Positions 1-64,000 of a DNA stretch of 64,000 nucleotides are shown here, one piece after another. The translations under genes were made by a program, and so were the position numbers. The notes under the pieces were generated by a model. That model did no database searches. It was given only the letters and a program-made list of their open reading frames with translations, and was not told the DNA's origin. Each line of letters starts with the position of its first letter. The stretch's first letter is position 1. This DNA is from Hymenolepis diminuta (taxonomy: Eukaryota; Platyhelminthes; Cestoda; Cyclophyllidea; Hymenolepididae): NCBI GenBank assembly GCA_900708905.1, contig CAADRB010000004.1, forward strand, positions 4,254,180 to 4,318,179, written 5' to 3'.

Positions 1-684
1 TCAAGTGGTCAATGTTAATTAGAGCTAAGCCACTTCCTTGGCCCTTGCGCGATCGTAGCTAGGTCTCAGTTTATTTATATTACTCCTTCTGAAAGAATAT
101 AAGTATCCCTCTTGTAAACACACACATAATCCGCTACGCCTATGAAATACACATTCAACCTCAGCAATCACCGCATTCACAAACATCACAATACACCTTT
201 CTTTAATCTGCTCTCTCTTCTCCCCGAAGATTTCTGATAATTCGACTTGTCTATTGCAATTGTCTTCTCTCTCCTATTGCGCTAGTAAAGATTGGCAGAA
301 GTACAGCATGCAGAATAACTAGAGTTCAAAATAAGATACCCAGCTGCTATTCCTCCTTCTTAAGGTCTTAACAGCCTATACCATCCGTTCTGGGTAATAA
401 TCATTGGTGTTACATCCGTTCATAAGGCCGTTTTTTCCTTTCTACACTCTGATAGCATAACATACAGCATAAAATTTTAATCAATGCCGACGAACAATGT
501 AAATGCTCCGAAAAAAGCTTGCACGCATCATCCATTTCAAACCACAAAAATCTTTTCACGAAACGTCCCAGCGATTTCAATTCTGTGTACTTTGTAACTG
601 AGTGATTAGTCAGTATATTAGGATTTTACCTTAACAGGTAAAGCAGGGATGTGAGATAAGAGGAAGTAAATGCAACATTCTTAC
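1..684. other. Left edge, no exon recognised
   Basis: This lies downstream of the last visible finger of locus 1 on the minus strand. By comparison with locus 2 it should be intron leading to two more fingers and a tail exon, but I find no finger or tail exon in it. Positions 300-365 resemble 1660-1726 in the same locus, which suggests an old duplication of intron sequence. Confidence 0.5.
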
Positions 685-771
685 TTTCATGAACCCTCTT
701 AATGTGATCTTTAAGCTTGTGGTTTTGGGCGAAGGACCTTTCACACGCCTCGCATTTGAAAGGCCTCAAAT
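685..771 (-). CDS. Locus 1 finger 6 (last in window)
   Basis: The 87-bp phase 1-1 exon has intact ligands, linker NLRPF and helix residues Q/H/K/D. It is the counterpart of locus 2 finger 8 (shared HKLKDH). The intact GTAAGA donor implies further exons to the left, outside the window. Confidence 0.9.
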
Positions 772-3700
772 CTACAAAAGGAAAAATTGTGGAAGGTTTT
801 GTTAAGGTAGGTAAATCAACACCCTAAAATAAGTGAGGACAGCAATATGGTTAAAAGGACGGGTAATATAACACTTACTTTCATGAACATACTTCGAGTG
901 GATCTTGAGACTGCTTGATTGAGCAAATGATTTTCCGCAAATTTCACATTTATAAAGTTTTAAATCTGCAAAATAGAAAAGGAATTGCGACGCTCTTTTC
1001 CAATAAAGGTAATAGTAATTTTGTAATATGAAATGAAAGGAAGTAGAATGGCAGATACCTACTTTGGTGAATAGTCTTCACATGAATTCTTAGAGCGCAA
1101 GCTTGAGTGAAGTATTTATCACATAATTCACATTTGAAAGGCTTTATTTCTGTGAAATGAAAAAGATTAAAAGGAAGCATTTGATCTTAAAAATATGAGC
1201 AAGGTAGTTGTTGAGGCGCATTTTTGACAGATACAAAACGGAGAGATCGCTTAGATGTCCCTTGAATACGAAGTAATTAGTGGATATTAGTGAAGCGTAA
1301 GTTCAATAACTTGATATGACACATTGGACTTTGGACGTCCCGCTGCCGTATTTATTTTAACCCTCCAGTAAAGATCCACATCAGACTGTGGTCTCCCTTT
1401 CGAGTTCTGAATACCTACAGTGAACTTTCCAGATATTCCTCTAATATATCATCGGTCTAGACCCCAATGTTTACCCCATTTTTTCTGACTAAACTATAAA
1501 GTTACACATAACCACCATGTACAGTACCCGTACTCGCCCACCGCATCCACCAGGACCACAGATCATTCCACCTCTCTTCGGTCTGCCCTAGTTTCTCTTC
1601 GAAGAATTTTACTAATAGCCCTGTTGATCGCAACTGTTACATTGAAGATTAGTAGCAGTTAGAAGGTATAGACTGCAGAAAAACTAGGGATCAAAACTCA
1701 AATACCTAGCTGCTATCCCTCCATTTATAAATCAAGCAAAAATTAACTCTCTTTTGTAAGAATTATAACAGAGGAGTGAGAAAGCTGCGGAGACTATGAA
1801 TAATACAAAGTGAAGTGGGAGTGGGAGGAAGGTGAGGCCTAAAGGGAGATGCGGAGGAAATAGGAGCACTTACTTTGATGAACGGATCTCACATGGATTT
1901 TGAGGGAGCAAGATTGTGAAAAGCCCTTTCCACATAATTCACATTTAAAATGTCTCTGCTCTGTGAAATAATAATAATAATAATAATAATAATGTTTTGG
2001 CACTAGGATAACAACACAAATAATAATGTGGAATAGGGAGAAACAGAAGCGAGATACTTACTTTCATGGAAAAATTTTATGTGAATTTTGAGGAGATGTG
2101 CAGTTGGGAAGGATTTTTCACATTTCGGGCATTTAAAAGGCCTTATATCTGCAAAAAATTTGAACTCATGCTACTAATAGGATAGTGCATTTGGAAAAGG
2201 CAGTTATTATAAAGTTTACTAAAATTTTTAAACATCTAATTAACTGGAAATAATAGACCCTTACAAAAACATGTCCGACAATCAAAAACAAACGCTGACA
2301 AATAAGACGTTGTGTTAACTTGGACAATTTAAGTTTCAGATATCAAATTTTAAAAAATATGAAAAATGAGACGATAATATTAAAACGGAATCGACCACCT
2401 GAACCTAATGACAAAAACGGGTGCTCTGTCTAACTACATTAGATAAAGTGAGAATATGACGCATGAAATAAATAAAAAATACTTACTTTCATGAATGGCC
2501 ATTACGTGTATCTTGAGATATCTCTTTTGAGAGTAGGACTTTTTACATATGTCACATGCGAAAGACTTTGAATCTGCAAAATGAAATCAAAATTTTTGCT
2601 CCAGAGAATTTGAAACTCTATTTGCAAATAGAAATTCTGTCGTCAGACTTCTTCAGTGTTTAGGACCTTTAAACTTCCGTTTTCAGTAACCAATTTTATC
2701 TCCCTATTAAGCTTACTATTTGCTTAAAAAAGATAAGGACTGTCCGTTAGGTATTTTTTCGAGAGATAAGGTTGATCGATCGCCAACGAAATGTACTACC
2801 TCGTCCAATTGGTGCTTCCAAAACTTAAAAATACCAAATTGATTTAAGACCAAGGACTACCTATTTTTCGCATGAATGTTAGATGCGTAACTCCGGTTCC
2901 CCTAACCGAGGTCAGGAGTTTTCTCTACTTCCCAATCTTCGATGCGGAGAACGATTCTCAGACTGCAGTTGATTGATGGAACAATATCTCTGTCAGAATG
3001 ACCATGCTTAGTAACAATAAAACATGTGATCCGATGCTTTGTATAATACATCATGTTGTCTTAGATACATGCTCAGGCAACTCAAATCCCATTAAAGTAA
3101 AAACATAGTACAGATATCAACATCCGATTAGTCTTCCATCCTTTTTGGAAATGCTACCTCGAAATTAGCTTCGAAATTCATCAGACCATTTGAAGTACAA
3201 GCAAATTTTTACAATAAAAAATTAATAATAAATCCAGTAAAATGGTGGAAAAGTACAATAAAACAACTCACTTTTGGAGCTAAGTTCAGAATTGACATCA
3301 CTCTCAGACAGAGAAAAGTGAATGGCCGACGAAATCGATTCAGTAGATGTTCCTAAAAGTTAGATTTTCGAAAGTAAAATACTACTAAAATAATTAAGTA
3401 GAATGAATATCAAGAAAACATTTTATTTTATTTTATCAAATCTTTAATTCGTTTCTGTTATGAGTGGCATATATTTATCATCATTTGTGCCCATTATCGG
3501 TGTATTTGGTCTAATAATTGTACTGTACCTCAAAATGGATCCGAACTTTATGTTCTTTGATTTTAAAAATATATCTAGCTAGTTAAATTCTATAAGTTAT
3601 ATGCAATTCTAACATATCTTAAGTTCACCTTTTAAAATTGGCCCAAACTGAACTCTATTGAGCTCTGCTACATAAAATTTGTGTTTGCAATCACCATTCT

Positions 3701-6700
3701 CCTAGTATCTTTACCATAAGAAAAAATTTTTTGAAATGGTTGACAAACGATTAAAATCAAATGCATGGTCACTACGATTTGGACGTCACGAACATTAACT
3801 CACTCAGGGGAAATCCTGGGATGTAGACAATGGGATATTATAATATGAAGGAGTGAACTATAGCTGAGAAAAAAAGACGTATATAGGTCAAATTTTTAAG
3901 ACTCTTTCTATACTCTAATTTTAATATCATTTGCTCAGTCTATATTGGACTGCTTACTGTTTCCGTTATTTAAACGATTTCTCATGAGTAATAAAAGAGT
4001 AACAACCCTATCTTGAGCATTCTAAATGGTAATATTCTCGACGCGTGAAGTTGTTTTTTATCTAATTTGGACTCGTTCTCATTCTTTGCCAATTTCATCT
4101 TCTGATGATAAGGATGAGCAGAGATACAAGAGAAGACTTAGTGATAAGTGGTGAAAAGACGATGTTAATAATCAGATAATAACAAGTTAACGATAAAGCG
4201 CAGAACAGGCTGTGAAGAATGGTACAATATCATTTGCACATTTTTATATCGTATTGACAACCAGTATCAAGAATTTGTTCTAGTCCCAGTGACCAAACTC
4301 ATAGGGATAAGACAGATTACTTTTAGCTAAATAACGATTTTCCTCTCCTTTATAATGCGGTTGTAAACAACTTTGGGGTTTGGAATTAAGTGGCTATTAG
4401 ATTAACCATAAACTGCAAAATATTACATTTCAGAGCACAAACATGGAAGTCTTAATAATTGATCAATCTATACTATGAATAAAACTTGTTTATTATGCTC
4501 AATTGCTCCGAAAATATTCGAATTAGTCTCCAAGAAAACACAAATTTGATAAAAATGGGACTAGAAGGAAACTTATTCCCATCGGCACATTTCTCAATCC
4601 TTTGAATTTGATGGATAGGAGAATACGCCTTCTTGTGCCATTAGAAGAACTCGAACGGATTTTTGAAGTGAGTTATTAAAATACAAATAAAAGCAAACCA
4701 AAACTAAGCATAGTTTTGCTCTACCGCCCTCAAGGCCTGGCTTAAACCAAAGTATTTCAAAGCACGACAACAATCACACCCGGATCTATAAGATACCCAG
4801 ATTTCAGGACGGATGTCTCAAAATTCTATCTTCCCCTCCTCTCAGTAAAGGGACTATTGATTCGTATATTGGTACAGCTCTCTTGGCTAAATGGACTAAA
4901 TAAAAAATATATGAGGGGAGATTTCTGTTAACAGAACTTAGTACAAGAACATCAAAATTAATCTAATTGACGTCCTAAGATTGACCAATTTCTCATCGTT
5001 ATTGTCTAGAAAGTGTGATCAATAACGTAAATTTTGAACAAAATTAACATGATTTATGGTTATCGTTTAGTAATATCCAACTTAGGATCGGTAGAATTTG
5101 TTAAACTATTTATATTCCCCTTTTTAAGTTTCACTACCACAAAATAAGAGGGAGAAAAACTGCAAAAAATTTTGTCAAGGGAGAAGGAAGCCTTGCAACA
5201 ACATAAACGAATTTGAGATTGACAGAATAAAGCCAACATCATTAATAGAGAAAATTACAGGTAGAACAGAGTGAAGGAGGTAGAAAATTGAGTTTCATAG
5301 AATAACAGCAATTGTGGGTAAGACTCAAGACCACAGAACTATATTCAAGTAACAGAACTCACTCATGTCGATCGGTTCGGGCTCCAAATAGCCTCCAGCC
5401 TTGTATTTGATTCCGCCTTGTTCAGCCGATGCTGACGAGGCTGCTACAAACCAAAGCAATTTCATCAAAGATCTACAGAATTACAATCAATACATCCTAA
5501 AATGTTATAAACACACTTGTGGCAATAAAACGATCACTTCTTTAAAACAATCCAAAAGCCCAATATTCAATGGCCAGTTCAAAGGTAATAGATCTAGCAA
5601 GTGGAATCCGAATTTAATTATTTCGAGTAATGCTAATGAAATGTAGAAATCTGCTCTGATGAATTTCGGCGAATACGCAAAATATAAAAAAATGAACAAG
5701 TATATATACAATGCAAATATTTAACTAATTCAGAACATTCAGAGGAAAAGTCCATTTTTGTTGTCCAGTCGATATTAGAAAAATTCCCTTAAATCCAAAT
5801 AGTTTAGTCATACTGATTTTATAATATTAATAAAATTAATAAATATTCTGCTAATTTTAACTGCTGGAGATTTTTTTAATAAATTAACACTCTCTTACTC
5901 AAATCTAATTAGCTTCAGACAATCTGAAGAAATTAGAAAAGAGAAAGACGATAACAGTAAATTCAGGAAGTGACTGATGCTTAATGCGAGGAAGGAGGGA
6001 AGTTGTTAAACGGCTTAAAATTAAAGGAGTGTACAGTTTATTCGATGAGTAAACTTGAATAACAATCATAACCACGACACACATAAAAAGTTAGGTAAAT
6101 AACGATTAGAAAAGGTTAACAGTTTAACTTATTTAAGTGAAGACAAATCAAGGTAGGCCAAAGCGTGGAGTAGAACTGATACGAAACGCATTCTAATGCG
6201 TTTTAGTGAAGTTGCAGTCTTGATTAGCGATTTTATGGTCATTCAAGGACATGCTAGTTTCAGTTCACTAAATGGCACTCCCGCTCATTGGAGCAGTTCA
6301 AGTGATGTTGGTTGCCAAACGCCACTGGTTAATCCTGTTCAACAAGAGAGCCGATAGATTGCTATACTCTTATAAAAGCGGCTCCAGTACATATTCTCTC
6401 TAAGCATGTGAGTCGTTTAGGCAGAGTAAACTTACTTTCCTCGAAGTGGTGATATCTCAGGGCTCACGCAAAATGCAATTTTAGTTTAATATAAAAATAT
6501 ACAAATGGAACCTTTAAATATTCGCCAACGATGTGACTACAGTGTCAAAGAACAGAATGACTGGACATTGATATGGTAAAAAAGCTTTGGATTTAAAGAA
6601 AAATTTCAATATCTATAACTAGATATTGACCCAGCTATAACCCAACCAATTAGAAACCATTAATCTCTATTAATAATGCATCAGTAATTGCAAGATTTTA

Positions 6701-7891
6701 ATGGAAACACTTCATGTTTAAGAAATAAAAGACATTAAAAATACAAAGTTCACTATAATTTGAACCTCAACTTACTTATTTCAGACATAAACAAATTGCA
6801 ATAGTTACAGTATGGAGATATGTTCACAGAAGGCGCTTGTTGTTGTTGAAGGACATTCAGTTATAAAATAAATATACACGAATAAAATACGTATCTTTTG
6901 TTTGCAGCATATAAATTTATTTAAAAACCTGTTGCAGATTGTTTTATTCGCAGAAAAGTATACAAATAATCAACCTGGTGTCAGCATAACAAATTTCAAT
7001 AAAATAATTTTATTCTCATGAAAATGGACATAGCAATTTTATAATATTTGTAGGTTAATGGAAACATATGGCACCCTCTAATTTATACTTTTATCGTAAT
7101 TTTAATATCATTTTTGGTGGTGATATTAAAATTATTACCTACAATGTGTGTAAAATTAGTTAAAATCTACGTCAAAGATACAGTGGAAGAAATTTGAGCA
7201 AATCTTGGGGATTCAGCAAGTGTTGAAAATCAAATAATAATTGCGTCCTGACTCTGAAATATTTAGGATATCCAAAAATTCATTTATTCATATTTTATAT
7301 CGCTCATTCGGATATCTTTCTACACCTATCCTAGTGAAATTACATCAGCTACGATGTCAAATGGTTTTCAACCACCCTTTTTCATATGGCTTAAAATAGA
7401 CACTCTTAGAACTGGAGAATCTTTTGTTTGGAGAAATAAAGCACATGGAGCTAGTTATGATCGAAATCATTGAGTTTTTTTATTGGCATACTTTATTACT
7501 AGTCGTAATAATTAAGATTCTTAATTTCATCGCCCATAAATTAAGTTGATGCAAATATGAATTTTACCTAGCGGCAAATTTAAATTACCATTATGATTTC
7601 TTCATATCACCGTTTTAACGTCATTCAACCCGTGCATTAGCGAAGTAACTTATATTATTTTATTTTTCTAATTTTTTTTCTCAGTTATACATTGTACTAA
7701 TGACAACAAATGTCAATAAAAATCTGGTAGTAAAAAATGTTTGACAGGAGATAAGATCTTGACTACTGTATAAATAGTAATCCAGCTGTATTTTGAGTGT
7801 TCGCGCACAGAAACCTACACAGATGCCAATTATTACGCTGAGACATCGATGACGAGACGTGACTGAAGTCGGACGAAGAAGAGTTTTGCAT
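685..7891 (-). CDS. Locus 1: multi-exon C2H2 zinc-finger gene, one finger per exon (3' end outside window)
   Basis: Exons in transcription order are a possible start exon 7891-7819, exon A 5443-5363, exon B 3352-3272, and fingers 2573-2487, 2148-2062, 1960-1874, 1149-1063, 965-879 and 771-685. All joins are GT..AG and phase 1. The six fingers are C-x2-C-x12-H-x4-H with five-residue linkers of the type H-[EQ]-x-x-[KR]-P-F. All zinc ligands are intact. The finger order matches fingers 1 and 4-8 of locus 2, so two more fingers and a tail exon are expected beyond the left edge. C2H2 arrays normally bind DNA, and sometimes RNA, in the nucleus; the target here is unknown. No KRAB, SCAN, BTB or ZAD domain is seen. 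The serine-rich N-terminus and exons A and B have no domain I recognise. I am confident of the finger exons, less so of the start. Confidence 0.85.
879..965 (-). CDS. Locus 1 finger 5
   Basis: The 87-bp phase 1-1 exon has intact ligands, linker NLKLY and helix residues Q/S/S/I. The [10 protein letters not shown] start is shared exactly with locus 2 finger 7. Confidence 0.9.
1063..1149 (-). CDS. Locus 1 finger 4
   Basis: The 87-bp phase 1-1 exon follows TTCACAG and uses a GTAGGT donor. Ligands are intact, linker KIKPF, helix residues Q/C/A/I. It is the counterpart of locus 2 finger 6 (shared CAL-[RK]-IHV). Confidence 0.9.
1874..1960 (-). CDS. Locus 1 finger 3
   Basis: The 87-bp phase 1-1 exon has intact ligands and helix residues Q/C/S/I. 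The unusual linker QRHF and exon start AG match locus 2 finger 5 (QRPF, also starting AG), so these are positional counterparts. Confidence 0.9.
1967..1993. repeat. (AAT)n microsatellite
   Basis: About nine AAT units lie in the short intron between fingers 2 and 3 of locus 1, six bases upstream of the acceptor on the minus strand, where they form much of the pyrimidine-rich tract. Confidence 0.9.
2062..2148 (-). CDS. Locus 1 finger 2
   Basis: The 87-bp phase 1-1 exon has intact ligands, linker NIRPF and helix residues T/H/L/I. It is the counterpart of locus 2 finger 4 (shared EKSFP). The intron before the next exon is only 101 bp and holds an (AAT)n run. Confidence 0.9.
2487..2573 (-). CDS. 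Locus 1 finger 1
   Basis: The 87-bp exon starts after TTTGCAG and ends before GTAAGT, phase 1-1. It opens NSKSF, as does finger 1 of locus 2. Ligands C, C, H and H are intact. Helix positions -1/2/3/6 are Q/R/Y/I. Confidence 0.9.
3272..3352 (-). CDS. Locus 1 N-terminal exon B
   Basis: This 81-bp exon is bounded by TTTTAG and GTGAGT in phase 2-in, 1-out. It encodes a Ser/Thr-rich peptide with [11 protein letters not shown], which is repeated exactly in the locus 2 exon at 15879-15959. The conservation shows it is coding. The serine/acidic run could be a phosphorylation site, but no domain is recognised. Confidence 0.75.
5363..5443 (-). CDS. Locus 1 N-terminal exon A
   Basis: This 81-bp exon is bounded by TTTGTAG and GTGAGT, enters with two bases and leaves with one. 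It encodes an Ala/Ser start, then Gly-rich and acidic residues ending YLEPEPIDM. A homologous 81-bp exon with identical phases is found at locus 3 (35191-35271), sharing AAS, Q-x-G and Y-[LI]-[EQ]-P. No known domain is recognised. Confidence 0.65.
   Translation of the reverse strand, partial: QPRQHRLNKAESNTRLEAIWSPNRST
7097..7134. repeat. Perfect 14-bp inverted repeat with 10-bp loop
   Basis: TAATTTTAATATCA at 7097-7110 is the reverse complement of 7121-7134. The arms are AT-only apart from one base, and the loop is 10 bp. It lies in the large 5' intron of locus 1. It may be a small hairpin element or a chance AT palindrome. Confidence 0.6.
7819..7891 (-). CDS. Possible start exon of locus 1
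   Basis: An ATG at 7891-7889 opens 24 codons that are serine-rich (MQNSSSSDF...), then a GTAGGT donor at 7818-7813. The exon leaves in phase 1, which fits the phase of exon A. The junction codon would be T+CA, serine. An out-of-frame ATG lies 20 bases upstream at 7911. The intron to exon A would be about 2.4 kb. There is no homologous exon at the other loci to confirm it. Confidence 0.35.
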
Positions 7892-10800
7892 ATAAACTCG
7901 GCCACCTCCATACTAATCTAGCAACATGAGTGACTTGACATATTCCTTTTATGTAGCTGTGGTTTGGGTCTACATTACTTCAATACACAATGCAGATACT
8001 TACAAATAGGTGGTCCTAGAAAAATAAAACAAACTTCAACTGTTTCAGCAGAAAACATCGGATGTGAATTAAATAGATATTTATCCCATTTAAATCAACT
8101 GCAAATGTATTTAAAAAACCGACTTTATTATTTGGCTTTGATAAACCAAAACTTTTACATTATTTATCCAGTTGGAAACGTGGCATCCAGCATTATTAAA
8201 ACGTTTGGAATTTCAATATAACCCTTAATGTATAGCAAGGAGATCGGAGACCAAGAATGAAAATGAGACATCTGAATTGCTTTTCTTCAAGAGAATCAAA
8301 TCAAAAACTAGTGCAAAGTCGGTGAGCGATACTTGTATAATGTTGAGCATTTTCATCTTTACTTATGATCAAGTTAAATAGTAAAATGTTGTCACCAACG
8401 ACCGAACCTAACTTACTAAACATCTTTTCAAATGTTAGGTCGGCAGGATTCATTGGTTGAATGTAGGACGAACATAGGTAACCTCTGCATGCACGCCCGT
8501 CCTTGCTCCATATGCTATTGATTGTAGAGCTGCAATTTCTCGAATGTTTCAGAATGTGCAGGGGATTCCATTGAACAACACTGATAGCGCAGTACATTCC
8601 ACAATACTCTTCCATCCTAGAGCGTTAGTAAATATCGAAAAGGCAGAAAACTCTAATTAGTCACAGTACACATTTACCCTGTCGGGATTGGAAAGTAACA
8701 TTTCCATCACACTATAGGCGGATGCATTGGGGAGAAACATACGAAAAGGTATGGTGGTTAGGTATATCGAGTCTTGGGGTAGAGGCCGGGCTGGAAAAGT
8801 GGAAGTGCTTACAGTATCTTTGAGTGGAAGTATTGAAAGGATATACATTATTAAACGCAGTGGGGAGAGAGACAGGGTGAAAATTATCAGAGAAGTTGAG
8901 ACCTAGAAGGATGTACAGAATTAGATTAGCAATTAACAGTTGACAGTGACTGATAACGTTTACGCTATATGTTTTCGGAGCTGAGGTTTCCATCCAAAAT
9001 AGCCTTTTTTTCGCTTCAGATTTAAGCTAAACATTGATTTATCGTCGATAATAGACAGACTGCAAATATTGGAATTGACAGACAACTGTTTTGCTTTTGT
9101 TTAGATTGAGACGATTCGGAGGTTGTGATAATTTTGGAAATTTGAAAGAGATCCTCTTTGTAGAATTATTCGTTGGAATTCACCTTATGCAGACGAAGAT
9201 TCGGGAGCCGGCTGCTGATTGATAAGGTATTATTGAAGTTAGGCCTTATGACTCCTGTGTTGGGTGACTAATTTGAGTGGGTTTGTTGGTTCGTTGCGGT
9301 AGTTTTTGCCGTCTTCCCCTTCCATTTGTCGAGAATATTGTTGGTGGCGGTAGCACGTTCTAACAAAGCGTTTCGAATATTCTTCGCACAAAGTTGGAGC
9401 CACCAGCCAGATCAGACATTCCTGTGCGAGGTCTCACTTATCACTTTGGATCAGGCCGATATCAAATTGCGTCGATGGGTTAGCTGGTATGGGCAACTGG
9501 TTGCTAAAAGGCTCAAGCTATTCTGTCATGTTCAGATCTTGGAGTAGGAGACGTCCAAATAGTGAAGAGAAGAGGAGACTGGGGAAATGTTTTTTCAGGC
9601 CGTTGGTTTGAAGAAAGACCGGGAGATAATCTTGACTCCGAAACCGTTGTCGTTTTCCAGGGATAAAAGTATTTTCTTCTTTGGGATGTTTTCAGGCAGA
9701 CTTATGAATCTTGGCGTCGTCTCCATATATTCAATGACAGAAGCAAATTTCACTGGGACATTTCGGTGTGCTGCTACCATGTGATTCTTAGATGCTTGAT
9801 AAGAACAGATCAATTTTCTCCAACAGTTCGGCGTCAGGTCGAACAGCAGTATCTGCAAATAACAAATTTTACAGATTTGAATGTGCAGGAATGAAGAAAT
9901 AAATAGAAATAGGACAAAATGGTTAATAAAATAAAGCCATAAGCTTGAAAATAATCTCGAAAAATACAATTCATCAACTAACGTTGAATTCAAATATTTA
10001 GATACATACTGCATAAGTATCTGGACAATGGGGAAAGGTTTCCAGCTTACAAAATCTATTGAGATTATGCCATCTCGATTTTCAGCGTAATGAGGATAGA
10101 AGAAATTGGACTACATACTAGACTGATAACAGGTAGATTTGTGAAAAAGCTGTTGATTTTAGAGTCCAGAAGCATTAAGATCTTTGATTCTGCAGATTAC
10201 CCTCTACCCATAATTGTCGTATATAATTTTACCACTTCACTGATGTATTATTCAAGTGCTATCTATAAATATAAAATCTAAAGTTTTTCTCTTGATGGGA
10301 AATCATGATAAGAGTTTGGTTAGAAAGTGCTATTAAGTATTAATGTCTCCAGTTATCAGAAATGGTGCAAAATTTCTAAATTACCGAAGATATCAAAAAA
10401 TCCCAGTCTATTGACTATGCATAATTAGAGGCTTTTCTTAAAGTAATTATTAATGTTGCAAATTGTTTATAATCAATTGCAAAAAATGCTCATTTTGTCG
10501 ACCCATGTTTATCTAAAACTTAATCTGGTTGTCCTTCTACAACAACAAGCGCACTTTGTAAAAGCAACTCCAATTCGTTGGCTCTTTGCAGTTTCCTAAT
10601 GTCTGATTTTAGTAAGTTGCCTTTAAAATTATAACAAATTAATTCCCATGTTTTGTGACTCTGATTCTTATTTATGATTGAAATGTGTCAAGTAAAGCAC
10701 TGCATGTTTAATATAATTTGAGTAAATGCTTTTTTAGTAGAAAATTTTCTAGCTTTTAGCCCTTGCTTTCTTTTTTGTCTCCAAAATTTTCGCTTTATCA

Positions 10801-13162
10801 ACATGATTTTATCATGGAATTAGATTGCTTTAACGTGGTGTGCCTATTTTTCCGTGGCTTATCAATCTCTAAGTTTATATATTATTTTAAATGAGCCAGT
10901 TTTTGAGTGGTTGAATAATCGTGTTGGTTAATATACATATATATATATATATATACATAGGCTTTTACTTACTTTTCCTAAATCAATTCTACCCAAACCT
11001 GGGAAGTTGACCACCATCATTGCATGCACACAAATGTGCGATGATCTTGTTATCCGTGATTTGACAGATGTTTTAATAGACCACTTACTTGCTAAAATTT
11101 AATCAGGTATGGTTTGTTGGATGTTCAGATGATATTGGTCACTCGGGTATCAGATTTGATGCCTGGCAATCATTGGGCATAGTTGATCTCCCAATGAATT
11201 TGTCGTATTAGGCTCGAAATTTCTCCATGTTTCTTGTTTTCTTTGATCCTTCCTTAACTCTTAAACTTCTTAGGCTGCTTGTTCAAATGCAACAATGTCA
11301 TTTGGCGAACTGAGTTTAGTTTGTTCCCGAATGACCAAGACGGTATATTTGACCGTGTATTGTAACGATTAAACTGATTTTCACATTTGTCTTTATTTCT
11401 ATTAATGTGTGTGCTTACTTCAGTGATCGCCGTTCGCTTAATCTCTTGCAAGTTTCATGACTAGGATTACTATTCAACGGGAAGTTTTGCAGGTTTGCTT
11501 TTCGAACTGAACCAGTTTGTACCTCCTTCATTTTGTTCTGCGTATGATTCATTCATTCGTCTACCTCCCTCTCGCTGACTTTTTCACACTGTGTTTTACT
11601 TTGCTACTAAATAACGATTTCAGTTTACTGATAACAACGTTGTTGCCTTCTCTCTTTTCTCTTCCAGTATAGATTATCCGGCACAGACTCTGTCTCTTTC
11701 CTTCATTGATATCTTCTAAGCTATATCCTTTTACCAGTTGTTATGTGCTATATATATCTATACGACTACTCATTGATCTAGTCCAATTTTGTATATACTC
11801 CATCTCTGGATCCCTCTTCTCCGTTATTACAGATTTATCCTTCCACTACGCCACTTTCAGGTCTCCTGTTTTCCAGTAGGAGTTACTGACTTTGCCCCTA
11901 GCTATATCTTCTATCTTCTACCAATCTTCACTGCAGTAACAGGGAAGAGAAAGAAGACAGTTATAGTGCGTGGCGTGGTGCGTGGATTCACAGTGAGGGT
12001 TAAATACTTTGAATTTGAGATGTACAAGTCGGATCGAGACAACCGCAAACGCTCGATCACCCGGGACGTGCTAACTCATCGAGTGAATCACGTCGCACTT
12101 CTTACAGCGTGTAGTTCAGATTATTTGGTCGCCTATCATGAGTAATACAGAGTCTCAGGTGACAAACTGAACAGTAGGATCGAGCAGACTCATTTACTAG
12201 AAAGTTAGAAGTATTTACGAGAAAAAGATGAAAATATTAGTGATTTAGGAAATAATGGTGGACATTTTCATGAAATAATTTAGGGAATATAGAGAAAAAC
12301 AGAAACTTGGTCACAACTACTTTCTCGTTGCTCCATTCTAATGCAGATATTCCCTCTTGGTTTCCTATGTCTGGATTTAGGAATTATTTTCTTGTGTGTA
12401 TTGAGCGGTATCATACAATTGTAGTGATTTGATTTTTCATCCTCAATATCTGCTTTAGTGAATCGCTTCTCGATTTTTTATCGAGCTTATTACATTTTTT
12501 ACAGAGTTATTTTTATGATTCATCCCCTGCAACTTAGTTAATACGTGTCGTGAGCTTCATTCCTCCAAGTAGACACTTTTCAATCCTCTGACTACAAGGT
12601 TGATGCATCCTTCTGTCCTTCCCTAGTAAAATGTTCTATCAATGTCTGTTAATTCCGCCCTGTGGTAGCTGAATTTCCGCGTTTGTAAAGGGCGCTGATA
12701 TTGTTTTTTTTTACTTTCTCTTGCCTTATCATCCAGGCTAGAGCGTCTCCTGTTATACAATCCTAGCTCTCTTCCGTAGACCCTCAAAAGTTAATTAAAT
12801 GTGTCTACGAGAGTTTTAACATACTAATATAAATCTTTAACTTTTAAAATTACCTGGAATATTTTCGTTTTGTACTATTATTTACTTTGTTTTTTTAGAA
12901 GGACTTTTACTTAAGTTGTTTGGACTTAAGGGTGTTCCTCTGTATTAGCTAAACAGGACGAAGTTGTAATGCCGTTAGAGCCCGATATCAAATCTAGACG
13001 TTTTGACTTCCTGAAACATTTTTTATGATACTCTCATTAGTGCCCTTCAAAATGACTGCATTCAAATTTCCACTGTTTGCATTTGAAATAGTAAATGCCA
13101 AGCATTTGAATTGTTTTGAAGAATCAGTCGTTTTATTAACACAAACGTGTTGCTTGCATTTG

Positions 13163-13338
13163 NNNNNNNNNNNNNNNNNNNNNNNNNNNNNNNNNNNNNN
13201 NNNNNNNNNNNNNNNNNNNNNNNNNNNNNNNNNNNNNNNNNNNNNNNNNNNNNNNNNNNNNNNNNNNNNNNNNNNNNNNNNNNNNNNNNNNNNNNNNNNN
13301 NNNNNNNNNNNNNNNNNNNNNNNNNNNNNNNNNNNNNN
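13163..13338. other. Assembly gap (176 N)
   Basis: Run of N between loci 1 and 2. Any translation across it is meaningless. Confidence 1.
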
Positions 13339-14091
13339 GGGAGATTAACAAATACATTTTTGAGTTCACTTACAGTTGCTTTCTGATTAAACACAGTTTT
13401 ATGTATGAATGAGTCATTTCTCGAACTTTGAGATATTTATCACTTCCCTATTCCCCATCTTCGCACACTTTCACGTTGAACTTTACTGCGTTAAATAGTC
13501 ACATTCGCAGAGTTCTGATTAATAAGGCTGTCTCCTTCTCTCTCGCTTTCCTCTTTTATTATCAGTAAAATTCATAAAAGTTAAGAAGGCCAGAGACTTA
13601 GCCAGTTTCCCTTATTCTAATTTGATGATAGCCAAATTGTTTAATGCTATCGATAAGGAACTTTTACTTAGTCCTTTTTGCCAAATAGTGGTATCAACGT
13701 GTATAGGTTTAATTTACACATTTACTGCCAAAGGGACTAGTAAAATTTGGAGTCCTTCTTCTTGAAATCTAGATGTCCTTATTGTACTACTTCCAATTTC
13801 TGCTCACTTTTAATAAGACTCATGTGATGAGGTATTTTGAGACTATTCTCTTGAAGCTGGTCTTTGAAGGTAACTTGACAAAAATTATGATAGCTGTAGG
13901 TTTTCGTTCGTATTTTTTGTTATACCACATATCTCAAATCCGTTTAAATTCACTCGAGACTATAGTACTGGATTGAGATGTATTAATATTCCCATCTTCA
14001 AAGTCAATATAGTTACGTTGGTCCAAGCTGAGATCTGCGTTTTTTGCATTTTTCTTCTTAATACGTATTAACATGATTGTGACATGCCAGA

Positions 14092-15144
14092 GCTCACATA
14101 AGTTCACTCAAGGTAAACTCTATCAGGTTATCGATTGCTCTTTCTTCATGCTCAAGCACGCTTTTTTGAAAAAAAACTATTCTTTGTGTTCTCTAAATGA
14201 GGACGATCTTTGAGCCGCGGGACTCCTGCTTTCTTACATTAACTATTGGGACTGAGAACCTATAGCTAAAATATCGCTTCCTTGGACATCCCGAGTTATA
14301 TAGGTCCATATCAATACGGCTATGTAGTTTTTTAATAGTAAATAATGACCGATCGTCAATGATAAGTATGCCATGCTCTAATTTTCCTCCTATTCGTTTT
14401 TGAATTCGTGCTTAATAAGACGCACGGGTTGAATACTCTTGGTGTAATCGAATAGAATATGCAGGCTTCATTCTTTGAGCATTTTTTTTATTGATTATTG
14501 GGTTTCCACACTTGGGCCTGGACATTAAATCTCGGTGCTACTGCAATTATTGGCGATCTAGACTACAAAAACTTTGCAAACAGAAAATGGTCGTTGTTGA
14601 GTGGAATGTTAAGAAGTGGCGGAGAGCATGAATGATTTGCACTTGGGTACAATTATCTAGGACGTTTATGACTAAGACTTAAATAAAGCTCCTATTAGTT
14701 GTATTAATGGTATTATTTGAAATGGGGATGGAGAACTTTTCTGAATTAAGGACAAAGGTGAATTAGGGAATTTCAACCTTGAGACCAAGACCTCCTCTTA
14801 TGCTCTTGTTCTTAAAAACCCCGTTTCTCGGTATTTTTCAGAGCTTTCACCTGAGGACTTTGTCTTGAACACGCGTTGATAATGATTTCGATAGGTGGTA
14901 GTTTTCAAGTGCGAAGGTTTGCTTTAATTCAATTTGCTTAAACCTCTATTTAATAACCCGTTTTGCCTATCCGAAATTAACCAACTGTAAAAGATTGGAG
15001 GTGGTGACGTCTTTAATGTTATAGAGCAGTTTGTTTTTAGAAGCTGACGAGATATTCTCTTCTAACGGCCACGACAGCAGCTTGATACTAACTTTCACGA
15101 ATGTAATACTCCAGAGCTCACTAGAGTTCATCCAAGGTGAACTC
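14092..15144. repeat. Two copies of a short AGAGCTCAC...GTGAACTCT repeat
   Basis: Copies at about 14092-14124 and 15113-15144 share AGAGCTCAC, AGTTCA, CAAGGT and AACTCT in order. The core AGTTCA...TGAACT is an imperfect inverted repeat. Related stretches occur near 40684-40716 and 50568-50597. Confidence 0.5.
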
Positions 15145-15878
15145 TCAAAACATTAACTAAAGAAAGTTACATAGTTCTGTTTAAATATTCACTACTTAGA
15201 AATTTTCATAGTTTCAAAAGGCCGAAAATATTGAATCATTTGAGGCTGAACACTTTTGTTATGATCAGTATCTGTGATAAATAAGAGTGTGCGACATTCC
15301 GTGCTCATATCTCTTTGCGTCCTAATTCTCAATTGATCGTTTTGATTTGCTGCTCATCAACGAATAAAGGGCTCTAAATCGCGCAATTCCATTGTCGTAT
15401 ATCGATAGGTTCTCTTTATCACAACCCGGGATCTACTTGTTCAGTAAAATCGCTCTACTCCTCTCCTTTTATTCCCAATTCCTCTACCTGCGTCTACCCC
15501 TTCCTCGTTCATTCCAATATATTTATGCAGTATACTTTCATCAAACTAAACTCTTGATCTCACTTGGGAAAGGTCGTGGTGTTCTGTCAGCCTTTAAGAA
15601 GATTACTCATTTTGGAAGAGGATTTCTCTGCCTAATTCGTTCGGACTTTTAAGATTGCTCTGCTGTTAGGATTAGAGCGATCAGCCGCCTGTCCGCATGA
15701 TTACGAGAAAAGTATTTTATCGGAGCTGATAAATGGTAGTAAGTGAAAATGGGGAGTGTTGGATACTGCTCACGTGGAAGATGAATTGAAAACGAGATAA
15801 ACTGAATATGCTCCTGATTTCAAATTCTACTTAATTAGTTCAGTAGAATTTCATTTACGAAAATCCATCTGGTTTTAG

Positions 15879-15959
15879 AAACTCTCTCCGTATCGATGGC
15901 ACCGGCCATGAATTTTTCTCTATCCGAGAGTGATGTCAATTCTGAGCCTGGAGTCAAAA
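15879..15959 (+). CDS. Locus 2 N-terminal exon
   Basis: This 81-bp exon is bounded by TTTTAG and GTGAGT, phase 2-in, 1-out, exactly as exon B of locus 1. It encodes [11 protein letters not shown], identical to locus 1. The ATG at 15896-15898 has a G at +4 and is a possible start, in which case the acceptor-like TTTTAG would be unused. Confidence 0.8.
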
Positions 15960-18900
15960 GTGAGTTTTATGAATACATTTACTTCATTATTTTACTGTGT
16001 TTTTTTCATATCACTGACACTTACAATATCGAAACTATATCATTTCAAATGGTAAAATTTATTCGGAGTCTCGTTCTAAGGTAACCTAGGGAAGAACAAT
16101 TACATTTTGACTAGTTCTATTTTGTGAAACGACTACTGCGTTTTAATAAGGAAATAAAGACAGTCTGTTGGACAGGATTACGATAACAGAAGCTTCAGGT
16201 GTTAAGTTCAGGCGTAAAGTAGGTTTCAATTAACTTTAATTTTATTAACTTTTGGAAACAGTAGGACATTGCAGCGCAAATGTTTTCGTTTACATTTCTG
16301 CCCTGTTTCTCGACTTAATTCTTGGTTTGAGTAGCTTGATACGGACAAGGTTGGTCATACATGAAGGCAGGTCGTGAATAATTCTTTTTGATTAAATAAG
16401 GTTAGTTTTAGAGAAAGATTTAATTTAATTGTTTTTGCCTGTGAAGTGAAGTCGGGAATGAACAGCTTTTTATTTCAAGTTGGGAAGTTCATTTAATCAA
16501 CAAAGGTAATCAGTTAATGATTGTATTATAAGTATGAATTCGATATCAAATGTATGGCTTTAAATGTTATAATTACCAAATAGAGAGGAAGATAAAATAT
16601 GAAGAATCTTTTTTCCTTTCTGGAGCTAAGCAGCAATTTACACTATGTTGCGGTTCATTTCTGTTGAAGATTAGTTTTTGAGACAATTGGGAGACAACTA
16701 CATTGATTTTCATGGGAGGGGATTTGAATTCTCATGTCTCATTGTTGCATAGCTCACAATCCAGCTCATATGTATTTGATCCCTGAAGAAGGCGTCAATA
16801 TCTGATATTGTGCATATTTGAGGAATAGGTAGCTGGGCCAAATCCGTCTTCATTTGTGCATATCATTTAATCGGTGCATGCAGTGATTTATTTCAATGAG
16901 ACCAGGTATCAAATTAAGTTAAAAATACTATAAAGTAAATTCTTGATTTCCTTTACAGACTCAAAGTCTTTCGTGTGTAATGCATGTGGAAAGTCCTTTA
17001 CTCGGAACTACAAGCTCAAAGAGCACGTGAAGAATATTCACGAAAGTAACCATTACATCTTCGTTTTCTCTTATTCCTATTCTTACTATTAATATTACTT
17101 TGTGCCCCTGTTACGTGCCTTAATATTGTTCGTGTTCTTTTATTTTGCAGATTTAAAACCCTTCAAATGCGAGAAATGTGAAAAATCCTATTTTCGAGCA
17201 GACCTACTCAGAAACCACATAAAGGTTGTTCATGAAAGTAAGCGTTTCCATTTTTTGTTTCCTCTTACCTCCATTATCTAACTTTATCGGATATTGCGGA
17301 TTAGGGATTATGGTCGTTGGGTTTAGTCGGACTTTCCATTCAAGTAAAAATGACCTTCATTTTTAAAACATTCTGTACCCAAAAATGTATGATTCTACAA
17401 GATTGCTTTTTATTCTTCTAGATAAGTTTGCAAAATAGCGCCTTTCAAAATAGTTCCATCAATAGAAACTATGTAGATTCAGGTGTACACAAATGTGTTA
17501 CGGTACTGGATCACCAGTTGCGGCATAAGGCGACTGAAGTCACCAAAATTCTACAACGAGCAAGAAGAAGGCAAAAGAATTGGTAATTGGTATTACTTTA
17601 GTGAAAAGTAGTTAGGAGAGCTTTAAATTTAGAAGGTATATGAGGTGGTACATATGGCGATTAGCTGGTAAGTGGACCTGTCTGTGGGAGTTGGCATGAT
17701 AAAAATCGGGCATCTGTGCTGCTGAAATCCGCCAGTATCCGTCAAGTAAGATTAAAGATAGGGTATTTATAGGTTAAAACTGTTGGAATGGCAAAAAATC
17801 AGTGGCACATTCAATAATTGAAAACGTACTCAAAGATATACTCAGGCAACTTAGTAGCGGGCAATCGTATCTAACTCGTGAAAAATAAAGTCGAAATTAA
17901 TTTTAATTTAGTGTATTAAATGACGTTTATATTAAAAAGGAGTAACTTCAAACAAGATATAGTAGTTTTCATTCCGGGAAACCCTTTTGTAATTTTTTGT
18001 TTCATTTTGTTGCAGATTTCAGGCCTTTCAAGTGTGAAGTGTGTGAAAAGTCCTTCGCTGAAAACCACAAACTTAAAGACCACGTGAAGACTGTTCATGA
18101 AAGTAAGAATTTTCATTTATTTCTTCCAATTTAGTATGATACAATATGATAGTTATCGTTTTTAACTGTTATTCATCTTATGCTAATTCTTCTCACTACC
18201 ACCATCGCTGACAAGATTGTTATCAGTCAACCTAATACAAAAAAATTTGCCATTTTTGGTTGCGAAAACCAATTGAAATTGGGCAGTAGAAAGTCGAATA
18301 AATGATAAGAGGGAGGGGATCAAGAATATTCTGAGCGATGTTAAGGTATTAAAGAGTCTTACTTCATGTGATTTCTGGGTGCAGATTGTACAATATTTAC
18401 TAAATGAGTAGCTCGCATTCTCAAATTCAAATTTCATTATTTGTCTCCTGGATTGCAGCAAGTGCTTCTCAGGAAGGTCCTGTGTTGCCATTTCGGTTCA
18501 TTTTTTTCCAATGGTTGAGAAGACAAAAGGATCTTACACGATAATCAGCAAATTACAGCTTTAGATAGCGGAGGTGATATGGATAAATTTTTAAGTTGAC
18601 AGAGCTCCTAAGTTCTATTCATTCAATATGCTTTTAAGAATCAAATTTTGCTTTATGAGGGGATTATTATTTCTAATTCAGGTGACGTTCAACGAGTTTG
18701 GCTAATTGTATAACGACTCCCTTTATGAATGTCCTATCCCTCTAACGTCACGAATATGACTATTATTTTGCAGACGTAAGGCCATTCAAATGCCAGGAAT
18801 GCGAAAAATCTTTCCCCTCAGAGTACTCTCTCAAAATGCATATGAAATATGTTCATGAAGGTAGGTACTTTTTGTTACAATAACTATTTATGGTGTTATC

Positions 18901-21202
18901 TTGATGCTACAGTATTATGCTTCTTTTTTATTTTGCAGAGCAGAGACCTTTCAAATGTGAAGAATGTGGAAAAAGCTATTTGCAATCTGGTTCCCTCAAA
19001 GTCCACGTGAGGTCCATTCACCAAAGTATGTGAAAATTGTCTACATTTCTCTCTAATCCTTACTTTTCCCTAAACTTATTTTGAATTACATACAAAGTCT
19101 TCTGGCTAGAGCATATGTCAGTATGTTGTGTCAATAATAACTGTTTAGATAAAAAAATAGAGGAAAAAACCTGACGACTAAGAGAAATGAGTCATATTCA
19201 GATTGTCATGTCTCAAAATGAGCATACCTTGGAGGTAGAAACTGAACCGTTTTATCTATTTTTAACCATAGATATGCTACACTTATCCCTTTATTGTCAT
19301 GTTGCCACTCAGCTTATTTATTGATTAGGGCAGTCAACACACAAGTTTATACATTTTCCATTTTCACATTTCCAACTTCTCATGAATAAAGTAGGGTAGC
19401 TTGAATTTAGGCTTACTCACTTCCTTGTCTTAAGTATAATTCAAGAGAGTTTGTTGTTACTACTATCTGTTGCCTCTCTTTTTAAGACCTAGATGGTCTC
19501 TACTCTCCTTTAGGGTCTGCTGATAAGATACCATGCTTCCTTTTAATACCTTTTTTGTAGACTTAAAGCCCTTCAAGTGCAAAATATGCAATAAAGACTT
19601 CTCCCTATCCTGTGCACTCAAAATTCATGTGCGATCTATTCACCAAAGTAAGTATATTTCATTTTACTTCTGCTTATCTTCTACTAATATTAGAAGTGAA
19701 CGTTGCTATTCTTGTTCCTCATATGCAGATTTGAAGCTGTATAAATGTGAGATATGCGAAAAATCCTTCGCACAATCAGGCCATCTCAAAACTCATGTGA
19801 ATTACGTTCACCAAAGTACGTTTTTTGTATTATACTTCCCATTTTGTCCTTATCGATGTTCTTAATTTTGTTGAGGTGTTAATCCACATCAAGTAAATTT
19901 TTCATCTTTTCGTTTCATTTTACAGATCTGAGGCCCTTCAAATGTGATGTTTGTGGAAGATCCTTTGCACAAATTCACAAACTCAAAGATCACGTGAAGT
20001 GCGTTCATGAAAGTAAGCACGTCTCATTTACTTCCATTTGGCCTGTTGAGTAAAAATAGAATTCCACCACAAAATGATGAAATTTCTCATAAAAAGCACA
20101 TTTGTGATTTGAAATCGAGTACACTAAGTGTTAGGGATGAAATTCTAATATGGCGACGCAAGTATTCTGCACTTACACAGTAAGTCGACATTGATTAAAA
20201 GATGATGTTCTACGTTACATTAGGAGGGTATAGAATGGGAAAGAGAGTTTGTTTAAAATTTTTAAAAATTCATGCCTGTAACAGCTAATTTCAGTATTTC
20301 TTTAAATTTTCGTTTGTAGATGTAAAGGATTTCAAGTGTGAGGTGTGCGAAAAATCTTTCTCAAGAATGGCCAATCTAAAATCTCATATAAACACTTTTC
20401 ACGGAGGTATGTTATTTATATCAATTATGAGATAAATCGCTACCTATGTTTTAACTAGAAAAGGAAAATTGCTCTCTGTTATGATAATTTCTCTTTCCTT
20501 TCGCACTTTGTATTTCATTTTGTAGATTCAAGACCTTTCCAATGTGTGATGTGTAAAATGCATTTCTCTCGAAAGGAAACGCTCGAATATCACGTTATGT
20601 GGATTCATGAAAGTAAGCGTTCCTCTTACTTCCTTCTCCCCTCCCCCCACACACTCATTCCTGCGTTTCCGCATGTATTTCACCATTGTTTCATTGCGAC
20701 TACTGTTCGCGGAATTAAGGCAGATTTACTCTGCAGTAAATATCATCACCCATAATGCAGATTGTAAAAAGGAGTGAAATAAATAGCTTGTGTTTGATGG
20801 ATAATTGAATGTCTTTAATCCGCATTCTCATTCATGCTGCTTATCCAGACAGTGTATGGTGATAGATGTGGCGTCCAGGCTCCCAGTGCATGGTGGCAAA
20901 ATGAACTCCGTTTAAGATACGAGGCCAAAGTATGACCGACTTTCCCGTGTCTTTCCAAGCAATTTTTATGCAAACAATTTACCAAGATTGGATTTAGGAA
21001 TCCTGCTATTGACGAGAAAGAGGATTGAGCCGCCATTCAAATTTTGTTCTTGCTTTTAAATATGAGTATTATTTTACTATTACTTCTTCTTCGGTTTGTT
21101 TCAGAATCTAATGGTAAAAAATCCGAGAATTCAAGTCAAGGGGAACTAGTAGTTGGCCAAACTGGCGGGCCGGGTGATTTTGAGAGTGGATATCAAAGCT
21201 GA
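15879..21202 (+). CDS. Locus 2: C2H2 zinc-finger gene with ten single-finger exons
   Basis: Exons are 15879-15959 (N-terminal), ten 87-bp fingers at 16959, 17151, 18016, 18774, 18939, 19561, 19729, 19926, 20320 and 20526, and a tail exon 21105-21202 ending in TGA. All junctions are GT..AG in phase 1. An ATG at 15896 in the first exon could start translation and would give about 343 residues; alternatively an upstream exon like exon A of locus 1 remains unfound. Every finger has intact C-x2-C-x12-H-x4-H ligands. The tail is hydrophilic, rich in Gly, Ser and Gln, with no recognised domain. The family is known for sequence-specific nucleic-acid binding in the nucleus. Fingers 1 and 4-8 correspond in order to locus 1. 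The intron between fingers 3 and 4 carries a dispersed repeat. Candidate poly(A) signal ATTAAA at 21410-21415. Confidence 0.88.
16959..17045 (+). CDS. Locus 2 finger 1
   Basis: 87-bp phase 1-1 exon, intact ligands, starts NSKSF as in locus 1 finger 1. Helix -1/2/3/6: R/Y/K/E. Its donor GTAACC is weaker than those of its neighbours. Confidence 0.9.
17151..17237 (+). CDS. Locus 2 finger 2
   Basis: 87-bp phase 1-1 exon, intact ligands, linker NLKPF, helix R/D/L/N. It has no counterpart in locus 1, so it was gained here or lost there. Confidence 0.92.
18016..18102 (+). CDS. Locus 2 finger 3
   Basis: 87-bp phase 1-1 exon, intact ligands, linker NFRPF, helix E/H/K/D. It is close to finger 8 of the same gene (HKLKDHVK), suggesting duplication of an exon or block within the locus. 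Confidence 0.92.
18290..18540 (-). repeat. Diverged copy of the 352-bp inverted repeat family
   Basis: In the intron between fingers 3 and 4 of locus 2. It aligns along its length with 49850-50201, sharing for example AAATGATAA, TTGTAC and GAATTGCAGCAA-type blocks in the same order. Its orientation relative to the gene is opposite to the copy in locus 3, so it is a repeat rather than inherited intron sequence. Confidence 0.6.
18774..18860 (+). CDS. Locus 2 finger 4
   Basis: 87-bp phase 1-1 exon, intact ligands, linker NVRPF, helix S/Y/S/M. The exon ends in G before GTAGGT, so the next junction codon is GAG. Confidence 0.92.
18939..19025 (+). CDS. Locus 2 finger 5
   Basis: 87-bp phase 1-1 exon, only 78 bp after finger 4. 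Intact ligands, linker EQRPF, helix Q/G/S/V. Donor GTATGT. Confidence 0.92.
19561..19647 (+). CDS. Locus 2 finger 6
   Basis: 87-bp phase 1-1 exon, intact ligands, linker NLKPF, helix L/C/A/I. Confidence 0.92.
19729..19815 (+). CDS. Locus 2 finger 7
   Basis: 87-bp phase 1-1 exon after an 81-bp intron, intact ligands, linker NLKLY, helix Q/G/H/T. Among all fingers here this helix is nearest to common DNA-contact types (QSGHLKT). Confidence 0.92.
19926..20012 (+). CDS. Locus 2 finger 8
   Basis: 87-bp phase 1-1 exon, intact ligands, linker NLRPF, helix Q/H/K/D, matching locus 1 finger 6 at all four positions. Confidence 0.92.
20320..20406 (+). CDS. Locus 2 finger 9
   Basis: 87-bp phase 1-1 exon, intact ligands, linker NVKDF (Pro replaced by Asp), helix R/A/N/S. 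It ends in CAC-GGA-G before GTATGT. Confidence 0.9.
20526..20612 (+). CDS. Locus 2 finger 10
   Basis: 87-bp phase 1-1 exon, intact ligands, linker DSRPF, helix R/E/T/Y. Donor GTAAGC. Confidence 0.9.
21105..21202 (+). CDS. Locus 2 tail exon
   Basis: After TTTCAG this exon adds 31 hydrophilic residues, beginning KSNGKKSE and ending ESGYQS, and stops at TGA 21200-21202. Phase fits finger 10. There is no finger and no recognised domain. Confidence 0.85.
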
Positions 21203-21490
21203 ATGAATTTCAATGGAAGTTTGTACACTTGTATACATGAGACATGTTTTTAATTGAATTAACTGTACAGCTTTATCTATATACAATTGTATAAGCTATT
21301 TTTAAATGGATTTTTTCCTAAATTTATGCCAACTTTTCATAAAGTGGATTAATACCAACCCGAGATTATTGAACAATAGGTGATTTGTTGGTGATCATTT
21401 CAGTTTATCATTAAATGATTGAGCAACTCTTGAAGTAAATGCAATTCGGTTTCAATCTGTTGATCGCAGATATCAATAAGATAAGATGTA
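21203..21490. other. 3' flank of locus 2
   Basis: Untranslated or intergenic AT-rich DNA between the locus 2 stop and the mariner element. It has an ATTAAA at 21410-21415 that may be the poly(A) signal. Nothing else is seen. Confidence 0.5.
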
Positions 21491-22782
21491 CAGGGTGCGT
21501 GAGGCATCTGAGGACACCTTACGCACTTTTAGAAAAAACAGAAAGTGAAACTGTTAATGATTTGGACTTACACTTGCTTGTAATAAAACAAATAAACATA
21601 ATATTAAGCTAGGTTTTGTGCTATATGTCCTCCTTTGGCTTCTAACACCGACTCGATTCAACTCCGAAAGCGACTGCAAGCTTTGATGAGGTGGTACTTG
21701 CTGATGTCCTCCATTGCTCAGGCTATTACTTCCATTAGAGAGGAGGATCTGGTGTAATCGGCGTGCTTACTTACTTCCTTTTCAACGACACCCCGCTCCA
21801 CATGTAATTATTCAAAGAATTAAGGTTGGTGAGTTGGAAAGCCATAAGTTTGGTGTGACATGATGACGAAAATTCTCGGCTATCCAATCCTGGTTTTTGA
21901 GAGCTTTCTGGAGTGGAGGCGAATCTTATTGGAAGGCATAAGCTCTTCCATTGGCTATGCTGTCTATCCAAGGCGGCTTAATAGCAAGGGTTTGAAGAGT
22001 TTCGATATAGGCATCTGTATTGACTTTAAGGCACTCTGGAAACGATTGAGGAGTCATGATGTACCCCTCCCTCACTGCTAACAACACCGAAGAGCATCAC
22101 TGTTGCTGGAATCTTCGTACGCATTATAGTTGGAGCTTCAGTGGGGTCCACTCACATATAACTACCTATCATTTCTTGGATTGAATTTTTGATTCTGGTG
22201 GAAGTTGTTTTCATAGGGAAAAAACAAAAGACCCTCCTGTTCTTCTGAGTGTTTCAACTTCTTTAAGAGTCGTTTGCACGCATTAAACGATTCTCTTGAG
22301 TTGTTCTTGTCCACATAAACTGATCTCGCCAAAGAACATATGAGATTTGTATCCGAGATCCTGATGGACAGCATTCCTTATTGTTTCTCCAGACACTTGA
22401 AGATCTTTGGCAAGATGTCGCGCATTGACTCTCCAGGATTTTCGTCGATTATGTCATGTCATGCACTTCTAACAAACTCAGGTGTTCTGAGCGAGTCAGC
22501 AGGGCGTTAACAATGCTCTTTTCTCTTATTCGTGGAGGCCGATTCGTCTCCACTATTTTCATTCAGCTACTTTCTAACTTTGCAAACGAAGGTCTGTCGA
22601 CTTTTAGAAATCTTGCAATCTCTAAATTGCTGTATTTCGCTTTTATGAACACATGTCTTTTCATTTCATTAGTTATAGTAGTTTCTGGCATGAGATCTTG
22701 TGATGTAAAAAATACATTAATTACTATCAGGTTAGTTTAAATTACGAAAATATAATTGTCCTCAGATACCTTTCGCATCCTC
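21491..22782 (-). mobile_element. Dead Tc1/mariner transposon, complete with ends
   Basis: The element is 1292 bp. Its terminal inverted repeats (21491-21516 and 22757-22782) match at about 20 of the inner 24 positions and both contain TGTCCTCAGAT. TA dinucleotides at 21489-21490 and 22783-22784 are the expected target duplication. The minus strand encodes a broken transposase. A helix-turn-helix part is readable near 22370-22450 (GETIRNAVHQDLGY). The DDE region begins near 22200 with FNPRNDR and continues with MLFGVVSSEGG, the run DAYIETLQTLAIKPPWIDS, the NGRAYAFQ block before DSPP, and NFRHHVTPNLW. Stops and frameshifts break it, and two catalytic acids appear lost (first Asp now Tyr, third Asp now Thr). 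It cannot be active by itself. Confidence 0.92.
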
Positions 22783-24299
22783 TATAGAGATGACGTGGGT
22801 ATGAACAATAATTGCACCATCTAGATGTCATAAGCCCGACCTTTGAACTTCTAGTGTTAGGTATAAATCTGATGGATTCATTGGTAGGGTAAGGCACTTT
22901 TTCTAATTTTTATTCAACTCTTACCCATTATTTTGATCATTCTATTGTCCTAGGTATTGTAGCGGATAACACATAAATGGATATTTTACTAAACCTTAGT
23001 AATCTTAGAAGTTCAAGTAGCTGCGAATAAGTACAATAAGCCTCTAAAAAGTCCTCAAAAGTATATTTCTTCCAAAAGTAATAAGACAGAAAGTATGAAA
23101 AAGGGGGAGGTTATATCAAAATTTGTTAATTGTAAGTATAGATGGCGCTACACTGCAAGATCATTGATCAGTGATTGACTGTGAGGCCTCTGCTCGCACT
23201 TTCCAGGGTGTCCTAGTGCGCGAGAGATCCTGTTGGGCAGCCTTTCGGCTTTCTTATTCAAAATGCTACTGCTAGGAAAGTGTTGAATTTAGTAGATCAG
23301 AAGGTGTTAGATGGCTACCAAGTAGTAGCAATCATATGTTTCAAATGCTTTTGGAACGTAATGAATGATGTTAAAGTCTAGTCCTTGTCCGCTTAGGTTC
23401 ATCCACCCAATTCTTGGTTGAAAGGTCTACTTACGCATCTAGAAAATGATAGAGATCTCTAAGAGAGCTCTCTTAACATTGTAAAAAATTTTCCTAAATA
23501 AAAGAGCCATTGGAAAAATGGTCTAAAGCGGTGTACATGTCAAATGAAACGAAATAAGTCTATTTCCTGTTGCAAACAAGACAATCAATAATGCGTCTAA
23601 GGTGTCTCGTTCTATTGGCTGCGCAAACCGACCAGGTAATTCAAGCGGGCGGTAATCGAAGCCGAGTGATTCAAAACAATATGCTTAAATGGGAACCGGA
23701 ACAACTTAAAAGACCCAAATTCCCCAATTAAGTTGGTCCTTATCAACTATTATTATTATTTGTACAAATTTTGCCGATAGATCTATTTGTATTGAAATAG
23801 CCGAATTTATTAAACTATCGTAATAGTGTAAGGCCAACAACTATTCATTACCAGGTGATGTCCCCGAAGAGAATGAACCTTGTATTCTTCAGTGTTTCCA
23901 TAATTTATTGACTAGAAAATGGGAAATTCAATTTCATAAAATACATCCAATAATGACATTAGTAATATTAAATGACAATTCAACGATCCTATTCTGGTTA
24001 CGATTTTACCTCAAAACCAAACGTATTCAAATCGGGATTTCCATCAATTTGAGATATTTCTGCAACTCCATCTAAACTAGAAATGATTCCATGATAACCT
24101 TCATGGAATATTTTTAAGTGAAAATGAATGCAAAAAAGGAGGACATCGCACACCTTTATAAAAATTTCGATATGAGTAATGACTCAACATTTTGATTTGA
24201 ATTTAGCTTCACAACTATAAGTCTTCGATCCTGAAATAAATTAAACTTAAATAATTACTTATTAGATAATTGACATAGTAATTGATGAAAGGAGAAAAA
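22783..24299. other. Intergenic, no gene seen
   Basis: AT-rich spacer between the mariner element and the first relic finger of locus 4. I find no exon, finger or repeat that I can support. Confidence 0.5.
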
Positions 24300-24382
24300 A
24301 TGAGGGTACCAACCTGTCGAGGCAAACTAGCTTCAATGGCTGAAATCCCTTTCACAAATTGCACAACTGAAAGGTTTCAAGC
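24300..24382 (-). pseudogene. Locus 4 relic finger i
   Basis: GLKPFSCAICERDFSH is readable, followed by TGA and TAG in the helix. Both Cys are intact, no His pair remains, and the acceptor AG is missing. Confidence 0.8.
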
Positions 24383-24432
24383 CAACATAATAAAGATAAA
24401 AACGTTCCTTATTATTCAAACGGCTTAAACCC

Positions 24433-24519
24433 CTTCAAAAACACCAGAAATGTGTAGAGAGAGCCTCCCAAGCTGGCTTAAATAATTTCTACAGATTTCA
24501 CATTTGAAAGGCTTCAAAC
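24433..24519 (-). pseudogene. Locus 4 relic finger h
   Basis: 87 bp in frame: LKPFKCEICRNYLSQ and a first His are kept; the second His is Phe. The donor GT has become GG. Confidence 0.85.
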
Positions 24520-25867
24520 CTACTCATTGGAAAGACTAGACAATTCGAAACAAAGTAACTGTAGGCTGCAACAAAATCAAATTGTAATTAATCAAACTCC
24601 CTCTTCCTCTATTAAGTTATCCTCAGCTCAAAGGAAACCCCTCATTAGTTCGTTGAGTTGTGTTATGTTAAAATCATATTAGTAGAAAAATGTAGTTGAC
24701 AAGCTATCTAAATCAGCTTATTAATGAGCCCTGGACCTCGCAAACATGAACAAATCCGCGGGAATCAGGCGACAAATTCTTTAAATGAAACGTGGAATAA
24801 AAATTGTTGAACCTGAATCCAAAAGATCAAATTTTTTATGCTCTTATTAGAATTCCTTCATATCGTGACATTATTTTCTGCTTCATTTCTTGTCTTTAGT
24901 CCACACTAAAGTGCTTTACTGTTCCCGGTATTTAGATGTTTTCTAACTATAAAAATTTCATTCTTTGCTTTACAATGGACGCTATGAGACTGCCTTGACT
25001 TGAGCCGGTGTTGTCATTTCACAACACGATGCTGTAATGTACTTTCTCACTTGAGTTACGATATAGTTCATTGGCTAAGAACATTTCTTTATTCTACTTA
25101 CAGGGCAAATCTTAAGAAGTCTTGGGTTTTAGAATCTGTATGCACTGATTGTTAGAATTCAACTTCACCTCTAGTATCCGCTTGAAATGGTTAGGAAAAT
25201 ATAACTGATTTGTGAATGGATAATCCGAAAATTTGCTAGTCGATTAAAAGTATCCTTTAATTAAACATCGTTCTATATTTCCACTCCCGATTTATGATTC
25301 TAGTACAGTCTGAGCTAGCAATGTTCCTCGGAATGATGAGCTTGAAAGTAAAATATTTTCTCAAATTCGGATGAAAGTCTTTGTCAGGCTCCTAAATCTA
25401 TTCATAGGTATAAGATACAAGTGATTCAAAGTGGCACCATTGGCTATCCAACTAAAACAACTGGCCAACAGGTTATCATAATGTTAACTTATCCAGAAAC
25501 CCAGGGATTACATCATGAAAATTGAAAACTGACACATTTGGATATTATAAGGCGAATTTTACCCCATATAAAAATGTTACAAATCAGTGCTTCCAGAATT
25601 CAATCAAGACTCGATATTCTGATTCCCAGTTTCAACTCTCACTGGACTATTTGGTATGTTTAGATGCCATACCATGACAGAAACTTGTATGAAATTTTTC
25701 CATTGCTATGATTGATAATAATAACAGTAACATATTAACTGACTCTACTTGCCGCTCCTAAACTTTTTGAAAAGATATTTGACAAATGAGGATCCCATAC
25801 ACATTGAACATTACAACCTTTTGACAATGGTGCGTAAAGTGGTATGAAGACGATAGAAGTACCTTAT

Positions 25868-25951
25868 TTCTGTAAACAAAATCTCCACGGTCTTCAGGAC
25901 TCCCCTGATAGGCGGGGTTACCGCAATCAGGACACTTAAAAAACGCCAAAA
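25868..25951 (-). pseudogene. Locus 4 relic finger g
   Basis: 84 bp with one codon lost. FFKCPDCGN is readable; the His positions now read Arg and Tyr. The acceptor TTTAG is kept, the donor GT has become AT. Confidence 0.75.
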
Positions 25952-26307
25952 CTAAAAATAATGACAGACAATATATTGGGACAGGTTTTAAAGATATAAA
26001 CAGCTGAGTCCCTGCGTGTTAGCTGCAACATTTATACATTTTAATCATTTTACGACTAATACATCTGGTATGTTTAATTACATCTTTACATCCTTTTCTT
26101 TCCCCACTAAAACAACCGAATATGCTGTATAAAATTCGATTAAAGCATTGCCGCGGTTAGAGTAATGGCTAACAGCAATGAAGCAGAGCACCAAGAATTG
26201 ATTAGACCAGGATGTATTGAACAAACTGCTGTACAGACTCCCAAGGGGAAGAGAGAATTGATTAAGGGAGGGAACAAAGGAAGATTTATTTGACAAGCAA
26301 CAGTCTC

Positions 26308-26310
<3 letters not shown>

Positions 26311-26356
<46 letters not shown>
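26311..26356. repeat. (GT)23 microsatellite
   Basis: Uninterrupted GT run of 46 bp within the dead locus 4. Confidence 0.98.
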
Positions 26357-26357
<1 letters not shown>

Positions 26358-28134
26358 GAAAGGCTATTTATATTCATCACTTGGATGAGGACGCGCGTGA
26401 GGAGGTAATTTTATGTGTGCTTTAATTGGACGGGAGGATTGTAGGAAAAGGAAGGAGCAGTGTGGACAGGACTGGTTCCCAATATAGCCGACTTAGTGGT
26501 GTCTCTGCAACTATTATTCGAGGTACGCTTAGTTAACTTTTCCGATCAATGAGGATGAGCCACTTGAGGACACACGATGTTTATCCAGGGCGAGCCTGAG
26601 GTCACTATAAGATAGGCAATTTCATACATCACTGAGGGCAAGATAATTAGATTTTGGTAATTAGCGATGGCGTTAGATGGATTTACGGAGATGATGTGAC
26701 TCATCCTTCAGCATCCAGGTCTAGATTAGCAAATATAGGTAACCCTTCATTGGCTTCTGAATTTTCCCCATTTTAATCCCATTTAGGAGATAGCATAATT
26801 TTTAAATGAGGATAAGAAATGTGGTGCTCGGCATAGGTTCGGGGTGTAAAACGCCTCTTTAATTAGAATTGAGAGTTATTTCAAAGAAACATTGTAAACT
26901 TCTGTAATGTGATGCTGTTCTGTTTTGTTTTTAAATTAATGCAGAAACCATAGCAACTGGAGCCTGAACCGCATTTCCAATTAACAAATTTCCTTTATTC
27001 AAGAAAATAAACATAATAAAGTAATTTTTAATCATCAAAAATGAAAAATGAATGGCAAAACAGAAAATACATTCATGGGATCACTGAAAATGATCCACGT
27101 TTCTATGGAATTGGAATACTTTTAAAAGATTTCTGTCACTTCCCCCAAAAATATACTTTAACCGGTTCTATCTCATTTCTTCTACCCTCTCATGTCCCTT
27201 TAAGATATTGGTCGAACTTGATGCGTTAATAATTCCACTGTTTTGCATATTTGCTATGACCTGAAATGTCAACGCAGTGTAAATCTTGGGCAACTTCAAT
27301 TAAGATAAAGTGTCCACCAAGAAATTTACATTCTTCTGTTTTTTTCCATCCACTATGGCGCCTGAGAAGAACCTTTAATGATCTGAAATACTGAAAGATG
27401 ACTGTGCATTTTCCAAAAATTACTCCATTGGTCATATTCTTCACGAAATTACTTTAATTTTTCGCCTTTATGTCCCCACGCTTGAAACCTTTATCTGTCA
27501 TATCTAGACGAGATTATCGATTCTCGATTTATTTTATATTACTGTCCCGTTTCATCTGACAGTACATCTACACTCACGTCCTTGGCCAAGTGACACATAA
27601 GTTGCCTTGTTTTCTGCTCAGATACATGCACATGCACATGCTGGTCATACACCTGCACCTACACCGCCCCCTCATCGTCTTTGTTCCCTATCTCTCTTTT
27701 GCCCGCTTGAATCCTCATAATGACTTGATCAATACATTTTGACCTAATCAGCTACTGTTGTTGCCATTGTTAGTGTTTAGCTTCCAGCCGTTAGTTGTTG
27801 CCCTAACCTCAACAGTACTGCAGGGCCCGGAACACCTCTTTACTGATCTTCTCTAAAATTTTTTTCTCACATTATCTTGTTTCGAAGAAAATTTACTATA
27901 TTAATATCCAGAAACTCCAATAACATGTTCCCAATCCTTCTCACAATTTTTTCTGCAAACCGTGTTGCCTTCGTTCCATCTTGTCGAGTGGAGAATACAA
28001 TAGTAATCTAGTTCCTTCAGGACCTGCTTTCCGGACCCCAGGTTTGAAAGCTGTATATATCTATAAAATCTTCCCTATCACCTTTAGAATCATGCCATAT
28101 TCAGTTCGTTGCCATAATCAATTAAATAAGCTTC

Positions 28135-28220
28135 TTTGGTGATGGGGTCTTAAGTGTCCATCAAGGAGTGCGCGACAAAGGAAGCGTCTTTTGCATAACT
28201 CACAAGCATGGTCTCCAAAT
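28135..28220 (-). pseudogene. Locus 4 relic finger f
   Basis: 86 bp, one base short, so the finger frame (GDHACELCKRRF) is shifted against the exon phase. The donor GT is GA. All four ligands can still be read (C, C, H, H). GDH before the first Cys matches locus 3 finger 10 (GDHKC). Confidence 0.85.
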
Positions 28221-28258
28221 CTGCAAAATAAACAAATATGTGGAGCATAGTACCTTAC

Positions 28259-28345
28259 TTCTGTGCCCGGAATCCACACAAAAATTGAGGCTAAACTTGG
28301 AAATATAGATTTTACTACATTCGATATATGCAAATTGCCTCAAAT
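28259..28345 (-). pseudogene. Locus 4 relic finger e
   Basis: An open 87-bp exon with good splice sites (TTTGTAG and GTAAGG), but the first Cys is Tyr and the first His is Cys. Only two of four ligands remain, so it cannot fold as a normal finger. Confidence 0.8.
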
Positions 28346-28703
28346 CTACAAAAGAAAAGTAATGCATAACATCAAGATTTAAATCAAATTAATGACCGCA
28401 TTTTTCAAACCACAAATTTGAATAATTTTAGCTATTATTAGTTATTATCGCAAATTGCTTCAAGATTTATATAAAGGAACAATTTAAGATGCCTTTTCGA
28501 AGTTTTTTGAAATTTTTAATATTCAATCGATACATTACCGTAGCGTCAAATTTCAGGAAGAAGTCATATTAAGTAAAACACATCCGAAAGAGGTTAACAG
28601 CGTATGATAGTAAGGAACACGAACTTGATAAAAAGTTAATTATGTACAATAATAGGAATGTCTACTTTAATGGCATAACAGAACGCAAATGATATAAACT
28701 TGC

Positions 28704-28790
28704 CTCTATGAATACTACTAATGTGGTACTGAAGACTACGATTGGGAGCGAAGACTTCATCACATACGGTATATTGAAATGGTTTCTGGT
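28704..28790 (-). pseudogene. Locus 4 relic finger d
   Basis: Starts QKPFQY and keeps H-ISSI-H. The first Cys is Tyr. The acceptor is AC and the donor GC. The QKPFQ start matches locus 3 finger 8, its likely counterpart. Confidence 0.8.
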
Positions 28791-29583
28791 GTAAATAAAG
28801 AAGTTTGATTAATTAAATATGCAGTTTATTAATTATTTACGAAATCAACTATAAATCCTAAGAGTCAAGACTTGAACATGTTTAGCACACCCTTTCTTTT
28901 CTCTACATAATTAAATTAGTACTTTTAAGCCGCTCTGAAACCTAATTAATTGACTCATTTGACTTTGTTCAAGAAGCCGAATTCACCCATTGGTTTGCGC
29001 CGGTAAGTGCAAGCAAGACCTCTCCCCACTATTGACTCAAGGGTAAATTTTGAGCGGTGAAATGGATTGTGAAAGCTAAGGAGACGATAGCACAGGAGCG
29101 GGATAAGTCAGAATATGAAACATCACATAAAATACATGCCACTTTGCTATGACTGAGATAAAATTACTTAAGCAAATATCGTAGGGGATGAACGAAATTT
29201 GTCAGTTCGTTGCGTCATGACACTGAAACTTGTGCATACTACTGTATTAGAAATCTTCAGAGACCTCGGCCGGTCTAATTTTCAACACGATTTGTTCAGA
29301 GCCAAAAACACGCTTCACACTTCCTATTTATTCGACAAAAGATTGTCAGGAGTTACATCCAAGAATATTTCAATCATCTATCTAGCATCTAGCAAGGAAC
29401 GCCTTAATTTCCGAATATCACCAACTCTAGTTTTGTCTTGGTTGTAGCGGGAAGAACTAATTTTCAGCAAAATTTCAGAATGAACGCAGCAAGAGTATAT
29501 TAATAGGGTAATTAAATATCCCCTACACAAACCAGATATTGAGAATATATATGGAAAAAGAAGAGGCAAATGAGAAAGGCTTG

Positions 29584-29670
29584 CTTCATACACAGTCATC
29601 AAGTAGTTCTTAAGTTTGTGGAACTGAGAGAAAGCTTTCTCACAGATCTCACACTTGAAAGGCCTTACGT
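29584..29670 (-). pseudogene. Locus 4 relic finger c
   Basis: The 87-bp length and frame are kept (VRPFKCEICEKAFSQ, HKLKN) but both His are Tyr (CAC to TAC, CAT to TAT). The acceptor TTTGCAG is intact; the donor GT has become CA. Confidence 0.85.
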
Positions 29671-29935
29671 CTGCAAAATAAAATCGGAATTAATAGCTCG
29701 GGAGCGAAATTAATTTACTTGATGATTATCGTGGATAGAAAATATTTGAAAAATACTTTGTGGATATGAAAACAACAATTACTGTTAAAGGCTTCTTTGC
29801 CTTCATTTTTCAAAATAACAAATGTTTGCTTTCTAACAGCAGGTCCAATTAACCATCATGATCGTAATCACCTATGCATAACTTCCAATCAAATAGGAAT
29901 TTGTGATAGGATGAAACAAATAAAGAAAAGCTCAC

Positions 29936-30023
29936 TTTCATAAACATCCAAGGTGTGGAGATTGAGAGGACCGATTCGATGGAAGGCCTTTTTACAAATC
30001 TCACAAACAGAAATAGCTCAAAT
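29936..30023 (-). pseudogene. Locus 4 relic finger b
   Basis: CEIC-KKAF and a helix ending NLHTLDVYES are readable: the second His is Tyr. The linker before CEIC is out of frame by one base. The GTGAGC donor is kept. Confidence 0.75.
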
Positions 30024-30109
30024 TACATTAATATCTTGAGGGTTTTAAACAGTATAAAAGTCAATCCCACATCCATAAATAATAACGACAGAAGTGAGAT
30101 AAAGTAGGT

Positions 30110-30190
30110 ATATGAAATTAGAGGAAACACATAACCGGAGGCATGGAGGATAGGACTTCTCACGTAGGTCACAACTGAAAGGCTTCGGAT
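30110..30190 (-). pseudogene. Locus 4 relic finger a
   Basis: Reads linker DPKPF, then C-DL-R: the second Cys is now Arg. The helix part is shortened and no His pair remains. The AG acceptor has become CG. Confidence 0.7.
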
Positions 30191-33100
30191 CGTCAAAGCG
30201 ACATAAAAATCAAAGGCTCGAAAGGTAATAATAACGTTATTAATGCAAAATCATATGCTTCAAGACTTTAAAAACACGCTGTTATTTGTGATTTATATGC
30301 CCTAAATAAATACTACTTTTCTTCTAGTATACACGTACTGATGTAAATTATGATTTAACACGCAAATGATAATCATATCTACCTTAACCTTGCTGTATGA
30401 AGATATAAATAGGTTGAGCAATAGCAGAATTAAATCGACCTTTCAATAAGCTGGCTTGTTAGTTACAAAACATTTTGTTTGTCTTTGGTGATCACCATAA
30501 CAGTCATGACATTTCAGTTCACTTTCATATTCAGAAATCGGCCAGAAGCATTCTTTGCAACCACATTTGAACAAATCATTGCTGTTTTGCCAAAATCTCT
30601 CCATGTTTTTAGCGAAATCAGGGTAATATCAAAGGCCGTGTTCAGCTGCAGCCTGACATTTCAACCATTCCTCTGCTCGGCCACATTTCCATCTGACCTT
30701 ATTCGTAGAGTAAACAATCAGGGGTTTCATAGAATTCGACGATTTGACCTTTTCAGTTATATTTTCCCTTCTGAATTCCATTTTCATTTGGCACGATATT
30801 TGCTTATGTCCTCGCTTACCATAAAAATAACATATAAGAGTTGTGGGAACAGAGTCGGGCAAAGTGCAATTCATTGCAGAGCCAGAATTCATTTAGAACA
30901 CTACTGGGAGAGGAGACATTCTAGGACATTTTTTTACCAGAAATTCTTTCAATTCATTTCACACAATTGTGTTTGCCAGATTTCTATTGATTCACAGCAC
31001 TGCACATTTGGTGTTCAATTTCATGTATTTATTAAAAAGATCCACTTATGTGATCCTATCACTTTCTCGGATCATTCTGAAGATTCGAAAACGGACATCA
31101 GGTTCACAAAATTTCCTGAAGACTACAGAAAAATAATAAATATTTGAAATGATATTTCGAAATAGCAGAAAAATCGTGGAGTTCAAAACATGAACCCATA
31201 CAGTAAGCACAGGTCATAGAGTCTTCATCATGTGTTTTGCATATTAAGACATTTTAAGCATTTTCGGAGTTCGGGAGACTTTTCACTAAGCAATTCAGAT
31301 AGAATCAAGACAATTTCGTTGAAAGTAGGTTCTGAAATTGTCCTGAGGAAGACGAGACCTGTGGGCCTCTCACATCCACCACCGTAACAACAGACTGACT
31401 GTCATTTCAACTAGGATATGGGCGACATCATTTCGGAAAACATCTTCACATTTTGCAAACCAGCTAACAAAAGTACGACCTTTATCGGGATCATAATGGA
31501 ACTCACTGAGACAGGAAATGTTGAGTTTTCTGTTTCCATACCCACGATTATGGGAAGATTCTTTTGTAGCATCTTAAAATTTTTCAGCAATTCCTTCCAG
31601 AAGTGCATTTTTTCACTATCCTTGGACATCTTCTGAATAGACATTCAAATATTGAGCTATTTCTAACTTTGTATCTTCTCCATTTATGACTTATAACGTC
31701 CGGCGCCTCATTGAGTACTGAAATTAATAAAAAACTAGATGTAAAATCCGTCTGTACCACCTTATCAAGCAAATATGCTGTAAAACTTTTAAAACATGAC
31801 CGTTAAGTAGAATCGTTGAAGAAAATATTTATTTAAAGTACTTAAGAGCAATATTTGTATTACACAATTTAAAATAGAGAAATGCTTAATAGCACATTTA
31901 GCAACTAAGACTGTTATAATTGACACACTTGAAGATGCCGATTAGCAGTCTACCCCAAAACAGCAAAACACCAGGCCACGTAGGCGTAGTAACATGTGAG
32001 GACCTTCAACTGCACATGATTGAAAAGGTTTGTAATTACACATGTCTATTTATTTTGCTACTTTTACTTAGAAAATATACGTGAATATTAAAAGTCATGT
32101 GACAAAACAATTAAACCTAGGCGCAGCCAAAAAACCCGCCGTTATTTCAGAAGGTCAATCGAACTTATTTTCAGATATATGCAAAATAACTTAGAATTTT
32201 TTGAAACAATAAACTAAGTAATGTCATATTTATACTTAATATTTATCTCTCGCAGTAGATTAAATTTGCATATAGAATTCTTTAACCATTCAATAGCAAA
32301 GAGTATTTCATTATTAATTTTGCAATCGTATTCAGGACTATGATACCTTTCTAAACAATCGATATCTAATTAATATAAACCCTAAAGACCAGAAACGGTT
32401 AATTAACAATATAGACATGATCGTCTGTTTAAAATATCCATGTTATTGCAAATAAATTTCACGGCAGGTGGTTAAATATGACTTGATACACATATTAACG
32501 GTACTGAGTGCAATACTTCGTAATTTTTGAACGCTTTCCTTAATTCAGAGGGTAAATAAAGCATTTTAAATATTCATATATGCATAATAAGATAAAAGCA
32601 GAACCCTTTATATAAATTGGAATCAATGAGTAATTTATAGGTTTGCTATAACCGATATAATACCTGTAACGAACACTTGAAATTAACTTTTTCCACATGA
32701 TTAACCCATTTAATTAAATCGCACATTTTGAACTTTCGTTATTTATAACGCAAAAATAATAGTGTTTTTTCTTTCAAATGGAGGATTAAATATTTCATTA
32801 TATTTAAAATAGTTTCCTTTATTCCGAATTACAATAGGCATGGCAGAGAAAATTTCTTAAAGGATTTTCACAAAAATTTTTGATTCTCGCAGGGTAAAGT
32901 AGGATTGCAAAAAAGGATTTCAGTTTCTGAAGAGTATATGCCATTTGGGAAACATTAAGCGCTTCGTTTGATTTGGATTTCAGGTTCGTAAATTAAGTAG
33001 AGAATTTCTTACTCACGTTTTAACGGAGATCCAATAGTTCCATAAAAACTGATGCTATCCCCATTTACAATGCGGTGTGCCTGCTAGCTTTATCTTTTTA

Positions 33101-35190
33101 TTTTATCTTTTTGCTAAAAGTGTTAAAATGTGTTTTAAACCACCTAAATTCCGACAATTTGAATTCACTCTTGAGCGCATATATGTTAATTTTTCTTGGA
33201 GACTGTGCAATATACTATTGTCATACTATTTAATTATTTAATTAGGATAATTAATAGCTTTTATAATAAGAGGTCATCAATTCTAAAACTTATACGATTA
33301 GTATTTTCTTGTAGTTTATACTACCTGAAACCTCGATATTGATCAATTTAATTTAAAACGTATTGTTCTCTCTTATCACACTTTGACCATAAGCAAGCAT
33401 TAAGTAATGCAAAAATCACAAAATACTAGACTCCGATTGTCCGCAAATTAACTATGAGTGATATGATTTCGATTTATCCTTTGGACTTCACCTAGAGTTT
33501 GTTGAGAGATGTAACGCTCCTTTAAAATAAAATTTTAAGTAATGAACTTATAATTAATTATTACACAATTAGGAAGAATAAGGGAGACACAATACGAGAT
33601 CAAATTCAATTTTCATGCTTTGTTTAATAATTAAAACAACGTATACAATTACTTGAAAGTTAAGTTGATTTGACTTTCTTAATATTCAGTTTCATTTTGC
33701 AGAATTTTTTCATCTCAACTTTGATATTTTGCCTATTCTTAATTTAGATCTAAAGAATGCTTATAATCTTAAATTTCATTAAAAATTAGATTATTCTTTG
33801 TACGAAATTCAAAAGCTTTTCAAATTCAAAATGATGGACTTTTATTATATCTTCAGAGAGCAATTAATCCTATTTAAACCTCTTAATAGCAGGAAATAGC
33901 AACAGAATTAGGGCAATCAGAGTCAGTATTTTAAATCAAATTTATAATAAAAAATGGGATTTAAGCCACAGTTTTAGCAAGGGTTCTGTAAAAATCGGTA
34001 CCAATTGTTCAGTTTAATTTGAGTTCATTGGTGTTCTTTAGCACATTTTTTTAGATGCAAATGATCAAATTATGATTGACATGTGCTCGAGATTATATCA
34101 TTCGCCTGGTAAAATCAATGGGTTTGGTTTTCGACTGCTGTCATTAATAATATATCAGTCTTAGTAAAGTCAAATTATAATAACCGAATGGGAATATTGC
34201 GTTTATATCCTACTTACGTTTCGAACCTAAGAGCTAATTTAAGAATAATTTCCTCCTCCTTTCGCAATTTGAAATCAATATTATATTCTTCGCTCGATAT
34301 TCAGTCGCATTTTAATGTTTATGCGAAAAAGAAATTTCAAAAATGTTAAGAAAAATAATTTTAAATGGATGGGAAATATTTTAGACCTAGCGACCTTAAA
34401 ATATAACAGGCGCCTTTTGTGAACGTATTTTCCCTGCATTTATACTTCGATTTTAATGTCTGAATTGAGTGAGTTGCTAAACGAGTTAAACTATTTTTAA
34501 TCTATTTTTAGATAAAATGCCTCATCTGTTATTGAGATTTACCCAGGCTCTACCCAAATAGACTAAAATTAATATTTATCATATAATGTCTATGGTCATA
34601 GAATATTAAAGCACGCTACTTATTTGGCTCTCTCAAAATTGTGTTTTATTCTTGTCTTGTTTATCTGTTTTTTTTCATTTTCGACATATGTCATGGTCCC
34701 AAAATTTTCGCTTAAATTCTCTCCACTTTTCATCATTAAAACGTCAGTTCATCGGATACACAAGCATTTGATGAAAACACTCTAAAATTAGGATTATGAA
34801 TTTACTAGATTAATTTTATTTGTCTGAATTCCGATTCGGATTGTAATTTTATATTATAAACATTAACTGTATCTTGATTTCGTGAGAATGAATTACGAAT
34901 GTTATTATTAATGAATAAATTGGATCTGATTCCATATAATGGAATGTATTACCTTCTGTGTTAACTCTTGAAACATGTTTTTGTCAGATCTGGATTCATT
35001 TCTGAATCGATTAGCATTTTTTATTCATTCAAATGTCCGTTTTCTCGTTTTTACTATTATTTGTAATCACCTACAATTGAATTTCAGGTTTGAATGTGAT
35101 GTTTTAAACCATTAACCGTTTTGACAATGAGTAAGAATGTTGGGGCAATTATCTCATTCACATTTTTAATGAAAATCCCTTGAATTTTAG
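30191..35190. other. Space between divergent loci 4 and 3
   Basis: No intact gene was found. Positions 30480-30900 hold a Cys/His-rich broken frame on the minus strand, including CYFYGKRGHKQISC, which looks like a gag zinc knuckle with its second Cys changed to Tyr; this may be a retroelement relic. From 31800 to 35150 the sequence is very AT-rich and has no useful open frame. The start exon and promoter of locus 3 should lie here but I cannot identify them. Confidence 0.5.
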
Positions 35191-35271
35191 AAGCGGCGTC
35201 AGTATTTACGGATCAGGACGGAGTTCATTCTACCTCTGAATGTTATATTCAACCTAGAAACCGTGATACTA
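35191..35271 (+). CDS. Locus 3 N-terminal exon A
   Basis: 81 bp between TTTTAG and GTGAGT, phase 2-in, 1-out. It encodes AASVFTDQDG and, further on, YIQP. Length, phases and these residues match exon A of locus 1 on the opposite strand, although the peptide is otherwise diverged. Confidence 0.65.
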
Positions 35272-38200
35272 GTGAGTCACGTTTTATTTATAATCATTGG
35301 TTTTTTATGATTTCTTTTTCCTTTATCTTATTCAAGTGTGCTTTTGTTATACGAATAATTTCTTAATAGGGAGTGATGGTCAATTTACTGTGACAAAACT
35401 CACTTTTTGTGCCTGAATGAACAGCCATTTTTTTACCTCGCTAGGATTAATCTAATGTTTATTAGATAATAGGAAGCATTCGAACTGTTAAAAAATGTAT
35501 CTCCTTTTTAGTTAACATTTAATGAAACAGAGCAATGAATGTCCATACCATACTAAACTATTGGTTTAGTACCAGTACATAATTTTGTGGTGTAAAGTTC
35601 TATATGGAATCCAACTTCCCCTAATTATTTTTTTATTTTTCTGTTTTTCCCTATAATTTTCTTATCCAATTTATCTTTTTTTATAAGTTAATCCAATTAA
35701 TTATACCACTTTATTTATCAAGTTTAGCTCGCCTGAATGCTTTTATAGATCTGCATTCACCAGTGCAGGCTTGTGTTCGCCCAACTCTTTTATTGGTCAG
35801 TTTGCATTAAACCAATGACTTTCAACTTCCTTTCAGTACGTCTTTCCTGCCAACATTTCATAATTTCATTTAGCGGATTTTAATGGAAAGATATTTATAT
35901 CACTTCTATTGTTATACCTCTGGATTGTGGCTATTTTTGGAGCAGCAGTTTTGGTTAAATTGTAACATTTGGAACCTACGTACCAAAACCCACAATATTT
36001 CAGAAAGAAAATGCCTTATTTAGACCACTTGTGCCACTTACCACTGTGCTGATAGACAAACAAGGCGGGCAGAAGTCAGTCAAACTCAAATCGCAAGGGG
36101 AGGGTTGGAACTTTAAAAATAGACTTGCAACCTCACTAAGCCAAACGGAATTATGCACGCCTGTACCCAGAGTGGAATAATCAGCCGAAAATGGAAGAAA
36201 CTTGATCATGGGTTGTATCAATATATGCTGTAGTTATATGCCATAGTGGTTTTATTACGGACTTAATCGCATGCTGTCCATATAGGGCCACATTTATTCC
36301 TCCATACAATATTTCGTTGTACCTTTTGATCATTCTAGCATTCACCCTATTATACATGTAGTTACTTACGCATGCCCGCTATTTGTCAATTTGGGATCAA
36401 ATTCATCTTATTGCTCTTCATACTCCAATGCTTAGCATATACAATCCGTCAGTATCCCTGCCTGTTAGAACATCTTATATCCATCGGCACTAACATTATT
36501 ATTGTTGTGCATTATTCCGATAAATAATACATTCCTGCTACTATTCAATTCTTTTCTGTATTCAACTCAACTCGTAGGTACTGTGTTATTACTAGTGAAG
36601 GCTTAGCGGGTAAAAACCCAAATACTTCAATCAGCTTCTGGCAAAATTCAAAATATAACATGTATTCATCTCCATGGCTTTTGAAGAGTTCGGAAGACTG
36701 AGTCAAGGTGGCAGCTTCCTCTCATCCTTCGTATGCTGTTGATGTTTATTTCCACCTCAGACATCTTATGCACCTTATGCTCTTTTACATAAACGTCCCT
36801 TATCTTTGAGGTACTTTTTAATTAAATATATGAACACCCATGCGTATGTCCATGTACGCGTGTCTACACGTTTAATTCATATATTAGAACAGTACCTGTA
36901 TATAATCCCCGTATTCAATATACTCTAAGTGGTATTCAATTCTTCAGCCTTCTGTGAGTGAATAAGTGTCGTGTAACTGGTGGGATTGTTAACATTTAAA
37001 ATTCAAAATACTTCAAGCAGCCTTCAGTACAATTCAAAGCATTACAATTTTTTCTTTGGTTTCCGAAGGTTAATAATTATCTCTCAGATTTTTCGTTATA
37101 TTCATAACAACTCATATTTTCCCGAATTTTTTTTTGATTCTGGGCACTGGTCGACATTTTGTGTTTTATTTCTTTCGACAAGGCAAAAAGTACAATTTTC
37201 ACCATGAGAAAGTGTTTTAATGCGTGACGGAAGTGTTTTAATATGTTGATCAAGCCCGCTGTTATGCGTTATAGTACGTCTGTTCAGACTCCAGAGAGAG
37301 AGAAATTGTGAATCGAACTTTGTCTATTCGGTTGACAATGGAATTGTATGGGAGTAGATCTTGAGAGTACGTAGATCGTTGGCCTTCACGGTCCCGTTTC
37401 ATCTGCCGATGTTGAGGTGTCCAATCTATTTGTCGCTGATTTCTTGATTTCCGAAATTTCGATATTTTCGAGTGATTTGTTTGGCGAATGATGCGAAAGG
37501 CCACATAAAAATAAAAAACATTTTTACTGAATGCTTGTAGTGTTTTGGGAGTTGGCTTTTTCAAATTCACTATTAAGTCGACTTAAGGTTTATCAGTCCT
37601 CCCTTAGTCTGCTGTAGATAGTAATACATCTGTATCTTGCATTGAAGAGTGATGTCTTTTTCCCGAAGTAATTTGACAGCAGTTCATCAGCTTCGTTGAA
37701 TGTTAGATCCGTAGGTTTTTGGGTAAGATTGAATTAGGGAGCCTTTCATACTCGTTTGTATCAACTTATCGCAATAGAATTTGAAAACTTTTATCATCAG
37801 GGGCATTTTTCATCTCTATTTGGAATATGTCTTCATATTATTTGAATCCAGTGCATCAAGAATCTTATAGAATTTGACAATTGGCTTCAGGTTGTATGCT
37901 TTCTCTTCTTGGATACAGTCCACTGCATCTTTTTTAATGTTTAAGTTTCAGCATTTGCTCCCTCTTTTCATGGACATTTATGTTTGTGGCTTCTAGAAAT
38001 TACTGATTGGTTCATTAATTTGGATGGTTTATCTATCACTTTGGCTATTTTTTATCCAACCAATATATTAACGAGATGATAAATGCTAATTTGGGAGAGG
38101 AGTTACTTCATAGGAGGTTAAATGGGAAGGAGTTTCCATAGAAAAAGGGCATAAGGCAGAATTTTTTAGTAACTCAGTATTAATGAAAAATGTTAAGTGC

Positions 38201-41200
38201 CTTCATTCTGAGTTAGTAGTCAGAAATTAATAAAAGTTCTGGCATTCAGTTTTCCCAAACTGAATTATTAATATCGAGAGGTGGCTACATTGCGTTCTAT
38301 ATCTTTCATATTTTGAAGATCAAGTCCAAAAATAAGTTCTCAAATAAGCATCCTTAACGGGTTTAGAACTGCTAATTTTGGTTCCTCTTTTGTAGTTCTT
38401 AGGCCTTTCAAATGCAATTTATGCGAAAAGGCCTACTCTCGAAAGGACAAACTGAAAGTCCACGTGGAGGCTATTCATGAAAGTAAGTTTTCTCCTTTCC
38501 CGTTGTCTTGTATTTCTTTTTACGTGACTTCTTGCTGCAAGGGGAAATAAATTACTGTTATACTTAATTTGCCACATAATACACTGTTTTATACGCTATG
38601 CACTGATATTCTGATTCAATACTAATCAGTGCTCATCCAATAAATAAAGGTAAGTACGGAAAATATAGTCTGCTCACATGTTCCCAAAAAATTAACTTGG
38701 TTCTACGTAGTGTCTATTTGTTCCAAATGAAAATTCTGATTTTTTATCTCAATTTGTAGACTTAAAGCGCTTCAAATGTGATGTATGCCAAAAATTCTTC
38801 TCATATGAGAGCAATCTCAAAATTCATGTGCAGACCATTCATAAAGGTACATTTTTATTATTCTTTTTTCTTGTTCTTCTTTCCCTTTTTATATTGGGAA
38901 TTGTTCATGGACATTATAGAGCTGAGAAAGGTCTATTGACTCACATGCCGTTTTATTGCTACGTTCGTTATTTGTAAAAATGTTATGTGTTAAACCATTC
39001 GGATAAGCGGATGCATGGTTATGATGATATAACTCAAGCAAAGGAGAGGGAAGTAACTTGATACGAGAGTCAAGATTTCTTCTTCGCTGTTCATCTCAAA
39101 AGAAAATGTGTTGCTGTTATTTTTTCAAAGGTTCTTTGAAGTGACTTGTATTGAATTTAATGTCAGGTTCTATAGCAATTTGATTGACATCTTATAAAGA
39201 ATAGAAACTTTAAAGTTAAATTCTCAAAAATGCGTTCTTTACTTTAGACAGACTGGTTTTGATTTCTCTTTTGTAGTTCTGAAGCCTTTCAAATGTGAGT
39301 TATGCGATAAAGCCTTCACTCGAAAGGACAAACTCAAAGTACACATGGTGGCTGTTCATGATAGTAAGTGTTCTTTTACCTGATATTAGGAGGGATGAGT
39401 AGTCCTAATTGGTTCTAATACTGAAATTAAGGCTACTTTAGGAGTCTGACCAAATTAGTCTTAGAAATCCCTTATCCAGTGATCTTCCTAAAGGCTAGCA
39501 GGATAACACGGCCTTCCTTTGAATTAGATGATCAATGTAGTGGAAAGAGAGAAGGGGGAAAATTTGAACTGAAGGAGATATTGGGAATTCTAAGGAAAGG
39601 AAAAATTCATCAGTGCTAAACGGGTAGAACCCGAGTCATGATTAAGAGGGCTTATTGAGACATGATGAGAAATTTAATCTATTTCGAATTCCTTGTTCTC
39701 GAAGAATTGATGGAAACTTAATTGACAATTTGGATTCACAGAGGTAATGAACTGCCGTCAGAAACGTGATATAAATATGTCTATTATTAAAAAAACCATG
39801 TAGAAAAAATAAGTCTGTGTGAAATGGTATAAAGTCTATAAGATGTATGAAAGAAAGTGGCCATCTTACCAACCTGATCACAATCCTTCACTTCGAGCGA
39901 CAAACTTGAAGATGACTATATCTCCTGGTCGATCTAATGTTACTCCATGTTCCGTCCACGCTCTGTGCTCATGTCAGACTTCTTACAGTCAAGTGTATCC
40001 GTATGGGCTCTGACAAGTTATTGGTTTATCAACATGCTTGGGGTCGACCCTGCATTACACATTGAATACTGATGCCTTCAATCTCTATTATTTTTTTCAG
40101 ATTCCAAGTCTTACGACTGTGAAGTATGCTTAAAGTCCTTCTCTCGAATCGAGTCTCTCAGAAGCCACATGAAGTGTGTTCACGAAAGTGAGTGATTATT
40201 ATTTTTTTCCTTCTCTTATATTCTCACTTTGTCTATGCTTTGTGTTAGAATAAGAGACAAATGTGCTATTATTGATTTTCCAATTATTACCCATGGAAAG
40301 GCAATTTTTTAGTCTTTGAACAGCATCTGAACGCAGGAAAAAGCAAAGCAGTTCAGTTGGACGAAGTGGGATGGGGGAATGGAGTTGAATAGGAGTATAT
40401 GTCGAAGTAAGAACAGCAAAAATTTTTCATAATTTGAATTCTGAAGGCACTGAATTATAAACTTTTTCGTATAGGGTTTAATATATTTTCCGATGACCAA
40501 ATGTCATAGAGTTAAATTTTTATTATTTGATCTCTGGATTTCTGGATGGGTTCATATCTGCGATTTCCAGAGCTTATTGAATAGTTAATTTAATTGAATG
40601 TTTAGTCATGCTGTTTTGACTGATTTACTTTTTCAACACCTTGAGGAGGTAGGTTGGACTAATAAAGGTATTTTAAAGTTGAAAGAGCTCAGTGGAATTC
40701 GTTTAAGGTGAATTATGAAGTTTGCTAAGATATACAATCACAAATGTGGTGCCCTAAAATTGTGTTATAAATTTGGTTTCTTTTTGCAGATCACAGACCT
40801 TTCAAGTGTGATGAATGTGGAAAGCTCTTCGCTCAAAAAATCAAACTCAGAGATCACATAAACAGTGTACATAAAAGTAAGAGTCCATTAATTATTCTCC
40901 CTTTTTATTATTATTATCTACGACAAGGCGATAAGGTTACAATTTTTAATCACAGTTAACATTAGTACTCTTGGTGTGGTAGTAGAGCTAGTAGTGGTAA
41001 TAAAACATAGGGCATCAGGAAGAACATTTAATTATGAATCGCAAAATTGCATTGATGGTATAACCAGTGAGGAACAACAAACATTAAGGATCGAAACTGT
41101 AAATATATCCATTGTGAGGTGCCAATGAACACTGGTAAGCCAACAATCTCGTCGGCCCCAATACGGAAGCTAGTGGTAGGTCAGTTAGGCTATTTGCTAG

Positions 41201-44200
41201 ATCATATATTGATCTTTTTGTGTCCCGTTGAGACGGTAAACTAGCTGTCAAGAGAAGATGATCTCTCCCTCCCACCCTTTGTATTCTTTATGCTTCTCGA
41301 TCCTTATTTCCGTCCTTTATATATTTTTTACCCCCTCATAGTAACTTGCCTTTTCTATACGATGTTCCTTAATGAAGACATATTTAGATCACGCTTTCTA
41401 CACCATAAAGTAAACAGCGGACAACCTAATGAATCCACAATTAACATCAAATATGACACTACTTTTTCGCTGTTCCCCCGTCTACTTTTATTGGTCTATT
41501 TTACTGTTCTTTAGGCTTAGTTACCCTCTCGTGATAAAAATGTCATATTTTCCCCTCTGTCAGGAGAAATAAAAAATCAAAATGAACGGTCTAAAAAATT
41601 CATATTTTGATGAATTTTTCGAACAAGAGGAGATCAAACAGCACTTTTGATACAAGTGGAAAATCACCCTGGCACTTTAGCCATCCCGACCATTGACGCG
41701 AATAGAGCATTTTCCTTCCATTCAGAAAACTTATTTCCTGTTTCAATTTGCAGACCTAAAACCGTACAAGTGTGATGAATGCGATAAGTCCTTCTCTCGT
41801 ATGGATTACCTCAGTAATCACATGAAATGTATTCATGAAAGTAAGTTGTGTATGGTATAATTTGATCTTAATACAATGAAATTAGTGAAAAAAGTAAATC
41901 AGAACGCTAGGTTTTAATGACCCTCGGTTGTAACTTGATTAGAAGTTTTGTTATTTAAGTTTGATCCTTTAACATACTCTCAATTTTTAGCCTCAGTTTC
42001 TATGACTGGATTGACTATGAGCATGAAATCGAAGGTGTCGGACTTCCTCTGATTTAGATTGATATTCTGTCTTTATGATTCTCGTTGATCAATTCTTGTT
42101 TTTAGGAGATTTTTCTGATGTTAATAGAAGCAATTGGTGCTTGCAATACAGTGGATCGCTACCATACATTCGCATATATTGCTCAAAATGCAGATATTGC
42201 GTCATACAGTATCAGTTAATCTCAAATAATATATAGCATGCAAAGAATTTCAATCTGATTAATTTTCAAGTACGATTTATGACTTGCTGAAATTTGGTTT
42301 TAATTTGTAGACTTAAAGCGCTTCAAGTGTGACATATGTCAGAAAGTCTTCTCGTATGATAGCAACCTCAAAGCTCACGTTCAGACTGTTCATGAAAGTA
42401 TGTTTTTATTATGCTTTTTTTCTTTTCCTGTGTATCACACTTTTCTTCTTTACTGTGAACTTTTTACTGTTAAAATTATCACTCCATGTTGTTGAAATAA
42501 GCAAAATTTTTGGCCTATGGGCCCAACGTATTCAATATTATTCATGTACAATCGGTGGTTTCCACTCAAAAACTGTTTGCTTGAGATTAGTACAATCCAG
42601 AATTGTTTCGACGTCCACCATCTCTGCGTCTCCAAGTGTCTTGTTAATTAGGATGTAATCTCGTAACTGCCTCATTAATAGATTTTTAACTGTTATAATC
42701 TGCTCCTCTCTATAGGATACCGCAACCGACTCTTGAATCCCCAAGAAGTTGCACTAGTTACAAACACGACCCGACAACACCACAATACAAAACCACCCAA
42801 ACCACTTTATCAACACAAGACACACGTTTTCGTATCGATAGGTCGATTTATATTATGCGCCATTTGCAACCGTAATATGAATAAATTCGTCCGAATAAAA
42901 GGGAATTTAAGGAAGCAGGAATTGGGAGATGGAAAATAAAGAATCTTATTTTCCTATATATAACAATAGCATTCTTGAAGGACATATTTTCTACATGTGT
43001 TGAAGGGAACGTAGTCTAAAAGAATATTTATTTTTGAACACATTATAGACAAATCAAGACATAATGAAGGTGCGTGAAGCTTATACGAGTAAGAAAGATA
43101 GAAAAGTGAACCAAGAAATATGGAGGAGTACGAAATTTCTAGGGGGTGACCATCTTGCCACAATGCCTGTTTCCGTCTCAAGAGGCATGGAATAGTGGAT
43201 AGGTATATCTCAGATCCACATTTATTTTTGGACCTGTTGATTTGTGCACTGGCAAGACCTTCCCTATTGTCTGGTGAGGTTGCTAAGACTACTTTCATTC
43301 CCTAAGTAATTACGTGTTTGATGGATTTTATTATCTCAAAGTGCTATCGGACTAATAATTGACTTATGTATCTGCTCTTCTAGCTGTCATACGGCGAACC
43401 TTTATTTGTTGTGTAGAGATGTGTTGTATGATCACAATCTTTTAATTCACCACAGAACACGAAGATGAGCACGTGTCCTAATCTATACAATTGTTGCACT
43501 GGTATATCCCAACCGTCAATTGACGTTTCCGTACTGACTGAGTCGATGTTTCTGGCTTATCACCGTATCTGGGGCTTAAATTCCATCATGGATCTATTAT
43601 CAAAACAAAGAAGTCGATGCAGAAGTTGATTTTTAATGAAGTTAGTGGATTTGCTTGAGAATACGAAGCAATTGGATAAATTTGGAGTCTGCATGCAATC
43701 GAAAGCATGCTCTTAGATTATAAATTATTGTAACAAAATAATAAAAGAAAATTTATTGAATTCTTATTATTCTTATTTAGATCAGAAACCATTTCAATGC
43801 GGAGAATGTGGCAGGTCCTTCGCTATGAAACGTACTCTTCAAATTCATTTGAATGGGGTCCATAAAAGTAAGCGTTTACTCATTTATTTTATCGCAATTG
43901 ATACAATTTGTTAAAATATACTGATTACCTCAGATTAAGCTGAGAATTACGGCTTTTATTCAAGGCAGTTCTCTGAATATAGGAAGTAGTAGAGCAGTTC
44001 AATTGTGGATGAAGTGAAATGGAATTGAATGAAGATCGGATCACCAAAATAGCCTTAAACTGAATTTGGAACTCTTCATATTCTTCGCTTCTAACTTAAA
44101 AGGTAGAGTTCGTTATTCATGAAAAACGTCCCAAACTTCAGATATCTATATCGCAGGCCTAGGTTTTTTAATGATACCTCACATCTGTGTGGTTCAGCGA

Positions 44201-47200
44201 TGATTGATTAGTAGACCGACTTGAAACATGTCATTATGAGCCTGTGAAATACCTTAAGTAAACTCCGCCTACTTAGCTTCGGTAATTTAAAGCATCTTGG
44301 TTCACTTCGATTTCTTTTAGAATTTCATATTAATTAACTTCTTCAATAATTATGTTATCTATAGATGGAATATTTACAACCTACTTTCAAATTGCATAGG
44401 GCTTATTTATCATTAGCTTTGATATGTAAGGGGATTCTTGGTTGGTACTCTGATCTCTTCTTTGTCCTTGTATTTTATAGATGTGAAGCCATTTACCTGT
44501 TCCGAATGTGAGAAATCTTTCGTTTGCAAGAGTTCTCTTAAACAGCATGTGGAGACTGTTCATAAAAGTAAGAATTTTTCGAATTCTTTTTGCTCAATTT
44601 CTTACTTTTTCACTTCTGTCTGATTCCAATTACAGATGTGGGAGACCATAAATGTCAGTTCTGCGGTATGCGCTTTGTACTGCCGTCTGCACTTGATACA
44701 CATATAAAACGTGTTCACCAAAGTACGTTTGTTATTTGCGTTAAACTTATCTTCTTTAAACGCAATTATAAAGGCGAGAAATTCAAAAAATACATACAAG
44801 ATTGTGTCTAGTTGAGTGCAATGATGTAGACGGTTTACGATGAGCTTTTTAAGACAGGATTAGAGAGTTTTCTATGGAACAAGTACAATCAAGTACGAAA
44901 TGAGTCGCATTCTACTAAATGCAATTTGTTAAGTATGCGTTTCTCAGGCCTGTTGAAGGGAAAAGAAGAGGGTAACATCCAGAGTCTTGCTTCTGGACAA
45001 ATTGCTTTTCATTTGCCCTCACATTGGTTACTCTTAATCATTAACGATTGGCCATGCCGTCCATCAGAAACGAGTGTCGAATCCCTGATTTTGGGTGTGG
45101 TAGGTGTACATGTTGACGTTGAGAACAATAAAGCATTACGAATATGGTGGAGAAGTACAGTTTGGAATACAATACAATGCTCAATAGTATGGTTGATCCG
45201 TAATGGACTTCGATGGTTCCAATTTCACGGTCAGAAAAGTGTTTCCATATACAAATGTGAATCATTTTACGTCTATAAATTGTAACTCAGTCGTTTTTTT
45301 TCTTCCAGAAATAAAAAGTGTACCCTGCGAAATTTGTGGTAAAATCGTCAGTTCACAAAATAATCTTAGAGTGCACATTCAAGCTATTCACAGTGGTAAG
45401 ACTCAAATTTGTATAATTTCCTATAAAAAGTTTCATTTTTTTCTATTAGCGTTCTTAAAACGTAATAGGCTTTTCCGAAACATTGTTTTATTTGTAATCG
45501 AATTATTCGCTCAATTTTTCTTTGATGTCTTTCGACTGAATTCCGCGTCATGAAAGTATAAGAATTTATCACACTGGTTAAACCGACTAGGCCCCTGTAG
45601 GCCTCTTAAAGAACTTCCAAGACCTATTAAGAGGAGTGTTCACAACACTTGATCTGGGTGGATGGAAGAAAATAAAATTCAACCACCTCTCTTGTTGACC
45701 AGAATTAACCAGAACGGTTTGTCATCCACGCCACTATATGAGCAACAATGGACATCAATCTCGGATTTTGCAGGCGCAAAGTGCAAAAAAGAAAGAAAGC
45801 AGTTATGCGGTTATCACGACTGCTCAAGTTTCGAGAGTAAGATCATTGAAAGCAATTAAATCAAATAAAAAAGGGGTTTAAAGAAAAAACTGATGGCGCT
45901 GTTACAATTTGAATGAAACTCAATGGCCGCTTGAGATAGAGCTTTCTTTTGCCTACGTTGTTATCATTCCAGTAGTAATGTCAATGCTTTCTGAAATTTC
46001 AACAAACAACTTTAGCATAATCATCTCATCTCTGCTGTTTTAAGATTGTCATGATTAAAAAACCTGGTAATCTAATGTGTATTTATTTGAAACGTTTACT
46101 TAGAGATTTGTTTTCCCATTAAATTTTCTGCAGCTAATCACGATTAACTGTTTCCAGCATCTAATTTGACGTTTTTAAACAGCTTGGCATCGTTAGGACC
46201 ACTATCAATCGGCTATTTAGCTATCTCATCTCTGCAATATTAAGCCTGTAAGGTGCTGAATATTTAAGCAAGGCCACTTTGCCCTCTCAATCATTGGAAT
46301 AAAAAACTAGTTGGAGTTACAAGATCGAGCGTAATTGATTAAAATACCGGTCAGTGAGCACTGCACATCACAGGTAAGTATTTGCTGCAATTCACGAGAC
46401 GAATCATGAAATTCGAATTTTGAAAATTTGACTACCTATTTAGTGTGTGTACAACCCGAATCCAAAAATGGAATGAGGTAAGATTCTCTGATGTCTTAAC
46501 ATTGCTCTCAGCATCTTTCTGATCCCATTCTCTTTATCATTTGTTGGAATTTCTGTTAACCGATTTCGGTTGCTTTCTACAACTAAAACTAGTTTTTTGT
46601 GTTGCTGTGGACAATAAGTAATTTATTGTCCATTAAAATGAGGTAGTTTCCGTATTAACGCTCAGCTCAAATTCGTAGTTTGAGTGGATCAAACTTGAGC
46701 GTCCATCCCCGATTGTGTGTTATTAATAATAAAATTCTATCTGGGGTGACTTAGCTACCTTACGGTTTAATCTTTATCTATAGGACAACGACGTTACACC
46801 TGTGGAGAGTGTGGAAAGGGCTTCACAACACAGGCGGTTCTCAGTCGACACATTTTCTGTGTCCATGCCGGTATGTCAACATCATTTCCATTTCAAATCA
46901 TTTACATTAATCGTTTATTAGATGTTGAAAATGCATTAGTACTATAAACTCAATTTGAAGGTGATAAAATTTGCACACTTTTTCATCGATTTGGATTTGA
47001 ATCGATCGGGGTGTTATCCCTTTCACTACACCTGCGGACGAACTCTGTGAGCTACTGATTTTCACCGTAGTAATAGTATTAGCCTATTTATTGAAAGTAA
47101 TAACTGTAATCATTAAAAGAAGTTGGTTTATGGAAAGTCTGTAGTAGATAATAAATAGTAGTAGTAGTATCTAGAGGATAACGCCCGTATTAGTCTCGAG

Positions 47201-48094
47201 TTCTTGCGCTAATTCAGGTATAAATACGGAAAGTAGTTANNNNNNNNNNNNNNNNNNNNNNNNNNNNNNNNNNNNNNNNNNNNNNNNNNNNNNNNNNNNN
47301 NNNNNNNNNNNNNNNNNNNNNNNNNNNNNNNNNNNNNNNNNNNNNNNNNNNNNNNNNNNNNNNNNNNNNNNNNNNNNNNNNNNNNNNNNNNNNNNNNNNN
47401 NNNNNNNNNNNNNNNNNNNNNNNNNNNNNNNNNNNNNNNNNNNNNNNNNNNNNNNNNNNNNNNNNNNNNNNNNNNNNNNNNNNNNNNNNNNNNNNNNNNN
47501 NNNNNNNNNNNNNNNNNNNNNNNNNNNNNNNNNNNNNNNNNNNNNNNNNNNNNNNNNNNNNNNNNNNNNNNNNNNNNNNNNNNNNNNNNNNNNNNNNNNN
47601 NNNNNNNNNNNNNNNNNNNNNNNNNNNNNNNNNNNNNNNNNNNNNNNNNNNNNNNNNNNNNNNNNNNNNNNNNNNNNNNNNNNNNNNNNNNNNNNNNNNN
47701 NNNNNNNNNNNNNNNNNNNNNNNNNNNNNNNNNNNNNNNNNNNNNNNNNNNNNNNNNNNNNNNNNNNNNNNNNNNNNNNNNNNNNNNNNNNNNNNNNNNN
47801 NNNNNNNNNNNNNNNNNNNNNNNNNNNNNNNNNNNNNNNNNNNNNNNNNNNNNNNNNNNNNNNNNNNNNNNNNNNNNNNNNNNNNNNNNNNNNNNNNNNN
47901 NNNNNNNNNNNNNNNNNNNNNNNNNNNNNNNNNNNNNNNNNNNNNNNNNNNNNNNNNNNNNNNNNNNNAGCACGATCTGCTTAATTTATCTAATGTATTC
48001 ATTTATTTTAGATCGAATTGGAGAAGGATGTCAAGGTGATCTAGCAGATGGTCAAAATATTTCAGATGAAGAAACAATACTCGAACCGGAATAG
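35191..48094 (+). CDS. Locus 3: C2H2 zinc-finger gene with twelve single-finger exons
   Basis: Exons are 35191-35271 (exon A), twelve 87-bp fingers starting at 38396, 38760, 39277, 40101, 40790, 41754, 42311, 43781, 44481, 44636, 45309 and 46784, and a tail exon 48012-48094 ending in TAG. All junctions are GT..AG and phase 1. All zinc ligands are intact (C-x2-C-x12-H-x4-H). Exon A can splice directly to finger 1 in frame; a counterpart of exon B was not found, nor was the start exon. The tail is acidic (SDEETILEPE). Fingers 1 and 3, 2 and 7, and 4 and 6 are close pairs, showing duplication inside the gene. A 729-bp N gap lies before the tail exon and could hide a further finger. The nearest alternative poly(A) signal is ATTAAA near 48232. 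Expected role: nuclear nucleic-acid binding; target unknown. Confidence 0.88.
35272..38395. other. Long 5' intron of locus 3
   Basis: 3.1 kb between exon A and finger 1. I searched for a [12 protein letters not shown] exon B and did not find one. Nothing else is recognised. Confidence 0.5.
38396..38482 (+). CDS. Locus 3 finger 1
   Basis: 87-bp phase 1-1 exon, intact ligands, linker ILRPF, helix -1/2/3/6 R/D/K/V, identical at these positions to finger 3. The upstream intron end also resembles that of finger 3. Confidence 0.92.
38760..38846 (+). CDS. Locus 3 finger 2
   Basis: 87-bp phase 1-1 exon, intact ligands, linker NLKRF, helix Y/S/N/I. Near-twin of finger 7 (YESNLKIHVQTIH against YDSNLKAHVQTVH). 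Confidence 0.92.
39277..39363 (+). CDS. Locus 3 finger 3
   Basis: 87-bp phase 1-1 exon, intact ligands, linker VLKPF, helix R/D/K/V, RKDKLKVH shared with finger 1. Confidence 0.92.
40101..40187 (+). CDS. Locus 3 finger 4
   Basis: 87-bp phase 1-1 exon, intact ligands, starts NSKSY, like the first fingers of loci 1 and 2. Helix R/E/S/S. Donor GTGAGT. Confidence 0.92.
40790..40876 (+). CDS. Locus 3 finger 5
   Basis: 87-bp phase 1-1 exon, intact ligands, linker NHRPF, helix Q/I/K/D. Confidence 0.92.
41754..41840 (+). CDS. Locus 3 finger 6
   Basis: 87-bp phase 1-1 exon, intact ligands, linker NLKPY, helix R/D/Y/N. Ends HMKC-[VI]-HE like finger 4. Confidence 0.92.
42311..42397 (+). CDS. Locus 3 finger 7
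   Basis: 87-bp phase 1-1 exon, intact ligands, linker NLKRF, helix Y/S/N/A. Donor GTATGT. Duplicate of finger 2. Confidence 0.92.
43781..43867 (+). CDS. Locus 3 finger 8
   Basis: 87-bp phase 1-1 exon, intact ligands, linker NQKPF, helix M/R/T/I. The relic at 28704-28790 is its likely dead counterpart. Confidence 0.92.
44481..44567 (+). CDS. Locus 3 finger 9
   Basis: 87-bp phase 1-1 exon, intact ligands, linker NVKPF, helix C/S/S/Q. Confidence 0.92.
44636..44722 (+). CDS. Locus 3 finger 10
   Basis: 87-bp phase 1-1 exon after a 68-bp intron. Intact ligands, but the usual KPF before the first Cys is GDHK. Helix L/S/A/T. Confidence 0.9.
45309..45395 (+). CDS. Locus 3 finger 11
   Basis: 87-bp phase 1-1 exon with intact ligands. 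The core aromatic between Cys and helix is Val (GKIVSS), and the residue before Cys is Pro, both unusual. Helix S/N/N/V. The fold may be weaker than in its neighbours. Confidence 0.85.
46257..46609 (+). repeat. Inverted repeat arm 1 (353 bp)
   Basis: The reverse complement of 49850-50201 with only about three differences, all near the ends. It lies in the intron between fingers 11 and 12 of locus 3. Confidence 0.95.
46784..46870 (+). CDS. Locus 3 finger 12
   Basis: 87-bp phase 1-1 exon, intact ligands, linker GQRRY, helix T/A/V/R. Ends VHA-G before GTATGT. Confidence 0.9.
47240..47968. other. Assembly gap (729 N)
   Basis: Lies in the last intron of locus 3 and between the two arms of the inverted repeat. 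Apparent long frames through it are artefacts. Confidence 1.
48012..48094 (+). CDS. Locus 3 tail exon
   Basis: After ATTTTAG the exon adds an acidic tail (DRIGEGCQGDLADG and then SDEETILEPE) and stops at TAG 48092-48094. The phase fits finger 12 or any other finger exon. Confidence 0.8.
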
Positions 48095-49849
48095 GAAAAC
48101 TTTAGATCGTTTTGTGCATTTCTGCTTGTACCAACCCATTTTAATTTTATTATAAGTGATACTAATTTATAAACCTTATTTCTATTCTTTACATTTTAAT
48201 TCCTTGGAAACTCTGGAAGAAAATATTCATTATTAAATGTTGAAGAAAATGTAAGATTTATTCGTTCTGGAGTTTCCTTAAAAATTTCTCTTCTACAGTT
48301 CAGTTTAGTATCGATTAGAAGTCTCAGTAAGAGTGTCGTAGCAACGATCCTCCACTTCAAAATGTTATAATTTCAAACGCGGTATGAAAATCCTGATAAT
48401 GAATCGTATATCTTCAAAAGCTTGATTAATTAGCTATAACTGGAACAGTTTGGATCTGAAAAAGAATACTTGATTCAAAGTGTACTCTGTTGCAAGGTTG
48501 TGAGAACTTCCTCCTAAGGCTATCAGAAGTGATGCAAACTGTGCTTAACTGTGGTATATCGAAGGTATACTGGAGCTCCTCTTATAACCAGGTGTAACTT
48601 ATACCGTTTGCCATCCGGAAATGCACCGATTAACATTAACCTTGTGATGTATGACTTTACGGACCTCCACGCTGACAAAAGGAGCGTAGCGTCGAATTGA
48701 CAGCTAACCAAGTCATCAGAACATGATTTCGATCTACAGATCTTTGAATTATGAACCCCGCACACTTACTTCTTAGTGAGACACTGATTGGAGTATGATC
48801 CTTCCTAGTTGTGTACTTTATAGGAAAATAAACAGTAAATTATGCGAACTCCAGTGACCCCAGATTCTCCATCTCCTCAGGTGATTTCGATTGATAAAGA
48901 CCGAAATACGGGTTCTATTAAAAAATTCAGGCTTGGAATGCACATGTGAACAAGGCAAGTTGACTATCTCTGTATAATTTTGAAATAGCGCTAGCATGGA
49001 AATCGCTTGGGACTTTCAGCTGCCTTACTTAAATATGTTTTTGGGAAAAATACCATGTTCACTAAATAAAAAAAAACTATTAAAAGTAATAGGTAAGGCA
49101 AGGGATCGGTAACGATAGTACTTTGATGAGACTTAGCGGATATTCAACTCTGTGATTTTTGCTCTCCAACTTGTATATTTTAAATTTTATATCTGAACCC
49201 ATTTCTTTCTGTTTTGCACAGTTTCGAACCTTTTCCGTTTCGGTATTAAAACTTGGTATTTCGTCTGCAATCCCTTTCCCTTTCTTTATGGTTGGTGTAT
49301 CTCCTACAACCTGGTGACCCTGAACGACCCGTTTCTGATAAGCAGTTTCTACTGACTGCCTATAATTGAAAACAAAAAATAATGGAGGTGTATTACGGTC
49401 CACATCCTTCAAATGATGATCCTGAAGCGTGGTTGTCGGAAATGGCATCACAGACGAAAGAAAGAAATTCAACATTGCTCTCCCAACTTTATCATCAAGC
49501 GTATTCAAATGACGTCAGAGTTACCAATTGTAACAGCACAACACCGCTCACTACACCTCAGACAATAAGTTCCCAGCCCAGAGGGAGAGTGATGCGATTG
49601 CAATGTAGGTAATGGCTTAAAGAAGTCAGGTGGTTGTATGGAACAGTAATTTCATACAGGCAGTTATTTTAACAAGTTCAAAGTGATTGGTAGTCGACGT
49701 CTCGTAAGCGAGAAAGAATTACAAAGATATTTCATGAGTAACAATCAGAGAGCGAAAGCTTCACGTTTCAAAGGGTTAAAAAACTGGTTTGCAGATAGCT
49801 GTGTTGCTAAAAGACCTTATTAATATTTTATTAGTTTGTTATTATTATT
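48095..49849. other. 3' flank of locus 3, one possible start exon
   Basis: AT-rich 3' flank with an ATTAAA near 48232. Block 48530-48770 is richer in G+C with no recognised product. A candidate start exon is listed separately at 49382. Nothing else is supported. Confidence 0.45.
49382..49596 (+). CDS. Possible start exon of unknown gene
   Basis: An ATG with G at +4 opens 71 codons (MEVYYGPHPSNDDPEAW, later polar and Thr/Gln-rich). At 49597 a GTAGGT donor follows CAA-T, leaving in phase 1 like the zinc-finger family exons. The frame otherwise ends at a TAG/TAA a few codons later. No following exon is identified, so this may be chance or a fragment. Confidence 0.25.
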
Positions 49850-50201
49850 CACAGTAACACAAAAACTAGTTTTAGTTGTAGAAAGCAACCGAAATCGGTT
49901 AACAGAAATTCCAACAAATGATAAAGAGAATGGGATCAGAAAGATGCTGAGAGCAATGTTAAGACATCAGAGAATCTTACCTCATTCCATTTTTGGATTC
50001 GGGTTGTACACACACTAAATAGGTAGTCAAATTTTCAAAATTCGAATTTCATGATTCGTCTCGTGAATTGCAGCAAATACTTACCTGTGATGTGCAGTGC
50101 TCACTGACCGGTATTTTAATCAATTACGCTCGATCTTGTAACTCCAACTAGTTTTTTATTCCAATGATTGAGAGGGCAAAGTGGCCTTGCGTAAATATTC
50201 A
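49850..50201 (-). repeat. Inverted repeat arm 2 (352 bp)
   Basis: Near-perfect inverted copy of 46257-46609, 3.2 kb away. The 3' end of locus 3 and the N gap lie between the arms. Confidence 0.95.
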
Positions 50202-53200
50202 ACTTTATTCTACTAATTCTAAGATAGTTCCGAATTCTAAAATGAAATATAGGCCTTAAAGTATTTTAATAATTAATAAAGTATCTTTTGTGTTAATATT
50301 AGAAGAAAAAATGCACTTAACGGGTTTACCCAGTTATTCAAATAACATTTTTCTATCGCATATCTGCCCATGACAATCCGGAATACTTTTACAAGTTAAA
50401 AGGAAGCAGCGAATGAACTTCTTTGATTCATGTATGCATTGATTTGTCGGTGTTCCCAAAAGGACTTCGTAATGTCTTTATGCCCAAATTTCGCGAATTT
50501 ATTTCCTCTTGTTACAACCAAGAGCAGGTAGATGATACCGTTAACGATTTTTCAAATAGCAATGGTCACTGGAGTTCATTCTAATGTGAACTCTGATAAT
50601 ACCCTCCTAGTTAATCAAATGGGCAATTAATTGTGGACATTACGGGCATGAATTTACCTAAAAACCCAGGGATAGTTTCTGATATTTTAAAATAGGAGCA
50701 CTAGAATATGAAGCAGTAAACTACCACATTACATAAATATATGCATCCGGTATCTGAAAAATATATAAAGTAAGTCCTTTTCGATACTCTACTAATTTCG
50801 GATGCTTTTTCATGATAAGAACAGCAATTTTTACCCTTGTGGTGGATAAGGAATAAATAAAACGGGAGGAAATTAGACATTGAAATTTCGAACAATAACG
50901 TGACTGCGCCATAAGGAGCTATTATTAAAGGTGTAATCTAGAAATAAGTGATATTATTTTCACGGCAAAGAGAGAAAATTACATCAACAAGAGTTACATT
51001 GACAATATTCTAAAATGTTGAGAAGGCTTCTTAAGGCGAAGAGATTTAGAGTAACCCTATATCCTATCAGAATAACTACTTTAGGAGGCAGGCCACATCA
51101 GGACAAGAGATATACTCCTTACCAACCGACTAATGATCTTCCTTAGGGCTGACAGAAAGCAAGAGCATTTCCTAATGAGAAGACTAGGAGTGGAGAATAA
51201 AAGGTATACTGAAGAACCATAAAGAACGGGAGGGAGGGTTAAGACGAGAATTAAAATTTGGAAGAGTAGAGGAATGAAAATGGGATTGAGAGAGAGTTTA
51301 AATTACGTATGCAAGATGGTCGGTTCTCCTAACTCTTATACCCCTTAATACATCTATTTTGTCAGACGATAATATGTTCCCTAATATACACATTGCATGT
51401 AGTATTTTCTGTACTTTAAATAGATTTTTATTAAAACACATAATAGAGGCATGCAAAAATGAAATGCCATAAAGTCTATAAGATATTTAAATGATGGAAA
51501 TAAGGACTTAAAAGCACCCCGATTACAAATGGTGAGAGCAGGCGACCTTCTTCTTTATGACCGCCTAACTGTACCACCCGATGACTATGCAGCCTGATCA
51601 AACCAATGGCCACACTGAGCTCCCGGTTCGGCTACATCATTGGTACCCTCCGTGTGCATCATAGGATACTTTGTGCACGTGCTTCAGTTTAGCCCAGGAA
51701 AGTCACATGCCTACTTCTAAAAAGCCAGGGGCTTACAACGTATTTCGACCTTTGTCTGATGAGGTACCAAAAAAATCATCATCTGAGAGTTAGAACAGAG
51801 TACACAAATGAAGAAAGAATGCAACGGGTTATATGTTCGTGTCAGGCTTCTAGTAAGGATACTCTACGAAATTAACTCATTGAAGGGAATTACCTGAGTA
51901 TATCATCACAGTTATCCTGATCTTCGAAGTCAGATAAATTTTCACTCTCCAGTGTTGCTTTAGGGTCGATTACCAAATAAAAGTAGACTTAATTACTAAG
52001 TTAATGCATCGACGAACTCTCTCCCCTGAAAAACGGTTAACTCAAACAATCTCAAATAGAGTGAACACAAAGAGTGGGCTAACAGTATTTAATGTTATTG
52101 TGAAAATGCGGCTAAGATCCATCGTTAACTAATTGAGGAACTTGATTTCCCATTCTTTAAAAATAGACCTGCACTCATAAATCAAGTCGAACTCATCAAA
52201 TTTGTTTCGAGCGCTGATGCAACAACTCGACTCCGGTGATATTAATCTGTTAAAAAGAAAAACTACGTTATTTCTGTAACCTCAGCAAATGCTGGAAGAA
52301 TCCATAAGTTCCACAAGATCTCTCAGTGACCTCAACATTATCTTCATATATGCCTTTGCCAAATTACCAACAGATGAATGAAAAGAGGAGAGAGCAAATG
52401 TCAAGCTGAACACCAGCGCAACTGCAGCAGGAGCTGATCAATATGATACCCACTCAACAATTACTTAGTGTCAAGCGCCGATACAAAGTTCTACAAGGAC
52501 ACCTTGTTTTACCATGTTTAGTTAGATAAAAGGTGAGCCCCCAAGTAATACTGATAGCCTGATACGGGACTAGGCTCAACACACATTAATCGCACCCAGT
52601 TCGTCGTAATAGAAGAGATATTCACAGCTCCTCAATAAATGCCAATTTTTACTACAAGCTGTCTACCGTTGCAATGTCAAAACTAACCGACAGTAACTTT
52701 AATTCAAACTTAGCCTTCGAAGGACATCTTAATTTTCGTGGTAAGCACAATCTGCAATTACCATACCCTCATCAATATCAAGGAAACTGTATATCTGCAG
52801 ACCAGCCAGGCTATTAGCAGAATGACGCCTGGTTTCTGATTTTTAGAAGCATCCTGAGATCAATGTCAGTTCGATATTAGCGTTTATGTTAATGTATATG
52901 AATAGACCACGCAAATAAAACGATATTGTACAGTCATTCAGGCTTCCGGGCTTCCCCATATACCTCGTCCTTCTACTTAAAATCGACTTCAACATTTGCG
53001 AACCCCATCAGTTTTATACTGGATACCGCAGAAATAGTACAAGAGAAAGAAAACGCATGCCTGGTAGGAAGTGTGTATACATCATGAAATACCATCCCAT
53101 ATACTTTAAAATTTAATAATTGAGTGACCCAGAGCCTACACCTTGAATAGATTATAGTACATGATACGTCTGAGTGGATTAAACAGAGACGCTAATGGGA

Positions 53201-53597
53201 AGGTCAAGCTAGAGTAATACATAGTTCAACAATTTCACTGTATGCCAATGTTCGCAGTAAAGAAAGCAAGGCCCTTGAAAATTTGATGCAGCTGAAACGT
53301 TACAAATCGGAATGTCATCCTCAACGTTGACAAAGGCTTCAACGGGAATCTAATGAAAACGTAAAAGCCAATTTTATTCAAGGTTCACTTATACATGCGT
53401 CCGCTCGTCCGAAGAGAAAAAAAACGGAATATTTAAAAATAACGGACAAGTTGTTATAATATATGTATAAATAGTATGTTTGGATGACAGGATAGGAAAA
53501 GACAAATAAGCGTGGATAATAAAATACAAGCATAAATTGCAGTATAATGCATAGAAAATCACCATAAACTAGAGAAATCGTTAGCACAAAAAAATAA
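50202..53597. other. Intergenic, repeats only
   Basis: No intact gene. Positions 51030-51500 resemble the locus 3 intron at 39420-39850 in the same order (GATCTTCCT, AAAGTCTATAAGAT). A short GAGTTCATTC...GTGAACTCT element lies at 50570-50600. From 51500 to 53400 frames are broken on both strands. Confidence 0.5.
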
Positions 53598-53603
53598 TTT
53601 ATT
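53598..53603 (-). terminator. Poly(A) signal of the CCDC137-like gene
   Basis: AATAAA on the minus strand, 50 bases after the TGA stop. Confidence 0.7.
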
Positions 53604-53652
53604 CATTTCTTACAAATAACGTTTTGTACAAATATTCAATATTCACCGCAAA

Positions 53653-54614
53653 TCACGAGAACGGTTTCCTAGCAGGAAACAAAAACATATTTAATACATT
53701 AAAAGGTATGAAATAATAATAGCGAAAAACAATGCAGAAGACTTACTGTTCAGGAAACGGCACAGTACCCCTCCCAACCTTTTTTGGCAAGGTCGTAAGA
53801 GAAGGAGGAGCCAAAACGACCTCTCCAAACTTGACCTTGTCCTTCAAGTGCTCATAACCGGTCCGACGTTTATCAGCTCTAAACGCTTTCTTCACGGCCT
53901 TTTTCTCTGCCAGTCGCCTAAAAGAGTAACATTTATCGCCATAAGCGTTTGCTTACTTGAGAGATTTTTTGGTCTTACTGGATTTAAATGTTTCCGGGTC
54001 AACCATCGGAGCCTAAATAGAAACTACAGAGAAGAAATCAAAGTCCTACTTTGTCCTTCTTCGCTCGAGAAATTTTCAATAATTCATCTTGAACAATGCG
54101 ATCTAAACGGAGAGCATAGCTTTCTGGAGTTTCCTTCTTTCCCCGACTTGGAATCTTTTCAGGGAGTTTTTTATTGCATGCTTTTGTATCGCCCTCATCT
54201 ACAAATATATGTATATACAAAAGAAATGGAGAGTTTGACTTACTTGAACTGTAGCGATAGGGATTTGACTTATTATCGACGATATTAATTCGCGCCATCA
54301 TCTCGCGAAAACTGGATGGAGGCTTCTGGTCGTCATCATCATTTGGATCTAGGTCAAATTTGCTGTTTCTAAGACAAGGTATGATTTGATTCAAAGACCT
54401 ACTTACTGGGTGCCGCTCCACAGAGGGACAATTTGCTTTATTTTTTTATGTTTTCGCGTCTTCAATCCGCGAGTTATAAGAACTGGCTTAATGCGTTCTG
54501 GTTTTTTTGATGAGTTAGTCTTCTTCTTTTGTGACTGAGAGTTTCTAACCTTACGGGCTTAAAAATAAAAACTAAATATTATTTCTTACCTCTCTTTTGT
54601 GCTATTTTCGACAT
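53653..54614 (-). CDS. CCDC137: CCDC137-like protein, complete, seven exons
   Basis: Exons (minus) are 54614-54590, 54557-54407, 54368-54244, 54198-54050, 54012-53957, 53917-53747 and 53668-53653. They total 693 bp, 230 residues, with all GT..AG junctions in phase. Residues 9-50 are Lys/Arg-rich. FREMMAR (79-85) matches the conserved FREIM block of the family. The segment with GKKETPESYALRLDR matches its KGESD-AY block, and the strongest match is KFGEVVLAPP (198-207). The family is nuclear and nucleolar, associates with chromosomes in vertebrates, and is rich in coiled-coil and basic stretches. The vertebrate protein is longer (about 290 residues), so the C-terminus is shorter here. Introns are very small: 32, 38, 45, 37, 39 and 78 bp. 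The alternative end at an in-frame TAA in the last donor (53745-53743) would lose only five residues. Confidence 0.9.
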
Positions 54615-57600
54615 CTTTAATAAATATATTAGCTAAGAAAACAAAGAAAAGAGCGGTTACACTGATGATGCAAATTTGGTTTGGCAGATGTAAATTAAAT
54701 AAGACGATTAAAAGAACAATAGAAAAAACGGACTTAATGATTGAAGCACAAACAAGCTATGCAGCTTAAATAATACGTATAAAAAAATAAACAATAAGCA
54801 ACACACAACAACCCAATGTTAAATAGAGACTGTAAGTTACAGACCACAAAGATGAGAAAAGTACCGAAACCAGGCTAAACTAACGACTAGGCCGACCAAT
54901 AGGAGGGCTCCTTAACTCAAAGCACCCAATCACCCGCTAGCAAAAATTAGATAGACCAATGACAACGTTGCACGCCGACGAAAAGACTATATATGTCGTC
55001 TTCTTGTGCTCAGCGTAGCCGATTTTTTGTCTTCTTTTCCCGCTTATTCTCCCTAATCCTCAACCTTCCGATGAATACTTGTACCTCTAGTCGACCCTGC
55101 CTATAATAAATCCTTCTGTATATACTCGACTCATCTTACACACAATGTTGTTTTAAAATGTGCGAAAGTTAAATACGACATCCGAAAATGAATAGAGTAA
55201 GTCGTGGATGCGGTCATAAATTTGTTTTAGCAAATAAAATATTATTTCTTATTTAATCAAGATGATGCATTACAATCTGCACATGATTATCGATTTCTGA
55301 ATCAAATATCAATCTAATTGTTCGTAAAGTATACAATTAGCGAACTAAATTTATTTATCAGATTACAGACTTGGTATTAACTACTGTTATTACGGCAAAT
55401 TTCTATGCTGATAGTGTTGACAATTGAAAATTAGCAGTGCGTATATCCTTAGCTTTAGTATATGTATTTGGAACTTCAATGGCACGATATTTTTTACATT
55501 AACAAACATTATATACCTTGCACATAATACTAACAACTTTCAAAGTAAGTTGGGGTTCTATTTTTGAATCAAAGATTATTGTTATTTTGATGCTAAATTT
55601 GAAATTAAAGGAAATCGCAGCACATTTACAAGTAATTCAAAATTGGTTCAAAGTGGAGATAAGAGTACTACCCTGAGACACACGAAGATTTATTGTATTG
55701 AGGGCGAAGCATAAATTTTGTCATTTATTAGTTTAACAAATAGCCAAATATGATTACAAGTTAAGGAATCCCAGGGAGATAGATCAGCAGATCTTAGCCA
55801 TTAACTTCTATAACCGAGTGGCCCTAACCTCTGCAAAATGGCTATAGACAGCAGATTTTAATTAACACCGATAAGATCGAGACAACAGCATCCATAAGCG
55901 TTCCACACAGATGCCAATCATCATTTGGAAACGTGACCGGCGTCTCAGGATGAAAAGGTTACACTAAGTTCTACTTTGTTTGCCATATAAATTGGATTGG
56001 ATTTCCTGGCTCCATCCGAACTGATCCAGCGACTTAAGTGACTTAACTTTTTCATGCTATTCCTTCAATGTGATTCAAATCCCCATCTTCGTACGAATAT
56101 CAACACCAAACAACGCTTAGTGGGTTTTGCATGTTTTCAATTCACTTACTGATAACAATCGCAAAAGAATACCATCATTTTCCACTTCAGGCGCAGTGAG
56201 CTGAAATATAAGCTCACGTTATTACCTTATCATTCAGTCATTTACGAAGGTAATTTACTGATGGAATGCTTGTGAATTCTGACTTGCACAAATAATTTTG
56301 CTTAATTTGCATTAAATATTTGGTAAGAAATAATTCTATTGTACGATCATTGAAAAAATACTACCAACAGTCTTTAATTTTTAGGAAATGTCGTAACTCC
56401 TCTGTAAAGATGAATTTCGTGAGTCGCAATTTAAACGCAATACTTAACTAGTCAGATATCGCCATTAGTTTGTACACAATAATTATTTCGTTCAAATCTA
56501 AAAGAACGCAATCTTAAAAAATGCATTCGTAAACTTCAAAACTAAATGTTAAGGGACATCAATTTTGAGATTTTAAACACAGATTGATATTTAAGAATAT
56601 GTATTATCAGTTGAAAAAAATGTGATAAAATACCTGAGAACCATTTTTGTTTTCTTATTATACCGAAAAATAATATAGCACATATTTGCTTTTAATACTT
56701 TCCAATAATTGAAGCAAATTGTCTTCAATTTAAGAATATGCGTCATTATGGTTTAGAAGAATTAATCTTAAAAATATTCATATAAATATGTTCGAGTCTC
56801 TATTCATATTCCAACCTCTGTCAACCCTCATTTACACTCTATTAAGACCAATGACAAAATAAACGTATTCAGCATTTGGACGATAACATTTATAGGGTTC
56901 TTAGATAATGGGAAATAGTGCAAAGACAATCATACATCACTGTTAACTTTTTGAAACCGATAAATTCAACACGTAGGAACCTCAATAACCACATTTAATT
57001 ATTTTGTTTTGACTTGACTATAGCTGTTTTAGAGATCAATAAAGATCGCTGCAGTACAATCAGCACATAGGATGAAAAGTGGAGTAGAAAGTGCATTCAA
57101 ATAGAAAAAAAATGTTCGAACATAACGATTTAATGCAATTTAAGGTTGTTTTAAAATAATGAAGTAATTTTAATTTCTGTAAAAACCAGTTGGTGGAAAT
57201 AAAAGGCAAAAATGTTATTAGTAAAGAATATTAATAAAAGATATAATTTTGATCGTCTATAGTTTGGACTCTGTCGGTATTGTAGTAAATTCAAAATTAA
57301 ATAAAAATACAAGTTGGTAAATTCATTCATTTATAATTAAACGTAAGTATTTTTAACAAATGAAAAATAAATATATAAAAGAAATGAAAATCACATTCTA
57401 ATTACTTATGTCACACCAGGTTATTCCGCCAACGTAGGCGCTCGCTTTCATCTCTCTTTTCAATAATTCCGACATTTTTCTTCCGAATGAGTAACAACGA
57501 ATCGGGCAACTCGGTGAAGAGTAAGTGTAATTTGACAATCAGGGCTTTCGCTAATGTGTGCGAAAAGGGATGAGTATTCTCAGTGTTTGACTTTATAACT

Positions 57601-58745
57601 TTCAGATAAGCCTCACGTAAAAGCTTATGCATGCCTCAATGTAGTTGTGCACTGAAAAATGTATTGGTGTTTATTGTGGCTTGCTGAAATTTATATTTTA
57701 AATGCGTATAAGATGCTTCTTTTATTTAACTCAAGATCTGCTACAAAACTTGGCCACTTAACGAAGCGTTTTAACAATTACTTCAGTTTCATCGAACCTC
57801 ATACCTGATTGACAATCGTATTTTTATTGACGAATTTTTCACGATCGTCGAATCATAATCGTTATTCATGTATTGTGGGACTCGGTGTGTTATTCGCCCA
57901 TTGTCATTTTAATGTTATGCGAAGATTTGCCTAATTTGTTAGAAATTGCAGTTGAATAACACTCATAAGTTGTATGCTTTACCAGTTTCTTAGTTCGCTT
58001 CTCTGCTAATCGCTTACAGGATGTACTTGTGGTTAAAATTATAGAACCCCTAGTATAGCTGACTTCATCTCTAGTATAATATAACCCCTGTATATTTTGT
58101 TCATTTATTAGTAAGTAACATTTTCTAGAGATGGTAAGCTATATGCTTTGTGTTTGAACTGAAATTAAGTTTTGTCATTCGTGTTTTCGATTTGGATGTT
58201 CATTTTTTCGTTTTATTTTAGAATTGGGTCGTGTGTTCTAATTTGCAGTAATGTAAACCATGTGTGTGTTTGTCTAAACCAGTTTAAACACATTTGAGTT
58301 TTAGCTTATTTTCTTCAGCATCGGGTACGTTATGAACCTTCTCCCCCACTCACATCCACACTCAAACACTGCTTATATTACACTTTTGTCCCCTAGTCTC
58401 TTATATAGTGTACCTAAGCGCACGTATGTGAACTCTGAGTCCAAGCATGTATACTCTCGTGTCTTAGAAATGTTACCTGGTTTTCTTATTGATCACCTCC
58501 CAGATTAGAATACGCGTCGTTTACCGTAAGCAATTGGTGGTTATTTGCTCAGTTTGTCTGTTGGCGCAAGCACGTTATTGTTAATCGGATATACCAGTAT
58601 ACTCCTGCAATTTAACTCCTTGTACCACCCTTATCGCTATTCCGTCTCAATTTAACCCCCGCCATATCGTGATTTGACCTCTTTTCCAGTATTTTTGCTT
58701 ATATTTTTCTTAAGTAATCCTTAAACTAACCTCATTGTATTTTAG
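54615..58745. other. Space between the CCDC137-like gene and the RS-protein gene
   Basis: AT-rich. It should contain the promoters of both divergent genes and the 5' exon(s) of the RS gene, which I cannot place. One small open frame is listed separately at 57411-57632. No repeat or RNA gene recognised. Confidence 0.5.
57411..57632 (-). CDS. Small open frame, hypothetical
   Basis: 73 residues from an ATG (MHKLLREAYLKV...) to a TAG/TGA-bounded stop, Leu/Lys/Arg-rich with the composition of a small soluble or helical protein. It is not recognised. It sits divergent to the RS-protein gene. In AT-rich DNA an open frame of this size can occur by chance. Confidence 0.25.
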   Translation of the reverse strand: MHKLLREAYLKVIKSNTENTHPFSHTLAKALIVKLHLLFTELPDSLLLIRKKNVGIIEKRDESERLRWRNNLV

Positions 58746-61700
58746 CTTCAAAGTCAAATTCAACCTTGGATCCTGTACGTTTTGATCGTCTTTTTTAATA
58801 TGTCTACCAGATTAACTCAATTTGAGAATATCTTACTTTTGGTATTTTAGAACGGGGCATCAGGAGACTCGAGTCAGCCCAATAACCACGAGTAAGTTTT
58901 TCATATTAAAAGAATAAATCAGACTGCATATACGAAGCACGAGATTAGTTCCGACTAGAGTAGATTTCATTGATGAACATAAGTCTACTTTCATTCCCTG
59001 CCTTTTATGCAAATTTAATTACATAGATTTGATGCTTTGTGAGCGAAAGGTATGTGTACAGACAACGCCGATTGCTTCCTAAACAATTAGCAGCATGTCC
59101 CATATATATTCAACCATGTGTAATTTGTACACCTGTTCTTCTTTGCCAACAAAGCACGTTTTTGCGTTGTTTTATTCGTATCTTCAGTTTACCATAGCCT
59201 AGGATAATAGCACTAAACTCATAATCTTGTTTTTTTTTGTTTATAGGACTGCGCTATCCTTTCCCCTCAAACGCAATGCAGCTGCATTACAAGAGCCACC
59301 CTCCGTGTTTGAAAAATCGCCCGAAGTTCGAAGGTCGTCAAAACGCCCATTGGTGAAATCTGATGAGAGAACCCCTAAGAGAGCTCGCAGGGATTCCAGT
59401 GCGTCCAAGAGTAAGAAATCTGAAGACAAATCCGATAAGTTAGGTATGTTCGTTTTTGATTGTCTTTTTGATTCTCTGAAATTTTGCTTTTTTTTTTCAA
59501 GTTTTCTGTTTATTAGGTGACGAAAAACTCGCTAATCACGAGAGAAGTTCGTCCAAAGATTCCCATTCGCGTCGTTCGCGCAAGAGGACAAAAGAGAAGC
59601 ATCGAAAGCGCAGTAACAAAAAGCGTACTGATGAGGATGTCAAAAAGGATAAAAGGCAACACGAAAAGACTTCATCTGAAGGCTCTGCGGCCCTTGCAAC
59701 TAATCTTGTTGCGCCCTATAGTTCAGATGAGGAGAAAGAGGCGACGAAACCATCGACACAAAATCGACCCGCTCCTGCCACCCTTCCTCGCATCAAAAGT
59801 GTCTCCTCCCCTAAGGTTAAGAGTGAACGCAAAAAGCCCTCTTCTACAAACACTTCTCCCCAAGATTCTGTTCTTACTAAGGTAACCAAGGAGACTGCTA
59901 AATCGACTTGGGATTCAAGTGACAGCGATTTTGAGACTGCAATAGGAGCCCCAATCAAGTCTTCTCCTCAAGAGAATGGAACTGAAGAGGAGGCGGTTAA
60001 GAAGAAAGAGCGTAGTGTCACTCATAAGCGTTCTCGAGGAAGATCTCCGACAAGATCTAGCAGTAGTAGATCTTCTAGTAGGTCTTTATCTTCCTGTTCA
60101 ACACGAGGTCGAAGGAGTTCTTCCTCTCGTTCTTACTCATCTCGAAGAAGATCTTATTCAACCTCGCGTTCTAGTTCTCGGAGCAGTCGTAGTTTATCTA
60201 GATCTTGTCGAAGACGAAGTCGGTATAAAACACGTAGACATCGCGGTCGCAGACATCGTCGTAGGTCATCTACTCGATCTTTTTACTCCGACAGTTCTTA
60301 TTCAAGGTCTTCAAGTCGTGGTAGGCGGAGAAGAAGGTATTCTCGAAGTAGAAGTGATTCCTATCGTCGAAGGTCTTATCGATCGTATTCCTCTCGAAGT
60401 CGTCGTGGACGGTATTCCTCATCTGGCCGATCACATTCCCGTGATAGCTCCCGATCTCCACCTCCCCCTGTTTGCAGAAGAACTATTTCTAATAGTCGGC
60501 TTTCTAGTAATGTTGTTGTTACTACTTCAGGAGTAATAACTGCTACATCTGTACCTATTAAAAGTACCTTCACTAAAGTTCATAAACCCTCTCAGGTTGT
60601 GGTTGCGGCGGCTAGTGAAGCTGTCAAAAAAGTAACTGGGAGGGTTGACCCTAGCCCACCGACCACACCTCTTTCATTACCCAAACTTGAGGAAACTTCA
60701 TCTTCGTCAAAAGAAGCAGTTATCTCACCTCCAAAAGCAGAAGAGAAGAAAGAGGAGTCTGGAAATGTGGAACCTGAGGTCAAAAAAGAAAATGTTTCAA
60801 ATTACATCGGACCTCAGGTTCCACCGGATATGGCCAAAAAATTGGGTTTAAGTGTAGACACACCATCGACTTCTGGTGGTAATAATGACGCCTGGAAGGC
60901 TCATGTTGGTGCCAAGAAGAAATCGGATAAATTACTGATTGAAAATGTGAAGAAATCAGAAGAGAACAAGGCAGATTTCATGATTCCTCCTGAAAAGGAT
61001 GAGGAATATAGAGGTTAGTGTTCATTTTCGAACCAGTTATTAAGTTCGTCTCTGCAAATTTAGTAGCGCATTGCCTGCATACATTGAGTATTATTCTTGG
61101 ATCCTTAGAAGCTTGAAATTATTTGTTCGTGCATGTTTGTTATTCTCTAGTTAATCTTTCTTTGGCAGCTTTAATTGAAGGGCAAGGTTAGAGACGACAT
61201 TCAGAACTATGATATTTTAATCACTCGATATTCGTCACTACATCTATGATAATTAGCAGAAAATCGGCCTGGATTATAAAATCGAATTAATAACCGCAAG
61301 TAGCGTATCCTTTCAGTTGAAGCTTGATGTTAGAAATAGGTGTGTGGAAAATTGCACACAGCTTTAACGTGTTATTATAACACATCTTTATAGCTACATA
61401 ACTGCCACTGAAGATTTACGTTTACAACCCCTATATATCATTCTATCTCTTTTTCTCCTCCTCTCATTCAGCTCTACAGGCTAAAGCTCAGGCTCACGCT
61501 CAGCAGAGACAGCTGCAAGCAGCTAATCAACAACAACAATTAGCTGCCGTTTCCAATGTCACACCACTTACCCCCGCAGCAGCAGTAGTGTATCCCAATG
61601 GACAACCCGCTGTTGCCTTGCCACAAATTACCATTGAACAACTGAGAGCGAGGCAACATGTGTGTCTTTTATCTGGCCATCAAGATCAGGCTATTCAGTT

Positions 61701-63437
61701 GGAGACTTATATCAGACAGCAACAGCAAGCTGAAAATGTCTCTGCTGCCTTGCAACAACAGCAACAACAACAGGTAAAGTCCTCTAATGATTCCTTTTCT
61801 CTTTTTATTTAAAATGTCGCAATCCTATTGACTGATGGTAAGTTTTTCTCAGATCTTATCTTGATCGTAAGAGTAGCGTCCTAGAACCTCTGTAATGAAA
61901 AATCTCGAATTTGTAAATAGTATTCATTCGGCTTTTTGAGTGTCAACGAATGCCTCTTTTCCTTACATTGTGCATAGCATGGAGATAACTTCTACCGCCG
62001 TTTGCTAGTTCTGGTGTCATATAAGTGTTATTAAAACAGTCTCTGCTCATTCGCGATGAGGGATTATGTTCGTTCCCAGTCTTATATTACGACTTCAATT
62101 GTGGTACTTGAATGAAGATGTGGATGCATGGAATATTCGTGTCTTGAATAGTCTTTAATTATAGCTATATAGCTTGTCAGATAAGCTTAAACGAATAGCT
62201 CTTACCTCTACCTTTTTTATGCTTTCCCAGGTTTCTTTTATTACTTTTGTTGTACATTTACGCCAATTTAATGAATGCCTAAAACTGTTTTATTTGCAAA
62301 AATAACTCGAAAGTTGTACGTGGTGTCCCATCGGTTAACTATTTGTGGTTAATCTTTCAGTATAATTTCTAAAGAAATAGTGGTTTTGTTCTTATACGCT
62401 CTTTCATTTCCCTTCACTACAGCAAACCACCTTCCGCAACTTGGGCCTTAATAGAGCCTTTTGCGGTGTTACAGGTCATTTCAACCAGGATAACCTTCAT
62501 CGCGTAAGAATTTTTCCCCCTTCACTAGCAAGATCTTAAGAGAATCTCCAAATATACGCCGTAGCCTATCAATGGAACTGAGAGGTTATTCGACGGAATA
62601 GCAGCGCTCGACATTAGTTTAATTTTCATGAATGTTTTTGAATTAATTTTTTTGTCTCAATTAAGTTGTATAAGGTACAGATTCCTAACATATTATTGAC
62701 GACGGTTCATGTCAAGGGAACGAGTTGGAGGAGTTTTGTAATAACGCTTTTCCTAGAGGAAGGAGGGAATAAAATGGGGAAATTTTAGTCATGGGAACGG
62801 GTTTTTTTTTGTTGATATTTGGCATCACTACATTCCAATGAGACTAAAATGTAGACTATAAAAATGATTGTTTGCATTCATGTAATCCTCAGTTTCACAA
62901 ATCGGTTATAATTTTGATTTTCAATACTGTAGAGTGGTTTAGTTGGTGCCAGTTTTAATTTGCGTTAATTTCATCTCCTAACTAGAGTCATTTTTCACGT
63001 TTGTGTTGCATATAAAATTTTATGGAAGCTGGTATATCCTCCAGCATGGGTTTTTAACAAAATTGCTCCCTATTTTTATTACAGCTTGGATTCCATGATC
63101 GTACGTAAGTTTGAAATCTAGGGTCCAAATGGTTTATGTCTTGAGAATATAGCCTGGATTAGTTATTGTTCCGCTTATTGTTCTTATTTTGATGGAACTT
63201 CTTTTCTCGACTTAGTTACTTCAAATGATGGCGTTGCAGCAACAACAGCAACAAAATGCAGCACTTTTAATGGCGGCTCAACAAGCTAATCCCATCCATA
63301 CTGCTCAACAGGCCGCCCTTCTGCTCGCAGCCCAACAAAATCAACACCAAGCTGCTATTACGGACCCTTCTGCTTTGCTTGCAGCTCAAGTCCAGCAACA
63401 GGCTCAGGCACAACAACAGGCTTTGCTTCAAAGACAG
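58746..63437 (+). CDS. RS-repeat nuclear protein with Gln/Ala-rich C-terminus (start and end not resolved)
   Basis: Exons that join in frame are 58746-58774, 58851-58891, 59247-59443, 59517-61013, 61472-61773 and 63216-63437; the start exon lies upstream. The long exon encodes a Lys/Arg/Ser-rich region, then an RS domain of about 155 residues (roughly 60008-60470) dense in SR, RS and RR pairs. It is followed by a Lys/Glu-rich region with YIGPQVPPDMAKKLGL (near 60797-60850) and DAWKAHVGAKKKSD. The last two exons are Gln- and Ala-rich, with IEQLRARQ and QAIQLETYIRQQQ between Gln runs. RS domains mediate protein contacts in the spliceosome and localise proteins to nuclear speckles, so a splicing or mRNA-processing role is likely. 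No RRM, PWI or DEAD motif is seen, and I cannot name the ortholog. Arginine codons are mostly CGN/AGA in the RS part, typical of true coding rather than repeat DNA. Confidence 0.85.
62423..62503 (+). CDS. Possible cassette exon of the RS-protein gene
   Basis: 81 bp between a pyrimidine-rich TTCACTACAG acceptor and a CGC/GTAAGA donor, fully open in phase 0 (QTTFRNLGLNRAF...). It could be included between the exons at 61472-61773 and 63216-63437 without changing the frame. Its composition is unlike its Gln/Ala-rich neighbours. Confidence 0.35.
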
Positions 63438-64000
63438 GTCAGTTCCCATCCCCGCCTCTTAATACTCCCTCCCTTTGTCCATTTGGTGTGTTAAATGATT
63501 ACCCATCTCTGTGTCTCTTTACCTTTGCATAATCTCTCGGTAACCATTTAGGTGCTACCTGTCGCTCAATGCGTTTTTACTTGATGTGGGTCTTTTATTT
63601 ATACTCTATATCCGCGCAAGCTGTTAGTCTGTCTCTCCCGCTAATCTTTCCCCTTCAACATAATTTTCATAGTCAATCGTTTTTGTTCCTGTCTCTCTCC
63701 CCGCTTAATTAACTAACTAACTTATAGCTAGTTGACTAGTTTTGCGTTTCTAATGCTCTCTCACTTAAATTTGCTATTTTAGATGGAGCCAGTAGTTTAA
63801 GAGTGTATGTAATTATCCCTCAACGCTTTTATTTTTGTTGCATGCGCTTTTTACTTGTGGTATGTTCTGCTCGCATGAAGTTGTGTGAGTCTTATCAGTG
63901 TGTGTGTGATTGTTTTCGCCTCACATATGTTCGGAGCTTAATCCAAACCGAACCCTCAATCATTCCTTTATTTTATTTCATTATTTCTGTTATCTCTTTT
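63438..64000. other. Right edge; possible last exon of the RS-protein gene
   Basis: Mostly intron-like pyrimidine-rich DNA. After CTATTTTAG at 63774-63782 an in-phase stretch ATG GAG CCA GTA GTT TAA (63783-63800) would end the protein with MEPVV. No AATAAA is visible before the edge, so the real end may lie further right. Confidence 0.35.

What the first reader, a model, noticed from the sequence alone, without database searches (positions are those of the whole stretch)
685..48094. Zinc-finger family with one 87-bp, phase 1-1 exon per finger
All 28 intact finger exons in three genes on both strands are exactly 87 bp (29 codons), split at the same linker position (between the first and second residue after the last His), and enter and leave in phase 1. 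Animal C2H2 arrays are usually encoded in one or few exons. Here any combination of fingers could be joined or skipped in frame, so each gene could make many proteins with different binding specificity. This is the best candidate in the window for an undescribed system.
Basis: partly seen in the sequence, partly recalled or inferred. Interest (0 to 1): 0.88.

Follow-up and report, generated by a model that had tools for sequence, protein, structure and literature searches.

The report
Zinc-finger genes, one finger per exon
An animal genome carries a family of DNA-binding zinc-finger genes in which almost every finger sits on its own interchangeable 87-base exon, so fingers can be added or lost without breaking the protein; whether the animal also mixes them by splicing is untested.

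Summary
In detail: 28 fingers in three genes each lie in an 87-bp exon with AG/GT borders, phase 1 at both ends. A 29th finger belongs to a decayed array. It is not local. Outside the window, in places picked because they match the family, 76 of 83 fingers have the same exon. At least 17 other C2H2 loci of this genome carry several fingers in one open frame. Gene g2 reads from ATG to stop: 13 predicted exons, 353 residues, all introns phase 1. Fingers are under purifying selection, base-contact positions are among the most variable, and two recent paralogs differ, in the stretch compared, by three whole finger exons. Best reading: a fast-evolving, fingers-only C2H2 family whose arrays change by exon duplication and loss. 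Combinatorial splicing is possible but no evidence here supports it; there is no RNA. Exon-by-exon amplification is known for another finger type (Piccolo). Ten literature searches showed no such C2H2 family, in the listings seen. The organism is not identified; 'flatworm' is unverified.

The parts
685..2573 (-). Gene g1: six finger exons of 87 bp (2487-2573, 2062-2148, 1874-1960, 1063-1149, 879-965, 685-771); two more fingers and the last exon lie left of the window (L039, L069)
3272..3352 (-). g1 exon 2, 81 bp, phase 1-1, Ser/acid-rich (predicted)
   Evidence: 78% identity to the g2 counterpart over 144 columns
6776..6788 (-). g1 first coding exon, MSEI, phase-1 donor (predicted)
   Evidence: the start motif was found three times in the window, once ahead of each gene; the end follows from the 13 coding bases
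10599..10611 (+). g2 first coding exon, MSDF, phase-1 donor (predicted)
15879..15959 (+). g2 exon 2, 81 bp, phase 1-1 (predicted)
16959..20612 (+). g2: ten finger exons of 87 bp (16959-17045, 17151-17237, 18016-18102, 18774-18860, 18939-19025, 19561-19647, 19729-19815, 19926-20012, 20320-20406, 20526-20612)
21105..21202 (+). g2 last exon: short tail and stop; phase-1 acceptor (predicted)
   Evidence: conserved with g1 at the DNA level, though the two tails end in different frames
34456..34468 (+). g3 first coding exon, MSEL, phase-1 donor (predicted)
   Evidence: 71% match of the region to the g1 5' end, E 5e-5; the end follows from the 13 coding bases
38396..46870 (+). g3: twelve finger exons of 87 bp (38396-38482, 38760-38846, 39277-39363, 40101-40187, 40790-40876, 41754-41840, 42311-42397, 43781-43867, 44481-44567, 44636-44722, 45309-45395, 46784-46870)
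48012..48094 (+). g3 candidate last exon (tail and stop), phase-1 acceptor
   Evidence: only a weak 27-bp match to the g2 tail, E 0.24
28118..30203 (-). Decayed fourth array: three relics lacking Cys or His (30129-30203, 29931-30014, 29579-29671) and one finger with full spacing that runs into a stop (28118-28219)
   Evidence: read by eye

Best explanation
A clustered, expanding family of fingers-only C2H2 genes. The genes whose ends were found have a tiny start exon, a short Ser/acid-rich exon (g1, g2), a run of 87-bp single-finger exons and a short tail exon, all joined in phase 1. The finger exons descend from one founding exon with these borders (inferred). Arrays evolve by duplicating and losing whole finger exons, probably by recombination in introns, which cannot shift the frame (whole-exon difference shown for one paralog pair; mechanism inferred). 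Most genes probably make one dominant multi-finger DNA-binding protein whose specificity diversifies by contact-residue change and exon turnover (inferred); exon skipping would be harmless to the frame.
For: 28 of 28 intact window exons and 76 of 83 fingers outside share length and phase; 102 distinct exons, 28 in the window and 74 outside. About 101 merged match places on eight contigs, window and relics included, picked by me from capped lists. g2 reads as a 353-residue ORF with 12 phase-1 introns. Purifying selection over eight g1/g2 pairs: dN 0.19, dS 1.60 (NG86); dN 0.22, dS 0.70 (YN00). In 84 exons helix positions 2, 6 and 3 are the three most variable columns; the mean of -1, 2, 3, 6 is reached by 4 of 7315 four-column sets, itself included; 81 of 84 contact words are distinct. 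Paralogs L071 and L072, 97% and 94% identical in two blocks, differ by three finger exons between them. Within-gene exon duplicates in g2, g3 and L072. Relics show turnover. A 174-bp two-finger exon fits intron loss.
Against: Transcription, splicing and DNA binding are not shown. Pairing g1 with g2 fingers by order is the strict best DNA match for 4 of 8, tied for 1 and second for 3. Position -1 ranks only sixth in variability, behind helix position 1 and column 25. Contacts differ at 16 of 32 positions in the g1/g2 pairs, other non-core positions at 54 of 144: no clear excess, and no test was run. Whether the three exons were gained in L072 or lost in L071 is unknown, and only parts of both genes were read. 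dS by NG86 is near saturation and undefined for 2 of 8 single pairs.
Confidence: 0.72

Rival explanations
1. Combinatorial splicing system: each gene makes many proteins by regulated skipping or choice of finger exons, giving many binding specificities from one locus.
For: Intact fingers symmetric; no pairing of window finger exons within a gene makes a stop; start exon, exon 2 and tail also join in phase 1; contact words nearly all distinct.
Against: No RNA. Order is conserved over paralog blocks. Donors and acceptors are mostly near consensus. Symmetry is expected from exon duplication alone. Three of 102 exons end in T, so that some pairings elsewhere in the genome could make a stop.
Confidence: 0.15
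2. Intron insertion: an ancestral multi-finger exon was cut by introns at each linker, giving regular exons without exon duplication.
For: Multi-finger exons exist in the same genome, and L035 carries two fingers of this type in one 174-bp exon.
Against: Single exons have within-gene duplicates with similarity reaching into introns (38333-38493 with 39217-39374), and paralogs differ by whole exons. L035 is equally read as intron loss.
Confidence: 0.1
3. Mostly decaying copies without function, spread by segmental duplication or mobile elements.
For: Relics at 28118-30203 and in L069; clusters on several contigs; a repeat inside the g2 and g3 arrays.
Against: Intact frames and splice borders in most exons read, low dN/dS, a complete predicted g2 ORF.
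Confidence: 0.05

Closest known systems
Zinc-finger exon amplification in teleost Piccolo, pclob (PMC3484663, passages read)
   Same: Repeated finger-bearing exons gained and lost singly, explained there by unequal crossover between repeats.
   Different: One gene, a CxxC finger type split across exons and not C2H2; those exons differ widely in size, here nearly all are 87 bp.
ZF271-like / APEZ expansions in Oncopeltus and pea aphid (PMC6444547, passages read)
   Same: Large clustered C2H2 family with no other domain, pseudogenes, rapid independent expansion.
   Different: The paper says that clustered genes differ in number and size of exons; here nearly every finger has the same symmetric exon.
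Vertebrate KRAB zinc-finger clusters (PMC3731817 and PMC12539977, passages read)
   Same: Clustered genes, gain and loss of fingers, diversification linked to mobile elements in the literature.
   Different: Their fingers usually share one exon (recalled; one search says only that the ZFs are usually encoded by a separate exon); no KRAB match in the g2 ends.
Single genes with fingers on separate exons: TFIIIA, WT1, Ikaros (recalled; no call read them)
   Same: One finger per exon in parts of the array; Ikaros isoforms differ in fingers.
   Different: Single old genes, not an expanding family with one standard exon.
Schistosome micro-exon genes (search listing and abstract starts only)
   Same: Short exons between longer introns; spliced isoforms reported.
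   Different: Secreted proteins, exons of 3-81 bp, no fingers. An analogy, not a relative.

Membership tests
C2H2 zinc-finger proteins | Tandem fingers matching Pfam zf-C2H2 | tested here: met
   PF00096 at 1.4e-49 (g2 array) and 1.2e-61 (g3 array), above the curated cut-off
C2H2 zinc-finger proteins | Seven-residue linker between fingers as in TGEKPFK | tested here: met
   same length, typically E-N/K-L-K/R-P-F-K; the junction codon is split by the intron
KRAB zinc-finger family | N-terminal KRAB domain | tested here: not met
   in the first 60 predicted residues of g2 only PF00096 reaches its cut-off and no KRAB is listed up to E 1; g1 and g3 ends were not scanned, and further exons in the long first intron cannot be excluded
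KRAB zinc-finger family | Fingers together in one exon (recalled) | tested here: not met
   one finger per exon
ZF271-like / APEZ | Sequence kinship to the hemipteran family | not tested
   protein database switched off
Piccolo-type finger exon amplification | CxxC Piccolo/Bassoon finger | tested here: not met
   these are C2H2 fingers
Combinatorially spliced exon arrays (such as Dscam, recalled) | Several isoforms per gene with different exon choice | not testable with these tools
   no RNA

The most novel reading that the evidence does not exclude
The family is a splicing-based generator of DNA-binding specificity: cells choose different subsets of single-finger exons from each gene, so that perhaps a dozen or more genes (my estimate from the spread of matches) with over 100 standard exons yield thousands of binding proteins, perhaps against mobile elements.
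Probability: 0.12. Interest if true: 0.9.

Novelty: new variant of a known kind. Interest (0 to 1): 0.5.

Why it matters
C2H2 arrays are among the fastest changing DNA readers of animals (recalled). Here the unit of recognition, the exon and the unit of duplication coincide, so finger gain and loss can be followed exon by exon in DNA, and finger skipping can be tested directly with long-read RNA. It offers a natural test of whether exon modularity speeds the evolution of binding specificity compared with single-exon arrays.

Tried and rejected
Chance spacing: rejected on the counts, 28 of 28 intact and 76 of 83. A habit of all C2H2 genes of this genome: rejected, 17 other loci carry two or more fingers in one open frame (counted by eye, among the best-matching loci only). 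Naming the organism: family searches for COX1 (PF00115) and 18S (RF01960) did not complete (15 calls); TTAGGG repeats were found at the ends of two contigs and at one inner place, which does not settle the phylum. Rfam and tRNA scans of the window: 0 and 0. Pfam on seven other window ORFs: no family for any of 7. Literature: 10 searches; the listings seen (15 of 244, 8 of 11, otherwise all) named no paper on this architecture; passages of six papers were read, no paper whole. A full count of such exons in the genome was not made. One search used a pattern too loose to be of use. Structure prediction was not run.

Full report
What was checked. A six-frame scan of the window gave 29 fingers with full C2H2 spacing. 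For 28 of them there is one AG/GT pair 87 bp apart, with two bases before the first full codon and one after the last; only that spacing was sought. They form three groups: six on the minus strand at 685-2573 (g1), ten on the plus strand at 16959-20612 (g2) and twelve at 38396-46870 (g3). Introns within the arrays run from 68 to 1388 bp. The intron falls after the first base of the second linker codon, in a linker of the usual seven-residue length. The 29th finger, 28139-28204, lies in a decayed array on the minus strand with three relics that have lost Cys or His.

Gene models (predictions, no RNA). g1 and g2 are inverted, head-to-head paralogs. Comparing them revealed a conserved first exon with ATG and a phase-1 donor, an 81-bp phase 1-1 exon, and a last exon with a stop, though the two tails end in different frames. 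The start motif was found three times in the window, once ahead of each gene. For g2 the 13 predicted exons join to a 353-residue open frame, with all 12 introns in phase 1. Other exons in the long first intron cannot be excluded. For g3 a start exon and a candidate last exon at 48012-48094 were found; between the start exon and the first finger nothing was established. In the two end pieces of g2 no domain other than a C2H2 finger reaches its cut-off.

How wide it is. Four protein searches of the 170.6-Mb assembly gave matches in clusters on contigs C4, C146, C125, C203, C108, C7, C155 and C145. I picked and merged them to about 101 places, including the window and relics; the lists were capped, so this is a lower bound. 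I read DNA at 33 loci (L038-L056 and L059-L072, 55,154 bases). Of 83 fingers there, 76 lie in 87-bp exons, one of these with a GC donor and one (L039) with an ambiguous acceptor giving 87 or 90 bp. The seven exceptions are one 78-bp and one 84-bp exon, one without a visible donor, the first and last exon of the C145 gene, and two in L069 that I judge decayed (one lacks the last His, the other lacks an AG acceptor and runs into a stop). Set aside: a finger counted twice (L056 within L059), a second register of one finger in L065, a chance match in L071, and L057 and L058, which hold other C2H2 genes. The loci were chosen because they matched the family, so the figure describes the family, not all fingers of the genome. 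In all, 102 distinct 87-bp exons were read, 28 in the window.

Contrast. From the listing I counted by eye 17 other loci with two or more fingers in one open frame, mostly with TGEKP-like linkers and HX3H. L035 on C71 is intermediate: two fingers of the family type in one 174-bp exon with the same borders.

Selection and change. Over eight g1/g2 pairs taken in order, dN/dS is 0.12 (NG86) or 0.32 (YN00), from the values. Pairing by order is the strict best DNA match for 4 of 8 fingers, tied for 1 and second for 3; BLAST blocks that span several exons and introns support 5 of the 8 pairs. In 84 exons (all read, before L069-L072) helix positions 2, 6 and 3 are the three most variable columns, helix position 1 and column 25 come next, and -1 is sixth. 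The mean of the four contact columns, 3.52 bits, is reached by 4 of 7315 four-column sets, itself included, and 81 of 84 contact words are distinct. In the g1/g2 pairs contacts differ at 16 of 32 positions, other non-core positions at 54 of 144, core positions at 2 of 48, so an excess at contacts is not shown there.

Exon turnover. Stretches of two genes of cluster C146, L071 and L072, match at 97% over 1195 bp and 94% over 514 bp. Between these blocks L072 has three finger exons that L071 lacks, and the frame is kept in both because every exon is phase 1-1. Three-frame translation of the L071 intron there showed me no finger relic. Whether this is gain or loss is unknown. Within L072, g2 and g3 there are further similar pairs of single exons.

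What it most likely does. Shown: a family of conserved, exon-modular finger arrays with low dN/dS in the one pair tested and a whole-exon difference between recent paralogs. Inferred: the proteins bind DNA, arrays change by recombination in introns, and one main isoform per gene is made. That they repress mobile elements, as many vertebrate KRAB proteins do, is only an analogy. The combinatorial idea is possible, since no pairing of the window's finger exons within a gene makes a stop codon, but 3 of the 102 exons, all outside the window, end in T, so there the freedom may not be complete.

Novelty. In 10 searches of the open library I saw no description of an expanded C2H2 family with one standard exon per finger. 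The nearest in print are exon-by-exon amplification of another finger type in teleost Piccolo, whose exons vary in size, and the ZF271-like C2H2 expansion in Hemiptera, whose exons vary in number and size. Fingers on separate exons in single genes (TFIIIA, WT1, Ikaros) are recalled. The library lacks most subscription papers, and the protein database was switched off, so novelty is not proved.

Noticed in passing
window 46257-46617 and 49842-50201, also 18254-18467: A repeat of about 361 bp, 98.6% identical in inverted copies, one of them in an intron of g3, with a more diverged copy inside g2; possibly a mobile element.
   Followed up: no
L035 1499-1672 (contig C71): Two family-type fingers in one 174-bp exon, exactly twice 87, phase 1-1.
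   Followed up: partly
L059 near 1241: A family exon of 87 bp with a GC instead of a GT donor.
   Followed up: no
L049 and L050 (contig C7, about 3 kb apart): Two finger exons identical in DNA, a likely very recent duplicate.
   Followed up: no
L063 (contig C145): A compact gene of the family with short introns and an unusual last finger ending in Cys; perhaps near the founder (the last is a guess).
   Followed up: no
window 59480-61018 and 61402-61812: Arg/Ser-rich and Gln-rich open frames, perhaps of a splicing-related protein (recalled resemblance); no Pfam match.
   Followed up: partly
window 13163-13338 and 47240-47968: Runs of N; the second lies between the last finger and the candidate last exon of g3.
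   Followed up: no
own genome, contig ends C145 and C149: TTAGGG repeats at contig ends.
   Followed up: no
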